Shown in pieces: positions 1-64,000 of a DNA stretch of 64,000 bases. The notes under the pieces were generated by a model. The model was given only the letters and a program-made list of their open reading frames with translations. It searched no databases and had not been told where the DNA came from. The stretch's first letter is position 1; each line of letters starts with the position of its first letter. Both the position numbers and the translations under genes were made by a program. This DNA is from Pleurocapsa minor HA4230-MV1 (GTDB lineage: Bacteria > Cyanobacteriota > Cyanobacteriia > Cyanobacteriales > Xenococcaceae): contig JAHHHZ010000019.1 of assembly GCA_019359095.1 (NCBI GenBank), positions 248,001-312,000 on the forward strand, written 5' to 3'.

Positions 1-8
1 TCGGATGT

Positions 9-779
9 TTAATCCAACGTTTGCACACCACCACCGTTGACAAATAACACTTGACCGCTTACCCATGACGATATTGGTGCTGCAAAATAAAGCACTGCAC
101 CAGCAATATCTTGCACCTCACCTAGTCGCTGTAGTGGCGTATGTGACAACATTTTTTGCTCCCTTTCTGGTGTCAGCACCGAGGCCAAAGCATCAGTTTT
201 TATCGCTCCTGGTGCTACTGCATTAATTCTTACTTCAGGACCATAATCAAAGGCTAGATTGGCAGTCATATGGTTGATTGCTGCTTTAGATGAAGCATAG
301 GCGCTGATAGCAGGACTTTTGTTTATGGATGACATTGAAGACATACTGATAATCGAGCCATACCCAGACTTTTTCATTTCAGGAGCGCACAGTTGCGACA
401 ACCGCCAGGCACTAAATACATTGAGTTGAAAAGTTCGAGCAAAGTCATCTACCGAAATATCTGACGGACTTTCTTTTCCAGCACCGCCACCGCCAACATT
501 GTTGACTAAAATATTTATACCGCCAAATTCATCAACTGTACGCTTGACTAAGTTAGTCAGTTCTTCGTCTTTGGTTACATTGCAGGATACGGCGATCGCT
601 TTTCCGCCTTTTTGCTTAATTTCATCGGCTACTTTTTGAGCATCTTCTGTTTTTAAATCCGCGACTACGATATTAGCACCAGAATCAAAGAGCATCAAAC
701 AACAGGCTTTGCCGATGCCGTTCCCGCCTCCAGTAACAATCGCAGTTTTTCCTTCTAAGTTAAATAGTTCTGTATTCAT
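9..779 (-). CDS. Short-chain dehydrogenase/reductase (SDR)
   Basis: Classical SDR of 256 residues, a predicted soluble NAD(P)-dependent oxidoreductase; the substrate cannot be told from sequence. Residues 16-23 (TGGGNGIG) are the Rossmann TGxxxGxG motif, NNVG near 93-96 stands for the usual NNAG, and the catalytic set is S148, Y161 and K165 (YASSK). D41 after the second strand favours NAD over NADP. The C-terminal SGQVLFVNGG block is typical of the family. It lies only 22 bases downstream of the serine hydrolase gene on the same strand, so the two probably form an operon. Family assignment is firm, physiological role unknown. Confidence 0.93.
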   Translation of the reverse strand: MNTELFNLEGKTAIVTGGGNGIGKACCLMLFDSGANIVVADLKTEDAQKVADEIKQKGGKAIAVSCNVTKDEELTNLVKRTVDEFGGINILVNNVGGGGAGKESPSDISVDDFARTFQLNVFSAWRLSQLCAPEMKKSGYGSIISMSSMSSINKSPAISAYASSKAAINHMTANLAFDYGPEVRINAVAPGAIKTDALASVLTPEREQKMLSHTPLQRLGEVQDIAGAVLYFAAPISSWVSGQVLFVNGGGVQTLD

Positions 780-801
780 GACATTTGTGTGTTATTTGTG
801 G

Positions 802-2169
802 TTAATTTTGTTCGATTAAATGATCGGCTACGGCTTGATAGGCAGGCAGAGAATAAGGATCGTTAGCAGAATTGGCAGCAATAGGATGGGAAGCGAAACG
901 CACGAGAACCATCTGGGCCGTAGGATCGATGTAAATGGTTTGTCCGTGTATGCCTCGCGCAGCAAATGCACCGCCTTCATTGTTAGTAATCCACCACATA
1001 TCTCGATAAGACCAGCCTTTCAGCTTGTCATAATCTGACTTGGCGAATTTCTCTTTGCTTCCGCCTTGTTGAATATCTTCGATGACAGTTTGAGGTACAA
1101 TCTGTTTACCCTGCCAACTTCCTCCAAGGCGAATCATTTCTCCAAAACGCCCCAGATCTCGCAAACCCGCACTTAGTCCGCCTGCGGCAGAAGGTATTGC
1201 TAATTCATCTACAGAATAATAGGCATCTTGTTCCATGCCAAGGTTCTGCCAGATTTTTTCCGAAAGTAACTGATTTACTGATTTTCCCGTAGCCCTAGAA
1301 ATTATCCAGCCCAAGGCATCGGTATTAACGCTTTTATAGCCAAAGGCTTCTCCGTGTTCGCCATCCTTTTGTACCGTTTGTAGGTATTCAAAATAACCAA
1401 CTGGCCCGTTGTAATTTTCGGGCTTGGGCAGTGGACTTCCCGCGATCGCATATTTCCAGATCTCTGCGTTTGGGTTGGAATAGTCTTCGCTAAATTTTAG
1501 AGCGGTGGTCATATCCATTACCTCCCTGACGGTGGCATCGGCAAAGCCAGAATTTTCTAGTTCGGGGACGTATTCGGCTACGGTTTTGCTATCATCTAAC
1601 GCTCCTTCGGCAACCAGCATCTGCGCCAGCGTTCCTGTAAAGGATTTGCTAACTGACATAGCTACGTGTTTTCCAACTTCGGTTAAAGCAGCAAAATACT
1701 TTTCATAAATGATTTTGCCTTGATGCAGGATAAGTATGCCATCGGTATAATTCTTTCCTAGAGAAGCCTCCCAAGTCATCTCTTCATCCTCAGACCACGG
1801 GACAAAAGTTAGCGTGTCAATATTCTCATCGAGATTGTATTCAAAGGGAACTGGTGGTTTTTTTATTCCACGGGAAACTTCGACTGTAGGCATAAACTGC
1901 CTCATGTGCGCCACACTATAGCGCAAAGCAGGAAACTCAAAGAAAGAGCCGTTGGCAAGCTTCAAGCGTTTATCTTCTGGCGGTGGAAACCCCTGCATCC
2001 AACCCATTTTTATGGGGTCGCTTTCTCCCGCGGAGAGATATTGTTTTTTTTGGTTATCCTGTGCAGATGAATTCACGGCGATAAAAAATACAACAAAAAG
2101 TACGGAGGCGATCGCTAAGAGATTTTTAGAAGTACGAGAAAATGATAAAAGGCTGTTTTTAGGCTTCAT
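802..2169 (-). CDS. Secreted serine hydrolase, class C beta-lactamase fold
   Basis: Protein of 455 residues with an N-terminal hydrophobic stretch (about 15-34) ending SSAQ, read as a signal peptide, so it should act outside the cytoplasmic membrane. It has the three landmarks of the beta-lactamase/DD-peptidase/esterase superfamily: S172-x-x-K175 (SVSK), a Y278-based YxSxN motif, and an HGQ (H408) in place of the KTG box. That combination is common in esterase or 6-aminohexanoate-dimer-hydrolase-like members; true beta-lactamase activity is not implied. First gene of a probable two-gene unit with the SDR downstream. Confidence 0.9.
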   Translation of the reverse strand: MKPKNSLLSFSRTSKNLLAIASVLFVVFFIAVNSSAQDNQKKQYLSAGESDPIKMGWMQGFPPPEDKRLKLANGSFFEFPALRYSVAHMRQFMPTVEVSRGIKKPPVPFEYNLDENIDTLTFVPWSEDEEMTWEASLGKNYTDGILILHQGKIIYEKYFAALTEVGKHVAMSVSKSFTGTLAQMLVAEGALDDSKTVAEYVPELENSGFADATVREVMDMTTALKFSEDYSNPNAEIWKYAIAGSPLPKPENYNGPVGYFEYLQTVQKDGEHGEAFGYKSVNTDALGWIISRATGKSVNQLLSEKIWQNLGMEQDAYYSVDELAIPSAAGGLSAGLRDLGRFGEMIRLGGSWQGKQIVPQTVIEDIQQGGSKEKFAKSDYDKLKGWSYRDMWWITNNEGGAFAARGIHGQTIYIDPTAQMVLVRFASHPIAANSANDPYSLPAYQAVADHLIEQN

Positions 2170-2208
2170 TTATTCTTGTTTCTATGCATCATGAGTAGTT
2201 GATCTAAA

Positions 2209-2835
2209 TTAGATACCGTAGCCAATTCCTAAGAGTAAGCCGACATCAGTATCATCATTAAAACCTACGTTGACACGGGCTGTTCCTGTTAACTTATCGC
2301 TAATCGGAACATCTAATCCTGCTGTTGCTAAAACATTTACATCGAAATCATCAAATATTTTTTTAATTGATATTCCAGCACCAACGAAGGGATAAAGTAT
2401 TTCTGAAGAACTATTTCTAATGGGGAATCCATAGGTTACGGGCAATAGAATAGTATTTTTATCGCCAAATAGCACCGCAGGATGTAAGGCAAAATGCTCG
2501 GTTAAAGCAGCTTTACCTAAGACAGCAAAAGCACCATTACCAATAGCAGTGTCGTCGCCCCCCAAGCCAAGATTTGCACCAATACCTAGATAGCTGCGAG
2601 ATCTATTATTTTCTCTTGTTTCTACAGGTTCTACTACATCTACTTTTACTTCTTCTCGTTTAAATTGTACGAGCTTCTGAGCATCCGATTTTACATTAAA
2701 AGACTCTAGGCTTTTACCATCCCAAACGTCTGACTGTTTGATCGCTTGAGCATCAGCCGATAATGGTTTAAGCAGCAATAGTGTGCTTGCAAGGCACAAT
2801 AGTAGACCAGTCGATCTAGCTTTTAGAAAAAACAT
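2209..2835 (-). CDS. Outer-membrane beta-barrel-like protein
   Basis: 208-residue protein with a cleavable-looking signal peptide (hydrophobic stretch ending PLSADAQA) and a C-terminal half of alternating hydrophobic and glycine-rich strands (LGIGANLGLGG, VGLLLGIGYGI), as in small cyanobacterial porin-like or opacity-type proteins. The ATG at 2835 is chosen over a longer frame from 2901 because AAGGAG lies 10 bases upstream and the signal peptide then begins at the start codon. Preceded by one of the shared direct-repeat promoters (2949-2981). No enzymatic motif is visible; exact family not recognised. Confidence 0.75.
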   Translation of the reverse strand: MFFLKARSTGLLLCLASTLLLLKPLSADAQAIKQSDVWDGKSLESFNVKSDAQKLVQFKREEVKVDVVEPVETRENNRSRSYLGIGANLGLGGDDTAIGNGAFAVLGKAALTEHFALHPAVLFGDKNTILLPVTYGFPIRNSSSEILYPFVGAGISIKKIFDDFDVNVLATAGLDVPISDKLTGTARVNVGFNDDTDVGLLLGIGYGI

Positions 2836-2948
2836 TGCAATTGAACTCCTTATTATATGTCGAGTTAGATAAACTTTAAAAATATTCCTTGACCGAGACA
2901 TACAATGTATCGCTGAATCGGTAGAAATACTTTTAAGCTATTGCGTTA

Positions 2949-2981
2949 TTTATAGCTAGAAGTTTTGAGGAACTTATGAGA
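2949..2981 (-). promoter_or_regulatory. CCTCATAAGTT-type direct-repeat promoter (site 1)
   Basis: On the minus strand TCTCATAAGTT (2981-2971) is followed directly by CCTCAAAACTT (2970-2960). A -10 hexamer TATAAA (2954-2949) begins 16 bases after the start of the second unit. It points at the outer-membrane protein gene starting at 2835. Same architecture as eleven other sites in this window. Confidence 0.7.
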
Positions 2982-3003
2982 AAAGTTAATAAATGCCAAA
3001 TTG

Positions 3004-3231
3004 GGCGTTGCTGATTTGAAGTATACCATTTGCGAAGCTTATCCTTTAGGACAAGGGTACAACGTGAAACCGAAAAGTAATCTATTCGTAGCTATTAGCT
3101 GTTAGCTATTAGCTTTTTAAATTCTAGTCATCAACTGAAAAAGTTAAAAATCACATTGTCCTAAAGGACGACGCGAAGCTAGTGGTTTACCATACACCTT
3201 CGGATATGGTATACCTTGATTCAGCAACGCC
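3004..3231 (+). repeat. MITE-like dispersed repeat, copy 1 (228 bp)
   Basis: Bounded by GGCGTTGCTGA at the left and TTCAGCAACGCC at the right, which are terminal inverted repeats; the inner ends carry GTATACC and GGTATACC. The centre has an AGCTATTAGC palindromic stretch and the words CCTTTAGGAC and CCTAAAGGAC. It matches 10522-10725 in the same orientation and 47160-47338 inverted. No coding capacity and no clear target duplication at this copy. The flank 3232-3433 up to the next promoter site shows nothing I can name. Confidence 0.8.
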
Positions 3232-3433
3232 GTCTTTTGCGAGATCGAATTGTATTAGGATGTGCAATTATCAGATCGAAGAAACCTCGTTATAGACAGT
3301 GCATTTGATCTTTCGAGCGATGGCAGATAGCATTTTGCTCTTTTATTTCACCGCCTAGATCCCTTCTACTAAGCTCGATAGAGGCAATTGGATAAATTAT
3401 TACTTTGTTTTGAGGAGAAAATTTGCCAAAGCT

Positions 3434-3466
3434 CCTCATAAGTTCCTCAAATTATTTGCTTATTAA
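3434..3466 (+). promoter_or_regulatory. CCTCATAAGTT-type direct-repeat promoter (site 2)
   Basis: CCTCATAAGTT (3434-3444) then CCTCAAATTAT (3445-3455), with TATTAA (3461-3466) as -10 at the standard 16-base offset. It precedes the HdeD-like gene, giving a predicted leader of roughly 130 bases. Confidence 0.72.
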
Positions 3467-3605
3467 TAAAAAAAGTTGACGAGCATCTCTGAATTTGCCA
3501 AGACAACATCAATCAAGTTTATTCCTGGAGCGATTTTGATAGCGAGGAGGAATGCAACTATTAACAAAACCTGAAGAGAAAAACTGAATTAAGGAAGGAA
3601 ATCAA

Positions 3606-4163
3606 GTGAGAACTCAGGAACATAGAAGAGATCGGCAGAATTCAGGAGCGATCCTAGCGATGGGCATCATTATGCTCGTGCTAGGAATTATTGCCCTGAT
3701 TGGACCTTGGTTCTTAGCTTCTATAGCTGTAGAACTAATATACGCTTGGCTTTTGCTAGTTTATGGTATCGTTCAGTTTATCTATGCCTTTAAATCGAGA
3801 AGCGTAGGAGGATTGTTACTTAAGCTACTGTTTAGTATCATTTCTATAATTGTTGCGATTCTCTTATTAGTTTACCCATTAGCAGGAGTGTTTACATTAA
3901 CTCTTGTCTTGGGAGTTTATATTTTTCTCGATGGCGTTTTTCGCGTAATTCAGGCTTTTCAATTACGTCCTCTGCCAAAGTGGGGTTGGGTTCTGTTTAA
4001 TGGTATTGTCAGCATTATTCTCGGCATTCTCATTTGGTCGCAATGGCCATTCGATGCTAGTTGGATACTTGGAGTATACGTGGGTATTAGCCTAATTATC
4101 AACGGCATTGAAGTAATAATATTTCCTGCTTCAAGACCAGTGCCAGAGTTCAATAGCTATTAG
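3606..4163 (+). CDS. HdeD family membrane protein (DUF308)
   Basis: 185-residue integral membrane protein with about six hydrophobic helices in paired short loops, as in the HdeD/DUF308 family. HdeD is linked to acid resistance in enterobacteria; the cyanobacterial role is unknown. The GTG at 3606 is supported by a strong AAGGAAGGAA about 5 bases upstream and by the loss of charged N-terminal residues if the next ATG were used. Driven by direct-repeat site 2, so probably part of the stress regulon of this window. Confidence 0.85.
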   Translation: MRTQEHRRDRQNSGAILAMGIIMLVLGIIALIGPWFLASIAVELIYAWLLLVYGIVQFIYAFKSRSVGGLLLKLLFSIISIIVAILLLVYPLAGVFTLTLVLGVYIFLDGVFRVIQAFQLRPLPKWGWVLFNGIVSIILGILIWSQWPFDASWILGVYVGISLIINGIEVIIFPASRPVPEFNSY

Positions 4164-4408
4164 CCGTTAGCTCTTAGCTTTTAGCTTAAGTTATCGGTTG
4201 GCGTTGGCATTTAATATTCAGTGGGCGTGCCGTATAAACATCTGGGGAAACCCTAAATGACAGGCTCTTAGGATTGTGACCCACCACTGAATAATGTACC
4301 GCCAAGCTTCGTTTTGGCGGGGGTCTTAAACCCATAGCTCTTAGCGGACAAGACGTTTATTTTCGAGGACTTTAGAGCTAGAGGCTAAAAGCTAATAGCT
4401 AATAGCTT
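4154..4408 (+). ncRNA. Candidate structured RNA or palindromic element (family unknown)
   Basis: Intergenic block of inverted repeats. The core has a perfect 10-bp stem TATTCAGTGG (4215-4224) with CCACTGAATA (4284-4293), then a GC-rich hairpin CCGCCAA (4299-4305) with TTGGCGG (4314-4320) around an 8-base loop. The whole is flanked by AGCTTTTAGC-type repeats at about 4170-4190 and their complement at about 4385-4408. It could be an independent small RNA, the leader of the downstream NADH dehydrogenase, or a mobile palindrome. I see no Rfam family I can name with confidence. The rest of the spacer (4409-4631) holds nothing recognisable. Confidence 0.35.
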
Positions 4409-4631
4409 AAAAGATAGACTTATGACTCAAAAATTGCTTTTGGCAGAGCGGCTTCCTGAAGGTGCGCGTCTTTAGCTGTTTTACTGATACGATCGCTGCT
4501 CATCCTCATTTCTGACCGACGCACTGTTTAAATTTATACTGCGCCGTCATCATCGTCGAACAAAGCGTATTTTATAAAGATACCACCCAAGCTTTTCTCA
4601 AAAATTTACTCACCTACAAAACTTAAAAATC

Positions 4632-5897
4632 ATGAACAATTCAACTGAACCTACTGTTATCGTCGGCGGGGGTTTCGTCGGACTTTTTACTGCCTTATAC
4701 CTCAGCCACGATCGTTACCCCGAGCCAATAATTCTCATCGATTCTACAGAACGTTTTGTTTTTAAACCTTTGCTATATGAATACCTATCTGGGGAAATGT
4801 ATGACAAACAGGTTTTACCTCAATACAAGGAACTACTAAAAGGCACTAAGGTAGCTTTTGTACAGGGTAAGGTAACTGGTATCGACCTGGAACAGCGTCA
4901 GGTAGAATTAGCTTCTGGTTTGTCTTACAACTATCGTTATTTAGTCTTAGGGGTAGGTAGTAGTCAAGGCTATTTTGGTACTGAGGGAGCAGAAGAAAAC
5001 GCTTTTCCTTTCCGCACTGGGGCAGATACGGTAAAACTAGAACGGCATATTAGACAATGTTTGCAACGAGCCAGTCAAACTGAATCTCAAGCAGAACGCA
5101 GCAAGTTGTTAACCTTCGCCGTCGTAGGAGCAGGTCATTCAGGAATTGAAACGGCAGCGACTTTAGCCGATCTACTACCACACTGGTATACAAGCTTGGG
5201 TGGTGATATTGAAGATATTCGCATCGTGCTGATGGATTTCGTTACAGAAATTTTGGCAAAAGATGATATAAATCTTCGAGAAACTGCCCAGGAAGCTTTG
5301 AAAAACCGCACTGTTCCTGTCGAACTACTTTTAGGAGCAAAAGTTGCAGCAGTGGATTCAGACTCTGTGCAATATCAATTAGTAAATCGAGACGAAACTG
5401 AAACGCTATCGACTAAAACCGCAATTTGGACTGCGGGCATAGCTAACAATCCTTTAATTGAATCTTTGACGCAGATAAAAGATGAAAGCAAAAATGAACA
5501 TGGTTCTCCTCTGGTAAGATCCACTTTGCAATTAGTCGATTTTCCCGAAGTGTTTGCAGCAGGCGACTGTGCGACAGTTAAAGACCATGCCTTGCCCCCA
5601 GTAGCCCAAATTGCCTATCAACAGGCGAAGGGTATTGCCGACAATTTAATCGCCCTATCTAAAAATAAAGAAACCCATTCGGTTGACGCAAATATGCGAG
5701 GAACTTTAATAAAGTTAGGACTAAACGAAGCAGTTGCCAATCTGTTTGATAAAATACAGGTCAAAGGAAGAGCAGGAAATCTAATTCGCAACCAGACTTA
5801 CTTAGAAATGCTGCCGACTCCCCTGCATAACTTTAAAGCAAGTACAGAATGGCTTACTGACGAAATCTTCAATCGTCATCATCATTCATCGAAGTAG
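4632..5897 (+). CDS. Type II NAD(P)H dehydrogenase (NDH-2-like)
   Basis: 421-residue FAD-dependent pyridine nucleotide-disulphide oxidoreductase fold. The N-terminal FAD site is GGGFVG (12-17), the second nucleotide site VVGAGHSG is near 163-170, and AAGDCA near 309-314 is the C-terminal FAD contact. No redox-active CxxC is seen, which fits NDH-2 rather than disulphide reductases. NDH-2 enzymes pass electrons from NAD(P)H to quinone at the membrane without proton pumping; in cyanobacteria they are often thought to sense redox balance. Single gene on this strand; no obvious promoter repeat. Confidence 0.88.
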   Translation: MNNSTEPTVIVGGGFVGLFTALYLSHDRYPEPIILIDSTERFVFKPLLYEYLSGEMYDKQVLPQYKELLKGTKVAFVQGKVTGIDLEQRQVELASGLSYNYRYLVLGVGSSQGYFGTEGAEENAFPFRTGADTVKLERHIRQCLQRASQTESQAERSKLLTFAVVGAGHSGIETAATLADLLPHWYTSLGGDIEDIRIVLMDFVTEILAKDDINLRETAQEALKNRTVPVELLLGAKVAAVDSDSVQYQLVNRDETETLSTKTAIWTAGIANNPLIESLTQIKDESKNEHGSPLVRSTLQLVDFPEVFAAGDCATVKDHALPPVAQIAYQQAKGIADNLIALSKNKETHSVDANMRGTLIKLGLNEAVANLFDKIQVKGRAGNLIRNQTYLEMLPTPLHNFKASTEWLTDEIFNRHHHSSK

Positions 5898-6066
5898 ATT
5901 TTAACAAGGCTTCCGCATTGAAAGGCAGGAGGCAAAAAACAGGGCGTAAGTTTCGTCTAAAAACCAAACTTTCCCTATTTTTCCTCACCTAAATTTGTTG
6001 TTTTCTGAAGTTGAGAAAAATTCACCTATAGTTAATCTCAGAGATTTTAAAACGGCATTAGCCTAT

Positions 6067-6759
6067 ATGAGATTATTTTCCTTAGTTTTAATTGGTAATT
6101 GTTTGTTTCTAGGTTTATTAGTTTCCCCCGCTACTGCTCAAGAGAGATCTGAAGAAGATAGTAAGATCGATATTCCTGTAAAAGAAATCGAGCAAAGTCC
6201 TGTATTACAGGAATGGCTAGAGGAAGTACCAAACGTATTAGAAGCAATAAAACAAGATCCTGCTTTTGTCACCCGTTTGCGACTAGGTTTTACTGCCTTT
6301 CCCTCTACCGATGATGCGAAGGGACTTAATCTTGGAATTGAAGATATTTTTATTGAGCGCACTGGTTTAACTATTAGTGCTGATTATCAGACGGCATTTA
6401 ACGGCGATCGCAATGCTTTTGGTGCGGACTTACACTATTTTCTCTTACCCCTTGGTGACTATCTTAATTTTGCGCCGTTGATTGGCTATCGCTACGTTCA
6501 AAGCAACGACTTTTCTACCGATGGGGTTCATTTGGGAGTTAGATTGATGTTGTCTTTTTCGCGAACGGGAGGCGGAGATATTTCTGTATCTCAAAGCTTT
6601 ATAAGTCCAGGAGGCAGTGAGGAAGTAGGAATTACCTTGTTTTCTGCTGGTTACGCTCTGACTTCTAATTTGCGATTATCTGGGGAGATCGAAAGGCAAA
6701 ATTCAGTTGAGGATGAAGATAGTCGCTTCGGACTGAATTTAGAGTGGTTGTTTTATTAG
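6067..6759 (+). CDS. Predicted outer-membrane beta-barrel protein
   Basis: 230 residues from the ATG at 6067. A longer frame from 5995 would need TTG and would bury the signal peptide, so the ATG is preferred. The N-terminus (hydrophobic, ending SPATAQE) is a signal peptide. A short helical segment with PVLQEWLEEVPNV follows, then beta-rich repeats ending in the aromatic terminus LEWLFY typical of barrel proteins. Only 15 bases separate it from the next gene (LmeA-like), so co-transcription is likely. Function unknown. Confidence 0.72.
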   Translation: MRLFSLVLIGNCLFLGLLVSPATAQERSEEDSKIDIPVKEIEQSPVLQEWLEEVPNVLEAIKQDPAFVTRLRLGFTAFPSTDDAKGLNLGIEDIFIERTGLTISADYQTAFNGDRNAFGADLHYFLLPLGDYLNFAPLIGYRYVQSNDFSTDGVHLGVRLMLSFSRTGGGDISVSQSFISPGGSEEVGITLFSAGYALTSNLRLSGEIERQNSVEDEDSRFGLNLEWLFY

Positions 6760-6774
6760 AAATCGAGCAGATAA

Positions 6775-7668
6775 ATGGAATTATTAATAAGTATCATGTC
6801 GGGAATACTGGCGATCGCAACTTCCGTTAATGCGGTGGGAGATAAAATTTTGAAAAATAAGATTGAATCCCAGATCGAGTCAGTAGATACTATTGCAGTG
6901 CGGATCGATAATGCACCCAATCACGATCTTTTAGGGGGAAAAGTAAAACGTGTTAGAGTTGCCACCCGCGATTTAAAAATTAGTCGAGCGATCGCTTTCA
7001 AAGTCCTAGAATTAGATGTAGACGGGATTAACATCAAGCTAAAGGAATGGTTACAGCAGGATATATTAACAGAAATTGATGGTGTTCCTACCTTGAGATT
7101 ACGAGAACTATTTGAACAACCAGTCAATATTGCATCGAGGGCGGTTTTAACTCAAGAACAACTCGATAATATACTGCAATCGCCGTTTATCAATAGGACT
7201 GTTAGACGGCGATTACAACAAACTCTCAATCGAATAGCCGAATATAACTATGTAAGAAGAGATTTTGAAATTTCTAGTTTTGCTCTGGATTTGATTGGCG
7301 AAAATCGCATTGCTTTAAAAATGAAAATTTCTGGTTTCGACCGAAAGGATGGTACTAAGGATGAAGAATTAGATGTAGATTTTAAGTTTACGTTAAAAGT
7401 GGTTGATGGCCTTAGTTTTAGATTAACCGAGCAACAGGTATTTATCGACGGAGAAGAAGTTGAACCAGAACAGGGGGTACTTGTTGTTACACCTGTTACT
7501 CTCAAAGCTTTAGAAGAGCTAGGAATTAAAGTTAGAGTGATTGAATGGGAATCTAACCAAGATGAACTTGAGCTAGCTCTATTTATTGGCGCGAATAAAT
7601 ATGCAGCCACCGCACTACTGGATGCACGTGGCTTAATTAAAGCTGCTGAACTGTTTCTCGATGAGTAA
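6775..7668 (+). CDS. LmeA family phospholipid-binding protein (DUF2993)
   Basis: 297-residue protein with a short N-terminal hydrophobic segment (signal or anchor) and the DUF2993 pattern: an early IDNAPN...GKVKRVRVATRDL block and a later LPL/LRLRELFEQPVN-like block. Actinobacterial LmeA binds phosphoinositides in the cell envelope; cyanobacterial members are uncharacterised. It sits between a barrel protein and a PI-PLC-like protein 26 bases downstream, so a shared envelope-lipid role is a reasonable inference. Confidence 0.8.
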   Translation: MELLISIMSGILAIATSVNAVGDKILKNKIESQIESVDTIAVRIDNAPNHDLLGGKVKRVRVATRDLKISRAIAFKVLELDVDGINIKLKEWLQQDILTEIDGVPTLRLRELFEQPVNIASRAVLTQEQLDNILQSPFINRTVRRRLQQTLNRIAEYNYVRRDFEISSFALDLIGENRIALKMKISGFDRKDGTKDEELDVDFKFTLKVVDGLSFRLTEQQVFIDGEEVEPEQGVLVVTPVTLKALEELGIKVRVIEWESNQDELELALFIGANKYAATALLDARGLIKAAELFLDE

Positions 7669-7694
7669 TTTAAGCTTCTAAGTAATAGTAAATT

Positions 7695-8849
7695 ATGAAA
7701 AAATATATCTGGGGCGGTGCTGTAGTCAGCATATTAACTTTAATTAGTTTGTTTGCCAAAACTATTAAAGCTGAAGTTAAATTTCAACCCCAAAACCTGA
7801 AACTCAATCAGCTGCAATCTCTAGGCACTCATAATTCTTACCACATAAGACCTGCGCCTAATTTATCTAAGGCTTTATCAGATGCTAACTGGTTAGCAAG
7901 ATTATTATTAGGAACTTTTGAATATACTCATCTACCGTTATCCGAACAATTTGATCTGGGTGTTCGGCAAATAGAGCTAGATCTAATGTTAGACCCTGAA
8001 GGGGGTTTATATGCCAAACCTCTGGGAGATTCCCTGGTCGAAAAAAGTGGTTTACCTGCCGATCCCAACTTCGATCCTGATGGAGATATGCAGCAGCCAG
8101 GATTAAAAATAATTCATATGCAGGATTTTGACTACCGAAGTACCTGTTTGACCTTTACGAAATGCTTGCAAGAAATAAAAACCTGGTCTGATAATAACCC
8201 TCAGCATTTACCAATTGTAGTGCTAATTGAAGCCTCGAATAAGGCTTATCCTAGAATGGTAATACCAGACAAAATGATTTTAGATCTGACCAAACCAGTT
8301 AAGTTTGACGCTCAAAATATTGACGAGATCGATAAAGAAATCAATGCTGTCTTCGATCGAGAAGAATTAATTGTTCCTGACGATTTGCGCGGTAATTATT
8401 CAATTCTAAAACAGGCGATCGAAAGTGAAGGCTGGCCTACCCTAGCTTCAGCTAGAGGGAAGATGATTTTCTTGATGGACAATCGCAGCGAACTCTATTT
8501 AGAAAGATATCCAGGAATGAAAGGAGCAACTCTATTTACCACCGCCAGAGAACCAGGAGAAAATGAGGCGGTATTCATCAATACTAACCAACCGAGAATA
8601 GATATTCCCAGCTTAGTTAAAGATGGCTACATAGTTCGTACTCGTGCCGATGCAGACACTTTAGAAAAAAGACTTGACAGTACCGAAAGACGCGAAGCAG
8701 CAATTAGAAGTGGCGCACAATATATTAGTACTGATTTTCCCAACCCTAGGGAATACTTTTCAAAATTTAAGCGGTTGTTTTCTGGAAATTCCTTGATTCG
8801 TTGTAATCCCTGGAATACTGATAAAAATTGTCGTATTGAGGATAAGTGA
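7695..8849 (+). CDS. Secreted PI-PLC-like phosphodiesterase (Ca2+-dependent PLC family)
   Basis: 384 residues with an N-terminal signal peptide (about 1-27). The opening block LGTHNSYH followed by GVRQIELDLML is the His and Asp/Glu active-site signature of the TIM-barrel phosphatidylinositol phospholipase C-like fold, and HMQDFDY probably supplies the second histidine. Family members hydrolyse phosphoinositide or related phosphodiesters; the true substrate is unknown. It ends the run 6067-8849 of three envelope genes. Its stop overlaps the start of a gene fragment (8849-8932). Confidence 0.85.
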   Translation: MKKYIWGGAVVSILTLISLFAKTIKAEVKFQPQNLKLNQLQSLGTHNSYHIRPAPNLSKALSDANWLARLLLGTFEYTHLPLSEQFDLGVRQIELDLMLDPEGGLYAKPLGDSLVEKSGLPADPNFDPDGDMQQPGLKIIHMQDFDYRSTCLTFTKCLQEIKTWSDNNPQHLPIVVLIEASNKAYPRMVIPDKMILDLTKPVKFDAQNIDEIDKEINAVFDREELIVPDDLRGNYSILKQAIESEGWPTLASARGKMIFLMDNRSELYLERYPGMKGATLFTTAREPGENEAVFINTNQPRIDIPSLVKDGYIVRTRADADTLEKRLDSTERREAAIRSGAQYISTDFPNPREYFSKFKRLFSGNSLIRCNPWNTDKNCRIEDK

Positions 8850-8932
8850 TTTGGATAGACTATGGTAAAGAATATGATCTATATCTAGACAAGGATTTTA
8901 ACATCACCTCTAAACGAGATCTTCTCGATTAA
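8849..8932 (+). pseudogene. 3' fragment of a small secreted-protein gene
   Basis: The frame ending at TAA 8930-8932 reads YGKEYDLYLDKDFNITSKR then DLLD, which aligns with the C-terminus of the intact 94-residue secreted protein at 32091-32375 (DGKVYDVFLDDNFNITSRR then EDLD). No start codon or signal peptide remains. It directly precedes a leader that is itself duplicated upstream of that intact gene, so the two loci share a recombination history. Confidence 0.75.
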
Positions 8933-8965
8933 AGGATGAAAATTTCAAATATTATTGAGTTTGTG

Positions 8966-8999
8966 ACTCATAAGTTCCTCATAAGTTTTTTTGTAATCT
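8966..8999 (+). promoter_or_regulatory. CCTCATAAGTT-type direct-repeat promoter (site 3) of psbO
   Basis: ACTCATAAGTT (8966-8976) then CCTCATAAGTT (8977-8987), with TAATCT (8994-8999) as -10 at a 17-base offset. From here to the psbO start the leader is closely similar to 31932-32090, upstream of the small secreted protein. Confidence 0.72.
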
Positions 9000-9125
9000 T
9001 CTATGTAGAGTGTTAACCAAGACTGTTTGTCGCGCCTATAAAAACCTCATTCTATGGCAATGGCATCTTGCTTGAAAGACTTCCACTCTTATTCAATCTT
9101 CATTAAATTCAAAAAGATTAAAGTT

Positions 9126-9953
9126 ATGAGAAACCGTTCGATTATTGCTTGCTTCCTTGCTTTATGTTTGGGAGTCCTAACTGCCTGTAGCAATTCTGGT
9201 GAAGTGGATAAAAGAGACTTAAGCTACGACGACATTGTAAATACAGGACTCGCCAACTCTTGTTTAACATTACCCGAAAGCAGCCGTGGTACGATTCCCA
9301 TTGAGGCTGGCAAACAGTATGCAATCCAAGACATGTGTATTGAACCCAGGGAATTCTTTGTCAAAGAAGAACCTGTCAGTAAGCGTCAAAAAGCCGAGTT
9401 TATTGAAGGAAAGCTGTTAACTAGATATACCTCTAGTCTCGACCACATTCGGGGAACTATCGACACCAACGATGATGGTACTCTAACCTTTACCGAGATT
9501 GATGGAATCGATTTTCAACCAACTACGATTCTTTTGCCTGGTGGTAAAGAAGTTGCTTTTATGTTTACAGCCAAGCAATTCCAAGGAACTACTACAGCTA
9601 GCACCGATAGCATTAATACTTCAACTGATTTTGAGGGTGAATTCCACGTTCCTTCCTATCGCGGAGCAGTATTTCTCGATCCCAAAGGACGTAGTTTTGC
9701 TAGAGGTTACGATCACGCTGTAGCTTTGCCAGGACTTGCCGACGATCCAAGATTCTCTAAAGCCAACGTTAAAGAGTTTGTTTCTAGCAAAGGTAAAATG
9801 TCTTTGAACGTCACGAAAATTGATAGTGATACGGGAGAAATTACTGGAGTATTTGAGAGCGAACAGTTTTCTGCGACAGACTTGGGTGCAGGAGAACCAG
9901 AAGAAATTAAAATCAAAGGCATTTTCTACGGCAGAATTGTAGATAATGCATAG
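9126..9953 (+). CDS. psbO: Photosystem II manganese-stabilising protein PsbO
   Basis: 275-residue extrinsic photosystem II subunit that stabilises the Mn4CaO5 cluster on the lumenal side. It carries the PsbO landmarks in order: YDDIVNTGLANSC, the partner cysteine in IQDMCIEP (conserved disulphide), FVKEEPVSKRQKAEF, LLTRYTSSL, DGIDFQP, STDFEGEF, VPSYRGAVFLDPKGR and FESEQFSATDLGAGEP, ending IKGIFYGR. The start at 9126 gives an MRNRS signal peptide ending in LTAC. That lipobox-like end also occurs in some other cyanobacterial PsbO proteins. An in-frame ATG at 9054 would add 24 residues but ruins the signal peptide. It is a lone gene under a stress-type direct-repeat promoter, so it may be a second, conditional copy. 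Confidence 0.95.
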   Translation: MRNRSIIACFLALCLGVLTACSNSGEVDKRDLSYDDIVNTGLANSCLTLPESSRGTIPIEAGKQYAIQDMCIEPREFFVKEEPVSKRQKAEFIEGKLLTRYTSSLDHIRGTIDTNDDGTLTFTEIDGIDFQPTTILLPGGKEVAFMFTAKQFQGTTTASTDSINTSTDFEGEFHVPSYRGAVFLDPKGRSFARGYDHAVALPGLADDPRFSKANVKEFVSSKGKMSLNVTKIDSDTGEITGVFESEQFSATDLGAGEPEEIKIKGIFYGRIVDNA

Positions 9954-10107
9954 TTAGCTTACAAGGATTATCAGCGTAAAAAATAGAAGATAAAACTGTA
10001 ACATCGTTCATCTTTTCTGCGAGTTAAAGAAAAGACGGAAGTAAGGAACTATTTCAATATCCTGAAGGAACGCACCTCATATCGACACAATAATAGAGGT
10101 GAAAGAA

Positions 10108-10470
10108 ATGAAACTAACTTATCGCGGAATACAATACGATCGAGAAAAACAAAATTTTTTAACATCAACAGATGTAGTAAAAAATGAGATTATCTATCGA
10201 GGAAATTCTCTCGAAGCAAATATCGATCATAGATTTCCTTTGATTAAATATATCAAACAGCTATTGAATAAATCTAGATCGCAAACAGTGTTCGATCCAG
10301 TCGCATTTTCGTACGAACACAAAAGAGAATTTTTAGAAGCGTGTTGGTATTTGGAGAATAAAGAACTCAATCGCTGTTGGGATCTAACCTTACAGATTGA
10401 GAAAACCAAGGCTTTAAAAGCACAACAGAAAACTAAGTTGAAATATCGTGGCCTTACTTATTACCGCTAA
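10108..10470 (+). CDS. DUF4278 domain protein
   Basis: 120 residues. It opens MKLTYRGIQYDR and closes KLKYRGLTYYR, so the DUF4278 signature occurs at both ends. DUF4278 is a short cyanobacterial domain of unknown function. The ATG at 10108 is chosen because GAGGTG lies 6 bases upstream; the GTG at 10099 is part of that Shine-Dalgarno. The middle is charged and soluble, with no membrane segment. Isolated between psbO and a MITE copy. Confidence 0.82.
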   Translation: MKLTYRGIQYDREKQNFLTSTDVVKNEIIYRGNSLEANIDHRFPLIKYIKQLLNKSRSQTVFDPVAFSYEHKREFLEACWYLENKELNRCWDLTLQIEKTKALKAQQKTKLKYRGLTYYR

Positions 10471-10521
10471 CTAAACTGGAGATTACGCAATCCGAAGGCT
10501 ACAGATCGTATTCATCACTAC

Positions 10522-10725
10522 GGCGTTGCTGATTTGAAGTATACCATTTGCGAAGCTTATCCTTTAGGACAAGGGTACAACGTGAAACCGATAAGTAAAC
10601 TGTTCGTAGCCATAAGCTATAAGCTATAAGCTTTTTTAATTTTCTATCGATGACCTAAAATTAAAAATCACATTGTCTATCACGGATACACCTTCGGATA
10701 TGGTATACCCAGATTCAGCAACGCC
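10522..10725 (+). repeat. MITE-like dispersed repeat, copy 2 (204 bp)
   Basis: Same orientation as copy 1: left end GGCGTTGCTGATTTG, right end AGATTCAGCAACGCC, with GTATACC inside both ends. The centre holds AAGCTATAAGCT-type palindromes. No reading frame and no clear target duplication. The rest of the spacer to the efflux operon (10726-10931) shows no feature I can name. Confidence 0.8.
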
Positions 10726-10931
10726 CGTAAAACCAGTTTTATTTTTTACTGCATGGTTGCAATACGCTTGTTCTGGCTTGAAGATTAGCCCTTTCTCAAC
10801 ACACGCTTAAAAAGAACGATCTCTATCAATGGCATGATTGCCTATCGAGGTATCTACGCAACTATAAAAGGCAAGCGGTAATAAATAAATCTCTTAAGAA
10901 AAGTATTAATGTCCAAAATATCCTAGTTTTC

Positions 10932-12191
10932 ATGAAAGTTAGAACGACTATCAAAAGGCGTTTGTCTCCTGTCCTATTAGGAGCAACTCTATCCATTTCA
11001 TTTTTAAGTGCTGCCTGCAATTCTAGCTCAGATGCGAAAGCTGATGCCGAAGCAAATGCTCAAGCAAGTGCGATACCTGTTGAAATAGTAAAATTACAGT
11101 CTGATACGATTGGCGATCGCTCTGAGTTTGTCGGTAACTTGGAAGCGGTCAAGGTCGTTGAGGTTAATCCCGAAATTCAAGGACGCATTAAAAAGATTTT
11201 AGTTGAAGCTGGGGAGCGAGTTGAGGCGGGACAAACTATTATGGAGTTAGAGCCTGGGGAAAGCGCACCCAACTATCAAGCAGCTTTAGAAGCGGTCAAT
11301 GTTGCCAAAGACGATTATCAAAATGCGCTTAAACAGCTCGACATTGCCAAAGCTAAACGGGATAGTGCCAAAACTAACTACGATTTAATTAGTAAATATG
11401 TACCTCGCGTACAGGAGCTATTTGACGAAGGAGGAGTGGCACAGGTTCGCTTAGACGAAACATTACAAAAAGCCGAAGCAGCAAAAAACAATTTAATTAG
11501 TGCAGAACAAGATGTTTCCACAGCCGAAATTAAGATAAACCAAGCACAAACTAATATTCGTCAGGCACAGGCACAGGCAGACGCTGCTTCAGTAAGTACG
11601 GGTTATAAAACGATTAAAGCTCCTATCGCTGGGATTGTGGATGATTTTCCCGTGAAGGAGGGAGCTTATGTAACTGCTGGTCAATCTGTAGTGGCGAGAA
11701 TAACCCAATTAGATGACTTATTCTTAAACATTCAAGTCCCATCTAATCGAGCAAATCAGCTTAAGCTTGGTTTACCCTTAGATTTAATCGATCCTACTAC
11801 CAAAGAAAAATTATCTACAGGTAAGATTACCTTTATCTCCCCAACGGTTGACCGAGAAAACCAAACTATTTTGGCAAAAGCCCGCTTTAATAATGAAGGC
11901 GAATTACGAAATGGACAATATGTGCAGGCGCGTCTTACCTGGAACACCGAGAGCGGAATTTTAGTTCCAACTGGGGCGATTTCTCGAACAGGGGGCAAGG
12001 AATTTGTCTATCAAGTCAGCGATGAGCCTAACGAAAACGGTCAAGAGGTTGTTAACCTAACTCCTGTAGAGTTGGGAGCTATTCAGGACAACAGTTTCCA
12101 AATCATTGCAGGATTAGAAACAGGCGATCGCATTGCCGTCTCGAATATCCTCAAGCTACGAGATGGTGCGCCCATTGAACCTAAATCTTAG
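10932..12191 (+). CDS. RND efflux membrane-fusion (periplasmic adaptor) protein
   Basis: 419-residue HlyD/AcrA-type adaptor. It starts with a lipoprotein signal (LSAAC), followed by an Ala-rich linker, a lipoyl half (QGRIKKILVEAGERVEAGQ), a long alpha-hairpin coiled coil (about 110-220), the second lipoyl half (TIKAPIAGIVDDFPVKEGA), then beta-barrel and membrane-proximal domains. It bridges the inner-membrane pump encoded 64 bases downstream to an outer-membrane channel not present in this window. Substrate unknown. Confidence 0.94.
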   Translation: MKVRTTIKRRLSPVLLGATLSISFLSAACNSSSDAKADAEANAQASAIPVEIVKLQSDTIGDRSEFVGNLEAVKVVEVNPEIQGRIKKILVEAGERVEAGQTIMELEPGESAPNYQAALEAVNVAKDDYQNALKQLDIAKAKRDSAKTNYDLISKYVPRVQELFDEGGVAQVRLDETLQKAEAAKNNLISAEQDVSTAEIKINQAQTNIRQAQAQADAASVSTGYKTIKAPIAGIVDDFPVKEGAYVTAGQSVVARITQLDDLFLNIQVPSNRANQLKLGLPLDLIDPTTKEKLSTGKITFISPTVDRENQTILAKARFNNEGELRNGQYVQARLTWNTESGILVPTGAISRTGGKEFVYQVSDEPNENGQEVVNLTPVELGAIQDNSFQIIAGLETGDRIAVSNILKLRDGAPIEPKS

Positions 12192-12255
12192 GCAGGTTTT
12201 TGCTTAACTACTTTTAAATTATTAATCGCCAACCTTATAAATATTAAAATTAACT

Positions 12256-15200
12256 ATGGGTGTATTCTCTATCTCTGGAAACTTTATTAAACGCCCAGTA
12301 TTAACTACAGTTTGTACTATTGTCATTGTCCTGCTGGGAGGGGTCTGTATTCCCCTGCTACCGATTAACTACCTCCCCGATGTTTCTCCCGTGCAGATTC
12401 AGGTGTCAAGCACATACACGGGGGCAGACGTAGAAACTATTGAAGATACTGTCACCACAATCTTGGAAGAGGAAATTAACGGTGTCCCAGGAATGGATTA
12501 CTCAACCTCTGAAAGTTATGCAGGCAGTAGTAATATCTCTATTTATTTCCCCACAGGAACTGATAAGGATATTGCTCAGGTTAACGTCCAGAACCGTGTA
12601 GCACAGGCTTTACCACAGTTGCCCAGCCCAGTCCAACAAAGGGGGATTACTACCGAAGCAGCATCTAGTAGTATCCTCCTGATCTTTGGTATTTATAGTG
12701 AATCAGGGGTATATAATGACATTTTTGTTAGTAACTATGTCGATGCCAATGTCACTAATGTTTTAAAGCGGATTGAGGGGGTAGGAGACGTTACCGTATT
12801 TGGGGCAAAAGAAAACGCCATGAGGCTCTGGCTCGATCCCCAAGCGTTAGCAGCTAGAGGATTGAGTCCATTGGATGTATCCCAGGCTGTTAGTTCGCAA
12901 AACGTAGTAATTGGTGCAGGTTCTATCGGTCAAGAGCCTACCCCTGGAAATCAAGACTATGAGCTACCAGTTAAGATTCAAGGTCGTCTTCAAAGTAAAG
13001 CTGAGTTTGAAAATTTGGTAGTTAAAACCTTGGACAATGGTTCTGTGGTGCATCTAAGAGATGTGGGCTATGCAGAAATTGGGGCGGAAAACTATACAGC
13101 CAATGCTCGCGTTAATGGACAAGAAGGGATCGGTATTTCAATCTCTCAACTTCCTGGGAGTAATGCCCTAGATGTCGGTAATAACGTCAAAGATGCAATG
13201 GAAGAACTAAGTCAAAATTTTCCTCCAGGACTAGTTAAATCCCTGGTGTACGATACCACTGACTTTATTCAAGTATCGATTAAAGAGGTTTTTATCACCT
13301 TGCTTCAAGCGATCGCTTTGGTAATCATCATTATCTTTATCTTCCTTCAAGATTGGCGCACCACAGTTATTCCCGCCGTGGCGATTCCCGTTTCACTAAT
13401 CGGTGCATTGGGATTTGCTTTTGTCTTGGGATTTTCACTCAACAGCTTGACTTTGTTTGGTTTGATTCTAGCCACAGGGCTAGTTGTCGATGACGCGATC
13501 GTGATTGTCGAAGCAATTACCGCTAAGATTGAGTCGGGAATGACACCAAGAAAGGCATCTTTTGTAGTGATGGACGAGATTGCAGGGGCGGTTCTTTCCA
13601 CTTCTGTAGTACTGATGGCGGTATTTATTCCCGTGGCATTTTTCCCAGGCACAACTGGAATTCTTTATCAGCAGTTCGCCTTAATTATTGCCTTTTCCGT
13701 GCTGGTATCAACCTTTAACGCCCTGACTTTTACTCCCGCTATGTCTGCGATCCTGCTCAGATCGTCAGAGCAAACTCAGTCAAATAACAATGGCAAGAAA
13801 GGATTTCTAGATAAGATATTTACGCCCTTTAATCGCTTCTTAAGCTGGGTTATAGACCTATACGCGGCTTTCGTTAAGTTTCTCATTCGCATTCGCTACT
13901 TTGTAATTGGCTTATTTGTCCTGGGTCTGTTTTTGACTTATATGGTGTTTAAAGCAGTGCCAGGAGGTTTTGTCCCTCCAGAAGATCAGGGGGTTTTCTT
14001 GGGAATCATCCAAGCTCCTGATGGAGTATCCTTGAGCTATACAGATCGAGTTACCAAATTTGTCTCCGAGACTTTTGAAAATACTCCTGAAGTAGAAGAT
14101 TATTTTGTCGCTAGCGGTATTGGTTTAGAAGGCGCGGGCCCCAATAAAGGGGTGTTCTTTGCCAAACTCAAGACTTGGGATCGGCGAACTGGATCGGCTC
14201 AAACCGCAGAAAAAGTCATCGAACGGCTTAACCAACAATTCTATGTAAACGAAGACGCAACCATTGCTGCTTTTAACTTACCCCCCATTCCTGGGTTTAG
14301 CTCCACTGGAGGGATCGAACTACAGCTACAAAACCAAAGTGGCGGTAGCTTGGATATCGATAATTTTCTGGCAAATGCTCAAGAAATTATTGCTCAAGCC
14401 AATCAGTCCCCTGCGGTTGGCTCGGCTTTTACCCAGTTCACAGCCAGTACGCCTCAACTACAGGTAGATATCAATCGCGATCGATTAGAAGCTTTAAATA
14501 TTGATTTTCAGTCGGCACTCCAAACCATTGGTGCTTTTGTCGGTTCTCAATATGTCAATGACTTTACTCTGGAAGGACTTAGCTATCGGGTATTCTTGCA
14601 GGCAGAAGCAGAGGCTCGTAATTCTCCCGATGACCTAGAAAATCTCTACGTGCGATCGCGGGTCGGACAAATGATTCCTCTGGGTGAAATAGCCACAGTT
14701 TCTCGCATTGTTGGGCCGCAAATTATTTATCACTACAACGGCGATCGCTCGATTAAAATTCAAGCAGAGGCAGCCGAAGACTTTTCCAGTGGTCAGGCGA
14801 TCGCTGCTATAGATTCCGCAGTAGCACAAGCGGCCTTACCTGGAGTCACTGGAGATTGGATTGGTTTGGCTAAAGAAGAGCTGGCTGCTGGTAGTTTGGG
14901 TGCTTTGGTATTTCTGTTTGGGATTATCATGGTCTTCCTGACTCTCTCGGCTCAGTACGAAAGCTATATCGACCCCCTAATCATTTTGTTAACTGTTCCT
15001 TTGGCGGTTTTGGGTGCTTTATCTTTTATTGCCTTAGCAGGGTTAGATAGAAACGTCTACGTGCAGGTAGCACTAGTAATGTTAATTGGTCTTGCCAGTA
15101 AAAATGCGATTTTGATTGTGGAACTTGCCAACCAAACGCGGGAAACGGGAGTTTCAATTGTCCAATCCGCACAAGAAGCTGCCCAGGAACGTTTTCGTCC

Positions 15201-15525
15201 TATCCTAATGACGGCGGTATCTTCCTTAGTTGGTTTCTTCCCCTTGGTTATTGCTTCGGGAGCGGGTTCGGCTTCCCGTCGGTCAATTGGAACGGCTCTA
15301 GTGGGCGGACTATTGGTATCGACAATACTGAGCTTTTTAATCGTACCAGTCCTCTATGTGGTTATCAAAAGCTTAGAAGCGAAATTTCTCAATAAAAAAC
15401 CTCCCAGAGACAATGATGACGACTACAATTCTAACGGTCGTGTAAAAGACGCCAAAGATTTAGAAAGGGGCGATCGTGCCGATGCCCCTGCCACAACTCG
15501 CTTTCAAGGAGATAATCCAGTTTGA
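12256..15525 (+). CDS. RND multidrug efflux transporter, HAE1/AcrB family
   Basis: 1089 residues, the usual size for a hydrophobe/amphiphile efflux-1 pump. The N-terminal helix segment FIKRPVLTTV is followed by a porter domain, the central membrane block with the proton-relay motif GLVVDDAIVIVEA (about 410-422), a second porter domain (about 570-860) and the final membrane helices. The conserved ASKNAILIVE block in the last third is present. Uses proton motive force to expel substrates through the adaptor. The extended acidic C-terminus (after about 1040) is not conserved in the family. Confidence 0.95.
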   Translation: MGVFSISGNFIKRPVLTTVCTIVIVLLGGVCIPLLPINYLPDVSPVQIQVSSTYTGADVETIEDTVTTILEEEINGVPGMDYSTSESYAGSSNISIYFPTGTDKDIAQVNVQNRVAQALPQLPSPVQQRGITTEAASSSILLIFGIYSESGVYNDIFVSNYVDANVTNVLKRIEGVGDVTVFGAKENAMRLWLDPQALAARGLSPLDVSQAVSSQNVVIGAGSIGQEPTPGNQDYELPVKIQGRLQSKAEFENLVVKTLDNGSVVHLRDVGYAEIGAENYTANARVNGQEGIGISISQLPGSNALDVGNNVKDAMEELSQNFPPGLVKSLVYDTTDFIQVSIKEVFITLLQAIALVIIIIFIFLQDWRTTVIPAVAIPVSLIGALGFAFVLGFSLNSLTLFGLILATGLVVDDAIVIVEAITAKIESGMTPRKASFVVMDEIAGAVLSTSVVLMAVFIPVAFFPGTTGILYQQFALIIAFSVLVSTFNALTFTPAMSAILLRSSEQTQSNNNGKKGFLDKIFTPFNRFLSWVIDLYAAFVKFLIRIRYFVIGLFVLGLFLTYMVFKAVPGGFVPPEDQGVFLGIIQAPDGVSLSYTDRVTKFVSETFENTPEVEDYFVASGIGLEGAGPNKGVFFAKLKTWDRRTGSAQTAEKVIERLNQQFYVNEDATIAAFNLPPIPGFSSTGGIELQLQNQSGGSLDIDNFLANAQEIIAQANQSPAVGSAFTQFTASTPQLQVDINRDRLEALNIDFQSALQTIGAFVGSQYVNDFTLEGLSYRVFLQAEAEARNSPDDLENLYVRSRVGQMIPLGEIATVSRIVGPQIIYHYNGDRSIKIQAEAAEDFSSGQAIAAIDSAVAQAALPGVTGDWIGLAKEELAAGSLGALVFLFGIIMVFLTLSAQYESYIDPLIILLTVPLAVLGALSFIALAGLDRNVYVQVALVMLIGLASKNAILIVELANQTRETGVSIVQSAQEAAQERFRPILMTAVSSLVGFFPLVIASGAGSASRRSIGTALVGGLLVSTILSFLIVPVLYVVIKSLEAKFLNKKPPRDNDDDYNSNGRVKDAKDLERGDRADAPATTRFQGDNPV

Positions 15526-15536
15526 GAGGATAAATT

Positions 15537-15809
15537 ATGAACCAGCGTAAAATTTGGTTTGCTGGGTTAGTTACAGCAGTACTTGGTGTCGGCATTGGCT
15601 TAGTGCTGGCAAAGATTGCCGAAACTCCCTATTCTAGTAAAAACTATCAAAACTTAGAACAGATTTATATGTCGATCTGCGGCACTGGAGGACTGATTGT
15701 CGGAACAACTCAAGAAGCTTTACGTCAGCTTCAAACCCAGCGCGATATTGAAGAAGCTCAGAGGCTGCGCGATCGTCTAAAAAAAGAACGGATTTCGCAA
15801 CATAAGTAA
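15537..15809 (+). CDS. Small single-pass membrane protein of the RND operon
   Basis: 90 residues: one N-terminal hydrophobic helix (about 7-27) and a charged, probably helical C-terminus rich in Arg, Glu and Gln (QRDIEEAQRLRDRLKKER). It begins 11 bases after the pump stop codon, so it is surely in the same transcript. Not recognised as a named family; an accessory or assembly role for the pump is an inference from position only. Confidence 0.75.
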   Translation: MNQRKIWFAGLVTAVLGVGIGLVLAKIAETPYSSKNYQNLEQIYMSICGTGGLIVGTTQEALRQLQTQRDIEEAQRLRDRLKKERISQHK

Positions 15810-15839
15810 CGATCGAAGATTAGTATTATTAGAGTAATA

Positions 15840-16901
15840 ATGTCTGAGAATAAGTTTCCACGCTGGCTATATTGGGGGTTGTTAATAACATTCATTGTTG
15901 TTAACGGTTATTTTCTATTTCCTGTATTTCGCTATTTACAGCCGACGCTAATTTTAATCGTAACAGCAGCACTGCTTGCTTTTTTATTAAATTATCCCGT
16001 GCGGTTACTTATGTCGTGGAAGTTACGACGGGGTTACGCGATCGCCCTAGTGTTTTTATTGGCACTAATAATTTTAGGTATCATAACTTTCACCTTACTA
16101 CCCCTATTATTTCAACAGCTAAATGACTTTACCCGTCGTTTGCCAAGCTGGATCGATTCTGGCAAAGAGCAGTTACAAATTTTTAAAATCTGGGCAACTG
16201 ACAAAAATATTCCCTTTGATGTTGCTGCGTCGATCGCTGAACTAGAAGAGCGTTTTGCTACCGAAGTAAGAGCTTTACCCAGCTACATTATCAATTTTTT
16301 AATTGGAGCATTTGATAGCAGTTTAGAGCTTTTAATTACAGTAGTACTAACCTTCTACCTACTGATTCATGGCGATCGCTTTTGGTCGGGAATTTGGCAG
16401 TGGTTACCCGATGATTGGGGCAATCGCGTGCAGTCATCTCTTAAACAGAGTTTTGAAAATTACTTTATCGGTCAAGCGACGATCGCTCTTTTGATGAGTA
16501 TTAGTATTACGACGGCATTTTTATTGCTCAAAGTACCCTTTGGCTTATTATTTGGTCTGACAATTGGGAGCTTAGTGCTAATTCCTTTAGGAGATATTAT
16601 CGGTATTATTAGCGTTAGTTTACTTACAGGGCTTAAAAGTGTGGGATTAGGAGTAGAAGTCTTCACAGTAGCAATCGTCATCGATCAGGCGATCGATAAT
16701 ACCCTCGCCCCGCGTATTTTTGGTAATTTAGTCGGGCTTAATCCTGTTTGGATTATTATTTCTCTGTTATTGGGGGCTAAACTCGGCGGAGTTTTAGGTT
16801 TAATCTTAGCAGTGCCTCTGGCTGGGGCAATTAAAAGAGTCGCAGAAAGCCGAAAAATTACTCAAACTACTGAAATAGATACATTAAGCAGCAAACATTA
16901 G
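15840..16901 (+). CDS. AI-2E family transporter (PerM-like permease)
   Basis: 353-residue polytopic membrane protein with about eight helices and the family pattern: an early FLLNYPVR, a soluble-exposed helical stretch (about 85-140), and a C-terminal GLTIGSLVLIPLGDIIG block with GLNPVWIIISLLLGAKLGGVLG. Members export varied small molecules or ions; the name comes from E. coli TqsA. It follows the RND operon by 30 bases and may be co-transcribed. Its opening segment aligns with the truncated frame at 59102-59371. Confidence 0.9.
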   Translation: MSENKFPRWLYWGLLITFIVVNGYFLFPVFRYLQPTLILIVTAALLAFLLNYPVRLLMSWKLRRGYAIALVFLLALIILGIITFTLLPLLFQQLNDFTRRLPSWIDSGKEQLQIFKIWATDKNIPFDVAASIAELEERFATEVRALPSYIINFLIGAFDSSLELLITVVLTFYLLIHGDRFWSGIWQWLPDDWGNRVQSSLKQSFENYFIGQATIALLMSISITTAFLLLKVPFGLLFGLTIGSLVLIPLGDIIGIISVSLLTGLKSVGLGVEVFTVAIVIDQAIDNTLAPRIFGNLVGLNPVWIIISLLLGAKLGGVLGLILAVPLAGAIKRVAESRKITQTTEIDTLSSKH

Positions 16902-16976
16902 TTTATTATGCTTGTAGTAAATCGTAGTTGAGTAAAATCTATTACTTCTTAATTAGCAGCAGCAAGTGAACAATAA

Positions 16977-19910
16977 TCAATCTCCCGAACGTTTAAAGAA
17001 ACGTCCTAACTCTCCTACCCAAAGCACGACGGAAGTAATTACAGTAATAGCGATCCAGTCAGTTAGAGATAGAGGAACAGTACGGAAGACGCTACCGCCA
17101 AACTGGACGATGAGAATTTGTCCGACCAGAATGATAGCTGCGATCGCCACAAAGCCTAAATTATCAATTAAGCCAGTAAAGGCGGAACGGTTTGAACCCA
17201 GACAACGGACGTTAAACATATTCCAAAACTGCAACATCACAAAGGTAGTAAAGAACAGAGACAGTTCGTAAGCCGTTGCTTCTCCATTTCGGTCGAGATA
17301 CAATAAGAATCCTGTCAGAATCAACAGAAAACTCAATCCAGTGATGGCAATATGACGCAACATTTCTGGAGTAATAATAAAAGCTGCGGGATTACGGGGA
17401 GTTCTGGTTATTACTTCAGGGTTGGCTGGTTCGGTGGCTAATGCCAGCGCAGCAAAAGTATCCATAATTAAGTTGACCCACAGCATTTGGGTAACCGTTA
17501 GAGGCATGGCTACGCCGATAAACGGCCCTAAGAAAACTATACCCAAAGCAGCAACGTTAATAGTTAGCTGGAACAGAATGAATCGTTGAATGTTTTCGTA
17601 AAGAGACCGTCCCCAAATCACCGCATTGATAATACTCTTGAAAGAGTCGTCTAATAAGACAATATCGCTGGCTTCAAGAGCGATCGCCGTACCGCTACCC
17701 ATCGCCAGACCTACCTGTGCTTGTTTGAGTGCAGCAGCATCATTTGTACCATCACCCGTTACTGCTACTACTTCGTCATTAGCCTGTAATAGCTTAACTA
17801 AACGTAATTTATCTAGAGGACGGGCGCGGGCTAACACTTTCAATTCGACCGCAGCAATTTTAGCTTGTTCGTCATTGAGTTGACTAAATTGTTGTCCCGT
17901 CAAACAAGCATATTGTTGGTGTAGATCCCTATCTGTTACCAGACCCATCTGACTGGCAATTTCTCGTGCGGTTTCTAGATTATCCCCCGTGACCACTTTA
18001 ACTTTAATGCCTCCCTGGAGACAATTGGCGATCGCTTCTGGGACTTCAGCACGTAAGGGGTCTTCGATGGCTGTAAAGCCTAACCAGATTAAATTGGTGG
18101 CTAATTTATTGAGATTATTTATCTGTTCTGGTGCGTCGTGATAGGCAAAACCTAGAGTACGCATTCCTCGACGTTGATAGTCTTGAAGTTTGGCAGATAC
18201 TGCTGCTTGGTTTGTTAGGGGTTTTAGTCCTGTAGTAGTTAAAATTTGAGTACAGCGATCGAGAATTAATTCTGGCGCACCTTTAACATAAAAAACCTTG
18301 CTTTGGGTAACTGCCGAGAGGCCCAAAGTACCCATATATTTATTTTGAGTTGAAAAAGGTATTTGTGCTTCAATTTCAAAGTCACTACGGTAGGAAATGT
18401 AGTTAAGCTTTTGGCTTTCCAACCAAAGTAGTAATGCACCTTCGGTAGCGTTACCAATGGGAAGAGTTTCCCCGTCAGGTTTTTTTTCTAAATCGGCGGT
18501 ACTATTAACGGCAATTGCTTCGGCAATTAATTTTTGAGCATCTCGATGTAAGGGTAATAGAGAAGCATCGAGACTGGGGAAATGAGCCTTTTTGACTCGC
18601 ATTTGATTTTGAGTCAGAGTACCAGTTTTATCGGCACAAATAACTGTCGCTGCGCCAATAGTTTCGCAAGCGTGCATTTGACGTACTAAGTTGTGGTCAG
18701 CAGCCATTTTTCTCATGCTGTATGCCAAAGAAAGGGTAACGCTCATTGCCAAGCCTTCGGGTACGGCAACGACAATAATAGTTACGGCTACCATGAAATA
18801 TTGCAGCAGTGCGCTGGCGAAAGAACTTGGCAACCAATGATTAAAAGAAGTTGGCAGTAAGTCGGCAAAATAGCCCAAGCCAAATCCCGTCACCAAAATT
18901 GCCAGTCCGATAGTTGTAGCTTTTAACCAACTTGCCATACCACCTGTTTTTAACCATTCTGGAACTTGCTGTTTTTTGCCAGCCAATTCCAAGCCATCGT
19001 AGATAACTGGCAGCCATATAGGAGTTAAAGCAACTAAGACACTGACAATAGATAATCCAAAACAATACCATTGGGGAATGGTTAAACTATATTTCCCTAA
19101 GAAAAAGTCTCTAAGCAATAGTGCGCTAAAAGTCAGACTGGCAAATGTCAAACCGATAACGCCAATTAATTTGCTCAGTTTTTCTAACTGAAGATTGAGA
19201 GGAGTTACTTTTTTGTCTTCCACTACAGCTACAGCCATTGCCAGCTTACCAATTTCGGTGCGATCGCCAACAGCAGTAACCTTGACAAAAGCGTTTCCAC
19301 CTTCGACTAGAGTGCTGCGATAAACTTTGTTGGTGGGATAAGTTTGTGTCTCGGCTACCTCGTCTTGTGCTTCGGCTTGACAACATTTCTTAACCGCTTC
19401 AGATTCTCCAGTAATCTTAGATTGGTCGATATAAAAAGCAACCTCTTCCAAAATAACGCCATCAGCAGGAACTTCTTCTCCCTGTTCGAGATAGATAATA
19501 TCTCCTACTACCAAATCTTGACGAGGAACAGTAGTAAAGTTGCGATCGCGAATTACTTTGACCTGAATGGTATCGTATACCTGATTGAGAACGTCAAACT
19601 CTTTCTCAGCTTGGTACTCATTGATAAAGGCTAGAGTAGTTGCTAGCAAAATCGCTACGATAATGCCAATACCTTCTATGTAATCTCCCTCCACTATGCC
19701 TACGGCGATCGCCATAACTGCGGCGATCGCTAAAATTTGAATGACAGGATCGTCAAATTTGGCTAAAAATAGTTTCCACGCTGGTTCTCTTTCAGGAGGT
19801 TGGAGAATATTTGCGCCGTGTAGTTGGCGGTTATGTTCTACTTGTTGAGATGTCAGTCCTCGATATGGTAAGTGATTATTGAGATGAACTTCTTTAGTTG
19901 GTATTTGCAT
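16977..19910 (-). CDS. PMCA-type Ca2+-transporting P-type ATPase
   Basis: 977-residue P2-type cation ATPase. Visible are TGES in the actuator domain, PEGLAM in the fourth membrane helix, the phosphorylation site DKTGTLTQ (D427), and the hinge GDGTNDAAALKQAQVG. A soluble N-domain and a C-terminal six-helix bundle with NLIMDTFAALALATEP (Ca-ATPase-like) follow. Expected to pump Ca2+ (or a similar cation) out of the cytoplasm. Preceded on its own strand by a direct-repeat promoter of the shared class (20016-20048). Ca-type P-ATPases belong to hypoxia regulons elsewhere (mycobacterial CtpF). Confidence 0.93.
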   Translation of the reverse strand: MQIPTKEVHLNNHLPYRGLTSQQVEHNRQLHGANILQPPEREPAWKLFLAKFDDPVIQILAIAAVMAIAVGIVEGDYIEGIGIIVAILLATTLAFINEYQAEKEFDVLNQVYDTIQVKVIRDRNFTTVPRQDLVVGDIIYLEQGEEVPADGVILEEVAFYIDQSKITGESEAVKKCCQAEAQDEVAETQTYPTNKVYRSTLVEGGNAFVKVTAVGDRTEIGKLAMAVAVVEDKKVTPLNLQLEKLSKLIGVIGLTFASLTFSALLLRDFFLGKYSLTIPQWYCFGLSIVSVLVALTPIWLPVIYDGLELAGKKQQVPEWLKTGGMASWLKATTIGLAILVTGFGLGYFADLLPTSFNHWLPSSFASALLQYFMVAVTIIVVAVPEGLAMSVTLSLAYSMRKMAADHNLVRQMHACETIGAATVICADKTGTLTQNQMRVKKAHFPSLDASLLPLHRDAQKLIAEAIAVNSTADLEKKPDGETLPIGNATEGALLLWLESQKLNYISYRSDFEIEAQIPFSTQNKYMGTLGLSAVTQSKVFYVKGAPELILDRCTQILTTTGLKPLTNQAAVSAKLQDYQRRGMRTLGFAYHDAPEQINNLNKLATNLIWLGFTAIEDPLRAEVPEAIANCLQGGIKVKVVTGDNLETAREIASQMGLVTDRDLHQQYACLTGQQFSQLNDEQAKIAAVELKVLARARPLDKLRLVKLLQANDEVVAVTGDGTNDAAALKQAQVGLAMGSGTAIALEASDIVLLDDSFKSIINAVIWGRSLYENIQRFILFQLTINVAALGIVFLGPFIGVAMPLTVTQMLWVNLIMDTFAALALATEPANPEVITRTPRNPAAFIITPEMLRHIAITGLSFLLILTGFLLYLDRNGEATAYELSLFFTTFVMLQFWNMFNVRCLGSNRSAFTGLIDNLGFVAIAAIILVGQILIVQFGGSVFRTVPLSLTDWIAITVITSVVLWVGELGRFFKRSGD

Positions 19911-20015
19911 CTGATTTTATAGCTATATATGCGATTTGCTCGATCTCCAATAAAAAGTGCGAGTTGAAAACTCGCGATCGATAAGCTGCTAATTATTGCT
20001 TTTAATGTAGTTATC

Positions 20016-20048
20016 AAAATAGTGAAGAAGTTTGAAGAAGTTATGAGG
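20016..20048 (-). promoter_or_regulatory. CCTCATAAGTT-type direct-repeat promoter (site 4)
   Basis: Minus strand: CCTCATAACTT (20048-20038), then CTTCAAACTTC (20037-20027) and a third partial TTCAC. TATTTT (20021-20016) is the -10, at the 16-base offset. It points to the Ca2+ ATPase starting at 19910. The divergent 29-residue frame at 20163 is about 115 bases away on the other side. Confidence 0.68.
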
Positions 20049-20162
20049 ATTTTTATTAATTTTCACCTTGTACATTTATTTCGTCAGCTTATTACCAAAT
20101 GCAAATTTTAAAGTTTGGCTTATTCGGACAACAAAATAATCAATAAAAATAGAGGTGCAAAT

Positions 20163-20252
20163 ATGAGATTAACTTGGCAAAAAATCAAGCTTTACCTAAC
20201 TATGATTTGTATAGGGGCGATCGCATTTCAAGCACTACTACAATTTAGATAA
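20163..20252 (+). CDS. Putative 29-residue membrane peptide
   Basis: A tiny frame starting MRLTWQKIKLY with one hydrophobic helix (about 11-26) and ending LLQFR. A clear Shine-Dalgarno (GAGGTG, 5 bases before ATG) supports translation, and it closely resembles the ribosome site of the DUF4278 gene. The stop overlaps the end of the convergent Uma2 gene. A small regulatory or membrane-partner peptide is possible; no family recognised. Confidence 0.45.
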   Translation: MRLTWQKIKLYLTMICIGAIAFQALLQFR

Positions 20253-20850
20253 CTTTCAGAAAATCTTTTTTGATTACTAACGGACTTTCACTTCGTCCTC
20301 GATTAACATATTTCACCAATGATTCTGATTCTATAGCGGTCAATAAGTTACTAGCTTGAACCACAACATAACTATCTCGATCGCGATCTAAAGAATAAAA
20401 AGTTATTTCATTTTCTTTCCAGATCCACAGTTCAGTAATGCCGATATTTGTGTAGCTAGATTTTAGAGTTTCAACTTCACCACTACTAAATATGACTTCT
20501 ACTACTAAATCTGGTAAATCTTTATCGCTATTAAAAGCGTAAGCAAGATCGGGTTCTCTTCCTGCTTGTCCCCATACATTCAGTCTTGTTTGTCCAAAAG
20601 GAAAATCTTGAAGCTCGTATTTTTCACAATAGGCAATAATTAATCTGTTAATTACCGCAGCAATTCGTTCGTGATTTCGCCCAGGGGACACAATAGTTAT
20701 TTCTCCATTGAAAAAAGAAACTCGATAACCTGGATATTCTGGTGAATCAAAATTCTGATAGTCTAACCATGTAGCTCCAGTAATAGTCAATATTTGGTCA
20801 TTTTGAGCAAATTTATCGCGATTAAGGGGTAAATCCGTTGAAATAAGCAT
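20245..20850 (-). CDS. Uma2 family (DUF820) putative endonuclease-fold protein
   Basis: 201 residues with the Uma2 pattern: an N-terminal TWLDYQNF segment, GEITIVSPGRNHERI, then the restriction-endonuclease-like core REPDLAYAF and PDLVVEVIFSS, followed by TNIGITELWIW. These are the Asp and Glu-Val positions of a PD-(D/E)xK fold. The family is hugely expanded in cyanobacteria and its function is unproven. Stand-alone gene, no partner. Confidence 0.88.
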   Translation of the reverse strand: MLISTDLPLNRDKFAQNDQILTITGATWLDYQNFDSPEYPGYRVSFFNGEITIVSPGRNHERIAAVINRLIIAYCEKYELQDFPFGQTRLNVWGQAGREPDLAYAFNSDKDLPDLVVEVIFSSGEVETLKSSYTNIGITELWIWKENEITFYSLDRDRDSYVVVQASNLLTAIESESLVKYVNRGRSESPLVIKKDFLKVI

Positions 20851-21227
20851 AGCGATTACTCATTCTATAATCTAGCTTTTATTTGATTTTACCTTTTCTT
20901 TCACCAATTCTTGAATGTAATAAGAGACTTACAATGATTTTTCAGGTGTTTTAGTATCTTGTCTATAGCTTTTAGCAGAATACACTAATGCTACTGCGAT
21001 CGCGAGTAGATTTTCCTCATAAGTTCCTCAAGTTTGCACTGTAATCTTAAAAATTAACTAGAGCAGCTATTTACTGATGTTACGCACTAATTAATCGCTA
21101 AAGACTGAGTAAAGGAAAAACATTAATTTGCTATTTATGCAATAAATCTACTAAAAATGTGTCCTTAAATCAATGCTTTTAGACCATAAAGTAATAAAAA
21201 TAATTGCTCAGTAAAACGGTTAGAAAA
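20851..21227. other. Intergenic region with promoter site 5 and a short repeat
   Basis: Contains direct-repeat promoter site 5 (21015-21047) and, at about 21075-21096, a word close to ACTGATGTTACGCACT then AATTAATC. A near copy of that word lies at 29409-29430 before ftsH. No coding frame is supported elsewhere in the spacer. Confidence 0.5.
21015..21047 (+). promoter_or_regulatory. CCTCATAAGTT-type direct-repeat promoter (site 5)
   Basis: CCTCATAAGTT (21015-21025) and CCTCAAGTTTG (21026-21036), with TAATCT (21042-21047) at the 16-base offset. It precedes the 87-residue protein gene and, beyond it, phosphoketolase. The paralogous gene at 43363 has its own copy of the site. Confidence 0.72.
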
Positions 21228-21491
21228 ATGAATATCAACAGTAAAATTACCCGAAATATCGCAAACGAGCTTGATGAAAAAACTCTATGTGCCTATCAAA
21301 ATCTGAGTAGTAATTGGCAAATAGTTAAGATTACTAATCTACCTAACTACTATTGGGAGAGAGCTGTTTTACCTGGTCAAAAGATTATTTTTGTTACATC
21401 AATCAAAGCCATCTTAAAAGTTTTTTCGGCTGAAAATATTACTGCAATTTTAATAGATAATATTCCCTGTGATCGGCTAAAAATAAATTAA
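21228..21491 (+). CDS. 87-residue conserved protein, paralogue A
   Basis: A small soluble protein starting MNINSKITRNI and ending RLKIN. It is nearly identical in sequence and exactly equal in length to the protein at 43363-43626; many differences are conservative (K/R, I/V, D/E), so both copies look functional. The ATG at 21228 is chosen because it matches the paralogue start. No domain recognised. It begins a unit with the 104-residue protein and phosphoketolase downstream, under promoter site 5. Confidence 0.8.
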   Translation: MNINSKITRNIANELDEKTLCAYQNLSSNWQIVKITNLPNYYWERAVLPGQKIIFVTSIKAILKVFSAENITAILIDNIPCDRLKIN

Positions 21492-21540
21492 GCATTATTA
21501 AGATCGATTGGCTAAAAAATAACCATTTTTGTTTGATAAA

Positions 21541-21855
21541 ATGCTTACTAAATTAGTAGACTTAACTCAGCTTTGTGTCGTCAAACAAGTTCAATATCTT
21601 CTAGTAGAATCAGAGAAAAATGGGGGTAGTTTAATTCTTCAAGATCCCTATTACCAACAGCAGCTAATTGAATATGTTTTATCTAATTTAAATCATCGAT
21701 ATATAACACTTGAGTTGACCGAAATTCCTCAAGACGCTAGTGACGTGTTTCCTCAATGTCCCATAGATGAACAAATAGCAATAAAACAACTGTTACAAAA
21801 GAAAATCTCTCAGATCGATCGATACCTAAGCGAAGCCCTTTTATTTTTGCCTTGA
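21541..21855 (+). CDS. Uncharacterised 104-residue protein next to phosphoketolase
   Basis: Starts MLTKLVDLTQL; a TTG 12 bases upstream in frame is possible but less likely. The sequence is soluble and mostly helical, with an acidic middle (ELTEIPQDASD). No signal peptide, no membrane segment and no family I recognise. It lies between the 87-residue gene (49 bases) and phosphoketolase (40 bases), so it is probably co-transcribed with both. Confidence 0.6.
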   Translation: MLTKLVDLTQLCVVKQVQYLLVESEKNGGSLILQDPYYQQQLIEYVLSNLNHRYITLELTEIPQDASDVFPQCPIDEQIAIKQLLQKKISQIDRYLSEALLFLP

Positions 21856-21895
21856 CAACTAATTACCAACTGCAAAACTTAACGCAAAAACCCTT

Positions 21896-24313
21896 ATGAC
21901 TTCTGTAACTCAGCCTGAAATTACAAAGCTTCAAGAATCTCTAACTAAAGAAGAATTACGCCTAATAAATGCCTATTGGCGAGCAGCGAACTACCTTTCT
22001 GTAGGACAGATATATTTATATGATAATCCCCTGCTCAAAGAACCTTTAAAGCTGGAACATATTAAGCCCAGGCTGCTCGGACACTGGGGAACAACTCCAG
22101 GTCTAAACTTTATTTACGTTCACCTCAATCGTTTAATCAAAAATCATGACCTAAACGCAATTTATGTGACTGGGCCTGGTCATGGCGGGCCAGCATTGGT
22201 CGCCAATACCTACCTTGAGGGAACTTATAGCGAATTTTATCCCAATATTTCTCAAGATGCTGAGGGTATGAAACAACTGTTTAAACAGTTCTCTTTCCCT
22301 GGCGGAATTCCCAGTCATGTTGCTCCAGAGACTCCAGGCTCGATCAATGAAGGGGGAGAACTGGGTTACTCCCTTTCTCATGCTTATGGAGCAGCTTTTG
22401 ATAACCCCGATTTACTGGTTGTTTGTGTAGTAGGAGATGGTGAAGCCGAAACAGGAGCTTTAGCTACTGCATGGCACTCAAATAAGTTTCTCAACCCTAT
22501 TACCGATGGTGCTGTTTTGCCAATCCTGCATTTAAATGGGTACAAAATTGCCAATCCTGCGATCTTAGCTCGCATTCCCCACGAGCAGCTAAAAAGCTTG
22601 TTTGTCGGTTATGGGTACAGGCCTTACTTTGTTGATGTTGAGGGTTCTGATCCCGAAACTATGCACTCGGTTATGACTCAGACTTTAGAGACAGTTATGG
22701 CTGAGATTAAAGCGATCCAGCACGATGCTCGCCATAATGATAGTACCGAGATTCCCCAGTGGCCGATGATAATCCTGCAATCTCCCAAAGGCTGGACGGG
22801 GCCAAAAGAAGTTGATGGCAAAAAAACCGAGGGATTTTGGCGATCGCACCAAGTGCCTTTATCTGGGATGGCAACTAACCCCGAACACCTTAAACAGCTC
22901 GAAGCCTGGATGAAAAGTTATCAGCCAGAAGAACTCTTTGACGAAAATGGTCAGTTAATGCCCGAACTAGCAGCACTAGCTCCTACAGGCGATCGCCGTA
23001 TGGGTGCAAACCCTCACGCTAATGGTGGTATTTTACTCAGAGATTTGAAGATGCCAGATTTTAGAGATTATGCCGTCGATGTTCCCCAACCTGGTAACGT
23101 TTATGCCGAAGCAACTCGGACGATGGGGAAGTTTTTGCGGGATGTGATGAAGTACAATCAGGACAAATTTAGGGTAGTAGGGCCAGATGAAACCGCTTCC
23201 AATCGTCTTAGTGCCCTATTTGAAGTAACCGATCGCACTTGGATGGCCCAAACTTTACTTGAAGATAATGATGGCGGTAACTTAGCCCAGGATGGTCGGG
23301 TAATGGAGGTCTTGAGTGAAAACACCTGTCAGGGTTTGCTTGAAGGCTATTTACTCACGGGTCGTCATGGCTTCTTTTCCTGCTACGAAGCGTTTATCCA
23401 CATCATCGATTCGATGTTCAATCAACACGCTAAGTGGCTTAAAACAACCCGCGAAATTCCCTGGCGCAGACCTATTGCTTCTCTCAACTACTTATTGACT
23501 TCCCATGTCTGGCGACAGGATCATAATGGTTTTTCTCACCAAGACCCAGGCTTTATCGATCACGTCATGAATAAAAAGGCGGATATCATTCGCGTTTATT
23601 TACCACCCGATGCTAATACCTTGTTGTCCGTAACCGATCACTGTTTGCGAAGCCGTGATTATGTCAACGTTATTGTGGCGGGAAAACAGCCCCAGCTACA
23701 GTATTTGAATATGGATGAGGCAATTAGGCACTGCACCAAAGGAATCGGTATTTGGGAATGGGCAAGTAACGATCGCGGTGTTGAGCCAGATGTTGTCATG
23801 GCCTGTGCTGGAGATGTCCCAACCCTAGAAACTCTAGCTGCAACCGCGCTCCTACGCCAACATTTTCCCGAACTTAAAGTACGGGTAATCAACGTCGTCA
23901 ATCTGATGAAGCTTCAGTCAGCCAGCGAACATCCTCACGGTTTATCAGACAAAGATTTCGATATCCTCTTTACTACAAATAAGCCAGTTATTTTTGCCTA
24001 TCATGGCTATCCTTGGTTAATTCATCGTTTAACTTATCGACGGACGAACCACCATAACCTTCACGTGCGGGGTTATAAAGAAGAGGGAACTACAACTACT
24101 CCTTTCGATATGGTAGTCCTCAACGATCTCGATCGCTTCGATCTAGTTGCAGATGTCATCGACCGAGTACCGAAACTTGGGGCTGCTGCTGCTTATGCCA
24201 AAGAAATTATTCGCAACAAACTACTAGAACATAAGCAATATATCAGGAAACACGGCGAGGATTTGCCAGAGGTTCGTCAGTGGCAATGGCCTTATTCCAA
24301 CATCGATCATTGA
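21896..24313 (+). CDS. xfp: Phosphoketolase (xylulose-5-P/fructose-6-P)
   Basis: 805-residue thiamine-diphosphate enzyme that cleaves xylulose 5-phosphate or fructose 6-phosphate with phosphate to give acetyl phosphate. Family blocks seen include [30 protein letters not shown], the diphosphate-binding GDGEAETG (about 180-187), the dimer-interface [10 protein letters not shown] and the C-terminal [11 protein letters not shown]. Length is as expected. In cyanobacteria the pathway supports carbon use in the dark or under energy limitation. It lies in a unit behind promoter site 5, and just downstream is the tail of a Sua5-like gene, so the locus was assembled by recombination. Confidence 0.96.
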
Positions 24314-24355
24314 AGCATTTTCAATTTCAAACACTCTAGTTGAAATGCAGCATAA

Positions 24356-24545
24356 AGCGGTCAAATTTTATGGCGACAAAGTTGATTTTATTGTCGATGG
24401 TGGCGAGAGTAAACACGGCAGAAGTAGCACTTTAGTAGATTTTACAGTAGAAGTGCCAACTATTATGACCTATGGCACAGTTTCTTTAGACGATCTTAGA
24501 CCTTTAATGCCTCAGATTGTTCTTCCTTCTCACATGATGAAATAG
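24356..24545 (+). pseudogene. C-terminal fragment of a Sua5/YrdC-like gene
   Basis: About 63 codons matching the end of the intact gene at 43646-44281 (GDKVDFIVDGGESKHGRSS through LPSHMMK). The stretch from about 24371 to 24475 looks identical at the DNA level, so duplication or gene conversion was recent. Everything upstream, including the carbamoyl-phosphate/threonine-binding core, is gone and is replaced by phosphoketolase. Not expected to be functional. Confidence 0.85.
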
Positions 24546-24695
24546 CAGACTTACTAAAGTGGCGATCGCTTTACTATAACTGAGTTAAGTTATAAAACGT
24601 TAACTTGACTAGAAACTTAAATTTTTGTATCTTTAGATACAGAAAACATTTTTTATTTATGTGTTCACGCGCTTTTAAACAATCAGGAAACAACG

Positions 24696-24959
24696 ATGAC
24701 GATGCAAAAACCAAGCGAGCCAAAATCTAGCGTGCAATGGTGTTCGATTCCTCTCAATCGGACTCAAGAAAGAGCAGCTATACCCCAACCCCAACCAGAT
24801 ACTTGGGTGCAACTATTAGAACCAGAATCATTCAGTCCCCTTTGTCATGATGAAGCTTTGCTGCTTTGTCAAATATCAAACTGGGAGTGGGCTGCTTGGA
24901 TTCCTGACCACGGTGAAGCCGTAATTAACATCGAGCAGTTTTGTTTTCCTATCAGCTAA
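24696..24959 (+). CDS. Uncharacterised 87-residue protein
   Basis: Starts MTMQKPSEPK, with AGGAAA upstream, and ends FCFPIS. It is rich in Trp, Pro and Cys (WVQLLEPES, CQISNWEWAAWIPDHGEA), soluble, with no signal. I do not recognise a family. It stands alone; upstream (24626-24641) is a 6-bp palindrome TGTATC/GATACA that may be a regulatory site. Real gene is plausible but not certain. Confidence 0.55.
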   Translation: MTMQKPSEPKSSVQWCSIPLNRTQERAAIPQPQPDTWVQLLEPESFSPLCHDEALLLCQISNWEWAAWIPDHGEAVINIEQFCFPIS

Positions 24960-25087
24960 ATTTGAAAGATATCTCATAGATTAACTATCAGTGTAATGCT
25001 TGTTTGAGTCCTTCTAAGTTTTCATAAGTAATAATCAAGGCGATTACAGTTCTGCTGAAGTCGATACTAATCGACGTACTGCGATCC

Positions 25088-25459
25088 TCACCAACCCAAA
25101 AAGCCTGAAATTTGACTTGCTAAAGTAGTAGGATCAAAAGGCTTAGTAATAAATCCTTTAATACCAGAGGCATAGAAGCGACGGCGATCTGCTTTCTGAG
25201 TTTTGGCAGTTAGAAAAATTACGGGAATATCTTTAACTTGAGGATTATCTTGTAGCTGCTTGAGAGTTGCTAGTCCATCCATTTCGGGCATCATTACATC
25301 CAAGACGATCGCGTCTGGCTGTTCGGTTTCGGCAAGCGCGATGCCCTCTCGCCCCGAAGCTGCGGTCAATACCGACCACCCCGTTCGTTTTAACCCGACA
25401 CGAGCCACTGCTAAGATAGAGGCTTCGTCATCTACCAGTAAAATACGTTTGACAGTCAT
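25088..25459 (-). CDS. Single-domain response regulator (CheY-like)
   Basis: 123 residues, receiver domain only. Acidic pocket D10-D11, phospho-acceptor D54 in VLDVMMPEMDG, and the conserved Lys in ITKPFDP are all present, so it should be phosphorylated. It has no output domain. Its start overlaps the stop of the upstream sensor kinase gene by four bases (ATGA), so translation is coupled and the pair is a natural two-component couple. Confidence 0.93.
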   Translation of the reverse strand: MTVKRILLVDDEASILAVARVGLKRTGWSVLTAASGREGIALAETEQPDAIVLDVMMPEMDGLATLKQLQDNPQVKDIPVIFLTAKTQKADRRRFYASGIKGFITKPFDPTTLASQISGFLGW

Positions 25460-27459
25460 AATAAGCCAGATTTAGGCAAAGTAAAATAAAACGTACTTCC
25501 CTTACCAAACTCACTCTCAGCCCAGATGCGACCTCCGTGTTCTGCAATAATCTTATAACAAATCGGCAACCCCAAGCCAGTACCTCCTTTGTCTCGCGAA
25601 TCTGAAGCATCTACTTGTTTAAATCGCTCAAAAATGCTGCCCAGTATATCTGCGGGAATGCCGCGCCCTGTATCGATAACTTTAAATAAAACCTCGTCTT
25701 CTAAGTTATCGACTGTAACCCAGACTGAACTATTTTGCGGAGAAAATTTGATGGCATTGCTAAGTAAATTGGTCAAGGTTTGATGAATATGATCCCCATC
25801 GGCATTAATGGTAATAGAAATAGGTTCTGCTATTAAAGTAATGTTTCCAGCCTTTGCCATCGGCTGCATGACTTCTATTGCTGACTGGATTAGATCGCCG
25901 GCATCACAAGGCTGTTTCAGCATTTGGATTTTGCCTGACTCGATGCGCTCTAGATCTAGGACATCGTTTACCAGGCGCACTAAGCGGTCTGTATTGGTCA
26001 CGGCAATATTCAGCATTTCACGGTCTTCTTCTGATAACCCACTTTGAGGACTGGTGACGAGCAATTTTAAAGCACCATAAATAGAAGTTAAGGGGGTGCG
26101 TAATTCATGACTGACTATCGAAACAAATTCGTCTTTCATTCTTTCGGTAGCTTTGCGATTGCTTATATCGCTAATTAAACTAATAAATCCTTTTACCCCT
26201 CCTTCTTTATCAAGATCGGGAATATGAGTAACATTAACCCAATGTAAGGAGCGATCGCTCAATTCAAGCTCAGTTTCATAGGTTACTGTTTGTCCTGTCA
26301 AAGCTAATTCTAGATGATGTTTAATTTGCTGGTAATATGCCTCACCCAAAATCTCTTGAAGATGACTGCCAATAATTTGAGTAGGGGATTTACCAAACCA
26401 ATCTCCAAAAGTCTGGTTGACAAATTGATAGCACTGTCGATTATCGACATAAGCAATTAATGCTGGTAGTGCATCTGTAATTAAACGAAGTTGTGATTCG
26501 CTCTGTTGTAATACAGCTTCAGATTGTTGGCGAGTAATAGCAATAGAGGCTAAATTAGCACAGGCTTCAATTATCTCTAACTCTTTTGGCTCGGGTAGTT
26601 TTGCTTCGGTAAAATACAGAGCGAAAGTTCCCAAAACTTTTCCCGTATTTGATTTAATCGGTTCAGACCAACAGGCTTGAAAACCGTGGGGTAAAATTAG
26701 GTGTTGGTAGTCTGCCCATAAAGGATCGGTAGCAATATTACTAACGATTACTCGCCGACCTAAATACGCTGCCGTACCGCAAGAAGTAGCTTTTGCTCCA
26801 ATGGGTAAACGATCGATCGCCCTAATATATTCTTGGGGCAATTGAGAACTAACAAAAGGTCGTAAATGCCTGCCGTCGTTTTCCATTATCATAATAGTCG
26901 AAGTCAAATTTGGAGATAAACGATCGATCTGTTCGCTCAGTTCTGATAAAGTATTCTTGAGCGTCTCTCCCCGTGCGATCGCGCTCATCGTTCGATTCTG
27001 AATCTGCTGCAAGCTTTCTATCCATTTACGTTCGGTAATATCTAAGATAATTCCGTCTAACCAAAGAAGATTGCCATCTGGATCGAAAACTCCTTGCCCT
27101 TTGTCCTTGATCCAGATAATTGTTCTATCTGAGCGAATAAGTCGATATTCAATTGTATAGGGTTTTCTTCGGGCGATCGCCTCTTGGACTTCTCGAACAA
27201 CTAAATCGCGATCTTCTGGGTAAATAATGCTTCTTATAGACCGATTTTGATTTTGAATAAAATCGGCAGCAGGATAACCTGAGATCGTCATCATTTCATC
27301 ACTCAAAAAATCCATTGTCCAATCAGCATCGTTAGCACAACGGTAGATCGCCCCTGGAACATTGGCGATTAAAGTTTTGAACCTTTCTCTTATGATGTGT
27401 TCGTAATCTGGTTCCATTTTGCTGCTAGGAAGCGAGCGCTCTGATTGAATATATAGCAA
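25456..27459 (-). CDS. PAS-GAF-PAS sensor histidine kinase
   Basis: 667-residue soluble histidine kinase with no membrane helix. In order: PAS (about 25-145), GAF (about 165-315), PAS (about 325-440), HisKA with VSHELRTPLTSIYG, and HATPase_c with GTGLGLPICYKI and GKGSTFYFTLP. The GAF contains no obvious bilin-lyase cysteine context I can be sure of, so a ligand or redox signal is as likely as light. Partner is the overlapping CheY-like regulator. It lies within the direct-repeat regulon cluster but has no such site directly upstream. Confidence 0.93.
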   Translation of the reverse strand: MLYIQSERSLPSSKMEPDYEHIIRERFKTLIANVPGAIYRCANDADWTMDFLSDEMMTISGYPAADFIQNQNRSIRSIIYPEDRDLVVREVQEAIARRKPYTIEYRLIRSDRTIIWIKDKGQGVFDPDGNLLWLDGIILDITERKWIESLQQIQNRTMSAIARGETLKNTLSELSEQIDRLSPNLTSTIMIMENDGRHLRPFVSSQLPQEYIRAIDRLPIGAKATSCGTAAYLGRRVIVSNIATDPLWADYQHLILPHGFQACWSEPIKSNTGKVLGTFALYFTEAKLPEPKELEIIEACANLASIAITRQQSEAVLQQSESQLRLITDALPALIAYVDNRQCYQFVNQTFGDWFGKSPTQIIGSHLQEILGEAYYQQIKHHLELALTGQTVTYETELELSDRSLHWVNVTHIPDLDKEGGVKGFISLISDISNRKATERMKDEFVSIVSHELRTPLTSIYGALKLLVTSPQSGLSEEDREMLNIAVTNTDRLVRLVNDVLDLERIESGKIQMLKQPCDAGDLIQSAIEVMQPMAKAGNITLIAEPISITINADGDHIHQTLTNLLSNAIKFSPQNSSVWVTVDNLEDEVLFKVIDTGRGIPADILGSIFERFKQVDASDSRDKGGTGLGLPICYKIIAEHGGRIWAESEFGKGSTFYFTLPKSGLL

Positions 27460-27520
27460 TACTAGACAATGTTAGGACGTTTTTTTACTAATACCTACTA
27501 TTTACTCTACTACCTAATCT

Positions 27521-28014
27521 TTATTGGGCGTAATTTCTAATATACGATCCATCAACCAATCTCCAGTTATGAATGTCATAAATGTTTAATTCCAATCCAT
27601 CGGCACCTGCTTGCTCTATTTGACGTACGTAATCACCCCAGCTACCTACTGTAGAACTGTTGAGACTTGCAAAAATGGGAATATCCACCATCTTTTTAGC
27701 CCGACGAATACGCTCTAAATAAGCTTCTGAATCGACACTAAAATCTGATTCGGGATAGGTTTTTGTAGGGTGAGCGAAACGATGATATGCTTCATATCTT
27801 TCTTCTAGTAGTTGTTCTTCAAACAGAGAATGCAATACCACTGCTCCTGCGTCAGCATCTTCCATCCGTTTAATATTATCGATATTTTCGGTTAAAGGTG
27901 CTGCTACACCAACAACCAAAGGCGATTACCCTAAAGGACTAGCTTCGCGTCGCGCTCCGCGTAGCCTTCGGATCGCAATGTCTTACCTAGATAAGTTGTG
28001 GATAGGTCTGCCAT
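27521..28014 (-). pseudogene. Dihydroorotate dehydrogenase-like gene, disrupted and truncated
   Basis: The minus-strand start at 28014 reads MADLSTTYLGKTLRS, then an inserted element shifts the frame to a stop. The original frame resumes as LVVGVAAPLTENIDNIKR at 27919 and continues to about 27580 in the pattern of the PyrD-like family (AGAVVLHSLFEEQL, VDIPIFASLNS, GADGLELNIYD). It then ends after a short unrelated tail at 27521. Normal relatives are over 300 residues, so the 3' half, including most of the FMN barrel, is missing. The upstream promoter repeat (site 6) and an AAGGAGG ribosome site remain intact. Confidence 0.85.
27927..27970. mobile_element. 44-bp mini-insertion inside a HIP1 site
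   Basis: GC-rich, partly palindromic element (reads CCTAAAGGACTAGCTTCGCG and onward to GTAGCCTTCG on the plus strand). It is flanked by GAT (27924-27926) and GAT (27971-27973). Removing it with one GAT restores GGCGATCGC and the open frame of the DHODH-like gene. A related, shorter element sits at 49897-49922, also splitting a GCGATCGC. Confidence 0.7.
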
Positions 28015-28040
28015 TTATTTGCCTCCTTATTATTATCTCT

Positions 28041-28072
28041 AAACTAAAAAAATCTTTTGAGGAAGTTATGAG
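28041..28072 (-). promoter_or_regulatory. CCTCATAAGTT-type direct-repeat promoter (site 6)
   Basis: Minus strand: CTCATAACTT (28072-28063) then CCTCAAAAGAT (28062-28052), with TAGTTT (28046-28041) at the 16-base offset. It points at the disrupted DHODH-like gene and is back-to-back with site 7. Confidence 0.65.
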
Positions 28073-28123
28073 TAGTAGACAGAACATTAGTAAAGTAAGC
28101 CATTAGAAGAAATAGCTTTTGCT

Positions 28124-28156
28124 CCTCATAAGTAGCTCATATTTTCTGATTAACAT
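28124..28156 (+). promoter_or_regulatory. CCTCATAAGTT-type direct-repeat promoter (site 7)
   Basis: CCTCATAAGTA (28124-28134) then GCTCATATTTT (28135-28145), with TAACAT (28151-28156) at the 16-base offset. It precedes the degenerate receiver gene at 28197 by about 40 bases. Confidence 0.65.
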
Positions 28157-28196
28157 ATTGTTCATTGTAATGGTATCGAGCGCAGGTTAAATTAAT

Positions 28197-28616
28197 ATGG
28201 TTTTTACTCGATCGCCTCTTAAAAATAAATTATTGATGTTACAGCTAGCTCGCAAACACATCTTAGCGATCGAAGTTGCTAAAGATCTTCGCGAAATTAT
28301 TAAACGCAGCTTGGGAAATACGGCAAATTGGCAAGTGTTTTCGGTAAACACGATCGCTGAAGGATTGACTTTAATTGAAACACAGCAACCCGATGTAATT
28401 TTAGTCGAAGCCGAGCTGCTCGAACGATGCGATCGCCAGATTTGGCAACAACTACAAACTACTGCTTCTAATCGATCTATTCCCCTAATTTTTATGGCAT
28501 CAAGAGTTAGAGCCATGGATCGACTTCAATTCCAAGAATTAGGTGCAGCCAAGGCGATCGCTAAACCTTTTGACCCAAAAGAATTGGTAGAAACGATTTC
28601 TCAAGTATTAAAGTGA
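28197..28616 (+). CDS. Degenerate receiver-domain protein (phospho-Asp replaced by Glu)
   Basis: 139 residues with a full receiver fold: IIKRSLG helix, strand VILVEAELLE, late Lys in AIAKPFDPKEL (K123). The acceptor position that should read D is E71, and the acidic pair at the first strand is changed (LAIEVAKDL instead of VDDE). A Glu at that place can mimic the phosphorylated state, so it may be a constitutive or phosphorylation-independent signal protein. No output domain. Driven by site 7, so it may feed back on the regulon. Confidence 0.8.
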   Translation: MVFTRSPLKNKLLMLQLARKHILAIEVAKDLREIIKRSLGNTANWQVFSVNTIAEGLTLIETQQPDVILVEAELLERCDRQIWQQLQTTASNRSIPLIFMASRVRAMDRLQFQELGAAKAIAKPFDPKELVETISQVLK

Positions 28617-28637
28617 TTTTAGCTGCACATCACCACA

Positions 28638-28670
28638 TTTCATAACTTCCTCAAACTTGCAATCTATAGT
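28638..28670 (+). promoter_or_regulatory. CCTCATAAGTT-type direct-repeat promoter (site 8)
   Basis: TTTCATAACTT (28638-28648) then CCTCAAACTTG (28649-28659), with TATAGT (28665-28670) at the 16-base offset. Transcription would begin near 28677, so an upstream TTG at 28670 cannot be the start of the phosphoribosyltransferase. Confidence 0.7.
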
Positions 28671-28699
28671 TGGAATTAATATCGAGAGTAGTAAAAATT

Positions 28700-29404
28700 A
28701 TGACCAGAGTTTTTTTTAATAGACAAGAAGCGGGACAAAAATTAGCTCAAAAACTTACCGCCTATACTAATCATCCTCAAGCAATAGTATTGGGACTACC
28801 TCATGGTGGCGTACCTGTAGCTTATGAAATTGCCAAAACTTTAAATCTTCCCTTGGATGTTTGTTTGGTCAAAAAATTAGGTCTGCCTAGCCATCCAGAA
28901 ACAGCAATGGGTGCAATTGCCGAAGATCAACTGTTACCTGATTACTGTGGCAACATCACTATTATTAATCAAAACACGGCTCATCTTGACGGAGTTGATT
29001 CAGAACAGATTCAGGCACTTGCTGCTCGAGCAAAAGTTGAATTAAGATGGCGCGATCGTTGTTATCGAAGCTTTCGTCCCATGCTGAAAATTCCACAGCG
29101 TTCTGTTATCGTCGTTGATGATGGCATTGCTACGGGTCAAACTATGGAGGCTGCGGTAACTGTTTTGCGACGGCATAAGCCAGAGAAAATTATTATTGCT
29201 ACTCCCGTGGCATCAAAGTCAGCTATAGAACACTTAGCAGCTAAAGTAGATGATTTTGTTTGCTTGATGAAACCCAAATCATTAGTTGCAGTGGGCTTTT
29301 GGTATGAAGATTTTACTCAAATCAAAGATCGAGAAGTATGCGATTTACTTGCTCAAGAAACTTGCAAAACTTTAGCTCACCAAACTTCAGCAATGACTCG
29401 TTAA
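28700..29404 (+). CDS. Phosphoribosyltransferase domain protein
   Basis: 234 residues of the stand-alone PRTase fold. The PRPP-binding signature VIVVDDGIATGQT (about 136-148) and the early LGLPHGGVPVAYEIA loop are intact. Members of this branch (like mycobacterial Rv0571c) occur in hypoxia or stress regulons; the nucleobase or other acceptor is not known. The ATG at 28700 is set by the promoter position and by the family N-terminus (MTRVFFNRQEAG). The FtsH gene follows after 149 bases on the same strand. Confidence 0.9.
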   Translation: MTRVFFNRQEAGQKLAQKLTAYTNHPQAIVLGLPHGGVPVAYEIAKTLNLPLDVCLVKKLGLPSHPETAMGAIAEDQLLPDYCGNITIINQNTAHLDGVDSEQIQALAARAKVELRWRDRCYRSFRPMLKIPQRSVIVVDDGIATGQTMEAAVTVLRRHKPEKIIIATPVASKSAIEHLAAKVDDFVCLMKPKSLVAVGFWYEDFTQIKDREVCDLLAQETCKTLAHQTSAMTR

Positions 29405-29553
29405 TTACTAATGTCACGCACTCATTAATCTGTGAAGGCAGGGGAAGGGGAAAAAGGCGGATTATTCTTTTTTCATCTTTAGCTTGAAACTACCTAGCTT
29501 TCGTTATTCTGCGTCAATTAGTTAATCACCAAGCTTCACTCAGGGTAGTAAAT

Positions 29554-31476
29554 ATGTTCCAACAGCAAAATCCCCATAAAACACCAAAATTGAGTCAATG
29601 GAAATTGACTTTAATTGTGAGCGGGATCGGCTTGATTTTATTTAGTTTATTCCTAACTTCAACATCATCCCCAAAGTCCCAATCTTACAGTAAGTTTATC
29701 AACTTGGTAGAGAGCGATCGCGTCGAGCAGGTAACTATTAGCCCCGATCGTCTTAAATATACTCTCAAATCAGAGGGATTTGCCGACAACTCAGAGCAGG
29801 CTTTTACTACAGTCCCAGTGACTCAAGATACAGAGTTACCGAAAATTTTGCGTCAACATCAAGTAGAATTTTCCGCAACACCTTCTAATAGTGGTAGTGG
29901 GTTTTGGGGTTTTCTCCAACTATTATTTTTCCTCTTTTTATTGGTCAATTTGGGCGGTTTGTTATTCAGTCGCAGTCAACAAGGTACAGCGAGTCCTTTT
30001 GCTGTTGGTCGTAGCAACGCTCGTATTTACTCCGAAGGAAGTCTGGATGTTACCTTTGATGATGTAGCAGGAGTCGATGAAGCTAAAACAGAACTTTATG
30101 AAATTGTTGATTTTTTGCAAAACAAAACCAAATACGCTCTTCTAGGAGCAAAAATACCTAAAGGTGTGTTGTTAGTAGGACCTCCTGGTACGGGTAAAAC
30201 TTTATTGGCAAAAGCGATCGCTGGAGAAGCTCAAGTTCCTTTCTTCAGTATCTCTGGCTCGGAGTTTATCGAAATGTTTGTTGGAGTAGGTGCATCGCGA
30301 GTGCGAGATTTATTCGATCGCGCTAAAAAACAAGCTCCTGCCATTGTCTTTATCGACGAACTAGATGCCTTGGGTAAGTCTCGCGCCTCTGGTGGAGCTT
30401 TTATGGGCGGTAACGACGAACGAGAACAGACACTCAATCAACTACTGGCAGAAATGGACGGGTTTGAACCCAACACAGGAGTAATTTTACTGGCTGCTAC
30501 TAACCGTCCCGAAGTTCTCGATCCAGCCTTGTTACGTCCTGGTCGTTTTGACCGTCAGATTTTGGTAGATCGCCCCGATAAGTCGGGAAGACTGGCAATA
30601 TTAGAAGTTCACGCTCGAAATGTTAGTTTGGCTGAAGACGTAGATTTAGATAAACTCGCTGCCCGTACCCCTGGTTTTGCTGGGGCAGATTTGGCAAACT
30701 TAATCAATGAATCTGCGCTACTTGCTGCTCGAAATAATCGCTCTGCGGTAACTATGGCAGATTTTAATGAAGCTATTGAAAGAATTTTGACAGGATTAGA
30801 GAAAAGATCGCGGGTACTCAATGAAACTGAGAAGAAAACCGTAGCCTATCACGAAGTCGGTCATGCGATTGTGGGTTCGTTGATGCCTGGAACTGATAGA
30901 GTCGAAAAGATCTCGATTGTTCCTCGTGGTATTGGCGCATTGGGCTATACCTTACAGTTACCAGAAGAAGATCGTTTCTTGGCGATCGAAGACGAAATTC
31001 GCGGTCGTATTGCCACTTTATTAGGAGGACGTGCTGCTGAAGAATTAATCTTTGGCAAAGTATCTACGGGAGCTAGCGACGATATTCAAAAAGCTACTGA
31101 GCTTGCTGAAAGATACGTAACTCTCTATGGCATGAGCGATCGCTTGGGCCCCATCGCTTTTGAAAAGGTACAGCAGCAGTATCTTGAGGGTATGACTAAT
31201 CCTCGCCGTCAAGTCAGCCAAAAAGTTGCCGAAGAAATCGATCTAGAAGTCAAAGCCGTAATTGATGGCGCACATCAGACTGCTAAGACTACTCTTTTAG
31301 AAAATCGCGGACTATTAACAGCATTAGCTCAAATTCTCTTAAAACAAGAAATTTTAGCAGGAGAACAACTGCGATCGCATCTGGGTCAAGCTCAAAGAAA
31401 TGAACGGGTAGATCGATGGTTGCAAACAGGAAAGTTAACTCAAAATAATTTACTTGCTCCTGCTTTATCTAAATAA
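29554..31476 (+). CDS. ftsH: FtsH-type membrane AAA+ zinc protease
   Basis: 640 residues. Two membrane helices (about 17-37 and 113-133) flank a small periplasmic domain; then AAA+ ATPase with Walker A GPPGTGKT (209-216), Walker [11 protein letters not shown], second-region [19 protein letters not shown], and a peptidase domain with zinc site HEVGH (433-437). Degrades membrane and soluble proteins, in cyanobacteria notably photodamaged D1. This copy is shorter in conserved termini than housekeeping FtsH and sits with stress genes, so it may be an accessory homologue. Two tiny membrane proteins follow it. Confidence 0.93.
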
Positions 31477-31508
31477 TGGAAAAACTTTTTACTTATCAGG
31501 AGTAAGCA

Positions 31509-31706
31509 ATGATGAAATTTTATCTCTGGAAATTTTTGGCTTTATTATTAACAGGGTTTTTACTATTTTCTCTGCCTCTAATAATCAATCGTTTTACTGT
31601 ACATGACTCAGTTACTCATCAGCTTGAAGAAGCTCCCAAACAAATACACAACTGGCGACAAAGTACAATTGCTTTTCATCCACCACAAAGGACAAATTTA
31701 ATTTAA
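31509..31706 (+). CDS. Small membrane protein downstream of ftsH (65 residues)
   Basis: One strong hydrophobic helix (about 8-27) and a polar tail (HQLEEAPKQIHNW). AGGAG stands 7 bases before the ATG. It begins 32 bases after the ftsH stop codon and is followed at once by another tiny membrane protein. A modulator or substrate-adaptor of FtsH is an inference from position. Not recognised as a family. Confidence 0.65.
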   Translation: MMKFYLWKFLALLLTGFLLFSLPLIINRFTVHDSVTHQLEEAPKQIHNWRQSTIAFHPPQRTNLI

Positions 31707-31707
31707 T

Positions 31708-31887
31708 ATGGCGATTATAAATCTTTTTAAAACAATACTAACATTGTTAATTTTGACTTGTATTTTCTGTTTAATAATGACTACAGACTTGGGCCTTGGT
31801 CCAGTCGCTAACGTTGCTTTGTACTTGGGCGGTGTAATTTTGCTAGGTTGGGCAACTGTAGCTTCTTTAAATATTTTTAACGATTGA
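31708..31887 (+). CDS. Small two-helix membrane protein (59 residues)
   Basis: Frame starting MAIINLFKTILTLL and ending ASLNIFND. Two hydrophobic helices (about 5-24 and 34-54) are joined by a glycine-rich turn TTDLGLGP. Its ATG follows the upstream stop by one base, which suggests translational coupling in the ftsH unit. No Shine-Dalgarno of its own. Unknown family. Confidence 0.6.
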   Translation: MAIINLFKTILTLLILTCIFCLIMTTDLGLGPVANVALYLGGVILLGWATVASLNIFND

Positions 31888-31931
31888 GCGTAAAATCCCA
31901 CAACTCGGCATTAATACTGCCAATATTTTTT

Positions 31932-31964
31932 CCTCATAAGTTTCTCATAAGTTTTTTATAACCT
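31932..31964 (+). promoter_or_regulatory. CCTCATAAGTT-type direct-repeat promoter (site 9)
   Basis: CCTCATAAGTT (31932-31942) then TCTCATAAGTT (31943-31953), with TAACCT (31959-31964) at the 16-base offset. The following leader to 32090 is a paralogue of the psbO leader. Confidence 0.72.
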
Positions 31965-32090
31965 TCTATGTAGAGTGTTAACTAAGAGTATTTGTCGCGC
32001 TTATCAAAACAGCACCCTATGGCAGTGGCAAGTTACTTGAAAGTCTTTCACTCTTATTCAATCTTTATTGGATTCCAAAGAATTAAAGTT

Positions 32091-32375
32091 ATGCAAAATA
32101 TATCAAGATTTACTGTTGGGTTGGTTTTAATTTCTGTACCATTTTTACTTGTAAAAGCTGCTTATGCAGATACCGATCGCGATGCTACACCAGAAGAGAA
32201 TACTAAAATTGTTGAAGTATTAAAGCAAAATAATTGTACGCTTACCGACGATATAGATTATATTGAGGGTATTGGATTTAAAGCAGAAGATGTTCAATGT
32301 GATGATGGTAAAGTATATGATGTATTTTTAGACGACAATTTTAACATTACCTCTAGACGAGAAGATCTTGATTGA
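32091..32375 (+). CDS. Small secreted protein, stress-linked (94 residues)
   Basis: A signal peptide (hydrophobic 7-24, ending YADTD) is followed by an acidic mature part with one pair of cysteines (NNCTL and VQCDDG) and the terminal block YDVFLDDNFNITSRRED. The layout resembles PepSY-like small periplasmic proteins, but I cannot confirm that. The ATG at 32091 is preferred since it starts the signal peptide; an in-frame ATG at 32019 also exists, mirroring psbO. A broken paralogue lies at 8849-8932. Confidence 0.75.
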   Translation: MQNISRFTVGLVLISVPFLLVKAAYADTDRDATPEENTKIVEVLKQNNCTLTDDIDYIEGIGFKAEDVQCDDGKVYDVFLDDNFNITSRREDLD

Positions 32376-32506
32376 TTATTGTCAACCGAGTAAGTTTTTT
32401 AAAAGAATAAAAATTTTAGAATGTTAATGAGTACGTAATACTTTTGCTGTAAGCGTCCACAAAAAATTAATGATGGAATAAGCCAATTTTATGATTAGCA
32501 TTCTCT

Positions 32507-32519
32507 ATTCAGCAACGCC
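32507..32519. repeat. Solo end of the MITE family
   Basis: ATTCAGCAACGCC matches the right terminal inverted repeat of the MITE copies. No other part of the element is recognisable in the 32376-32631 spacer, so this is a remnant or coincidence. Confidence 0.45.
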
Positions 32520-32631
32520 ATAAAACAATAGTCAATTACTAATCTTTTAGCAGCAAATAAGTTAAACTGCGATCGCCTTATAACTATTAACTATTGAATC
32601 TAGCAGTAGGTTTCGAGGCTTTAAGCAAAAG

Positions 32632-33360
32632 TTAGTTCTTGGGCTGATTTGCATTTGACACTGCGTCTAAAATAGAAGCTAATTGTTTAGGCACGGACAG
32701 ATATGGGCAATGTCCGCTTGCTAATTCAATTGCTTTGACCCCAAGAAGCTCATGTGCTGCTCTTCGAGACCAGCTCGGATTTATCGTTCGATCGCGATCG
32801 CAAACTATATAAGAGTGAGATATATTATTAGGATAATTTGTTAGCGGAAACACTTCGTTGATAGCTGCCTCAGCATTCGTCAGTTGTCTGGTACTAAATC
32901 CCCACTCAGCAACTTCTGGTGTACAGTCATGAAACAGAAAGTGCAAGGCTAACTCATAATCCTCGACTGGACATTTTCCCGCTCCTATTAATGATGTCCA
33001 AGCTTCTGCCCAGTCTGGATCGAACATATCTTGGCTTTCATCGAATAGCTGCTCGGCAATACTCGTTTCTACTTTGGGAATAAAGGAAGCAAGATAAACC
33101 ATATGCAGAACTGGTCGTAACCTGGCAACTAAAGGCAGAAAGATGCCGCTAAATGAGTGTCCGACTAGAATTATGCTTTCTTCTATTGTTTCCAGTTGTC
33201 TGGCGATTATCTCTGCATACATCATTCCACCAGCATTTTGCCGAGCGCTCGGCAAGTCTATTTTAACTGCTTGGTGATTTAGTTTTTCTAACTCAGGAAT
33301 TAATAAATTCCAGCACTCGGAATTTTGGGTTGAACCATGTATTAAGCAAAATACGCTCAT
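32632..33360 (-). CDS. Alpha/beta hydrolase (esterase-like)
   Basis: 242 residues. The nucleophile elbow is GHSFSG (Ser about 80), the acid is likely in IVCDRDRTI, and the catalytic His in SGHCPYLS near the C-terminus. The opening VFCLIHGS is the oxyanion strand-turn. The fold and size fit the EstC / plant methylesterase-like branch. The ATG at 33360 starts the first beta strand; a longer frame from 33408 runs into an overlapping remnant gene and is rejected. Role unknown. Confidence 0.87.
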   Translation of the reverse strand: MSVFCLIHGSTQNSECWNLLIPELEKLNHQAVKIDLPSARQNAGGMMYAEIIARQLETIEESIILVGHSFSGIFLPLVARLRPVLHMVYLASFIPKVETSIAEQLFDESQDMFDPDWAEAWTSLIGAGKCPVEDYELALHFLFHDCTPEVAEWGFSTRQLTNAEAAINEVFPLTNYPNNISHSYIVCDRDRTINPSWSRRAAHELLGVKAIELASGHCPYLSVPKQLASILDAVSNANQPKN

Positions 33361-33383
33361 TACTTTACTTGACAAAAGCGAGA

Positions 33384-33629
33384 TTACCCTTCGGACAAAC
33401 GAACGCAACCGCGATCGCGTTTATTTCCTATTTTTTTGGCTCGATTCTCCGCAGCTAACCCTGGTAAGAAAAGCACGACGTAAAGCCATGTTAATTGCAA
33501 CAGGTATATGTCAACCACCAGAAGCAAGTATAGATCGAGCGCAGTTGTTACTACTGCGTTATTGTTTCCTACCAAATAAGACAGTTGAGTGATGCCTTCA
33601 ATGTTTATCTGCTCTAAAACCAATGTCAT
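33384..33629 (-). pseudogene. Probable 5' remnant of an MBL-fold persulfide-dioxygenase-like gene
   Basis: The frame opens MTLVLEQINIEGITQLSYLVGN, like the start of MBL-fold hydrolase/rhodanese proteins, and a second block DIYLLQL fits the next helix. The metal-binding HxHxDH region never appears, and the tail (VVLFLPGLAAENRAKK) is unrelated. A ribosome site (AGGAG) remains upstream. Best read as a truncated, decaying gene; it could still make an 81-residue peptide. Confidence 0.5.
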
Positions 33630-33679
33630 GGTATTTTTAACTCCTGTAACTTATTTAGCTGGTTAATAATGGCTAATAT

Positions 33680-34012
33680 TTAGAAGTTAACTGCACTTGC
33701 TACCCCTAGCTTGGGCATGGTTATAGTTAGCACCCCATCAATAAATTCGGCTCTAGTTTTTTCGGTTTGAATTGCTACAGGTAAACGAGTATGACATTTA
33801 ATCTGCCCGTAATTCAATTGAGAAGGAATTAGTTCTTTTTCGTCTGTAGACTTATCTGGGTTGCAAATTCCCAAAATCGAAACAAATCTAATTCGGGCAT
33901 TAATAATTAGATCTTCGATTTTAACTCCTGGAAGTTCTGCCTTAAGAATTAACTCTTCATCGGTTTCATTGAATTCGATGTTTGGACACCAAGTTTGATT
34001 TTGTTCGCTCAT
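33680..34012 (-). CDS. Hsp20/alpha-crystallin family small heat-shock protein
   Basis: 110 residues. The alpha-crystallin domain is seen as FNETDEELILKAELPGVKIEDLII, then an insert, then LPVAIQTEKTRAEFIDGVLTITMPK, the classic final strand. The N-terminal region is very short and there is no I-x-I tail, so oligomer size may differ from canonical Hsp20. AGGAGGGAT precedes the ATG. The leader (34013-34103) carries promoter site 10 and fold-back elements that could control translation. Likely an ATP-independent holdase. Confidence 0.82.
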   Translation of the reverse strand: MSEQNQTWCPNIEFNETDEELILKAELPGVKIEDLIINARIRFVSILGICNPDKSTDEKELIPSQLNYGQIKCHTRLPVAIQTEKTRAEFIDGVLTITMPKLGVASAVNF

Positions 34013-34020
34013 TAATAATC

Positions 34021-34093
34021 CCTCCTAGTAATTTTAGGGAAATTAGTTTTTATCAACGGAGAAAAAACTCCGTCGTTTGAGGGCGGGGTTTTT
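34021..34093 (-). promoter_or_regulatory. Structured 5' leader of hsp20: competing hairpins and sequestered ribosome site
   Basis: Read on the minus strand. AAAAACCCCG can pair with CGGAGTTTTT, while ACGGAG can instead pair with CTCCGT across a T6 loop, so two structures exclude each other. Nearer the gene TCCCT can pair with AGGGA of the AGGAGGGA ribosome site. This fits an RNA thermometer or attenuator. Pairing is seen in sequence; regulation is inferred. Confidence 0.45.
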
Positions 34094-34109
34094 CACCTTT
34101 ACTAGTTTT

Positions 34110-34142
34110 AGATTAAGCAAAAGTTTTGAGGAACTTATGAGG
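34110..34142 (-). promoter_or_regulatory. CCTCATAAGTT-type direct-repeat promoter (site 10)
   Basis: Minus strand: CCTCATAAGTT (34142-34132), CCTCAAAACTT (34131-34121), TAATCT (34115-34110) at the 16-base offset. It serves hsp20 and lies 16 bases from the end of the upstream response regulator gene. Confidence 0.72.
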
Positions 34143-34157
34143 AAATTAAATCAAGTA

Positions 34158-36029
34158 TTAGGGGTTAGGTGTTTTGCTTTGAATTGTGCGGATTCGCGAT
34201 AGGCGATTGAGGATGCGAGTAGCTAATTGTGTTCCCGTAACTGGTTTGCTGATGTAATCGTCCGCACCGATATAAAATGCTTGCTCCTGAGTTTGTAAGT
34301 CTTGATGAACGGTGAGAAACAGAACGGGTAAATGACTCCAGTTTGGGTCACTTCGTAGCATACGACATAATTCAATGCCATTAACATCTGGCATTTCTAT
34401 ATCTAATATCACTAGGTCGGGTGAAGTAGCTTGAAGAACTTGCCAAAACTGATGAGGGTCATTAAGGGTGGTAATTTCAAATCCCCAAGGTTTGAGACTT
34501 GTCCGCATTGCCTCTATGAATAAGGAATCATCATCGACAATAGTTATCTTAGTTTCAGCCCCAGAACGTCGCAGCAGTTGAGATACAGCATTCATTGCCT
34601 GAGTTGAAGTTACGGGCTGCACCAATAAAGTATGTTTTTTACCGCGCATAATTTTAAGACGCTCGGTAAAATTTTTATCGGTGTTAAATAAGGCTGTTTC
34701 TGAGACAATTACCACAATAGGTAGTAAGGGCTTTTGCTGGTGTAGTTGTGCTAGTAAATCTAAACTATCTATCGGACTATCTCGATCCGTTTTGGTTCTA
34801 ATCTGAAATATCCTGAGCAAAACAATCGCAGGGCGATCTCGCTGAATTATTTCTGGTGCTTCTGATGCAGTTATCGCGATCGCCGTTCGCAGATTATGCG
34901 CTGCTGCTTGGGTTGCTAATTGCTCAGTAAAATCGCGATCGTTATCAACAATTAACAATAAGGGAAAACTGTCTAAAACTAAATTAGATCCAGGATTGTA
35001 ACTGTTAAATTTATCTCTCAAGTCGTTAAGCGATCTACTAAAAGGCTCGATTTGGTCTGGCTGAGGAAAAGTTTCAGCATCGAGAAAGGCTTCTAGTTCT
35101 CGTGCTAGCTTCGAGCCATTATAAAAGCCCAGACTTCCTAGAGAACCCGCTAATTTGTGGGCTGCTAAGATCGCTTCCCGTTTTAATTCTTGGTTGAAAT
35201 TATTTGTTTTTAAGGCGATCGCTACATTCTCTAAAACTACTAAGCGATCGAACATTGCTTCTTTGTGTTGCAGCCAAAGATTAGCAATTTCTGCTGGATC
35301 GGCAGATTCGACTGCGGTATTAGCTACAGAGTCAGTTTGTGATTCTGCTTTATCTGGTAGTGGCTTAAGACGGTAGCCTATGCCGTAAACCGTCTCAATC
35401 AAATCTTTGGCTGCACCTGCCTCTTTCAACTTTTGACGTAGTGTTTTAATATGTGTCCTAACTGCTCCTTCAGTCGGCGGATCTTCAAAAGTCCAGAGAT
35501 TTTCAATAACTCCCTCAAGGCTAAAAACACGATTGTGGTTGCGTAAAAATAGCTCTAACAAAGCATACTCTTTTGCTGTTAAATTTAACGGTTTCTCATT
35601 ATAAAATGCTTCTAAGCTATTAAGATTGAGACCCAGATTACCCCACTTTAATGTAGATGATGAAGCTTGACCTTCTCGTGGTAGTAGGACACGAATTCGC
35701 ACCGTAAGCTCATCAAAATTAAATGGCTTAACTAGATAATCATCAGCCCCCGCATCAAAACCCTTGACAATATCGGTGCTGTGATCGCGAGCAGTTAACA
35801 TTAGAACTGGCACACTATAATCGCGATCGCGAAGTTTTTTACACAGACTAATGCCATCAATTTTGGGCAACATCACATCTAAAACCACCAAATCGTAGTT
35901 AAAAAGCGTAATATATTCCCATGCTTCCTCACCATCAGAAGCAATATCTACCGCATATCTTTGAGCGATGAGATGGTTAGATAGTGCATCTAGCAACACT
36001 TCATCATCGTCTACCAATAAAAGTCTCAT
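34158..36029 (-). CDS. Multidomain OmpR-type response regulator: REC-wHTH-HPt-REC-REC
   Basis: 623 residues. REC1 has D51 in VLDVMLPKIDG; an OmpR/PhoB winged helix spans about 128-222 (RVFSLEGVIENLWTF...VYGIGYRL); HPt with AHKLAGSLGS (H about 291); REC2 (about 345-470) where the acceptor Asp is lost (IVLLRIF); REC3 (about 498-612) intact with ILDIEMPDVNG. A phosphorelay hub that binds DNA through the winged helix. It lies directly upstream of promoter site 10 and inside the regulon cluster, so it is one candidate for the factor that reads the direct repeats. Its first codons are duplicated at 37392-37464. Confidence 0.92.
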   Translation of the reverse strand: MRLLLVDDDEVLLDALSNHLIAQRYAVDIASDGEEAWEYITLFNYDLVVLDVMLPKIDGISLCKKLRDRDYSVPVLMLTARDHSTDIVKGFDAGADDYLVKPFNFDELTVRIRVLLPREGQASSSTLKWGNLGLNLNSLEAFYNEKPLNLTAKEYALLELFLRNHNRVFSLEGVIENLWTFEDPPTEGAVRTHIKTLRQKLKEAGAAKDLIETVYGIGYRLKPLPDKAESQTDSVANTAVESADPAEIANLWLQHKEAMFDRLVVLENVAIALKTNNFNQELKREAILAAHKLAGSLGSLGFYNGSKLARELEAFLDAETFPQPDQIEPFSRSLNDLRDKFNSYNPGSNLVLDSFPLLLIVDNDRDFTEQLATQAAAHNLRTAIAITASEAPEIIQRDRPAIVLLRIFQIRTKTDRDSPIDSLDLLAQLHQQKPLLPIVVIVSETALFNTDKNFTERLKIMRGKKHTLLVQPVTSTQAMNAVSQLLRRSGAETKITIVDDDSLFIEAMRTSLKPWGFEITTLNDPHQFWQVLQATSPDLVILDIEMPDVNGIELCRMLRSDPNWSHLPVLFLTVHQDLQTQEQAFYIGADDYISKPVTGTQLATRILNRLSRIRTIQSKTPNP

Positions 36030-36088
36030 CGAGTTTTTTTGTCTGTTTATTTTTTTTGCAACAGAACCCTCCGCGAGCGCGTCGCTAC

Positions 36089-37093
36089 CTAGTCCAACTT
36101 CACTACCATCTTGCCAACATTTTTTCCCTCGAAAAGGCCGATAAACGCGCCCACCGCTTGGTCAAGTCCCGTCACCACCGTTTCTTTATTCTTCAGTTTG
36201 CCAGCTCGGAAATAGCTCCCCACTTCCCGTTCAAATTCACCCTGAAGATTTAGTGAATCTCTAACAATCAACCCTTTCATCGTCAATCGTTTAGTAGCCA
36301 TATTCAAGAGATTGGAAGGACCAGGCTGCGGCTTTTCCTGGTTGTAACCTGAGATACCACCACAAGCGATGATTCGGCCATGTACACGTAACGCTGAAAG
36401 AGCCGCTTCGAGCATTTCACCGCCGACATTATCAAAATAGACATCAATCCCATCTGGCGCGGCCAAGTTCAATTGTTCGAGAATCGGGCTAGCCTTGTAA
36501 TTAAAAGCGACATCAAATCCGCATTCTTCCATGAGAAACTTAACCTTTTCTGTTGAACCAGCAGCCCCGATAACACGGCACCCGCGTAATTTCGCTAGTT
36601 GTCCAGCCACACTTCCCACCGCGCCAGCAGCTCCCGAAATAAAAATCACGTCGCCAGCTTTAACCTCAACCAAATTCAACCCAACCCAGGCAGTCATGCC
36701 CGTCATGCCGAGCGCGCCTAAGTAAACCGATAGCGGTTGAATCTCGCTACTGACTGGATGCAAAGCTTTCGGCGTAGCTATGAAGTATTCCCGCCAGCCA
36801 AAGTTGGAAGTGACGATATCTCCTGGCTTGAATTCTCTAGTGCGGGACTCGATCACCTCGCCGACTGCGCCGCCTTCAAGAGGTTTACCTAACTCATAGG
36901 GTGGAACATAGGATTTACTATCGTTCATGCGACTGCGCATATATGGATCTACCGACATATAGAGGTTGCGAACGAGTACCTGTCCATCTTGAAGTGGCTC
37001 TAGTTCCGTCTGTGTGAAAGTAAAGTTATCTGTGGTTGGAATCCCTTTCGGGCGGGAGGCTAACTGAATCTCGCGGCTGGTGATCTGAGACAT
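36089..37093 (-). CDS. NADP-dependent oxidoreductase, MDR superfamily (CurA-like)
   Basis: 334 residues of the zinc-independent medium-chain reductase family (leukotriene B4 12-hydroxydehydrogenase, CurA, plant double-bond reductases). N-terminal half with LYMSVDPYMRSRM; nucleotide site AGAVGSVAGQLAKLRG; then YFDNVGGEML and IIACGGISGYN. Expected to reduce alpha,beta-unsaturated carbonyls with NADPH. The gene has no HIP1 octamer and looks richer in G+C than its neighbours. It is bracketed by two copies of the response-regulator 5' end, so it may be a recent arrival. Confidence 0.92.
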   Translation of the reverse strand: MSQITSREIQLASRPKGIPTTDNFTFTQTELEPLQDGQVLVRNLYMSVDPYMRSRMNDSKSYVPPYELGKPLEGGAVGEVIESRTREFKPGDIVTSNFGWREYFIATPKALHPVSSEIQPLSVYLGALGMTGMTAWVGLNLVEVKAGDVIFISGAAGAVGSVAGQLAKLRGCRVIGAAGSTEKVKFLMEECGFDVAFNYKASPILEQLNLAAPDGIDVYFDNVGGEMLEAALSALRVHGRIIACGGISGYNQEKPQPGPSNLLNMATKRLTMKGLIVRDSLNLQGEFEREVGSYFRAGKLKNKETVVTGLDQAVGAFIGLFEGKNVGKMVVKLD

Positions 37094-37321
37094 ATAAATA
37101 ACCTAGTTTTGTTTTCTTTTTATTTATGGTCAAGCTTCTTGATTTCTCAACTTATTTTCCATTTTTCGACGTTTCACTTCGTCGAGTTTCGATTGAATGT
37201 TAGCTTGGTTTCTTCCGCAATCAATAAAATACTTACAAAATTTGTCCAATATAGCCTCTATCTTTAGACCGTTTTAGTAAAATTTATACAATTAAAACGC
37301 GATTTAAATATTTGCTAAACC

Positions 37322-37403
37322 CTATCTATAAAGTTGTTTTTAGCTATTTCTATCCAAAGATGTAGTGACATTCTAACCAATTTCTCCCAATATTTTTGAG
37401 CGA
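37322..37403 (+). repeat. 82-bp direct repeat, copy 1
   Basis: Matches 39580-39661 with one mismatch seen. It starts CTATCTATAAAGTTG and ends TTTTTGAGCGA. AT-rich, no frame. The end coincides with the junction to the duplicated response-regulator fragment. Confidence 0.85.
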
Positions 37404-37464
37404 TGAGATGGTTAGATAGTGCATCTAGCAACACTTCGTCATCGTCTACCAATAAAAGTCTCAT
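37392..37464 (-). pseudogene. Duplicated 5' end of the multidomain response regulator
   Basis: Minus strand, starting at the ATG at 37464: MRLLLVDDDEVLLDALSN and a few codons more, as in 36029-35959, with one base change seen in the shared stretch. It breaks off at the 82-bp repeat. Not functional. Confidence 0.85.
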
Positions 37465-37559
37465 CTAGGTTTTGAGTATAATTTGGGGTTTTTCTTCACT
37501 TTAGCAAGCTTATTATAAGTGGATGATGTGCGATCGCTATTTTTTCTAGGAAAAATTTT

Positions 37560-37592
37560 CCTCATAAGTTCCTCAAATTACTTGCCTATATA
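37560..37592 (+). promoter_or_regulatory. CCTCATAAGTT-type direct-repeat promoter (site 11)
   Basis: CCTCATAAGTT (37560-37570), CCTCAAATTAC (37571-37581), TATATA (37587-37592) at the 16-base offset. The universal stress protein start is only about 22 bases further on, so the leader is very short here. Confidence 0.75.
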
Positions 37593-37614
37593 TTATTTAA
37601 GCGAGGTAATTAAG

Positions 37615-38259
37615 ATGTTTAAGAAAATTTTAGTAGCAATAGACCGTTCAATCACCAGCAGGGAGGTTTTTGAAATTGCTATATCTCTGGCAAAAACAAC
37701 TGGAGCAAGCTTGATGCTGCTGCACGTTTTATCCAATGAAGAAAGACAAAATCCAACTCTGTTTGTCTACTCTAGTATCAGATACAATGTGATAAGCGAA
37801 GTACTTCTCAAAGCGTATGAAGAACAGTGGCAAAAATTTGAAGAAGAAGGATTAGAATTTTTGCGCTCCCTTGTTAAAGAAGCAACAACCGCAGGAGTTG
37901 ACGCTGAATTTACCCAATTTTGGGGTAATCCTGGACAAGATATCTGCGACTTAGCCCAAGCATGGTCGGCAGATTTGATCTTGGTCGGTAGTAGAGGTTT
38001 GTCTGGTATTAAAGAGATGTTTCTAGGTAGCGTTAGTAATTATGTAACCCACCATGCCCCTTGCTCGGTTTTCATTGTGCATAAAACTGGCAACACCTCG
38101 TCATCTCTCTCGATCAATTCTGATTCTCAATCGTTTCAGGACAAGCAACGAGAATTAACTACTTCTACTTCTGAAAAATCAACTTTTAGAAAACGTGAAT
38201 TTGTAGCTAAATCAATTTCTCAGTTGGAAAAAAAAATCCCAATCTTCAGCAAAATCTAA
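37615..38259 (+). CDS. Universal stress protein (UspA family)
   Basis: 214 residues. The UspA fold runs from MFKKILVAIDRS to the ATP-binding motif LILVGSRGLSGIKEMFLGSV (G-2x-G-9x-G-S type) and CSVFIV at about residue 155. A polar tail of some 55 residues (Ser/Thr/Lys-rich) follows and is not part of the domain. The ATG at 37615 is dictated by the promoter and the family start. The rubredoxin-MBL gene follows 53 bases later and a broken USP copy lies at 39049. Confidence 0.92.
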   Translation: MFKKILVAIDRSITSREVFEIAISLAKTTGASLMLLHVLSNEERQNPTLFVYSSIRYNVISEVLLKAYEEQWQKFEEEGLEFLRSLVKEATTAGVDAEFTQFWGNPGQDICDLAQAWSADLILVGSRGLSGIKEMFLGSVSNYVTHHAPCSVFIVHKTGNTSSSLSINSDSQSFQDKQRELTTSTSEKSTFRKREFVAKSISQLEKKIPIFSKI

Positions 38260-38312
38260 CTAAGTCGTACCTTGAAACAACAAAAAACTTAATATTTCTG
38301 GAGGAATAGGAA

Positions 38313-39038
38313 ATGAATCATAATCAATCTATTTGCACTGTTTGTGGCTATAACATGATTGGCGATATACCTGATGTCTGTCCGTTTTGCGGAGCAAATC
38401 ATAATAAGTTTGTTTCTTGGGATGAGGCACAACAGATCTATCAAGTAACACCGTATCGTGTAAATGACTACGTTACGCAGTTGCTATCCGTGCCTCGTCT
38501 TGGTTTAGAACACGCTGCTTATCGCATTGAAACAGATGATGCTGCTGTTTGGATTGATTGTCCCTCAGTATTCGATCCCGACTTGAAACCAGTAGAAGCG
38601 ATCTACTTTACTCACAAGGATTTTATGGGTGCATCCAACCAGTATCGTGAAGCCTGGGATGCGAAAGTTTATCTGCACGCTCTCGATGCCAAACATCCAC
38701 TTGCTAGACAATTTCCAGTCGATCAAAAATTTGAGGGTGACTTTAGCGAGCATGGTATTGAAGCTTTCCATATAGGTGGACATACGCCAGGTTTTACCCT
38801 GTATATCTATGGCAAGGTGTTGTTTATTTGCGACTATGCCTTTCCTCCAGGGTCGAAAATGCGATTTAACCCTTTTGGCCCGCAAAACGAAACACGTAAA
38901 CGTGCAGCACGGATACTAGAAATTATTTCCGAGCGCTCGCTCTTAACCGTCTGCGGATATAATTTTGTTACAGAATTTGATAGCTGGCACAAGAATTTCA
39001 AGCATTTACTTGAAGAACATTCTCGCACAGTAGCTTAG
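38313..39038 (+). CDS. Rubredoxin-like/MBL-fold fusion protein
   Basis: 241 residues. The first 35 residues form a rubredoxin/zinc-ribbon knuckle: CTVCGYN and CPFCGAN. The rest is a metallo-beta-lactamase-like fold with FTHKDFMGA and HIGGHTPGFTLY; the canonical HxHxDH is altered (THKDF), so metal binding may be partial. FDP- and glyoxalase-like families have similar layout. Electron transfer or oxygen/NO-related chemistry is a guess. GGAGG precedes the ATG. In one unit with the USP upstream and the ferredoxin downstream. Confidence 0.8.
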   Translation: MNHNQSICTVCGYNMIGDIPDVCPFCGANHNKFVSWDEAQQIYQVTPYRVNDYVTQLLSVPRLGLEHAAYRIETDDAAVWIDCPSVFDPDLKPVEAIYFTHKDFMGASNQYREAWDAKVYLHALDAKHPLARQFPVDQKFEGDFSEHGIEAFHIGGHTPGFTLYIYGKVLFICDYAFPPGSKMRFNPFGPQNETRKRAARILEIISERSLLTVCGYNFVTEFDSWHKNFKHLLEEHSRTVA

Positions 39039-39048
39039 ATAAATTGAG

Positions 39049-39138
39049 ATGTTTGACAAAATTTTAGTGGCAATAGATCGTTCGCCAGCGAGCAGAAATG
39101 TTTTTGAAACTGCTGTATCTTTAAGAGAATTTTTATGA
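39049..39138 (+). pseudogene. 5' fragment of a universal stress protein gene
   Basis: Reads MFDKILVAIDRSPASRNVF then [10 protein letters not shown] and stop. The first 25 codons match the intact USP at 37615 (MFKKILVAIDRSITSREVF). The rest of the domain is absent. The stop TGA overlaps the ATG of the ferredoxin gene (ATGA), so the leftover may still aid translation of that gene. Confidence 0.8.
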
Positions 39139-39443
39139 CGACTATTACCTTTGTAAAAGAAGATAAAGAAGCGATCGCAGCGATGGGTTCTAATTTACGC
39201 GAGAAAGCCCTTCAAAATAAAGTTGATATTTATACCTTGGGAGGTAAACTAAGAAACTGTGGTGGGTATGGACAGTGTGGTACTTGCGTGGTTGAAATCG
39301 CCGAGGGAATAGAAAACTTGTCTCCCAAAACAGATTTTGAAAAACGTAAATTGAAGAAGAAACCAAATAATTATCGTTTAGCTTGTCAAGCTATGGTTAA
39401 TGGTTCAGTCAAGGTTATAACTAAACCAAAACCTTCTCGTTAG
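39135..39443 (+). CDS. 2Fe-2S ferredoxin (plant-type cluster motif)
   Basis: 102 residues. Cysteines [11 protein letters not shown] (C-x5-C-x2-C) and the distant ACQ near 88 give the four ligands of a [2Fe-2S] centre, in the branch with an [13 protein letters not shown] insert. Small soluble electron carrier. Starts by overlap with the USP remnant. Its partner may be the rubredoxin-MBL protein upstream. Confidence 0.9.
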
Positions 39444-39468
39444 CATCAACCATGATTAAACTCCTTGA

Positions 39469-39492
39469 CAAACCTGGCGATCGCCAGGTTTG
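39469..39492. terminator. 24-bp perfect palindrome after the ferredoxin gene
   Basis: CAAACCTGGCGA joins TCGCCAGGTTTG without a spacer and contains a HIP1 core (GGCGATCGCC). It lies 26 bases after the stop codon. It lacks a T-run, so transcription termination is uncertain; a protein-binding palindrome is also possible. Confidence 0.45.
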
Positions 39493-39579
39493 ATGTGAAT
39501 TATATATTACAATTAGTAACTACGATGTCGAGGAAGTTGTCCTCCAAAACAAGATAAAATTCTTCGCGTTGTCCGTTAA

Positions 39580-39661
39580 CTATCTATAAAGTTGTTTTTA
39601 GCTATTTCTATCCAAAGATGTAGTGACATTCTAACCAATTTCTCCTAATATTTTTGAGCGA
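39580..39661 (+). repeat. 82-bp direct repeat, copy 2
   Basis: Near-identical to 37322-37403 and ends in the same TTTTTGAGCGA, but then continues into unrelated sequence. It sits just before the DUF3124 lipoprotein gene and may include its promoter. Confidence 0.85.
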
Positions 39662-39713
39662 GCGGAAGAACATCAAAAATGAGATTCTTTTTAAGAATGA
39701 GATTTTATTGTCA

Positions 39714-40244
39714 ATGAAGCAATATTTTTATTGTTATCTAATAATTGTCAGCATATTTTTGACAGGTTGTAATAATGCACAACCTCCACAAGAGCCTATT
39801 TCTCAATTGAAAGTCGTAAATTTAAATAACACGGTTAAGCTTGTCAGAGGTCAAACGGTTTACGTTCCTGTTTACTCGCATATTTATTATTTCGATCGCG
39901 ATCGAATTCGAGAATTTGCTACTACACTGAGTATCCGCAATACGGATTTGACCAACCCAATTATTGTTACTTCGACAAGCTATCACAATACTAATGGCGA
40001 ACTCGTTCGCAAGTATTTAGAGCAACCTGTAGAACTCAACCCTTTAGCAACAACAAATTTTATAGTTAATCTAGACGATACAACTGGCGGAGTTGGAGCG
40101 AGTTTTATTGTGGAATGGGTTGCTACCAAAGAAGTATCCGATCCTGTTGTTGAAGCAGTCATGATTCATACACCAAGCACTCAAGGACTTTCTTTAATTA
40201 GTAATGGTCGAGTTATCAAAAGTTGGAGGGAGGAGCAAAAATAA
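39714..40244 (+). CDS. DUF3124 lipoprotein
   Basis: 176 residues. Lipoprotein signal peptide with lipobox LTGC (Cys about 19), then a beta-rich domain with VRGQTVYVPVYSHIY and ATTLSIRNTDL and a closing FIVEWVA, as in DUF3124. Anchored in the envelope, function unknown. The ATG at 39714 begins the signal peptide; a longer frame adds charged residues that would block it. The following 40245-40428 stretch shows nothing supportable. Confidence 0.85.
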   Translation: MKQYFYCYLIIVSIFLTGCNNAQPPQEPISQLKVVNLNNTVKLVRGQTVYVPVYSHIYYFDRDRIREFATTLSIRNTDLTNPIIVTSTSYHNTNGELVRKYLEQPVELNPLATTNFIVNLDDTTGGVGASFIVEWVATKEVSDPVVEAVMIHTPSTQGLSLISNGRVIKSWREEQK

Positions 40245-40428
40245 AATAAGCTGTTTTTTCACTCATCAATTGCTAGATCGAGCCATCGAGCGACAGTTGT
40301 TAAAGAAAATTCTTGGATCGTTTGTTGATTTTTCGTTGACACTTTTATCAAAAACATTACGCCTTCATCAACGCCAAAGTAATAAGTGTCCTAAGATAAA
40401 TCCATATTGCTATAAATAACGATCGAGA

Positions 40429-41208
40429 TTACGAAGCGTTTTGATAGATTTGTTGTTCTCGATTAATAAACACCCCAGCTAAGGCTTGATAAGCTTCAAT
40501 CCAAGCGGTCATCACTTCTTCGGTCGCTGCATCTCCCAACACATCCTTAATTGCCTGTAACAAACATTCTCCCACTATCGGATACTGTTCTGGTAAAACA
40601 TAGGTTTGTACGTGACGATGAGCAATTTTATCTACCATTCCTTTTAAAGATTCTAGATCGTCAATATGAGTAGCGTAACTATAAACAGCAGTAGCAAGTT
40701 TAGCGGGTTGAGTCCCATTAGCCTGTGCAGCCAGATCGAACTGTGCTTTCACTTCTGGATAGGTATCAAACATAATTTCGTACATCCGAGTAGTAATTTT
40801 TTTACCGTGTAGTTTAATTACGGGGGCGGTGGATTTGACGATCTCAATAGTTTTTTGACTAACTCCCTTCTTCGCTGGAAAATGTTCGGAAAAAGCCAGA
40901 GTAAATGCTAGATTTTCTTTCGCTTGCACTGTATGGGGTGCATTAGCAGGTATAAAAATAAATACTCCTGGGGCTAAAGCGATATCTTTTCCTTCTAAAT
41001 TAAGATTTCCTGTACCTTCAATTACAGTTATGACCGCATTACGAGTGGAGGAATGTTCGTCAAGATCTGTACCTGCTGCTAAACAGAATAAGCTGTATTG
41101 ACTGTTGTTATCTTTGAATAAAACTTTACTGTCGATCCCATTGGTGGGGTATTCAATTAAATCCTGTAATGTAGCATTAAAAGAATTGTTAGCTGTTGCG
41201 ACTGTCAT
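40429..41208 (-). CDS. Cupin-globin fusion protein
   Basis: 259 residues. The N-terminus (about 20-110) is a cupin: LDEHSSTRNAVITVIEGTG and GVFIFIPANAPHTV give the two His-containing motifs. From about 115 it is the globin of flavohaemoglobins, with B10 Tyr (Y143), E7 Gln (Q167) and proximal His H199 followed by LPEQYPIVGECLLQAI. No FAD/NAD reductase module follows. The haem pocket residues are those for NO/O2 chemistry; the cupin could bind a metal or organic ligand. Downstream of a methyltransferase gene by 54 bases, probably in one unit. Confidence 0.88.
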   Translation of the reverse strand: MTVATANNSFNATLQDLIEYPTNGIDSKVLFKDNNSQYSLFCLAAGTDLDEHSSTRNAVITVIEGTGNLNLEGKDIALAPGVFIFIPANAPHTVQAKENLAFTLAFSEHFPAKKGVSQKTIEIVKSTAPVIKLHGKKITTRMYEIMFDTYPEVKAQFDLAAQANGTQPAKLATAVYSYATHIDDLESLKGMVDKIAHRHVQTYVLPEQYPIVGECLLQAIKDVLGDAATEEVMTAWIEAYQALAGVFINREQQIYQNAS

Positions 41209-41262
41209 GATTTTCTCCTTGGTCTTTTGTTGTTTATTTATTACACTCGGTATATCACGTCT

Positions 41263-42030
41263 CTACTGACTGATAAAAACGATATAACCGATGTTTTTTC
41301 CCTGTTGTTGAAAGCTACGGCGCATCTTTTTGACTCTGTGACGCAGACTGGGTTTAGTTAAAACATTCGAGATAATTTTGACTGTTCCTAATAAACCTTC
41401 ATCCCTGATCATTTGATCGAGATTAAGTAATCCCATTTTTCCTGTTTGCTGTTGCTGTATATTTAAACCAGCATCTTTACAAGCCTTCGACCACTCCGAG
41501 ACAGTTAAAGGATTAGCATTGACTCGAATAGATTTAGATAAGCTTTTACGCACTTGTTCAGCATGATCGCGGACAAACATTTCATGGGAAAGAAACTTAC
41601 CCCCTGGTTTGAGACAGTTTCTAATTCCTGATAATATCGCGGCTTTCCCTACATCCGACTGCATGGTGAGGATCGCTTCGGCTAAGACATAATCAAACTT
41701 GTCTGTAATCTTATCTAATTGAAAAATATCTCCTTCTAAAATAGTCACTTGGTCTGATAATCCCGCAGCTTTGATATTTTCCCTAGCTTTAGCCACGCTA
41801 TTAGGGTTTTTTTCGATGCCCACTACACGCACGTTAAATCTTTTAGTTATTTCAATAGCACTTTCGCCACAGCTTGCTGCCAATTCTAATACCGTTTCTC
41901 CTGGTTGGAAATTAGCCCAAGTAAACAATTGTTCTGTGGCTGCTTTTCCTCCAGGACGTAATATTCTCTTTCCTGCTGCTGCTAAGACTTGATAACCAGG
42001 GACGGTAGCAAAATTAAGAGTAGTTGTCAT
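41263..42030 (-). CDS. Class I SAM-dependent methyltransferase
   Basis: 255 residues. Motif I appears as VLELAASCGESAIEI (the usual GxGxG is weakened to AASCG), motif II as VVGIEKNP, then ILEGDIFQLD and a motif post-II at LKPGGKF. The N-terminal AAGKRILRPGGKAATEQLF resembles other cyanobacterial small-molecule methyltransferases. Substrate unknown. A weak copy of the direct-repeat promoter lies upstream (42069-42101). Its partner is the cupin-globin gene downstream. Confidence 0.85.
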   Translation of the reverse strand: MTTTLNFATVPGYQVLAAAGKRILRPGGKAATEQLFTWANFQPGETVLELAASCGESAIEITKRFNVRVVGIEKNPNSVAKARENIKAAGLSDQVTILEGDIFQLDKITDKFDYVLAEAILTMQSDVGKAAILSGIRNCLKPGGKFLSHEMFVRDHAEQVRKSLSKSIRVNANPLTVSEWSKACKDAGLNIQQQQTGKMGLLNLDQMIRDEGLLGTVKIISNVLTKPSLRHRVKKMRRSFQQQGKNIGYIVFISQ

Positions 42031-42068
42031 GAGTTATATCCCAACTCGATACTCTTACTCTGACATTA

Positions 42069-42101
42069 ATTTTATGACTCGTCTTTGAGGTAGCTCATGT
42101 T
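42069..42101 (-). promoter_or_regulatory. Weak CCTCATAAGTT-type promoter (site 13, tentative)
   Basis: Minus strand: a full second unit CCTCAAAGACG (42090-42080) and TAAAAT (42074-42069) at the 16-base offset, but the first unit is only AACATGAGCTA. It points to the methyltransferase gene. Listed as a possible member only. Confidence 0.4.
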
Positions 42102-42199
42102 TTGTTTGAGAATAAAGTTTTGTTTAAAAGCATCGAGCGCAGGTTACGGTAATTTTTTAAAGGATCGAAAAAGTAGGCAAAACTCTTTTAAATAAAAGT

Positions 42200-42781
42200 T
42201 TACAACCAATGTTTAGGATAAGGTCTACCAGGAGCCAAATTATTAAAAATTATAGTAACTAAAACGATTCCGATCGACCCCGCCAAAGCCGGAGTAAAAA
42301 TAAAGTGCCAATCTGCACTACTCAAAACTCCGATTAAAGCGACTGCTCCTGATGGTGGATGTACTGTTCTAGTTAATTGCATTAATTTAATCGTAGTAGC
42401 TACCGCTAGAGCCATAACCCAAGGGGCTGTACCAAATAAATGTACTAAAAATACGCAGGTCAACGCACCGATTAAATTTCCCCCAATAACATTGCGTGGT
42501 TGAGCTAAGGGACTATCAGGAACACCAAACACTAATACCGCAGTTGCTCCAAAAGGTGCAGCAATCAAAGGATAAGAACTATAAACTGAAAGATAAGCTA
42601 AAACTGCAATGCCAATAAAACTACCAACATAAGAAAGTAAAATATGTTGCCAGGAAAATTTTGGTTGGTGTTTTCGACTCTTTCGCAAACTGTGAAATTT
42701 ACGTATCCAACGCCTTAAAACACTCTTATTAGTGCCTTTTTGAGAGAATTTTTTTCTTACCGTATTATTTCTTAACAGCAT
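42200..42781 (-). CDS. HPP family membrane protein
   Basis: 193 residues. Cytoplasmic basic N-terminus (about 1-45), then four hydrophobic helices with the defining HPP motif in RTVHPPSGAVALIG and PFGATAVLVFG. Members include nitrite transporters in cyanobacteria and chloroplasts. With the haem-globin fusion next door, nitrogen-oxide handling is a possible theme, but this is inference. The ATG at 42781 is the only one before the basic region; a later in-frame start is possible. Confidence 0.85.
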   Translation of the reverse strand: MLLRNNTVRKKFSQKGTNKSVLRRWIRKFHSLRKSRKHQPKFSWQHILLSYVGSFIGIAVLAYLSVYSSYPLIAAPFGATAVLVFGVPDSPLAQPRNVIGGNLIGALTCVFLVHLFGTAPWVMALAVATTIKLMQLTRTVHPPSGAVALIGVLSSADWHFIFTPALAGSIGIVLVTIIFNNLAPGRPYPKHWL

Positions 42782-43362
42782 TATTTTTTAACAGTATCGA
42801 TTATAGGAGCGACTACGCATCCGTGATCATTAGTTAAAATAATCTCGACCTAGGTAATTGTTTATTGTTGTTAATATATCATGGTTTTTGTTAAAATATC
42901 ATGACAAAACAGCATTAAAGTATTTAAAGATACAGAAATATCTAATACCTTGCTTAAGGCTTGCTTATAGATCGATCCCACTTTTTAGGTTCTAATTTTT
43001 GGCTTAAATAAACTGGGAATATTTTCCAATAAATGTTAGCTAAAGGTTACTCGTCGCTAGCTCAATTACAGCAAATCTCCATCTTTCAAGATTTAGCGAT
43101 CGCCTAACAACTACATGGTGTAATTACAGGAAGACTAGAAATCAAAAAAACTGGCGATCGTTATCTGATCTAGCATGCTCTAGCTATACTTCAATCTGAA
43201 GTTTATTTTTCCTCATAAGTTCCTCAGATAACTGCTCTAAATTTAAAACTAATTAGATCACAAAAGGAGAAAGAAATTTATTTAAATATTTTAATCATGT
43301 TGGATATGCAATTTAAATGTAAATCAGCTAAATAAGATTAATTGGTAAGTTGAACCTAAAAA
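42782..43362. other. Intergenic region with a decayed cNMP-binding-like fragment and promoter site 12
   Basis: At 43033-43173 one frame, broken by a single stop, reads LQQISIFQDLAIA then HGVITGRLEIKKTG, like the first strands of a CRP-type cyclic-nucleotide-binding domain; it is too short to be functional. Promoter site 12 lies at 43211-43243. The remainder (42782-43032) shows no gene. Confidence 0.4.
43211..43243 (+). promoter_or_regulatory. CCTCATAAGTT-type direct-repeat promoter (site 12)
   Basis: CCTCATAAGTT (43211-43221), CCTCAGATAAC (43222-43232), TAAATT (43238-43243) at the 16-base offset. It precedes paralogue B of the 87-residue protein, just as site 5 precedes paralogue A. Confidence 0.7.
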
Positions 43363-43626
43363 ATGAATATTAACAGTAAAATTACCAGAAATATCACAAA
43401 TGAGCTTGATAAAAAAATTTTATGTGCTTATCAAAATTTGAGTAGTAATTGGCAAATAATTAAGATTACCAATATACCCAACTACTATTGGGAAAAAGCA
43501 GTTTTACCTGGTCAAAAGATTGTTTTTATTACGTCAATTAAAGCTATCTTAAAAATTTTCTCCGCTGATAATATTACAGCCATCTTGATAGACAACATTT
43601 CCTGTCAGAAACTAAAAATAAATTAA
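43363..43626 (+). CDS. 87-residue conserved protein, paralogue B
   Basis: Near copy of 21228-21491 (same length, same start MNINSKITRNI and end KLKIN). Differences are mostly conservative, so both appear maintained. No domain recognised; soluble. The Sua5-like gene begins 19 bases after the stop, so the pair is one transcript. Because the other copy is also followed by a piece of Sua5, the two-gene unit was duplicated as a whole. Confidence 0.82.
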   Translation: MNINSKITRNITNELDKKILCAYQNLSSNWQIIKITNIPNYYWEKAVLPGQKIVFITSIKAILKIFSADNITAILIDNISCQKLKIN

Positions 43627-43645
43627 ACTTCAATTTTTAATCCAA

Positions 43646-44281
43646 ATGAATAGTCAAGTAGTTAAACTCAATCGAAATTTAATCCCCGAAATTAAGAGCC
43701 GCCTAAAAGCTGGCGAAGTCATCATTCTTCCTACAGATACTGTTTATGCTTTAGTTGCTAATGGCAAAGATATAGAGGCTGTCACTCGACTCAGACAAAT
43801 TAAAGCCTTTTCTTCCCCCCAACCTCTAGGCATTTTTACTCGCAAAGAAAAAGCAGAGCAAGTGGTGGAAGTAGACCAATTCGCTTTGCAAATGATGAAT
43901 CATTTTCCCTATCCCGTGACGATGATTATGCGCGCTAAATCTACTTTATCCGAAGCAGTAACAAACGGATTTAAAAATGTTTTTGTCACCTGTCCAGATC
44001 GATTTATTTACGATCTCATCATGGAAATACCTTTTCCCATTGTGGGAACTTCTGCTGCTTTTGCAGGCATTCAAGCAAGCAATGCCGAGCTAGCGGTCAA
44101 GTTTTTTGGCGACAAAGTTGATTTTATTGTCGATGGTGGCGAGAGTAAACACGGCAGAAGTAGCACTTTAGTAGATTTTACAGTAGAAGTGCCAACTATT
44201 ATGACCTATGGTACAGTTTCCGTAGACGACCTCAGACCATTACTTCCTCAGATTGTTCTTCCTTCCCACATGATGAAGTAA
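43646..44281 (+). CDS. Sua5/YciO/YrdC family protein
   Basis: 211 residues. YrdC-fold landmarks: IILPTDTVYALVAN (about 25-38), RLRQIKAFSSPQPLGIFTR, CPDRFIYDLI...PIVGTSAAFAG, and the late VDGGESKHGRSSTLVDF. Family members make threonylcarbamoyl-AMP for the tRNA t6A modification. The K/R pattern of the first loop and SAAFAG instead of SAN-SG make this a divergent member, so an accessory role is possible. Partner of the 87-residue protein. Its 3' third was copied to 24356-24545. Confidence 0.85.
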   Translation: MNSQVVKLNRNLIPEIKSRLKAGEVIILPTDTVYALVANGKDIEAVTRLRQIKAFSSPQPLGIFTRKEKAEQVVEVDQFALQMMNHFPYPVTMIMRAKSTLSEAVTNGFKNVFVTCPDRFIYDLIMEIPFPIVGTSAAFAGIQASNAELAVKFFGDKVDFIVDGGESKHGRSSTLVDFTVEVPTIMTYGTVSVDDLRPLLPQIVLPSHMMK

Positions 44282-44622
44282 TAGTTGGCCAGAGAGAGGT
44301 GTCAATAGACTGATATTGTCAGGTTAAGGAAAACGGGTATGAAATAATGAAAAGATGAAGAAAAATCTTTACTATCATCACCGTTTTCCCGCCGAAATAA
44401 TCAGTTATTGTGTTTGGCTCTACAACAGCTTTTCTCTTAGTTTCAGAGATAATGAACAATTCGACTAGCTCGTTTAGCTGATACTTGTAATCCTGTTTTT
44501 AACCCTTGTTTGACAATATCTTTTATAGTATATCTTTTAAAGCTGGTCTAAAGTCGTGAACTACAACATCAATTTTCCATTCAGGGAGTTGAATATGACA
44601 AACCTGAGCCTAAATATTTTCT
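44282..44622. other. Intergenic region with an IS6-type transposase remnant
   Basis: At 44355-44468 a 37-codon frame reads YYHHRFPAEIISYCVWLYN then SFSLSFRDNE, which matches the N-terminus of IS6/IS26-family transposases (RFPPEIISHAVWLY-type). The DDE core is missing. No terminal repeats are evident. The rest contains only short minus-strand open stretches I cannot assign. Confidence 0.55.
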
Positions 44623-45000
44623 TTACAAATTAGCTTTAAAAGCTACTGCAACTTGTTCTGCTATTTTTAAAGGATTGAACGGTTTAGTAATTACGCCTTT
44701 GATCCCTAACTCGGTAAATTGCGGATCAATAGATCCTTTTCTAGCTGTCAGTAAAATTACGGGAATATCATTTGTCATTGAATTTGATTGTAACCTTTTA
44801 AACGTCGTCAAACCATCCACATCGGGCATCATTACATCTAAAAGAATTGCATTTGGTCGTTTGATTTGAGCTAGGTTTAATCCTTCCATGCCAGAAGCAG
44901 CCGTGATGACTTGCCATTTTCCGAGAATTTCTAAGCAGGTTTGAATTAATTTGCGAATGTCATCATCGTCATCAATGACTAAAATTTTTTTGAGGCTCAT
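44623..45000 (-). CDS. Single-domain response regulator (CheY-like)
   Basis: 125 residues, receiver only: acidic DDDDD run at 10-14, acceptor D55 in LLDVMMPDVDG, and Lys in ITKPFNP. Close in style to the receiver at 25088 (both end KPFxP with a hydrophobic tail). No kinase gene touches it. A stand-alone intermediate in a phosphorelay is likely. Confidence 0.93.
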   Translation of the reverse strand: MSLKKILVIDDDDDIRKLIQTCLEILGKWQVITAASGMEGLNLAQIKRPNAILLDVMMPDVDGLTTFKRLQSNSMTNDIPVILLTARKGSIDPQFTELGIKGVITKPFNPLKIAEQVAVAFKANL

Positions 45001-45103
45001 TGTCAGTAAATTTTAAGCTTAAGTTTTCAAGTTATAGCAATTCTCGGTTGAGTGGGGAAAAATAGATTTTTGGCGACTAAAAAATTGATCGTGTTTGACT
45101 CTT

Positions 45104-46030
45104 CTAAATTCTTGATCGAGCGATTGCTAGCCTTAGTAAAATTGTTAAAAGAATCAATACTGCCGCGATCGCTAGTAGGGGAAACAAATCAAGTGCCAGA
45201 TTAAATCCTTGAGCGTTATTCTCCCAACGTACAATCCACCAACTATCTGTGCCAATTGCAAACGAAGGTACTTGCAAAATATCGAATAACAATGGTAGAA
45301 CAAAACTAACGACAATCAGTGCAGCAACGACTGAAACGATCACATCTAATAAAGACCACAACCGAGATTTAATCTTTTCACGTCTTTTTTGAAAAAGAAG
45401 CGATCTAGGGTTTAGATTGGGAGGTGCGTAAATTGCCATACCTGCTTTGCGATCTTCTACGGCTATCGAGGACGGACAACGCAACAATAATGTCGCCATC
45501 CAGATATCTCCAATAGCTCCAGCCGTGTTAAATACTACTATCCAACCCAACCAAGGTGCTTGCGGAAAAATAGCTAGTAATAATAATGCGATCGCATCAA
45601 TAACAATTAAAGGGGCTAAACTGATCGTTAGGAAGGCATTACGTGAAAAAAGGTAATTGGACGAAGTAGCGTACAGATAAAGCATAAAAAATTTGATACC
45701 GACTCCATAGCGCGGTTTACCACCAAAAACGGCGAAAGCCAGACCATGTATCAACTCATGGATGATAAATGTTCCAATCGGGACACCAAGGAAGTAGAGT
45801 AATACGATAATTGTTTGCCAAGCTTGGTTAATCGAGCGATCGCCAGCATCTAAAGTCCATGACTGTCCGTGAACGGTCGTGTAAAATGTGCTAATCCCTG
45901 CGGCTGCGACTATAAACAGCACGATACTCAGGCTAGTCCAACGTAAAGCAACTTCGTTAGTCAAACGAAAAGTGTAAATTGGTTCATCTCGATTTATCTG
46001 ACTTATCAAGATTGTTTTACCCCTCTTCAT
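45104..46030 (-). CDS. DUF3267 membrane metalloprotease-like protein
   Basis: 308 residues, polytopic. Zinc motif HELIH (about 95-99) in a membrane helix, then YLYATSSNYLFSRNAF and later a C-terminal hydrophobic pair. DUF3267 proteins resemble site-2-type proteases, though substrates are unknown. ATG 46030 overlaps the stop of the upstream gene (ATGA), so the two are coupled. The acidic partner residue expected for the third zinc ligand may lie in IGDIWM. Confidence 0.83.
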   Translation of the reverse strand: MKRGKTILISQINRDEPIYTFRLTNEVALRWTSLSIVLFIVAAAGISTFYTTVHGQSWTLDAGDRSINQAWQTIIVLLYFLGVPIGTFIIHELIHGLAFAVFGGKPRYGVGIKFFMLYLYATSSNYLFSRNAFLTISLAPLIVIDAIALLLLAIFPQAPWLGWIVVFNTAGAIGDIWMATLLLRCPSSIAVEDRKAGMAIYAPPNLNPRSLLFQKRREKIKSRLWSLLDVIVSVVAALIVVSFVLPLLFDILQVPSFAIGTDSWWIVRWENNAQGFNLALDLFPLLAIAAVLILLTILLRLAIARSRI

Positions 46031-46566
46031 AACGTCTGTCTTTGATAAATCTTGCCAAACCAAGCGTCGCGATCCCTTTCGAGCCGCTTGGCAGCTTTTA
46101 GATTCAATCGCCATACTCCAGTATAGACAGTCGCTATAATCAAAAGTAGCACGATGACAAGATCGGAAGATGCGTCATAAACGCTCGGAAGATAGATACA
46201 AAGTCCCAAGAATAAAGGCAAAAGATACCAGAGCCAAGAAAGTCTGAGCATTCGAGCCTGATGGGTCATACGATCCTTCCACTTCTCTGGAAACTGAGTT
46301 GGGGGAAATACGAAAAGCTCCGATTTAGGAATACGCAGTTGCCACCAAATGATAGTAATGTCCAGCAATAGCGCGAAAATTACCACTCCGCCTCCAACGA
46401 GCGAGAGAGTGTTTTCGTTCTGCCTGTAAATATCGTAAGCAATATCTAAAGCGAAGACAACAATGACAGCGCAGGCAACTATTGTCTCACGGACATTCCG
46501 ACGTTGCGTACATTTTACAAACTCGGTAACTTTTTCTTGTAGCGATTTCTCTTGTCGGTTAGACAT
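46027..46566 (-). CDS. Uncharacterised four-helix membrane protein
   Basis: 179 residues. A basic, charged N-terminus (SNRQEKSLQEKV) is followed by four hydrophobic helices in pairs and a basic tail. AAAGGAGGT stands just before the ATG at 46566. No family recognised. It is translationally coupled to the DUF3267 protein and likely works with it in the membrane. Confidence 0.72.
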   Translation of the reverse strand: MSNRQEKSLQEKVTEFVKCTQRRNVRETIVACAVIVVFALDIAYDIYRQNENTLSLVGGGVVIFALLLDITIIWWQLRIPKSELFVFPPTQFPEKWKDRMTHQARMLRLSWLWYLLPLFLGLCIYLPSVYDASSDLVIVLLLIIATVYTGVWRLNLKAAKRLERDRDAWFGKIYQRQTL

Positions 46567-46624
46567 ATTTACCTCCTTTTGGCATATAAGATTGAAGTAT
46601 GTATCTGTGATGTTTAGTGTCTGG

Positions 46625-47137
46625 TTAGTTGTACAATTTCGGGAGTGACGCGATCGCGAGACGGTTTTTTGAAGTTTCAACCAGTACGGAAAATAGGAGC
46701 GCACTAAATCCAATTAGTTGCAGAACAAAGCGTGTCGCGTGCGAGTATCCCCATTGGTTTCGTCCCTGCGTCCAATCTGCTGGAATGGAATCAACAGTCC
46801 ATTGAGCAAACTCAGCATTCATAGGTGCGACAAACGAAAACCAAACTACAAGAGCTAATGCCAGAAAAGTTGCTCCAGCTAACGTCCATTTAAAAGCAAG
46901 GCGACGTTGGCGAACGAGGAATGTTAAGGCGATCGCACAAACGATTGCACCAACCTCGCTAAATATGCCAGGAAACGAGCCAAATTGCCGATACAAACTT
47001 TGCTGAATCGTTAAGTACAATGACGCAGGATAATTCATCTTAGCTGGCAACTCTAGCGTATGGCAGAACGCCATTCCCATACTTAGTGCTGCCAAGATAA
47101 TCGTAATAAAACGCCAGGTTCTTACAAACATAGTCAT
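46625..47137 (-). CDS. DUF1772-like membrane protein
   Basis: 170 residues with four hydrophobic helices and the DUF1772 pattern: MGMAFCHTLELPAKMNY, then LYRQFG, and late NQWGYSHATRFVLQLIGF. Some members of this family are anthrone-oxygenase-like. The longer frame from 47185 would start inside the MITE copy and is rejected; ATG 47137 begins the first helix. The 3' end lies close to the next gene (58 bases). Same strand as the two genes downstream. Confidence 0.72.
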   Translation of the reverse strand: MTMFVRTWRFITIILAALSMGMAFCHTLELPAKMNYPASLYLTIQQSLYRQFGSFPGIFSEVGAIVCAIALTFLVRQRRLAFKWTLAGATFLALALVVWFSFVAPMNAEFAQWTVDSIPADWTQGRNQWGYSHATRFVLQLIGFSALLFSVLVETSKNRLAIASLPKLYN

Positions 47138-47159
47138 TAATAGTAAATTAAGATTTTTC

Positions 47160-47338
47160 GGCGTTGCTGAATCAAGGTATACCACAAGGGTATATCCGAA
47201 GGTGTATCCTTTAGGACAATGTGATTTTTAACTTTTTCAGTTGATGATCAAAATTTAAAAAAGCTAATAGCTAATAGCTGATAGCTAAAAGCTACGAACA
47301 GATTACTTTTCGGTTTCATACTTCAAATCAGCAACGCC
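47160..47338 (-). mobile_element. MITE copy 3 (179 bp) with 8-bp target duplication
   Basis: Inverted relative to copies 1 and 2: GGCGTTGCTGAATC at the left, TTCAAATCAGCAACGCC at the right. Directly flanked on both sides by GATTTTTC (47152-47159 and 47339-47346), which is the target duplication and marks this as the youngest of the copies. It carries no gene and must depend on a transposase elsewhere. Confidence 0.85.
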
Positions 47339-47697
47339 GATTTTTCTTGTAAACGCTTAAAGTTGCACACCACGTATTGAAATTCATCGCCAGGAGTCTC
47401 AGCATCCATGCGAGTGCGTGATACCCCACCAAAAGCAAACAGGGTAATGCCTTCTACAGAAATACCTTTGGCTCTGGCTACCAAGGAGTGAGAGAGTTCG
47501 TGAGCCAGTAGGGAAGCAAAAAATAACAGTGTTGTCACGATTCCCATGACGATATATGTCCCTTGGGAGAGTCCTGAATAGTTGGCGGGGAATACACTGC
47601 CAATAAAAGTCCACAAGATTAAAAAGAAAATAAGAAACCAAGATAAATCGACGCGAATTTCAAACCCAAAAATAGAACCTAATCGGAAGCCTTGCAT
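47323..47697 (-). pseudogene. Truncated site-2 protease (peptidase M50) gene
   Basis: From ATG 47697 it reads MQGFRLGSIFGFEIRVDLSWFL (family start shown in part), with zinc site HELSH intact and the SVEGITLFAFGGV loop. The normal continuation after TPGDEFQ is lost: the last codons are unrelated and the frame ends inside the MITE. Removing the MITE gives a stop at once, so truncation came before insertion. About 124 residues, against well over 300 in whole members. Not functional as a protease. Confidence 0.8.
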
Positions 47698-47920
47698 ATT
47701 AATACCAAAACTAAGATAAATAGCGATCGCTCTTGCTTTGAATGTTATCGATATTAATGACTCGATAAAAAAAAAGAAAATGCCCAACCCATCCAATACG
47801 CGCTCGTAGAAGCTGGGAAAAGGCAGTAAAAGGAGCAATATCATGCAAAATTTATGTTTTAAAGTTAAAGCGCAAAAGTGGAAAAGTCGGGGAAAAATTA
47901 CTGTTTTAAAGAAGTGAATT

Positions 47921-49888
47921 ATGGTGGAATTGAATCGCTCGCATTTGAGACATTACAGCGTTGCCCTAATAGCCGTAATTGTCGCTTTTATTCTCACTCA
48001 ACTTGTATGGTGGTTGATTCAACCCCATCTCTATCCACTGTTTCTGGCTGCTGTCATGGTGAGTTCTTGGTACGGTGGAATGGGAGCGGGATTGTTCGCC
48101 ACTACTCTAGCAGCTATCTTATGTGTTTACTTTTTTATACCTATACTTGATTTGTCAACAGTTAGTCGAGATGGCATCGTTGGATTACTTCAATTCATAT
48201 TAGTAGCTTTGTTGATTATCTTCCTCAATACAAGGCTGCGCTCTACCAAACATCGCTCTGAACTTAATGCATTTCAAGCACAACGCAATTACGCTCACTT
48301 GCTAGAGAGTGAAGAACGTTATCGTCTTTTATTAGAAGGAGTTACGAACTATGCCATTTTCATGCTAGATCCAAAAGGTCAAATTACAAGTTGGAATTTG
48401 GGAGCAGAACGCATCTTAGGTTATTGCGAAGCAGAAATTATCGGTCGCTCTTTCGCTCTCATTTTTACGCCAGAAGCCATTAAGCAGGGAATACCTACTC
48501 GCGCCTTAAAAGATGCTGCAACTAAAGGGATGTCTAAAGATGATCGCTGGCACGTCCGCAAAGATGATACGAGCTTCTGGGCGCATGGTGTTGTTACTCC
48601 TTTGCGAGATGAAGAAGGTAATCTGCGCGGTTTTGCTAAGATTTTACAAGACCTAACCGAGCGCAAGCAAGCAGAAGAGGAACGGGAAGAACTATTAAGA
48701 CGCGAACAAGTGGCACGTGCTGAGGCCGAATCAGCCAACCATACCAAAGATGATTTCTTAGCAGTCGTTTCCCACGAACTCCGAACGCCCATGACTGCGA
48801 TTGTCGGTTGGGCTGGAATGTTACAAACGGGTATGCTAGATGAAGCAAGAACAGCTATGGCAATTGAAACAATCGAGCGAAATGCCAATTCGCAAATGCA
48901 GCTAATCGAAGATCTTTTAGATGTCTCGCGTATTGTTAGAGGTGAAATTTCACTACATTTTAGTGAGGTAGGTTTGGTTGACGTTATTAGAGCAGCGATT
49001 GAAGTCGTGCAGCCTACGGCAGATGTTAAAGAAATCGATCTAGAGTCTATACTCGTTTCTTTTGCAGAATCTCTTTTAATTAGAGGAGATTGGGATCGCT
49101 TGCAACAGGTAATATTAAATTTACTGTCCAATGCCATTAAATTTACCCCCGAAGGTGGGCGCGTCGAGGTGCGATTGTCAGTAGTCGATCGTCGCGATCA
49201 ACAAACAAAGATTCGCCATGCTCAAATTCAAGTCATTGATACGGGAATTGGGATCTCTGCCGAATTTTCACCCCATGTCTTTGACCGCTTCCGTCAGGTA
49301 GATAGTACCAGTGCCAGATCGAGTAAAGGTTTGGGTTTAGGACTGGCGATCGCGCATCATTTAGTAAAACTACATGGCGGAACTATAAAAGTAGAAAGTC
49401 TAGGGATAGGACAGGGAACTACTTTTACAGTCACTTTACCTCTTTTGGAAAGAGCGGAAGAGGTTGAGGAAGCAGAAGAAGTAAAAGAAGAAACTAATAT
49501 TTCTCTAACTGGTTTGCGGGTTTTGGTTGTGGATGATGATCAGGATGCGCGAGAGTGGATGAGTGTAGTACTTGAAGAATGTGGCGCGGAAGTTATGACT
49601 GTTGATTCGGTAGACGAGGCAATTGCAGGACTAGAACGACAAAGACCAAATGTATTAGTTAGCGATATTGGTATGCCAGGGAAAGACGGTTATGCACTCA
49701 TCCGTAAAATTAGAGAACTCGAATCAGAGATGGGAGGGCGCATACCTGCTGTTGCTTTGACGGCGTATGCTAGAGTTGAAGATTACCAAAAGGCTTTAGC
49801 AGAGGGGTTTCAATTACATATTTCCAAACCAGTTAAGGCGATTGAACTGATTACTGTCGTTGCTAGTCTTGCCAGAAGGAATGGATAG
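47921..49888 (+). CDS. Hybrid sensor histidine kinase (DUF4118-PAS-HisKA-HATPase-REC)
   Basis: 655 residues. Four N-terminal membrane helices of the KdpD-type DUF4118 module (about 10-105), PAS with LDPKGQITSWNLGAERILGY (about 125-240), HisKA with VVSHELRTPMTAIVGW, catalytic domain with GLGLGLAIAHHLVKL and GTTFTVTLPL, then a receiver with SDIGMPGKDGYALI and a KPV Lys site. Acts at the membrane. The HPt-bearing response regulator downstream is a likely phosphorelay partner. Confidence 0.94.
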   Translation: MVELNRSHLRHYSVALIAVIVAFILTQLVWWLIQPHLYPLFLAAVMVSSWYGGMGAGLFATTLAAILCVYFFIPILDLSTVSRDGIVGLLQFILVALLIIFLNTRLRSTKHRSELNAFQAQRNYAHLLESEERYRLLLEGVTNYAIFMLDPKGQITSWNLGAERILGYCEAEIIGRSFALIFTPEAIKQGIPTRALKDAATKGMSKDDRWHVRKDDTSFWAHGVVTPLRDEEGNLRGFAKILQDLTERKQAEEEREELLRREQVARAEAESANHTKDDFLAVVSHELRTPMTAIVGWAGMLQTGMLDEARTAMAIETIERNANSQMQLIEDLLDVSRIVRGEISLHFSEVGLVDVIRAAIEVVQPTADVKEIDLESILVSFAESLLIRGDWDRLQQVILNLLSNAIKFTPEGGRVEVRLSVVDRRDQQTKIRHAQIQVIDTGIGISAEFSPHVFDRFRQVDSTSARSSKGLGLGLAIAHHLVKLHGGTIKVESLGIGQGTTFTVTLPLLERAEEVEEAEEVKEETNISLTGLRVLVVDDDQDAREWMSVVLEECGAEVMTVDSVDEAIAGLERQRPNVLVSDIGMPGKDGYALIRKIRELESEMGGRIPAVALTAYARVEDYQKALAEGFQLHISKPVKAIELITVVASLARRNG

Positions 49889-49896
49889 GTGCGATC

Positions 49897-49922
49897 CGAA
49901 GGCTGCGCGGTGCGGTAGCGCA
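49897..49922. repeat. 26-bp mini-insertion in a HIP1 site
   Basis: CGAAGGCTGCGCGGTGCGGT and a few bases more lie between ATC (49894-49896) and ATC (49923-49925); excision restores GCGATCGC. Shares CGAAGGCT-CGCGG with the element that breaks the gene at 27521-28014. Confidence 0.55.
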
Positions 49923-49925
49923 ATC

Positions 49926-49958
49926 GCTTAAAAAACTTTGCTTTAGCAATTTTTAAGC
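49926..49958 (+). terminator. Hairpin after the hybrid kinase gene
   Basis: GCTTAAAAA (49926-49934) pairs with TTTTTAAGC (49950-49958) around a TGC/GCA inner stem. AT-rich and without a separate T-run, so it is a plausible two-way terminator between the kinase and the regulator. Confidence 0.45.
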
Positions 49959-50151
49959 CTTGGAGTTTGAGATTGATCCTTGGGTTTCTAATTTTGGTCA
50001 GAAGAATACCAAAAAACTGTAACAAACATTTTTATACAGATGTATCTTTTTTACTTGCTTTTGGTAGATGCCAAGTGGAACAAAAACAATTATTACTGAG
50101 GTAGATACAAATTTTGCTACTAATCGCTTTTTTTTAAAACAACTTTAATTT

Positions 50152-51213
50152 ATGAAAATTTTGGTAGTTGAGGATGATAATTATATAGCCCAATTTATGA
50201 CTACGATACTGGGCAAACAACAGCATTATATAGTCGATGTCGCTCCTGATGGTCAAAATGGCTGGGAATTGGCGACTGCATTTAGTTATGACTTAATTTT
50301 GCTCGATATCATGTTGCCAGAAATAGATGGAATTAACCTGTGTCAACAATTACGCCAAGAAGGTTGTCATACACCTATTTTGATGATTACGGCAAAAGAT
50401 AGCGAAACCGACAAGGTGAAAGGGTTAGATGCAGGTGCAGATGATTATTTAGTTAAACCCTTCAATTTTCAAGAGTTATTGGCTAGAATTCGCGCTTTAC
50501 TGCGTCGAGGAAATACATCTTTGCCGACGGTATTGGAATGGGGTCTTTTACGGCTCGATCCTAGTAGCTGTCAAGTTACCTATGACAATCAAGTTTTGCA
50601 CGTTACAGCCAAAGAATATGCCTTATTGGAGCTTTTTCTCAGGAACGGTCAGCGCGTTTTCAGTCGTAGTGTGATCGTCGATCTTTTATGGAATTTAGAA
50701 GAGCCTCCTCAAGAAGATACGATTAAGTCTTACATTAAAAGCTTAAGGCAAAAACTCAAAGCAGCAGGTGCGCCAAGTGATTTGATTGAAACGGTGTATG
50801 GTTTGGGTTATCATTTAAAACTACTGAAAAAAGAGTCAGCCGAGCCAGATCTCAACGAGATGAAACAACAAATTTTATCAGCAGTAGCTGAATTTCGAGA
50901 CGCTCTTAAAGGGGGAATTAGCGATCGCCTCTCAGTAATAGATTTAGCAATTCAAGCTTTAGGTCGAAATAAACTAAGTCGGCAATTACGGCAAAAAGCA
51001 GAACAGGAAGCTCATAAGTTAGCAGGTGCGTTAGGTTGTGCTGGTTTTATCGAAGGGTCACGAATAGCGCAAGAAATAGAGACACTGCTTGGGAAACAAA
51101 ATTGCTACGATCAAACCCAGTTTCTAAGCTTATCTAAACTTATCCAAGAATTACATTGTCAAATTGAAATTGCTCCAACTCATTTTATTGGAATAGAAGC
51201 TATATCGACATAG
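50152..51213 (+). CDS. OmpR-type response regulator with C-terminal HPt
   Basis: 353 residues. Receiver with D52 (LLDIMLPEIDG), winged helix (about 128-225; RVFSRSVIVDLLWNLEEPP...VYGLGYHL), and HPt with EAHKLAGALGCAGF (about 275-290). Same order as the first three modules of 34158-36029 and clearly a paralogue without the two extra receivers. It follows a hybrid kinase, so the phosphorelay can run kinase, REC, HPt, REC. Second candidate regulator for the direct-repeat boxes. Confidence 0.93.
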   Translation: MKILVVEDDNYIAQFMTTILGKQQHYIVDVAPDGQNGWELATAFSYDLILLDIMLPEIDGINLCQQLRQEGCHTPILMITAKDSETDKVKGLDAGADDYLVKPFNFQELLARIRALLRRGNTSLPTVLEWGLLRLDPSSCQVTYDNQVLHVTAKEYALLELFLRNGQRVFSRSVIVDLLWNLEEPPQEDTIKSYIKSLRQKLKAAGAPSDLIETVYGLGYHLKLLKKESAEPDLNEMKQQILSAVAEFRDALKGGISDRLSVIDLAIQALGRNKLSRQLRQKAEQEAHKLAGALGCAGFIEGSRIAQEIETLLGKQNCYDQTQFLSLSKLIQELHCQIEIAPTHFIGIEAIST

Positions 51214-51401
51214 AGAAATAAGAAGTAAAAAGTAAGAAGTCGCTATAGGTTATAGGTTAGTTTCAGGAGGCAGGAGGCAGAAGTTTAATTGAGTACTACG
51301 TAGCTATTTCCTATTTCTTATTTCTTATTTCCTACTTTCGAGCCGATGATTTCTTATCCTAGCCAATTAACGTACTGCGATAAAAATGAGAGGAGAGAAG
51401 A

Positions 51402-52062
51402 ATGAGAATTCGCCAACGAATTCAAGCTAAGTTTGTCACTGTAGGAGTAAGCGCGATCGCTTTTATATTAGTTTCTTGTTCAACTTCCGCTGTCTTTGGA
51501 CAAACTCCGCAAATACCCAATTTAAATTTACCGCAGCTTAACAATTTGCTGGTTTCTAATAGTTAGTGACGAAGCCGTTGAGACAGGCACGGTGAACTTG
51601 GATGGTAGTGGATTATTTACGCTCGCTACTCCTATAACCACCAATGGAGGCAATAAGCCGATCGATCAACGAGTTGCAACTATTGAAAATAATCTCGAAC
51701 AAATTGTCAGCAGTAATTATGATCGCTTAGAAGTTACGACGCAAATTGATCAGAGTAGTGGTTTGCCAATTATCTCTGTCAACAACCGCTATTTAATGAC
51801 TGTAACCACCTTAGATGCCCAAATACACGGAAGCAATCCACAAAGACTGGCAAATGAATTCGCTTCCATTGTCAAAACGTCGCTACAAATAGCAAAAAGA
51901 CAAAGACAGCCCAAGTTTCTTGTCCGTCAGGGAATCATTTCTGGAGGAATTATTATTGGTGCGCTCGCTTTTAGTAGTGTATTTGCCACCTGGCAGCGAC
52001 GCTACCGACGTCAAAAGCAAAGAATAGAAGCCGAAACACCCGAAAATCCTTTAAATCCTTGA
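51402..52062 (+). pseudogene. Frameshifted, truncated MscS-family channel gene
   Basis: First frame from ATG 51402: signal-like MRIRQRIQAKFVTVG through NLPQLNNLLVSNS, stop. The second frame continues as LIVSDEAVETGTVNLDGSG and on (LATPI, RVATIENNLEQI, SVNNRYLMTVTTLDAQIHG) to one membrane helix and the end. This is the periplasmic head and first helix of cyanobacterial MscS-like proteins; the pore helix and beta domain are absent. A frameshift near 51553-51565 plus loss of the 3' half make it a pseudogene. Confidence 0.7.
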
Positions 52063-52188
52063 TTAATTGAGGTGTTTATCCATCGACTAATCAAAGATAA
52101 CCAGATTGTCTTTATCTTCCATTCAGGTAGTGATAGAAATCTCTATGTAGGTTATAGATTTTAGCGTCGAGCTAAGAAACAGAGAATT

Positions 52189-55100
52189 TTAAAATTGTTT
52201 TTGATATCTAACTTGAAATTCATTAAAAAAGTAATCGTAGGTAGCACTAACAGAATCATCATTAGTTAACTGGTAAGTCCCTTCGAGTGTAGGATAAATT
52301 TGCAGATAATCTAAGCCTATTTTTTCGCCCAAGTTATTAATCGTTTCATCGGCAAAATTAAAGATTTCTTGCTCTATGGGTGTAATGAGAAATTGAGTTA
52401 CGCCAAATTCAAATAATTGTTCTTCGTTACTATCTTGTAATTGTTCAGCTAAACCGATAAATTTATTGCCTAGTAGAGAAATAATTGCACCTTGACTACG
52501 AGGAGGATTGCTACTTAAATTAACGGCGGGAGAATTGATCAACTCTCTTGCCGAGCCTTCTGCAAAAGCATTGAAATTAACACATTTTGATAGCTGGTTT
52601 AGCTCCTCTTGAGTGTAAATATTAGCTTCAAATAGAGGTTCAAAGGGTGGTTCAATCCGACAGAGATTTCTAGGAGCTTCGTTAATACGAGGGATTATTT
52701 CCTCTGCTTCCCCTTCTACAGCTAGAGTAACGTCAATGGTTTCGTTTCTTCCAACTTGAGCAATTGGAGCGGGAATTTCATTGTCATCGACTACGCCAAG
52801 ATCGATATTGGCAAGTTCGGATACTTCAGTTTGCAACCTGATATCGATCAAAGGATTAAGAATAGTTTCTTCTGGATCGAAAACGATCGCATTGTCATAA
52901 TCTCGTTGGAGATTGAATTCGCTGCTGGCAAAATCGACATTGGCTTGTGTTAGTTGTAGTGTTCCGCCTGCTTGTATTTCTGGTACATTATTGGCTGCAC
53001 CATTTAAAATTAGATCCCCACCGAGGACAAACCTATATACCGATGCAAACTGGAATCGGAGATCTTCTATAGCTACAGTAAAATCTTGTAGTCGAGGCCG
53101 AAAAGCATTTTCAGTATTAGTATTATTGCTGTTAGTCGAGGCTGTTTCTGTGTTCTCTGATTCTGACTCATCATCAGGTACAAATGCCTGACCGTCGAAT
53201 AGTTCTATTTCTCCACCAATTAAAGGACTAAAAGCATCTCCTGTAATGATTATTTCACCTTCAACACCACCTTCATATAATTGGTCTAGATCGATTTCAC
53301 TTTCTTGGAATACTAGAGTTAGGGGATTATTAATCTTGTTTCTTGGCTCTAATAAAGGTAAAACCCCTGTTGCAGATATTTTACTCTTGGCAAAAGTACC
53401 TGCTAACTGTTGAACTTTGATTAGTCTTTCCTCTATAGCAATTTCGGCGGTAACGTCTAGAGGTTCGGTGAAGGCAGCAGTTTGCAGAGTAGTATTATTT
53501 AAGATAATTTCTCCCGTAGCATCAAGATCTTGTACGAAAAAATCTTGGCTTAAATCCAAACGTCCATTGGCAGCTAGAGTTACATCTGCTTCACCACCCA
53601 AAAACTCGATCGCGCCTCCTGTAAAACCATCAATTAAAGCAATTCCACCCTCATCTAAATTTGCTGTTAAACTCACTCGATCGTTTCCTGGTTTAATCGG
53701 AAAGGGAATACTTGCCTGTATTTGTGCCGAGGGGGTTTGTGTGGTGTCTAATTCTAGTCGAGCATTATTATAAACGTAGTTTCCAGCTATTTTGGGTAAA
53801 GAGCGATCGCTCAAGGTAGCATTTTCTAGAGTAATATCTCCGATAATTCTAGGAGTTGGTAGTGTTCCTGAAACTTCGCCTGTAGTGCTGATTCTGCCAG
53901 CTAAATCTACGGGAATATCGATAAAATTACCAATTGTATCTATCGGTAGATCTTGAATCTTAAAATCAGCCGTAACTTGTTCTGATCTGAGTTTACCTTC
54001 TAATGCCACAACAGCTTGGGCTAACTGAATTAACAAAGAATCGAGAGCCAATACACCATTGTTATAATTCCCTTCAATTAATAGCTCATCAATGTTAATT
54101 ATTCCTGGTTGTCTGGGAATATCAAAGACAACATCCCTACTAGTATCCCAAAGCCAATTATTACCAAATATTTGCCAAGTTAGATTAGGAGAAGTTAAGC
54201 TACCTGAGATCGCTACATTTCCTGTATACGCACCTTCAAGATCTAACGGTACTGCCAATCCATTGGATTCGGCAGCTATTTGTTGTAATCGTTGTTGGAC
54301 GATGATTAATAGTTTTAGTAAATAGCTGACTTTGGCATCTTTTTTGCCTACAGACAAGCTTGATAAAGCGTTAGCCTCTGCTAAATCTGGAGGTTGAAAG
54401 AGTTCGGTTACTCTTTGTAAATCGTACCAACCAAAAGCCGAAATGAGATCTTGAATATATGCCTGGGGAATATTTAGCGTTCCTTCTATTTCTTGAGTTG
54501 CTAAATTTAATGCACCCTGCAAAGTATAAATGCTATTACCGAATTCTAAAACCGCAGAAGTCAATCTAGCTAAGTTTTCTTCAGGAAGGTAAGCAAACTG
54601 TGCTGTTATAGCCTCTCCGTCGATATAACCGACACTGGGGTCGATTACTTCCACTTCTCCCGTAGTTGCCAAGGTAAATAAATTAACTAAAGCTTCCCCT
54701 GTTACGTCCCCTGTTAATGCTTCGGTAATTCCTAAATTAGTTGCAGGACTTAAATTAAGTATAGATAAAGGAAAATTCCGAACATCTATATCTAAAACCT
54801 CTCCTTGACGGTTGGCAGCGACGACAATTGGTTCTGGTGTTCCTTCTCCTTGACGTAATCTAATGAAAGTGGGTAAATAAGGCAAAGGACATTGTGAGTT
54901 TTGACAGGGTTCTAAATCCGCAGCAATTATATCTTGTTGTCCCTGTAAATTAATTGATAGTTCTTCTCCTGGGGAGACGTTGACTGTTCCCGATAATCTC
55001 GGCTCAAATGCAGTATTACCTACAGCAAAATTTTGTAGTCGTAAGTTACCTGTTAAATTTAAATTACCTGGATTTAGAGACTGAGTTAATAAGTTTTGTC

Positions 55101-57279
55101 CTCGTAAGCGTCCAGTAAAAGCAGCATTCCCTGCTAAATCGAAGTTTTCTGCTATTAATTGATTATTAGCAGCTATATTATCTAGTAACTCATTAGGTAA
55201 AGTATTTAAATTAGAGTTAGCTTGGAGATTGAGATCGACATTGGCAATATCAAAATTTTTAGCCAGATTACTTAAAACTATTTCTCCTTCTGCTTCTAAA
55301 GACTGTTCCCCAACTTGAACTGCCACATTATTAGTCTTAACAGTAACTTGATTTGCTGCTATTGAGTTTAAATCTGCCGACAAGTCAAACTGTGCATCTA
55401 TGGGTTCTGCAAGCTCGACATTAGTGAGAAAATTACTCGCAGGAATATTTATAGCATTAGCAGCAATATTTAAATTACCAGAATCGATCCCACTTCTGAG
55501 AGAAACATCACCGCTACCAACATCGAGATTGAGATTAGCAACGCCATCAATAGTATTTAAGGCTTGAGGTGCAAATTTGCCATTTAATCTGACTGTACCA
55601 GTTTCTAGAGCTACTAGTTCATTTAGCTGTAATTGTTCTGATACTAGTGGCTGCAAAAAAGGATTTAAAGTTACATTGTTAGCATCTAAAACAGCCTGCC
55701 AGTTATTCTCGGCTAAGTTAGCAGTACCGCTAAGATTTATTTCTCCCGAATTTACTTTTAAATTGGTATCGCGAACCGTTAAGATTGAGTCGTCATACAA
55801 GATTTCTCCCGTTCCCGAAAGATCAGTTTTACTGGTTGTATTAACAGAAGGTGCTTGCCAGTTGACCAACACCTCTGGTTGAGCGACAGTACCATCTACT
55901 ATAGCCACCGCAGTAACTCGATCGACATTAAACGGCACGGAATTAGCAAAATAAGGCTGAAGCAATTCTTCGGCTGGTAATTGTGCCTGTAACTTAAATC
56001 CTAACGGCATTGCCGATTTTTGAGCATCACCCACATTGGTTTGAACTAAACCTTGTCCTGTAATTTTTCCACCTGCTGCGGGAATAATACTCAAGTCTTC
56101 TAGAACTATTTTCTCTAAACTTGCTGCTAATTCTGCTTCTACTGTGTTAAGTTTAGTTTCAGCGATAGTAACGGGTTGGGTATTACCGATCGTTCCTTGA
56201 AGTAAAGGCTTAGTTATCGCACCTGATAACTTTAAATCCGCCTTAATTACCCCTGTCACATCTACTGGCGATCGCACTGGTGCAATATTCAGTAATTTTT
56301 TTAAAGCAAAAGACGGTACTGTTATATCCACGTCATAACCCTTTTTCCAGTGAATGCGACCATCTACACGAGCAACAATATCGCCGATGCTAGCTTGGGT
56401 ATTGTTAATTTTTACTTTTTCACCTTGAAAACGTAAACGCGATCGCGCTTTAATTGGCTTGTCTAACTGTTCGGTTTTTGCTTTAATCTGTTGTAGATTG
56501 AGAGTGCCTTGGATGCGAGTATTATTTATCTTTTTAAAAGAAGGAATATTAATATTCAAGTTGGCGTTTAATTCACCATTTTGAAGATTAATTGGTAAAT
56601 TATTTGGTAGTAAAGGTATAACTTTTGATAGAAATAAATCCTGCACCAAAATTTGTGTTTTTGTCTGACCCGTTTCAATCGAGGTTTTTCCAGCTATATT
56701 AGCTGTAGCCTCGCCAATTTCTGTCTCCAAATCGTAGCGAAGATCTTGAGGTTGAGCTTGATTATAGTTAACTTCACCGTCTACCTGTAAGTTAATCGGG
56801 TTAGGTTTTTCGTTGGTTAGTAGTGCTACTTCTCCAGATTCAATCGCAACGGTAATATCGAAATCAATCGGTAATCCTCCGCCTTCTGATGAACCAGAAG
56901 GTAATTCCAACCACGAACCATTTTTATCTTGTTTGAGATAAATATCAGGATCGATTAAAGTAACTTCAAGTGGCAGAACACCACGAAAAAGAACTGGAAG
57001 AAGATTAAATGCAACTTTAACTCGATCTATAGTTGCATAGTCTGGATCTTCGTCATTGACAGAAACAGTAGATTTGTCAAAAGTAATACTGTTCAACGAA
57101 AAACTTTCTACATCTCCCAGATCGATAGGACGTTCTAAGCTTTTGTTTAATTGCTGTTCTAAAAAAGGAGGAAGCTTTTTTGTTACTACCCATCTCGTTC
57201 CTATACATCCTAATACGCCAAAGGCAAGAATTATACTACCAATAGCAATGGTTGATGGTTTTTTAAAAAGTGTCACCAA
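52189..57279 (-). CDS. tamB: TamB/DUF490 translocation and assembly protein
   Basis: 1696 residues. One N-terminal membrane helix (about 12-30), then a very long array of short beta-strand repeats (LNGN..., NGELNAN-like, VDGRIHW) forming the bridge-like solenoid of AsmA/TamB proteins, and a C-terminal DUF490 domain (about 1320-1696) ending YQKQF. It spans the periplasm and helps lipids or barrel proteins reach the outer membrane, with a BamA-like partner encoded elsewhere. Length is normal for cyanobacteria. Confidence 0.93.
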   Translation of the reverse strand: MVTLFKKPSTIAIGSIILAFGVLGCIGTRWVVTKKLPPFLEQQLNKSLERPIDLGDVESFSLNSITFDKSTVSVNDEDPDYATIDRVKVAFNLLPVLFRGVLPLEVTLIDPDIYLKQDKNGSWLELPSGSSEGGGLPIDFDITVAIESGEVALLTNEKPNPINLQVDGEVNYNQAQPQDLRYDLETEIGEATANIAGKTSIETGQTKTQILVQDLFLSKVIPLLPNNLPINLQNGELNANLNINIPSFKKINNTRIQGTLNLQQIKAKTEQLDKPIKARSRLRFQGEKVKINNTQASIGDIVARVDGRIHWKKGYDVDITVPSFALKKLLNIAPVRSPVDVTGVIKADLKLSGAITKPLLQGTIGNTQPVTIAETKLNTVEAELAASLEKIVLEDLSIIPAAGGKITGQGLVQTNVGDAQKSAMPLGFKLQAQLPAEELLQPYFANSVPFNVDRVTAVAIVDGTVAQPEVLVNWQAPSVNTTSKTDLSGTGEILYDDSILTVRDTNLKVNSGEINLSGTANLAENNWQAVLDANNVTLNPFLQPLVSEQLQLNELVALETGTVRLNGKFAPQALNTIDGVANLNLDVGSGDVSLRSGIDSGNLNIAANAINIPASNFLTNVELAEPIDAQFDLSADLNSIAANQVTVKTNNVAVQVGEQSLEAEGEIVLSNLAKNFDIANVDLNLQANSNLNTLPNELLDNIAANNQLIAENFDLAGNAAFTGRLRGQNLLTQSLNPGNLNLTGNLRLQNFAVGNTAFEPRLSGTVNVSPGEELSINLQGQQDIIAADLEPCQNSQCPLPYLPTFIRLRQGEGTPEPIVVAANRQGEVLDIDVRNFPLSILNLSPATNLGITEALTGDVTGEALVNLFTLATTGEVEVIDPSVGYIDGEAITAQFAYLPEENLARLTSAVLEFGNSIYTLQGALNLATQEIEGTLNIPQAYIQDLISAFGWYDLQRVTELFQPPDLAEANALSSLSVGKKDAKVSYLLKLLIIVQQRLQQIAAESNGLAVPLDLEGAYTGNVAISGSLTSPNLTWQIFGNNWLWDTSRDVVFDIPRQPGIINIDELLIEGNYNNGVLALDSLLIQLAQAVVALEGKLRSEQVTADFKIQDLPIDTIGNFIDIPVDLAGRISTTGEVSGTLPTPRIIGDITLENATLSDRSLPKIAGNYVYNNARLELDTTQTPSAQIQASIPFPIKPGNDRVSLTANLDEGGIALIDGFTGGAIEFLGGEADVTLAANGRLDLSQDFFVQDLDATGEIILNNTTLQTAAFTEPLDVTAEIAIEERLIKVQQLAGTFAKSKISATGVLPLLEPRNKINNPLTLVFQESEIDLDQLYEGGVEGEIIITGDAFSPLIGGEIELFDGQAFVPDDESESENTETASTNSNNTNTENAFRPRLQDFTVAIEDLRFQFASVYRFVLGGDLILNGAANNVPEIQAGGTLQLTQANVDFASSEFNLQRDYDNAIVFDPEETILNPLIDIRLQTEVSELANIDLGVVDDNEIPAPIAQVGRNETIDVTLAVEGEAEEIIPRINEAPRNLCRIEPPFEPLFEANIYTQEELNQLSKCVNFNAFAEGSARELINSPAVNLSSNPPRSQGAIISLLGNKFIGLAEQLQDSNEEQLFEFGVTQFLITPIEQEIFNFADETINNLGEKIGLDYLQIYPTLEGTYQLTNDDSVSATYDYFFNEFQVRYQKQF

Positions 57280-57702
57280 TGTTTGTAATTAAAATTATTT
57301 GGCTCTTGAGACATTAATTTTTTATCAAAGGCTTTTCTAGAAACTAAAAACCTTTTGAGTAGCAAGTAATCGCAATTTATTTTGCTCTGGTGTTTAGAGT
57401 AATTAAATAATCAACTAAAAGTTATCTACTATTAGATGTAGATCCAGTAAAAAATTATTCCTATTTCAAGCTTTAACTATTTACCAATGAAATAAGATTG
57501 CTATACAAAGAGCATCAAAACTTCAAAAAATCGTCACTTCAAAGTCATATCATCTATCTAAATTAAAAATATCAGTTTGAAGTCAAGTAAAAAATCTCCT
57601 CCACTCACTTCAAACTGATTTCCCTAACTCTAATACTATGCAATCAAAATCATATTTATTTTCAAATTTTACTACAAACAAACTATAGGTAAATTTCAAC
57701 AA
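57280..57702. other. AT-rich regulatory spacer between tamB and the Deg protease
   Basis: Divergent promoter region of 423 bases. Its distal half (57520-57619) carries four ACTTCAAA cores, two of them in a perfect inverted repeat (see the separate entry). The tamB-proximal half has nothing I can name. Confidence 0.5.
57520..57619 (+). promoter_or_regulatory. ACTTCAAA operator array upstream of the Deg protease
   Basis: ACTTCAAA occurs at 57520-57527, 57536-57543 and 57607-57614, and inverted at 57576-57583. The last two lie in a perfect 13-bp inverted repeat (ATCAGTTTGAAGT 57571-57583 and ACTTCAAACTGAT 57607-57619) with a 23-base gap. It ends 84 bases before the gene. It could bind a dimeric repressor or form a leader hairpin. 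Confidence 0.5.
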
Positions 57703-58917
57703 ATGACACAATCTAATATTTGGAAAAAAACAACTACTTCTATTTCTTTAGTTCTGCTTGGTGGCGGTATCGCTCTTGGTGGCAACTATCTCATGAATAG
57801 TCCTCAAAGCTTTGCTCAAAGCTCAGATAATGACGTTGTTACTACTAATGAAGGAGCAACAAATGAAGCTACCGAAACAGCAGTAGCTATTCCCCAAAAT
57901 TATGTTAGCGATGTAGTTAACCAGGTAGGTAGTTCGGTAGTGCGGATCGATGCATCTCGTAAAGTTGCTACTAACGTCCCTGCGATGTTTAACGATCCCT
58001 TTTTTCGTCAATTCTTCGGTTCTCAGATGCCCAATATTCCCAACGAACAAATTCAGAGAGGGATGGGATCGGGTTTTGTAATTAGTTCCGATGGTTTGAT
58101 TTTAACCAATGCCCATGTTATTCAAGGTAGCGACAAAGTTGAAGTAACCCTTAAAGACGGACGTACCTTTGCAGGAAAAGTAATGGGAACAGATCCTTTA
58201 ACTGATGTAGGAGTCATCAAAATTGCAGCGAAAAACTTACCAGCAGTTACTTTTGCCGATTCTGAGACACTACAGCCAGGAGCATATGCGATCGCCATTG
58301 GTAATCCTTTAGGTTTAGATAATACTGTAACTACAGGTATTGTCAGTGCTACTGGCAGAAGTAGTTCTCAAGTTGGCATCGCTGACAAGCGAGTTAGCTT
58401 TATTCAAACCGATGCAGCCATCAATCCTGGTAACTCTGGAGGGCCTTTACTAAACGCTAAAGGGGAAGTAATTGGCATAAATACCGCCATCATTCAAAAT
58501 GCTCAAGGTATTGGCTTTGCTATTCCCATCAATACAGCCAGAGATATTGCTGAAGAGTTGATCGCTAAAGGTAAAGTCGATCATCCCTATTTGGGTATTC
58601 AAATGGCAACCATTACACCCGAACTTCAAAAACAACTCCAAGCTAGCAATGAACAATTGCAGTTGACCGCAGAAAAAGGTGTAGTCATTGTCGATGTAGT
58701 TCCTAATTCTCCTGCGGATCGGGCTGGGTTAAAATCTGGCGATGTGATTCAAGAAGTTAATGGCGAAGCGGTATCTCAAGTGGATGAAATTCAACAGGCA
58801 GTACAAGAAACTCAAGTAGGCAATCAACTACCTCTTCAACTACAACGAAATGGTCAAGAAGTAAATCTCAAGGTTGAAGTCGGAGTTTTACCTACACCTC
58901 AACAAACTATGAAATAA
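57703..58917 (+). CDS. HtrA/Deg-family trypsin-like serine protease
   Basis: 404 residues. An N-terminal anchor/signal (about 14-38, ending SFAQS), a trypsin-like domain with triad H138 (NAHV), D168 (LTDVG) and S245 (GNSGGP), then one PDZ domain (about 295-390, GVVIVDVVPNSPADRAGLKSG seen in part). Degrades or holds misfolded proteins in the periplasm or lumen. Preceded by the ACTTCAAA array and followed by a clear terminator. Which of the three cyanobacterial Deg types it is cannot be told here. Confidence 0.94.
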   Translation: MTQSNIWKKTTTSISLVLLGGGIALGGNYLMNSPQSFAQSSDNDVVTTNEGATNEATETAVAIPQNYVSDVVNQVGSSVVRIDASRKVATNVPAMFNDPFFRQFFGSQMPNIPNEQIQRGMGSGFVISSDGLILTNAHVIQGSDKVEVTLKDGRTFAGKVMGTDPLTDVGVIKIAAKNLPAVTFADSETLQPGAYAIAIGNPLGLDNTVTTGIVSATGRSSSQVGIADKRVSFIQTDAAINPGNSGGPLLNAKGEVIGINTAIIQNAQGIGFAIPINTARDIAEELIAKGKVDHPYLGIQMATITPELQKQLQASNEQLQLTAEKGVVIVDVVPNSPADRAGLKSGDVIQEVNGEAVSQVDEIQQAVQETQVGNQLPLQLQRNGQEVNLKVEVGVLPTPQQTMK

Positions 58918-58949
58918 CTAAAGATTTTAATTTTCCTCACACCACATGA

Positions 58950-58989
58950 GCGGTAAGTTTTACAGATAACTGAATTTACCGCTTTTTTC
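58950..58989 (+). terminator. Rho-independent terminator of the Deg protease
   Basis: GCGGTAA (58950-58956) pairs with TTACCGC (58976-58982), followed by a T-run (TTTTTTC). Confidence 0.75.
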
Positions 58990-59101
58990 TTAAGCCTTTG
59001 TGCATTTAAATTGTGTAAGCTTTTTCACTTTTAGGTTAAAACCCTTTTGACTTTTGACTTCACTCAACTTTTAAATAGCGTATCGAAAATAGGACTTAGT
59101 A

Positions 59102-59371
59102 TTATTCCGCTTTAATTTCATCAATTTCTAACCAACTAAGTAGGAAGACTAAACTGGCTGCAACACCATAAGGTAGAAAACGATTTAGCCAACGTACTGG
59201 ATAACTGAGTAAAAAAGCAATAATTGCAGCCAAAGAAAAGATCGTTATTATAGTTTCAAAATAAGTTAATACTGGTAAAATTGCCCAGCCACAGGCAAGA
59301 AATAGCAAAAAATGAATTAATGCTCGAATACTGATTCGATGCCAAAATTTTTCTACGGAAGTATCGTTCAT
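59102..59371 (-). pseudogene. N-terminal remnant of an AI-2E family permease
   Basis: 89 residues with three hydrophobic helices. IITIFSLAAIIAFLLSYPVRW and the following VAASLVFLL align with the first 70 residues of the intact AI-2E permease at 15840 (ALLAFLLNYPVRLLM, YAIALVFLL). The rest of the protein is missing. A full AI-2E permease lies 1.2 kb away at 60577. A tiny functional membrane protein cannot be ruled out. Confidence 0.65.
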
Positions 59372-59590
59372 TTTTAATTTATAGTATTAAATATTAAATA
59401 GCTTGGCGATCGCTCCCATTTGTTCAAAATCAATCAAAAAAATAATTACAATTTTATTAAGTATTTATCTTTCTCATAAGTCTTAAATATTTAAAATATT
59501 TTAATCAATCATTGGGAAGATGTAAGAGCTAGAAAAAAATGTTTTATTTTTCTTAAAAAATTATCTTAAAAATTTGAAAAATATTTCGAG

Positions 59591-59619
59591 TTTTCCACTA
59601 GTTTTCCACGATTTAAATT
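59591..59619 (+). promoter_or_regulatory. TTTTCCAC direct-repeat element (site A)
   Basis: TTTTCCACTAG (59591-59601) then TTTTCCACGAT (59602-59612), an 11-base period, with a TAAATT-like -10 just after. It lies 53 bases before the PRC-barrel gene. The same element is at 62933-62954. A lone TCTCATAAGT half-site is at about 59471-59481. Confidence 0.55.
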
Positions 59620-59664
59620 TAACTTGGAATTTAATTAATTTGTAAACAAAAGAGAGATAGAAAA

Positions 59665-60552
59665 ATGGTTCTGTATAAACTTGAAGAATTTGATGAAAAT
59701 TACCAAGATGCTTTTGGTGGCGACGACATTAAGAAGTATGATGTCTATTCGACGATAGATAATGAAAAAGTTGGCACCGTCAAAAATATTTTGGTTGAAG
59801 AAACGGGTCGTTTTCGGTATTTTGTCGTCAATACAGGTTTTTGGATTTTTGGCAAGGAAGTATTATTACCTGTCGGTCGTTCTTTGATTGACTCTAATAA
59901 TCGCTGTATCTATGCAGTAGAATTCACCAAAGAACAAGCGCGAGAATTACCAGAATTTAGCGAAAATCTGAAAATCGATCGCGACTATGAAGAACGGGTA
60001 ACGGGAGTTTATAGTCCAACGATGGGAACAGCGACTCAGTTAGGCACTGCTACAGCTTCCATTCCTTATGTAGTACCTGAAACCACAGCTACCCCAACTG
60101 AACCCAGCAACATCTACAATTATCAACAACAGCCAGATCTCTTTGAGATGAGCGATCGCGACCATCAAAATCTCAAACTATACGAAGAAAGATTAGTTGC
60201 CAACAAACAACGCCGTAAAACTGGAGAAGTAGAAATTGGTAAACGTGTGGACACCGAAACGCAAAAGGTTTCCGTTCCAATTGAAAAAGAACGAGTCGTA
60301 ATCGAAAGAACTACTCCAGAAGATGCTGGTAAGCCAGTATCCCCTGGGGAAGCTGACTTTCAATCCGAAGAAGTCGCCCGCATGGATGTTTATGAAGAGC
60401 AACCAGATATTCGTAAAGAAGCCGTTTTACGAGAAGAAGTTAATGTCAGAAAGGAAGTAGAGCGCGATACTGTTAATGCCGAAGAACAGATTCGTCGAGA
60501 AGAACTGGATATAGACAGCGAAGGTCGTCCAATTGTGGATAAAAATCGCTGA
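59665..60552 (+). CDS. PRC-barrel and DUF2382 protein
   Basis: 295 residues. The first 110 form a PRC-barrel (YDVYSTIDNEKVGTVKNIL, WIFGKEVLLPVG). After a Thr/Pro linker the DUF2382 repeat block appears from about 168: LYEERLVANKQRRKTGEVEIG and IEKERVVIERTTP, ending in a coiled, highly charged stretch (REEVNVRKEVERD). Such proteins are induced by desiccation or salt stress in several bacteria. Strong leading element A. The AI-2E permease follows after 24 bases. Confidence 0.87.
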   Translation: MVLYKLEEFDENYQDAFGGDDIKKYDVYSTIDNEKVGTVKNILVEETGRFRYFVVNTGFWIFGKEVLLPVGRSLIDSNNRCIYAVEFTKEQARELPEFSENLKIDRDYEERVTGVYSPTMGTATQLGTATASIPYVVPETTATPTEPSNIYNYQQQPDLFEMSDRDHQNLKLYEERLVANKQRRKTGEVEIGKRVDTETQKVSVPIEKERVVIERTTPEDAGKPVSPGEADFQSEEVARMDVYEEQPDIRKEAVLREEVNVRKEVERDTVNAEEQIRREELDIDSEGRPIVDKNR

Positions 60553-60576
60553 TAAATTTTTAATGGAGGCAAAATC

Positions 60577-61629
60577 GTGCGTTTTGGGCAATGGCTCGGT
60601 TTAATCGCCCTAATTATTTCTCTTTACATTCTGTGGCAGATTCGGCAAGTCGTTCTTTTGCTGTTTGCTGCTGTAGTTTTGGCAACCGTCTTAAACCGAG
60701 TCGTGCGACGATTACAGCGATCGCGGGTTAAGCGAGGAATCGCCATTGCCATTACCATTATTATGGTACTGGCATTTGTTGTGGGCTTTTTTGCGCTCAT
60801 CGTACCGCGTATTGTCGAACAGTTACAACAATTGATTGATATCTTGCCACAAGTATCAGGGCGACTGCGTACTTGGTTAGATAGTCTACAATCTATAGTT
60901 CCCAGCTCGATGTTAGAACAACTCGAACAATTTCGGGGTTTAGAAAATCTGACCCAACAGATTCAAGCCTGGATTTCGCAACTACTCGGCAACTTTTTTG
61001 TCTTCCTCAATAACTCTCTGAGTGCTGTCTTGAGCATATTACTATTTTTGGTTTTAACTATTATGCTCTTGGCAAATCCTTCTCAATATCGACGTATCTT
61101 TATTCTGGCTTTTCCTTTTTTTTATCGGCGACGTATCGATGAAATTCTCGATGAGTGTGAAACTGCTTTGGTGGGCTGGATTAAAGGCACTCTCATTGCC
61201 ATGGTCGCGATCGCCTTAGTGTCTTTTATTGGACTGTCAATTTTGAGAGTTCCTCTGCCTTTTGTCAACGCAGCTTTAGCAGGTTTACTAGAGTTTATTC
61301 CCAATGTTGGGCCAACCCTAAGCGTTATACCACCAGTACTGCTTGCCTTGCTCGATGCGCCTTGGAAAGCTGGGGCAACGATATTGCTTTATATTGCAAT
61401 TCAACAGTTTGAAAGCCTAGTTTTGGTTCCTTTGATTATGAAACAAGAAGTAAATCTCTTGCCAGTATTTACTATTTTGGCAGTAGTAATTTTTGCGAAT
61501 TTGTTCGGGTTCTTAGGTTTGTTGCTCGCTATACCTCTGTTGATTGTGTTGCAGATATGGATAAAAGAAGTTTTAGTTAAAGATATTCTTAACAAATGGT
61601 ATCTCGATCGAACAAATAATTCAGGCTAA
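60577..61629 (+). CDS. AI-2E family transporter, second copy
   Basis: 350 residues, about eight helices; GTG start with GGAGG upstream. The family blocks are here: LNRVVRRLQRSRVKRGIAIA, PRIVEQLQQLIDILP, PFVNAALAGLLEFIPNVGPTLS and ALLDAPWKAG. Only distantly like the one at 15840. In one unit with the PRC-barrel gene, so an osmolyte or ion role in stress is a fair guess. Confidence 0.9.
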   Translation: MRFGQWLGLIALIISLYILWQIRQVVLLLFAAVVLATVLNRVVRRLQRSRVKRGIAIAITIIMVLAFVVGFFALIVPRIVEQLQQLIDILPQVSGRLRTWLDSLQSIVPSSMLEQLEQFRGLENLTQQIQAWISQLLGNFFVFLNNSLSAVLSILLFLVLTIMLLANPSQYRRIFILAFPFFYRRRIDEILDECETALVGWIKGTLIAMVAIALVSFIGLSILRVPLPFVNAALAGLLEFIPNVGPTLSVIPPVLLALLDAPWKAGATILLYIAIQQFESLVLVPLIMKQEVNLLPVFTILAVVIFANLFGFLGLLLAIPLLIVLQIWIKEVLVKDILNKWYLDRTNNSG

Positions 61630-61652
61630 CATCTGCTGTTCTACTGTTAGCC
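61624..61652. terminator. Hairpin between convergent genes
   Basis: GGCTAAC (61624-61630) and GTTAGCC (61646-61652) form a stem that overlaps the permease stop codon. No strong T-run; likely a shared two-way terminator. Confidence 0.45.
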
Positions 61653-61688
61653 TCAGACGATGGAGAAGGATCTCGCCGTGGAGAAAAA

Positions 61689-62762
61689 TTAAAGTTGGAA
61701 AACATCGACAAATACTTGTTTTTCTTTTCTAATTCTACTTTGGTCTGGAGAGTCGTAAAAAACCATCAAACTATCTTTTTCCTCCAAATAAGAATATAAA
61801 GCCAATCCTTCCGCATGATCCCAACCAACGATCAACGGTAAGTTGAATAAGGCAATAAGGTCATCATCATCTTGTGAGTGAATGAGATTGTCTGATTTTT
61901 CTAACGCATTTTGCCAGCAGAAGACTTGCATTTGTCCTTCTAAATCCATAGTTGGCCCTGCCAGAATAATTAAATTTTTGTCTCGAATACACAACTCTCT
62001 AATTCCTAAACCATTGAGCAAGAGAAAATGCTTTTTGTATTTTGCTCCCTGCTTAGTAATTTCTTTGAGAGACAAAACTCCAGTTTCGGTTGATTCTATT
62101 TCTAACTCTAAAATAATCGCCCAGCCTCGCAGAACCGGACCGCGCAAACCCAAAAACAAACGATTTCCTTGTACGGCTAAACCTTCGATATCCAAACCAT
62201 TCTCTTTAGAAGGAATGCCTGCTGTGATAAATGGTTTGAGATGTCTATCTTCTTTAAGAAGCTCAAATAATACATTCCGCTCGTCAATGATTTGCAAACA
62301 AGCCGCGGTTAATGTTTCTTTCTCAACTGACGAACAAGATTTAACTAATTCCCCGTTGTGTACTGGAATTCTAGCTAAGATAAATCGATTAAGCTCTGTT
62401 TTCACTGTTGCCAGCCTTTCCAAATCCTTTTCGAGATCTTTTCCTTTAACTTTTTTGCGTTTGGTACTGTGAGAACCCGTCAACCACAAGTAACCTTCTG
62501 AGAAATCCATTCCTTCAATATCAATTTCATCTTCTGTATTAAATAACTCTATATAGTCTTTTAATAAAAAACGTTGATGTTTACCATAACTATGACTATC
62601 GAGCGGAGAAAGGCGTTCTACACCGATTGTTTCATCAGAACCAAGCCACAAATTTCCATCAGAGGAAAAAGCGGCAGCGGAAAGGTCGCTAACTATATCG
62701 CTAGCCCTGGCTTCCAAGTTGAGTAAGACCCGGCTGAGTAAAAAGCATGAGGACTTAGACAT
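61689..62762 (-). CDS. DUF3616 domain protein
   Basis: 357 residues, soluble. The DUF3616 beta-propeller-like repeats are seen: LSAAAFSSDGNLWLGSDE at the start, IDIEGMDFSEGYLWLTGSHS, GLDIEGLAVQGNRLFLGLRGP, and WDHAEGLALY near the end. A 'xxIEGLxxxxxxLWLG' unit recurs three to four times. Function unknown; perhaps a ligand-binding propeller. Lone gene. Confidence 0.87.
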   Translation of the reverse strand: MSKSSCFLLSRVLLNLEARASDIVSDLSAAAFSSDGNLWLGSDETIGVERLSPLDSHSYGKHQRFLLKDYIELFNTEDEIDIEGMDFSEGYLWLTGSHSTKRKKVKGKDLEKDLERLATVKTELNRFILARIPVHNGELVKSCSSVEKETLTAACLQIIDERNVLFELLKEDRHLKPFITAGIPSKENGLDIEGLAVQGNRLFLGLRGPVLRGWAIILELEIESTETGVLSLKEITKQGAKYKKHFLLLNGLGIRELCIRDKNLIILAGPTMDLEGQMQVFCWQNALEKSDNLIHSQDDDDLIALFNLPLIVGWDHAEGLALYSYLEEKDSLMVFYDSPDQSRIRKEKQVFVDVFQL

Positions 62763-62932
62763 AGTAATTATTTAAATAACTAAAGTAAAGAAAATTTAGC
62801 TCGATGTCTTCAACTTAATCAAAAAATTCAATAAATCAATTTGACTAGTTGTAATCCTTCAAACAGTCTAACAATTTTAAATAAATATAATGCAACTATA
62901 TCTTAAGTTATAAATTTCATCATGCTCGCATA

Positions 62933-62960
62933 TTTTCCACTAGTTTTCCACTTTTATAGC
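62933..62960 (+). promoter_or_regulatory. TTTTCCAC direct-repeat element (site B)
   Basis: TTTTCCACTAG (62933-62943) then TTTTCCACTTT (62944-62954), followed by TATAGC. It lies 58 bases before the WGxxGxxG gene, nearly the same distance as site A from its gene. Confidence 0.55.
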
Positions 62961-63011
62961 CAAAGATTAGATTAATGGTGTAGAAAGTTTGTAAATGGAG
63001 AATCAATTTAT

Positions 63012-63257
63012 ATGAAACGTCTTAGTTTATTAAAGATTCTTGGGGTTAGTCTTTTTTCATTAGGTATGACAATAACACCACTAGCTTTGCCTGTTTCTGC
63101 TCAAGGTACTCAACCCAATGAACCAACAGTAGTTTATGAAAATCAAGATGACGATTTTGATTGGGGTTGGTTAGGATTATTCGGTTTATTAGGTCTAGCT
63201 GGGTTGGCTAAGAAGAATCGTCAAGAACCCACCCCTTATAGAGATCCAAACATCTAA
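63012..63257 (+). CDS. WGxxGxxG-CTERM family small membrane protein
   Basis: 81 residues: signal peptide (about 5-30, ending PVSAQG), an acidic linker (QDDDFD), and the terminal WGWLGLFGLLGLAGLAKK helix that gives the family its name. The glycine-rich single helix suggests packing in a membrane. Often seen among stress-inducible cyanobacterial genes. Element B stands before it. Confidence 0.87.
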   Translation: MKRLSLLKILGVSLFSLGMTITPLALPVSAQGTQPNEPTVVYENQDDDFDWGWLGLFGLLGLAGLAKKNRQEPTPYRDPNI

Positions 63258-63478
63258 TGTGGCAAATCACAGTAATTAATTATAAAGATAAGAAATTCTC
63301 AAGCAATTGTCCTACAAAGTAGCTTTAGAGCGATTGAACATAAAGTAAACACTTATCGCTACTTAGAATTTTTGAGATTAACAGCTTAAGACCGATTTAA
63401 TTTCAGAAACTTTATCAAGATAGTTATCTAGCAAGAGTATTAAAACACCAACATTAAAAAACACAAGGAGATTTCTAA

Positions 63479-64000
63479 ATGCTACAAAAATCAAATAAGT
63501 TAATTAAAAGATTGTTGAGTCCTACAGGAGGAGTATTCGCTCTCGCTCTGATGGCAGTAATTCTCCCTGCTTGCAACAATAGATTAGAAGCAAGTAATAA
63601 ACGAGTGAATCAGCAACCAGTGGCTCAACAGCAAGAGAATAATGTTACTACAGAGGATGTTGGCGAAAATACTCAGGCTTTGATTGGTAAGACCGTAACT
63701 ATTAGAAGCGAACCTCTCCAAAAAATAGGTTCTAATACTTTCACGGTTAATGACGAAGAATTTTTTGGTAGTGAACCAATTCTAGTTGTTAATTCTTCAG
63801 GAGAGCCTTTTACTTTCCCTGAAGATGATGATACAGAAGTACAAGTAACGGGTGAAGTTCGCAACTTGGCAGTAGCCGATCTCAACCGAGAATACGATTT
63901 GGATTTAGAGCCAGATTTATATACAGATTATGAGAATCGACCAGCAATTATTGCCCAATCGATCGCACCTGCACCTGAACCTGGAGAAATTGCCGAAAAT
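63479..64000 (+). CDS. Putative lipoprotein, 3' end outside the window
   Basis: Partial, 174 codons. Signal peptide with a possible lipobox LPAC (Cys about 32), an N/Q-rich linker, then a beta-rich OB-like domain: LIGKTVTIRSEPLQ, TFTVNDEEFFG, FPEDDDTEVQVTGEV and ADLNREYDLDLEPDLY. AAGGAG lies 8 bases before the ATG. The frame is open to the edge. Similar single-domain lipoproteins occur in cyanobacteria without a known function. Confidence 0.75.
   Translation, partial: MLQKSNKLIKRLLSPTGGVFALALMAVILPACNNRLEASNKRVNQQPVAQQQENNVTTEDVGENTQALIGKTVTIRSEPLQKIGSNTFTVNDEEFFGSEPILVVNSSGEPFTFPEDDDTEVQVTGEVRNLAVADLNREYDLDLEPDLYTDYENRPAIIAQSIAPAPEPGEIAEN

Follow-up and report, generated by a model that had tools for sequence, protein, structure and literature searches.

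What reads the repeated promoter-like sites of Pleurocapsa minor HA4230-MV1, and in response to which signal? We analyzed a stretch of 64,000 nucleotides (contig JAHHHZ010000019.1, positions 248,001 to 312,000), hereafter the window, for which the initial annotation had listed twelve sites made of two tandem 11-bp units, each followed by a TA hexamer and pointing to a gene. A search of the window with CCTCATAAGTTCCTCA, allowing up to 3 mismatches, gave exactly 12 matches, where 0.58 were expected and the maximum over 100 shuffles was 3. They lie at all the places listed, except that the site given as 28072 starts at 28073 (Table 1). The pattern of this promoter class is CCTCAYAAGTT-CCTCA-N11-TAnnnT. 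The TA sits at offset 27 from the first base of unit 1 (offset 16 from that of unit 2) in 11 of the 12 sites, and the sole window site that differs, that of psbO, has 28 (17 from unit 2), exactly as annotated. This fixed -10 holds in genomes outside the data of the initial annotation: of 93 sites there, many of them orthologues of window sites, 84 have their TA at the 27-base offset, compared with 27 sites for the runner-up offset. The box promoters carry an ordinary TAnnnT -10 and no -35 hexamer; direct repeats of about 11 bp occupy the -35 position, with constant spacing to the -10, as in promoters of the OmpR/PhoB class.

The orientation towards genes was confirmed for 11 of the 12 sites, which are located outside ORFs and precede an ORF on their own strand by at most 300 bp (9% for random positions and strands, p ~3e-11). 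The site at 37560 was scored as ORF-internal only because the ORF caller chose a GTG upstream of the box, and this start is likely miscalled.

Table 1. Box promoters of the window and regulatory genes encoded among or near them.
Feature	Coordinates	Strand	Associated genes or content
Box TCTCATAAGTTCCTCA + -10	2949..2981	-	Before 2209-2901 (no Pfam family), then beta-lactamase-fold and SDR genes
Exact box + -10	3434..3466	+	Before DUF308 gene 3606-4163
Box + -10, spacing 1 base longer	8966..8999	+	Before second psbO copy 9054-9953
Box + -10	20016..20048	-	Before P-type cation ATPase 16977-19910
Exact box + -10	21015..21047	+	Before DUF1830 gene, unknown ORF, phosphoketolase 21896-24313
Receiver, stand-alone, candidate relay protein	25088..25459	-	Placed as RcaF is
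Histidine kinase, candidate partner	25456..27459	-	PAS-GAF-PAS-HisKA-HATPase
Box + -10	28041..28073	-	Before damaged dihydroorotate-dehydrogenase-like remnant, then the kinase and receiver genes above
Box + -10	28124..28156	+	Before receiver-domain gene 28197-28616
Weakest box (3 mismatches) + -10	28638..28670	+	Before phosphoribosyltransferase 28670-29404, FtsH 29554-31476
Box + -10	31932..31964	+	Before 31992-32375 (no Pfam family)
Exact box + -10	34110..34142	-	Before Hsp20 gene 33680-34012; directly past regulator gene 3' end
RcaC-like response regulator, 623 aa, proposed box binder	34158..36029	-	REC - winged helix - Hpt - C-terminal receiver part
Exact box + -10	37560..37592	+	Before universal stress protein (Usp) gene, ORF 37519-38259; likely start downstream of box
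Exact box + -10	43211..43243	+	Before small ORF 43363-43626, Sua5/YrdC gene 43646-44281
Second REC - winged helix - Hpt regulator	50152..51213	+	Different recognition helix, no box nearby

An alternative sigma factor recognizing a -35/-10 pair without a separate activator, the rival named in the initial annotation, would account for the constant spacing between box and -10. Nevertheless, the conserved part consists of two direct 11-bp repeats at about -39 to -18 and an ordinary TAnnnT, not of a -35/-10 pair of its own free of activator repeats. Also, a Pfam scan of 50 window ORFs (63 listed) gave 0 sigma-factor matches, and the boxes are concentrated near response-regulator genes, which makes this explanation very unlikely. 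A non-regulatory repeat element spread by copying could be suspected from 12 copies within 40 kb. But conservation is confined to the half-sites and the -10 while the flanks diverge, the sites are oriented upstream of genes, and this box precedes the same genes in other genomes, so that we give this idea practically no credence.

Base 6 of the box (T or C) divides the class into a T-type (CCTCAT...) and a C-type (CCTCAC...). In the 5.6-Mb genome, every exact match (5) and every T-type match with no more than one mismatch (8) falls in the window; the two remaining hits at 1 mismatch represent the C variant CCTCACAAGTTCCTCA, and the C-type form is dispersed elsewhere in the genome. At the TA position, 25 C-type sites from other genomes have T in 25/25 and A in 24/25. 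The 3-mismatch scan of the genome returned 48 matches and its backwards control 34, thus weak matches beyond the window are mostly due to chance. With the box profile, all 24 genome hits at E<=0.03 precede a same-strand ORF (37560 and C21:192383 only with a start inside the called ORF), which is not the random placement that would have spoken against a promoter class; for the 12 of these hits that lie elsewhere in the genome, ORFs as short as 50 aa were accepted, the random control covering the window sites. Five profile hits with E 0.09 to 0.73, of which 4 are inside ORFs, were not counted as sites.

The T-type island recurs in four relatives (G003, G005, G013 and G016), which have 7-17 T-type matches each (at most 1 mismatch) against at most 4 in other relatives, and the same box-gene pairs are retained across islands of different genomes. 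For example, the box and the P-type cation ATPase are found together in G013, G016 and G005. In Stanieria cyanosphaera PCC 7437 (G013), the island is carried by the conjugative plasmid pSTA7437.01. The arrangement regulator - T-type box - Usp was also detected on Chroococcidiopsis and Leptolyngbya plasmids. Phage records searched with 2.3 kb of the window gave no match. Box profile hits were present in all 27 genomes of the family (2-65 each) versus 0-10 in 33 genomes of other families.

The protein encoded at 34158-36029 (P0001) displays, by Pfam matches and alignment, a REC - Trans_reg_C - Hpt - REC architecture. We call it RcaC-like on the basis of this architecture, the 48-row tree being composed of regulators found here. 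Orthologues 72-84% identical occur, among 59 relatives, only in G003, G005, G013 and G016, the one of G005 being partial, at a contig end, and that of Stanieria being STA7437_RS23000. Among RcaC-like regulators, 20 of the 28 with the recognition helix VRTHIK[GT]LR lie within 1.45 kb of a box, compared with 3 of the 18 others (p 3.3e-4). With short regulators, clade A and the loci behind the original idea removed, a box was near 12 of 20 versus 2 of 15 (p 0.006); both p-values are nominal, as the helix split was picked after the list was seen. The OmpR/PhoB-type reading of the initial annotation thus gains support from the fixed -10, the missing -35 hexamer and the linkage to RcaC-like genes. 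Of its two candidate binders, that at 34158 is supported, whereas that at 50152 is disfavoured by its different helix and the absence of a box close by. Within the islands, regulator and boxes may simply be inherited as one segment.

Another binder (the 50152 regulator, the Stanieria island's Crp/Fnr protein or some unlinked factor), with the RcaC-like genes as mere targets or neighbours, would fit the 8 of 28 helix-matching regulators that have no box within 1.45 kb. It would also fit the box regions of other families, of which 17 of 20 lie away from any RcaC-like gene. Against this, the linkage between box and RcaC-like genes repeats in several families with differing gene orders, and the box is a direct repeat, unlike the palindromic sites of Crp/Fnr proteins. 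We hold such a binder to be improbable. At the PWM cut-off, 5 of 12 B-clade neighbourhoods had no box (L121, L122, L124, L128, L129). A strict code between helix residue (T or G) and box base (T or C) was also considered; it agrees with clades A and B, but Nostoc C052 violates it, with a regulator that has G in the helix and yet an adjacent T-type box. A second 11-bp repeat, ATTTCATN4ATTTCAT, was found in Chroococcidiopsis, Leptolyngbya and Nostoc plasmids, also before RcaC-like genes, which weakens any claim that these genes see only the CCTCA box. It sits mostly among metal-transport genes and was set aside as a different box.

The genes served give indications on the signal. In the islands, boxes precede genes for phosphoketolase, PEP synthase, Usp, Hsp20, the second psbO and a D1 protein without Mn-ligand residues. 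C-type boxes of other families precede PFOR, PEP synthase, PFL activase followed by AdhE, and a hydrogenase protease followed by HypA. An exact box of the Stanieria island lies before petC-psbA, and this D1 carries S, D and A at what we take to be positions D170, E189 and E333, and lacks the LDLA tail. According to PMC9640542, such a D1 (PsbA4) has its highest expression in the dark in Cyanothece. Also, PMC11368403 describes, in dark microoxic Synechocystis, a transient induction of nifJ and of a dihydroorotate dehydrogenase gene. From the identity of the served genes, we infer a dark/low-oxygen regulon.

Many targets would equally fit a general stress regulon. An RcaC-family regulator could bind the box in response to general stress, light or plastoquinone redox, the fermentation genes being a mere part of a broad acclimation regulon. 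Boxed Usp, Hsp20, FtsH and DUF308 genes, the Stanieria island's Dps and OsmC genes, and the light-driven nature of RcaC itself (PMC8256508) speak for such a signal. On the other side, PFOR, PFL activase-AdhE, hydrogenase maturation, PEP synthase and the Mn-ligand-less D1 indicate dark anoxic metabolism, and a general signal therefore appears unlikely, although less so than a different binder.

We consider it probable that the 12 sites are activator-dependent promoters, that the RcaC-like regulator at 34158-36029 is their activator and that the signal is darkness, low oxygen or a matching redox state. The head-to-tail half-sites, CCTCAYAAGTT then CCTCAAA..., would substitute for the -35 element, and with a sigma-70-type -10 at a set distance they match the arrangement in which a dimer of a PhoB-class activator contacts RNA polymerase. 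The most likely activator is this regulator, encoded among the sites. The kinase and the stand-alone receiver (25088-27459) would perhaps feed it, in the manner of RcaE-RcaF-RcaC; the Stanieria orthologue of the kinase sits downstream of a box. C-type boxes might be served by a chromosomal paralogue of clade B. The predicted output comprises fermentation together with pyruvate and PEP metabolism, cation export and stress proteins, as well as photosystem II parts that are spare or inactive. The paired 11-base switch thus probably lets an RcaC-like regulator activate stress, dark and low-oxygen genes together.

RcaC has the architecture REC - winged helix - Hpt - REC, like the regulator described here, which has an additional receiver-like stretch. 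Its L box, with the consensus TTGCACAN4TTGCACA, is likewise a direct repeat with an 11-base period, but its sequence differs from our sites, which read CCTCAYAAGTTCCTCA. The regulon of RcaC is one of phycobiliproteins, whereas stress and fermentation genes are served here, and no phycobiliprotein gene was seen among the boxed genes annotated, which were part of the total. The pho box of E. coli phoA shows 11-bp direct repeats in the -35 place with a TGTCA/CCTCA-like core and, as here, a -10 located 16 bases after the second core. It differs in other core bases and an unrelated regulon, and the regulator here is multi-domain. RfpB, of far-red light acclimation, is another RcaC-type paralogue. 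An RfpB-like gene lies in an apparent FaRLiP cluster of the Pleurocapsa genome, with one weak T-type site before the psbA of the cluster (E=0.015), but has another recognition helix and 39% identity to P0001. The own psbA at C36 was considered as a low-oxygen D1' form and dropped, as its best solved matches include chains which we take to be far-red D1. As for partners, RcaC acts as an activator that binds an L-box and operates jointly with RcaE and RcaF (PMC8256508).

The switching of fermentation genes is poorly known in most cyanobacteria. Existing accounts, in the sections available, rest on CyAbrB2, SigE, LexA, Rre34 and RpaA in Synechocystis or Synechococcus (PMC11368403; PMC13421787). 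CyAbrB2, SigE, LexA and Rre34 are connected with hox and nifJ of Synechocystis, the same kind of target under dark microoxic conditions, where Rre34, a response regulator, may contribute at nifJ (PMC11368403); the available portions of both papers name neither a direct-repeat box nor an RcaC-type regulator, RcaC having 0 occurrences in PMC13421787. In the titles and abstract starts of the open-licence literature searched, the CCTCA box is not named, nor did these searches yield a paper on the RcaC L box with a direct repeat or on RfpB promoter motifs. The motif was not found in a paper on OrrA of Anabaena searched for it, which speaks neither for nor against OrrA as an already described binder of this sequence. 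With a box defined at the sequence level, a constant -10 and a named candidate regulator, the regulon can be predicted from genomes and tested directly. Also, the paired paralogous regulators with T and C box variants offer a natural case of a copied regulator separating from its parent.

It is conceivable, even if we lean slightly against it, that the island is a mobile and self-contained "night kit" which swaps photosystem II parts and starts fermentation, and that the box is an anoxic element of many Cyanobacteriales. Such a kit would hold its own kinase, relay protein and RcaC-like regulator, and a private T-type box, a single base setting it apart from the C-type regulon that the sister regulator serves on the chromosome. 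Under dark anoxic conditions, working photosystem II parts would be replaced by spare ones or by ones dead for water oxidation. The Stanieria plasmid apparently carries a whole acclimation programme. In that strain, the kit would be a segment of the conjugative plasmid.

All twelve sites that the initial annotation had described in the window were recovered at the same places as matches to CCTCATAAGTTCCTCA at up to 3 mismatches (0.58 expected), and the spacing to the -10 hexamer behind them agrees with the fixed distance it had reported. Base 6 of the box, two 11-bp direct half-sites followed by TAnnnT, was T in 12/12 window sites (T-type, CCTCAT; C-type, CCTCAC). The gene orientation held as well: 11 of the 12 boxes lay outside ORFs with an ORF on their own strand at most 300 bp downstream (true of 9% of random positions), and the twelfth counts as intragenic solely through the start chosen for the called ORF. 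A set of 113 sites with up to 2 mismatches to CCTCAYAAGTTCCTCA was gathered from the window and from fetched loci; the 94 from other genomes (93 usable) served for an out-of-sample test of the -10. At offset 27 from the box start, TA was present in 84/93 (runner-up TA offset, 27/93) and TAnnnT in 66/93; many of these sites are orthologues of window sites, the C-type sites and much of genome G003 being not obviously so. Conservation in the other-genome sites fell off in the stretch that separates the -10 from the second half-site, and again past the -10, and no TTGACA-like -35 was seen in the aligned box sites.

In the rest of the own genome, the box was mostly of another type. The eight T-type matches at ≤1 mismatch were all inside the window; at 3 mismatches there were 48 matches versus 34 for a backwards control, thus only strong matches are meaningful. 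A profile built from 77 sites (10 from the window, 7 from the rest of the own genome) gave 24 matches at E ≤ 0.03, the 12 window sites and 12 outside. This genome-wide scan, proposed in the initial annotation, placed each outside match upstream of an ORF of ≥50 aa on its own strand, at most 373 bp away (that at C21:192383 only with a start inside the called ORF), the random comparison covering window sites only. Five of the 12 were absent from the training set; two of them lie upstream of genes whose families have boxed members in the window too (phosphoribosyltransferase and Hsp20). Four of five weaker profile matches fell within ORFs. Base 6 was C in 11/12 outside sites, the exception preceding psbA on contig C36.

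Coordinates of features in the own genome and on the Stanieria plasmid
Feature	Location	Strand	Remark
psbO	window 9054-9953		boxed extra copy; the other psbO is on contig C25
DHOD-like gene	window 27300-28045	minus	behind the 28073 box; damaged, frame broken near start, middle part missing; orthologues open (338-339 aa) in G013, G016, G005
RcaC-like regulator	window 34158-36029	minus	RcaC domain layout
1696-aa ORF	window 52189-57279	minus	no Pfam match
Presumed FaRLiP cluster	G000:C36:254000-279000 (L296, L297)		with RcaC-like, RfpB-like regulator, by reading of protein sequences; weak T-type site before psbA
Stanieria plasmid psbA	L211:38760-39803		adjoins a petC copy; exact box precedes the petC-psbA pair

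The T-type boxes form an island shared with few relatives. Genomes G003, G005, G013 and G016 held 7-17 T-type matches at ≤1 mismatch, other relatives at most 4. In G013, Stanieria cyanosphaera PCC 7437, it is the conjugative plasmid pSTA7437.01 that carries the island, and a CyRepA1 gene and transposases are located close to it. Base 6 was T in 73 sites and C in 2 in the window and fetched island contigs, and C in 23, T in 14 and A in 1 elsewhere, with a search pattern that favoured T. Box-gene pairs are conserved across islands, though not every pair in each genome, and concern a universal stress protein (Usp), Hsp20, a Ca-ATPase, a receiver, a phosphoribosyltransferase, a DHOD-like protein, psbO and the phosphoketolase operon; ppsA and a kinase-receiver unit are additionally boxed in Stanieria. 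Two psbO copies were present in 4 of the 27 genomes searched. The D1 protein of the Stanieria plasmid carries S, D and A in place of D170, E189 and E333 of solved D1 chains, and so lacks several Mn-cluster ligand residues. It also has no LDLA tail. Sentinel or rogue D1 (PsbA4) is likewise described without LDLA, with expression highest in the dark in Cyanothece (PMC9640542).

The regulator at 34158 follows the same distribution: among 59 relatives, its orthologues (72-84% identity) occurred only in G003, G005, G013 and G016, and a paralogue (~50% identity) in most other family members. In a 48-row tree, the protein and its four orthologues formed one clade (clade A, 100/100), with clade B, that of the paralogue, as sister (98/85; both together 99/91), and plasmid and f33 forms made up a third box-linked group. 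The idea of linkage came from five box-regulator adjacencies seen when comparing box and orthologue searches, and the recognition-helix split was drawn after the regulator table had been seen. With this post hoc split, a box (PWM score ≥18) lay within 1.45 kb of 20/28 regulators with VRTHIK[GT]LR versus 3/18 others (p = 3.3e-4; 3/17 when the OmpR-type regulator at 50152 is also dropped), three box-fetched rows and the window's own copy being left out. When clade A, the idea-giving loci and a pair of short regulators were excluded as well, the same post hoc split gave 12/20 versus 2/15 (p = 0.006). No box was found near the own paralogues on contigs C35 and C36 or the 50152 regulator. On plasmids of Chroococcidiopsis CCNUC1 and Leptolyngbya boryana, the gene order was regulator, T-type box, Usp, and in three f33 genomes, at loci fetched for their boxes, the box adjoins a large RcaC-like protein. 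As the linkage is weaker without the idea-giving loci, confidence is slightly reduced; the box sites are probably activator-dependent promoters, with the RcaC-like regulator as candidate activator and dark/low oxygen as the putative signal.

A second 11-bp direct repeat, ATTTCATN4ATTTCAT, was observed in plasmid loci of Chroococcidiopsis, Leptolyngbya boryana and Nostoc C052 (L243, L245, L246), at 6-12 copies per locus with ≤1 mismatch; it sits among metal-transport genes and also directly before RcaC-like genes.

The signal was approached through gene content. In 20 regions of other families, chosen for strong box matches, C-type boxes precede PFOR, PEP synthase, Usp and others, as well as PFL activase followed by AdhE, and a hydrogenase maturation protease followed by HypA. 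Among ten proteins tested, NCBIfam above cut-off confirmed PFOR, PEP synthase, PFL activase, AdhE, HypA and the protease superfamily; the remaining names come from reading the sequence. PMC11368403 describes transient induction of nifJ and a dihydroorotate dehydrogenase gene in dark microoxic Synechocystis cells. Together with the boxed fermentation genes, this suggests that the box responds to dark or low oxygen; a broader stress or redox signal for the boxed genes is possible.

The box extends well beyond the islands. Among 60 genomes, counting the own one, 29 had it at ≤1 mismatch, versus 5 backwards matches across all 60. The profile (E ≤ 0.1) matched 27/27 genomes of the family (2-65 each) and 24/33 outside it (≤10 each). 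Searches of more than 40 genomes filter more strictly and score few candidates, so their counts are lower bounds: at least 127 of 291 genomes of the order (E ≤ 0.01), and at least 30 of 194 of the phylum (E ≤ 0.001), of which three fall outside that order. In these lower-bound searches, many of the order's genomes lacked a profile match, as did almost all genomes from outside the order. At loci L294 and L295 (G043, G140), C-type boxes stand in dense rows before oxidoreductase-like and hydrogenase maturation genes, with seven within ~6.3 kb in L295.
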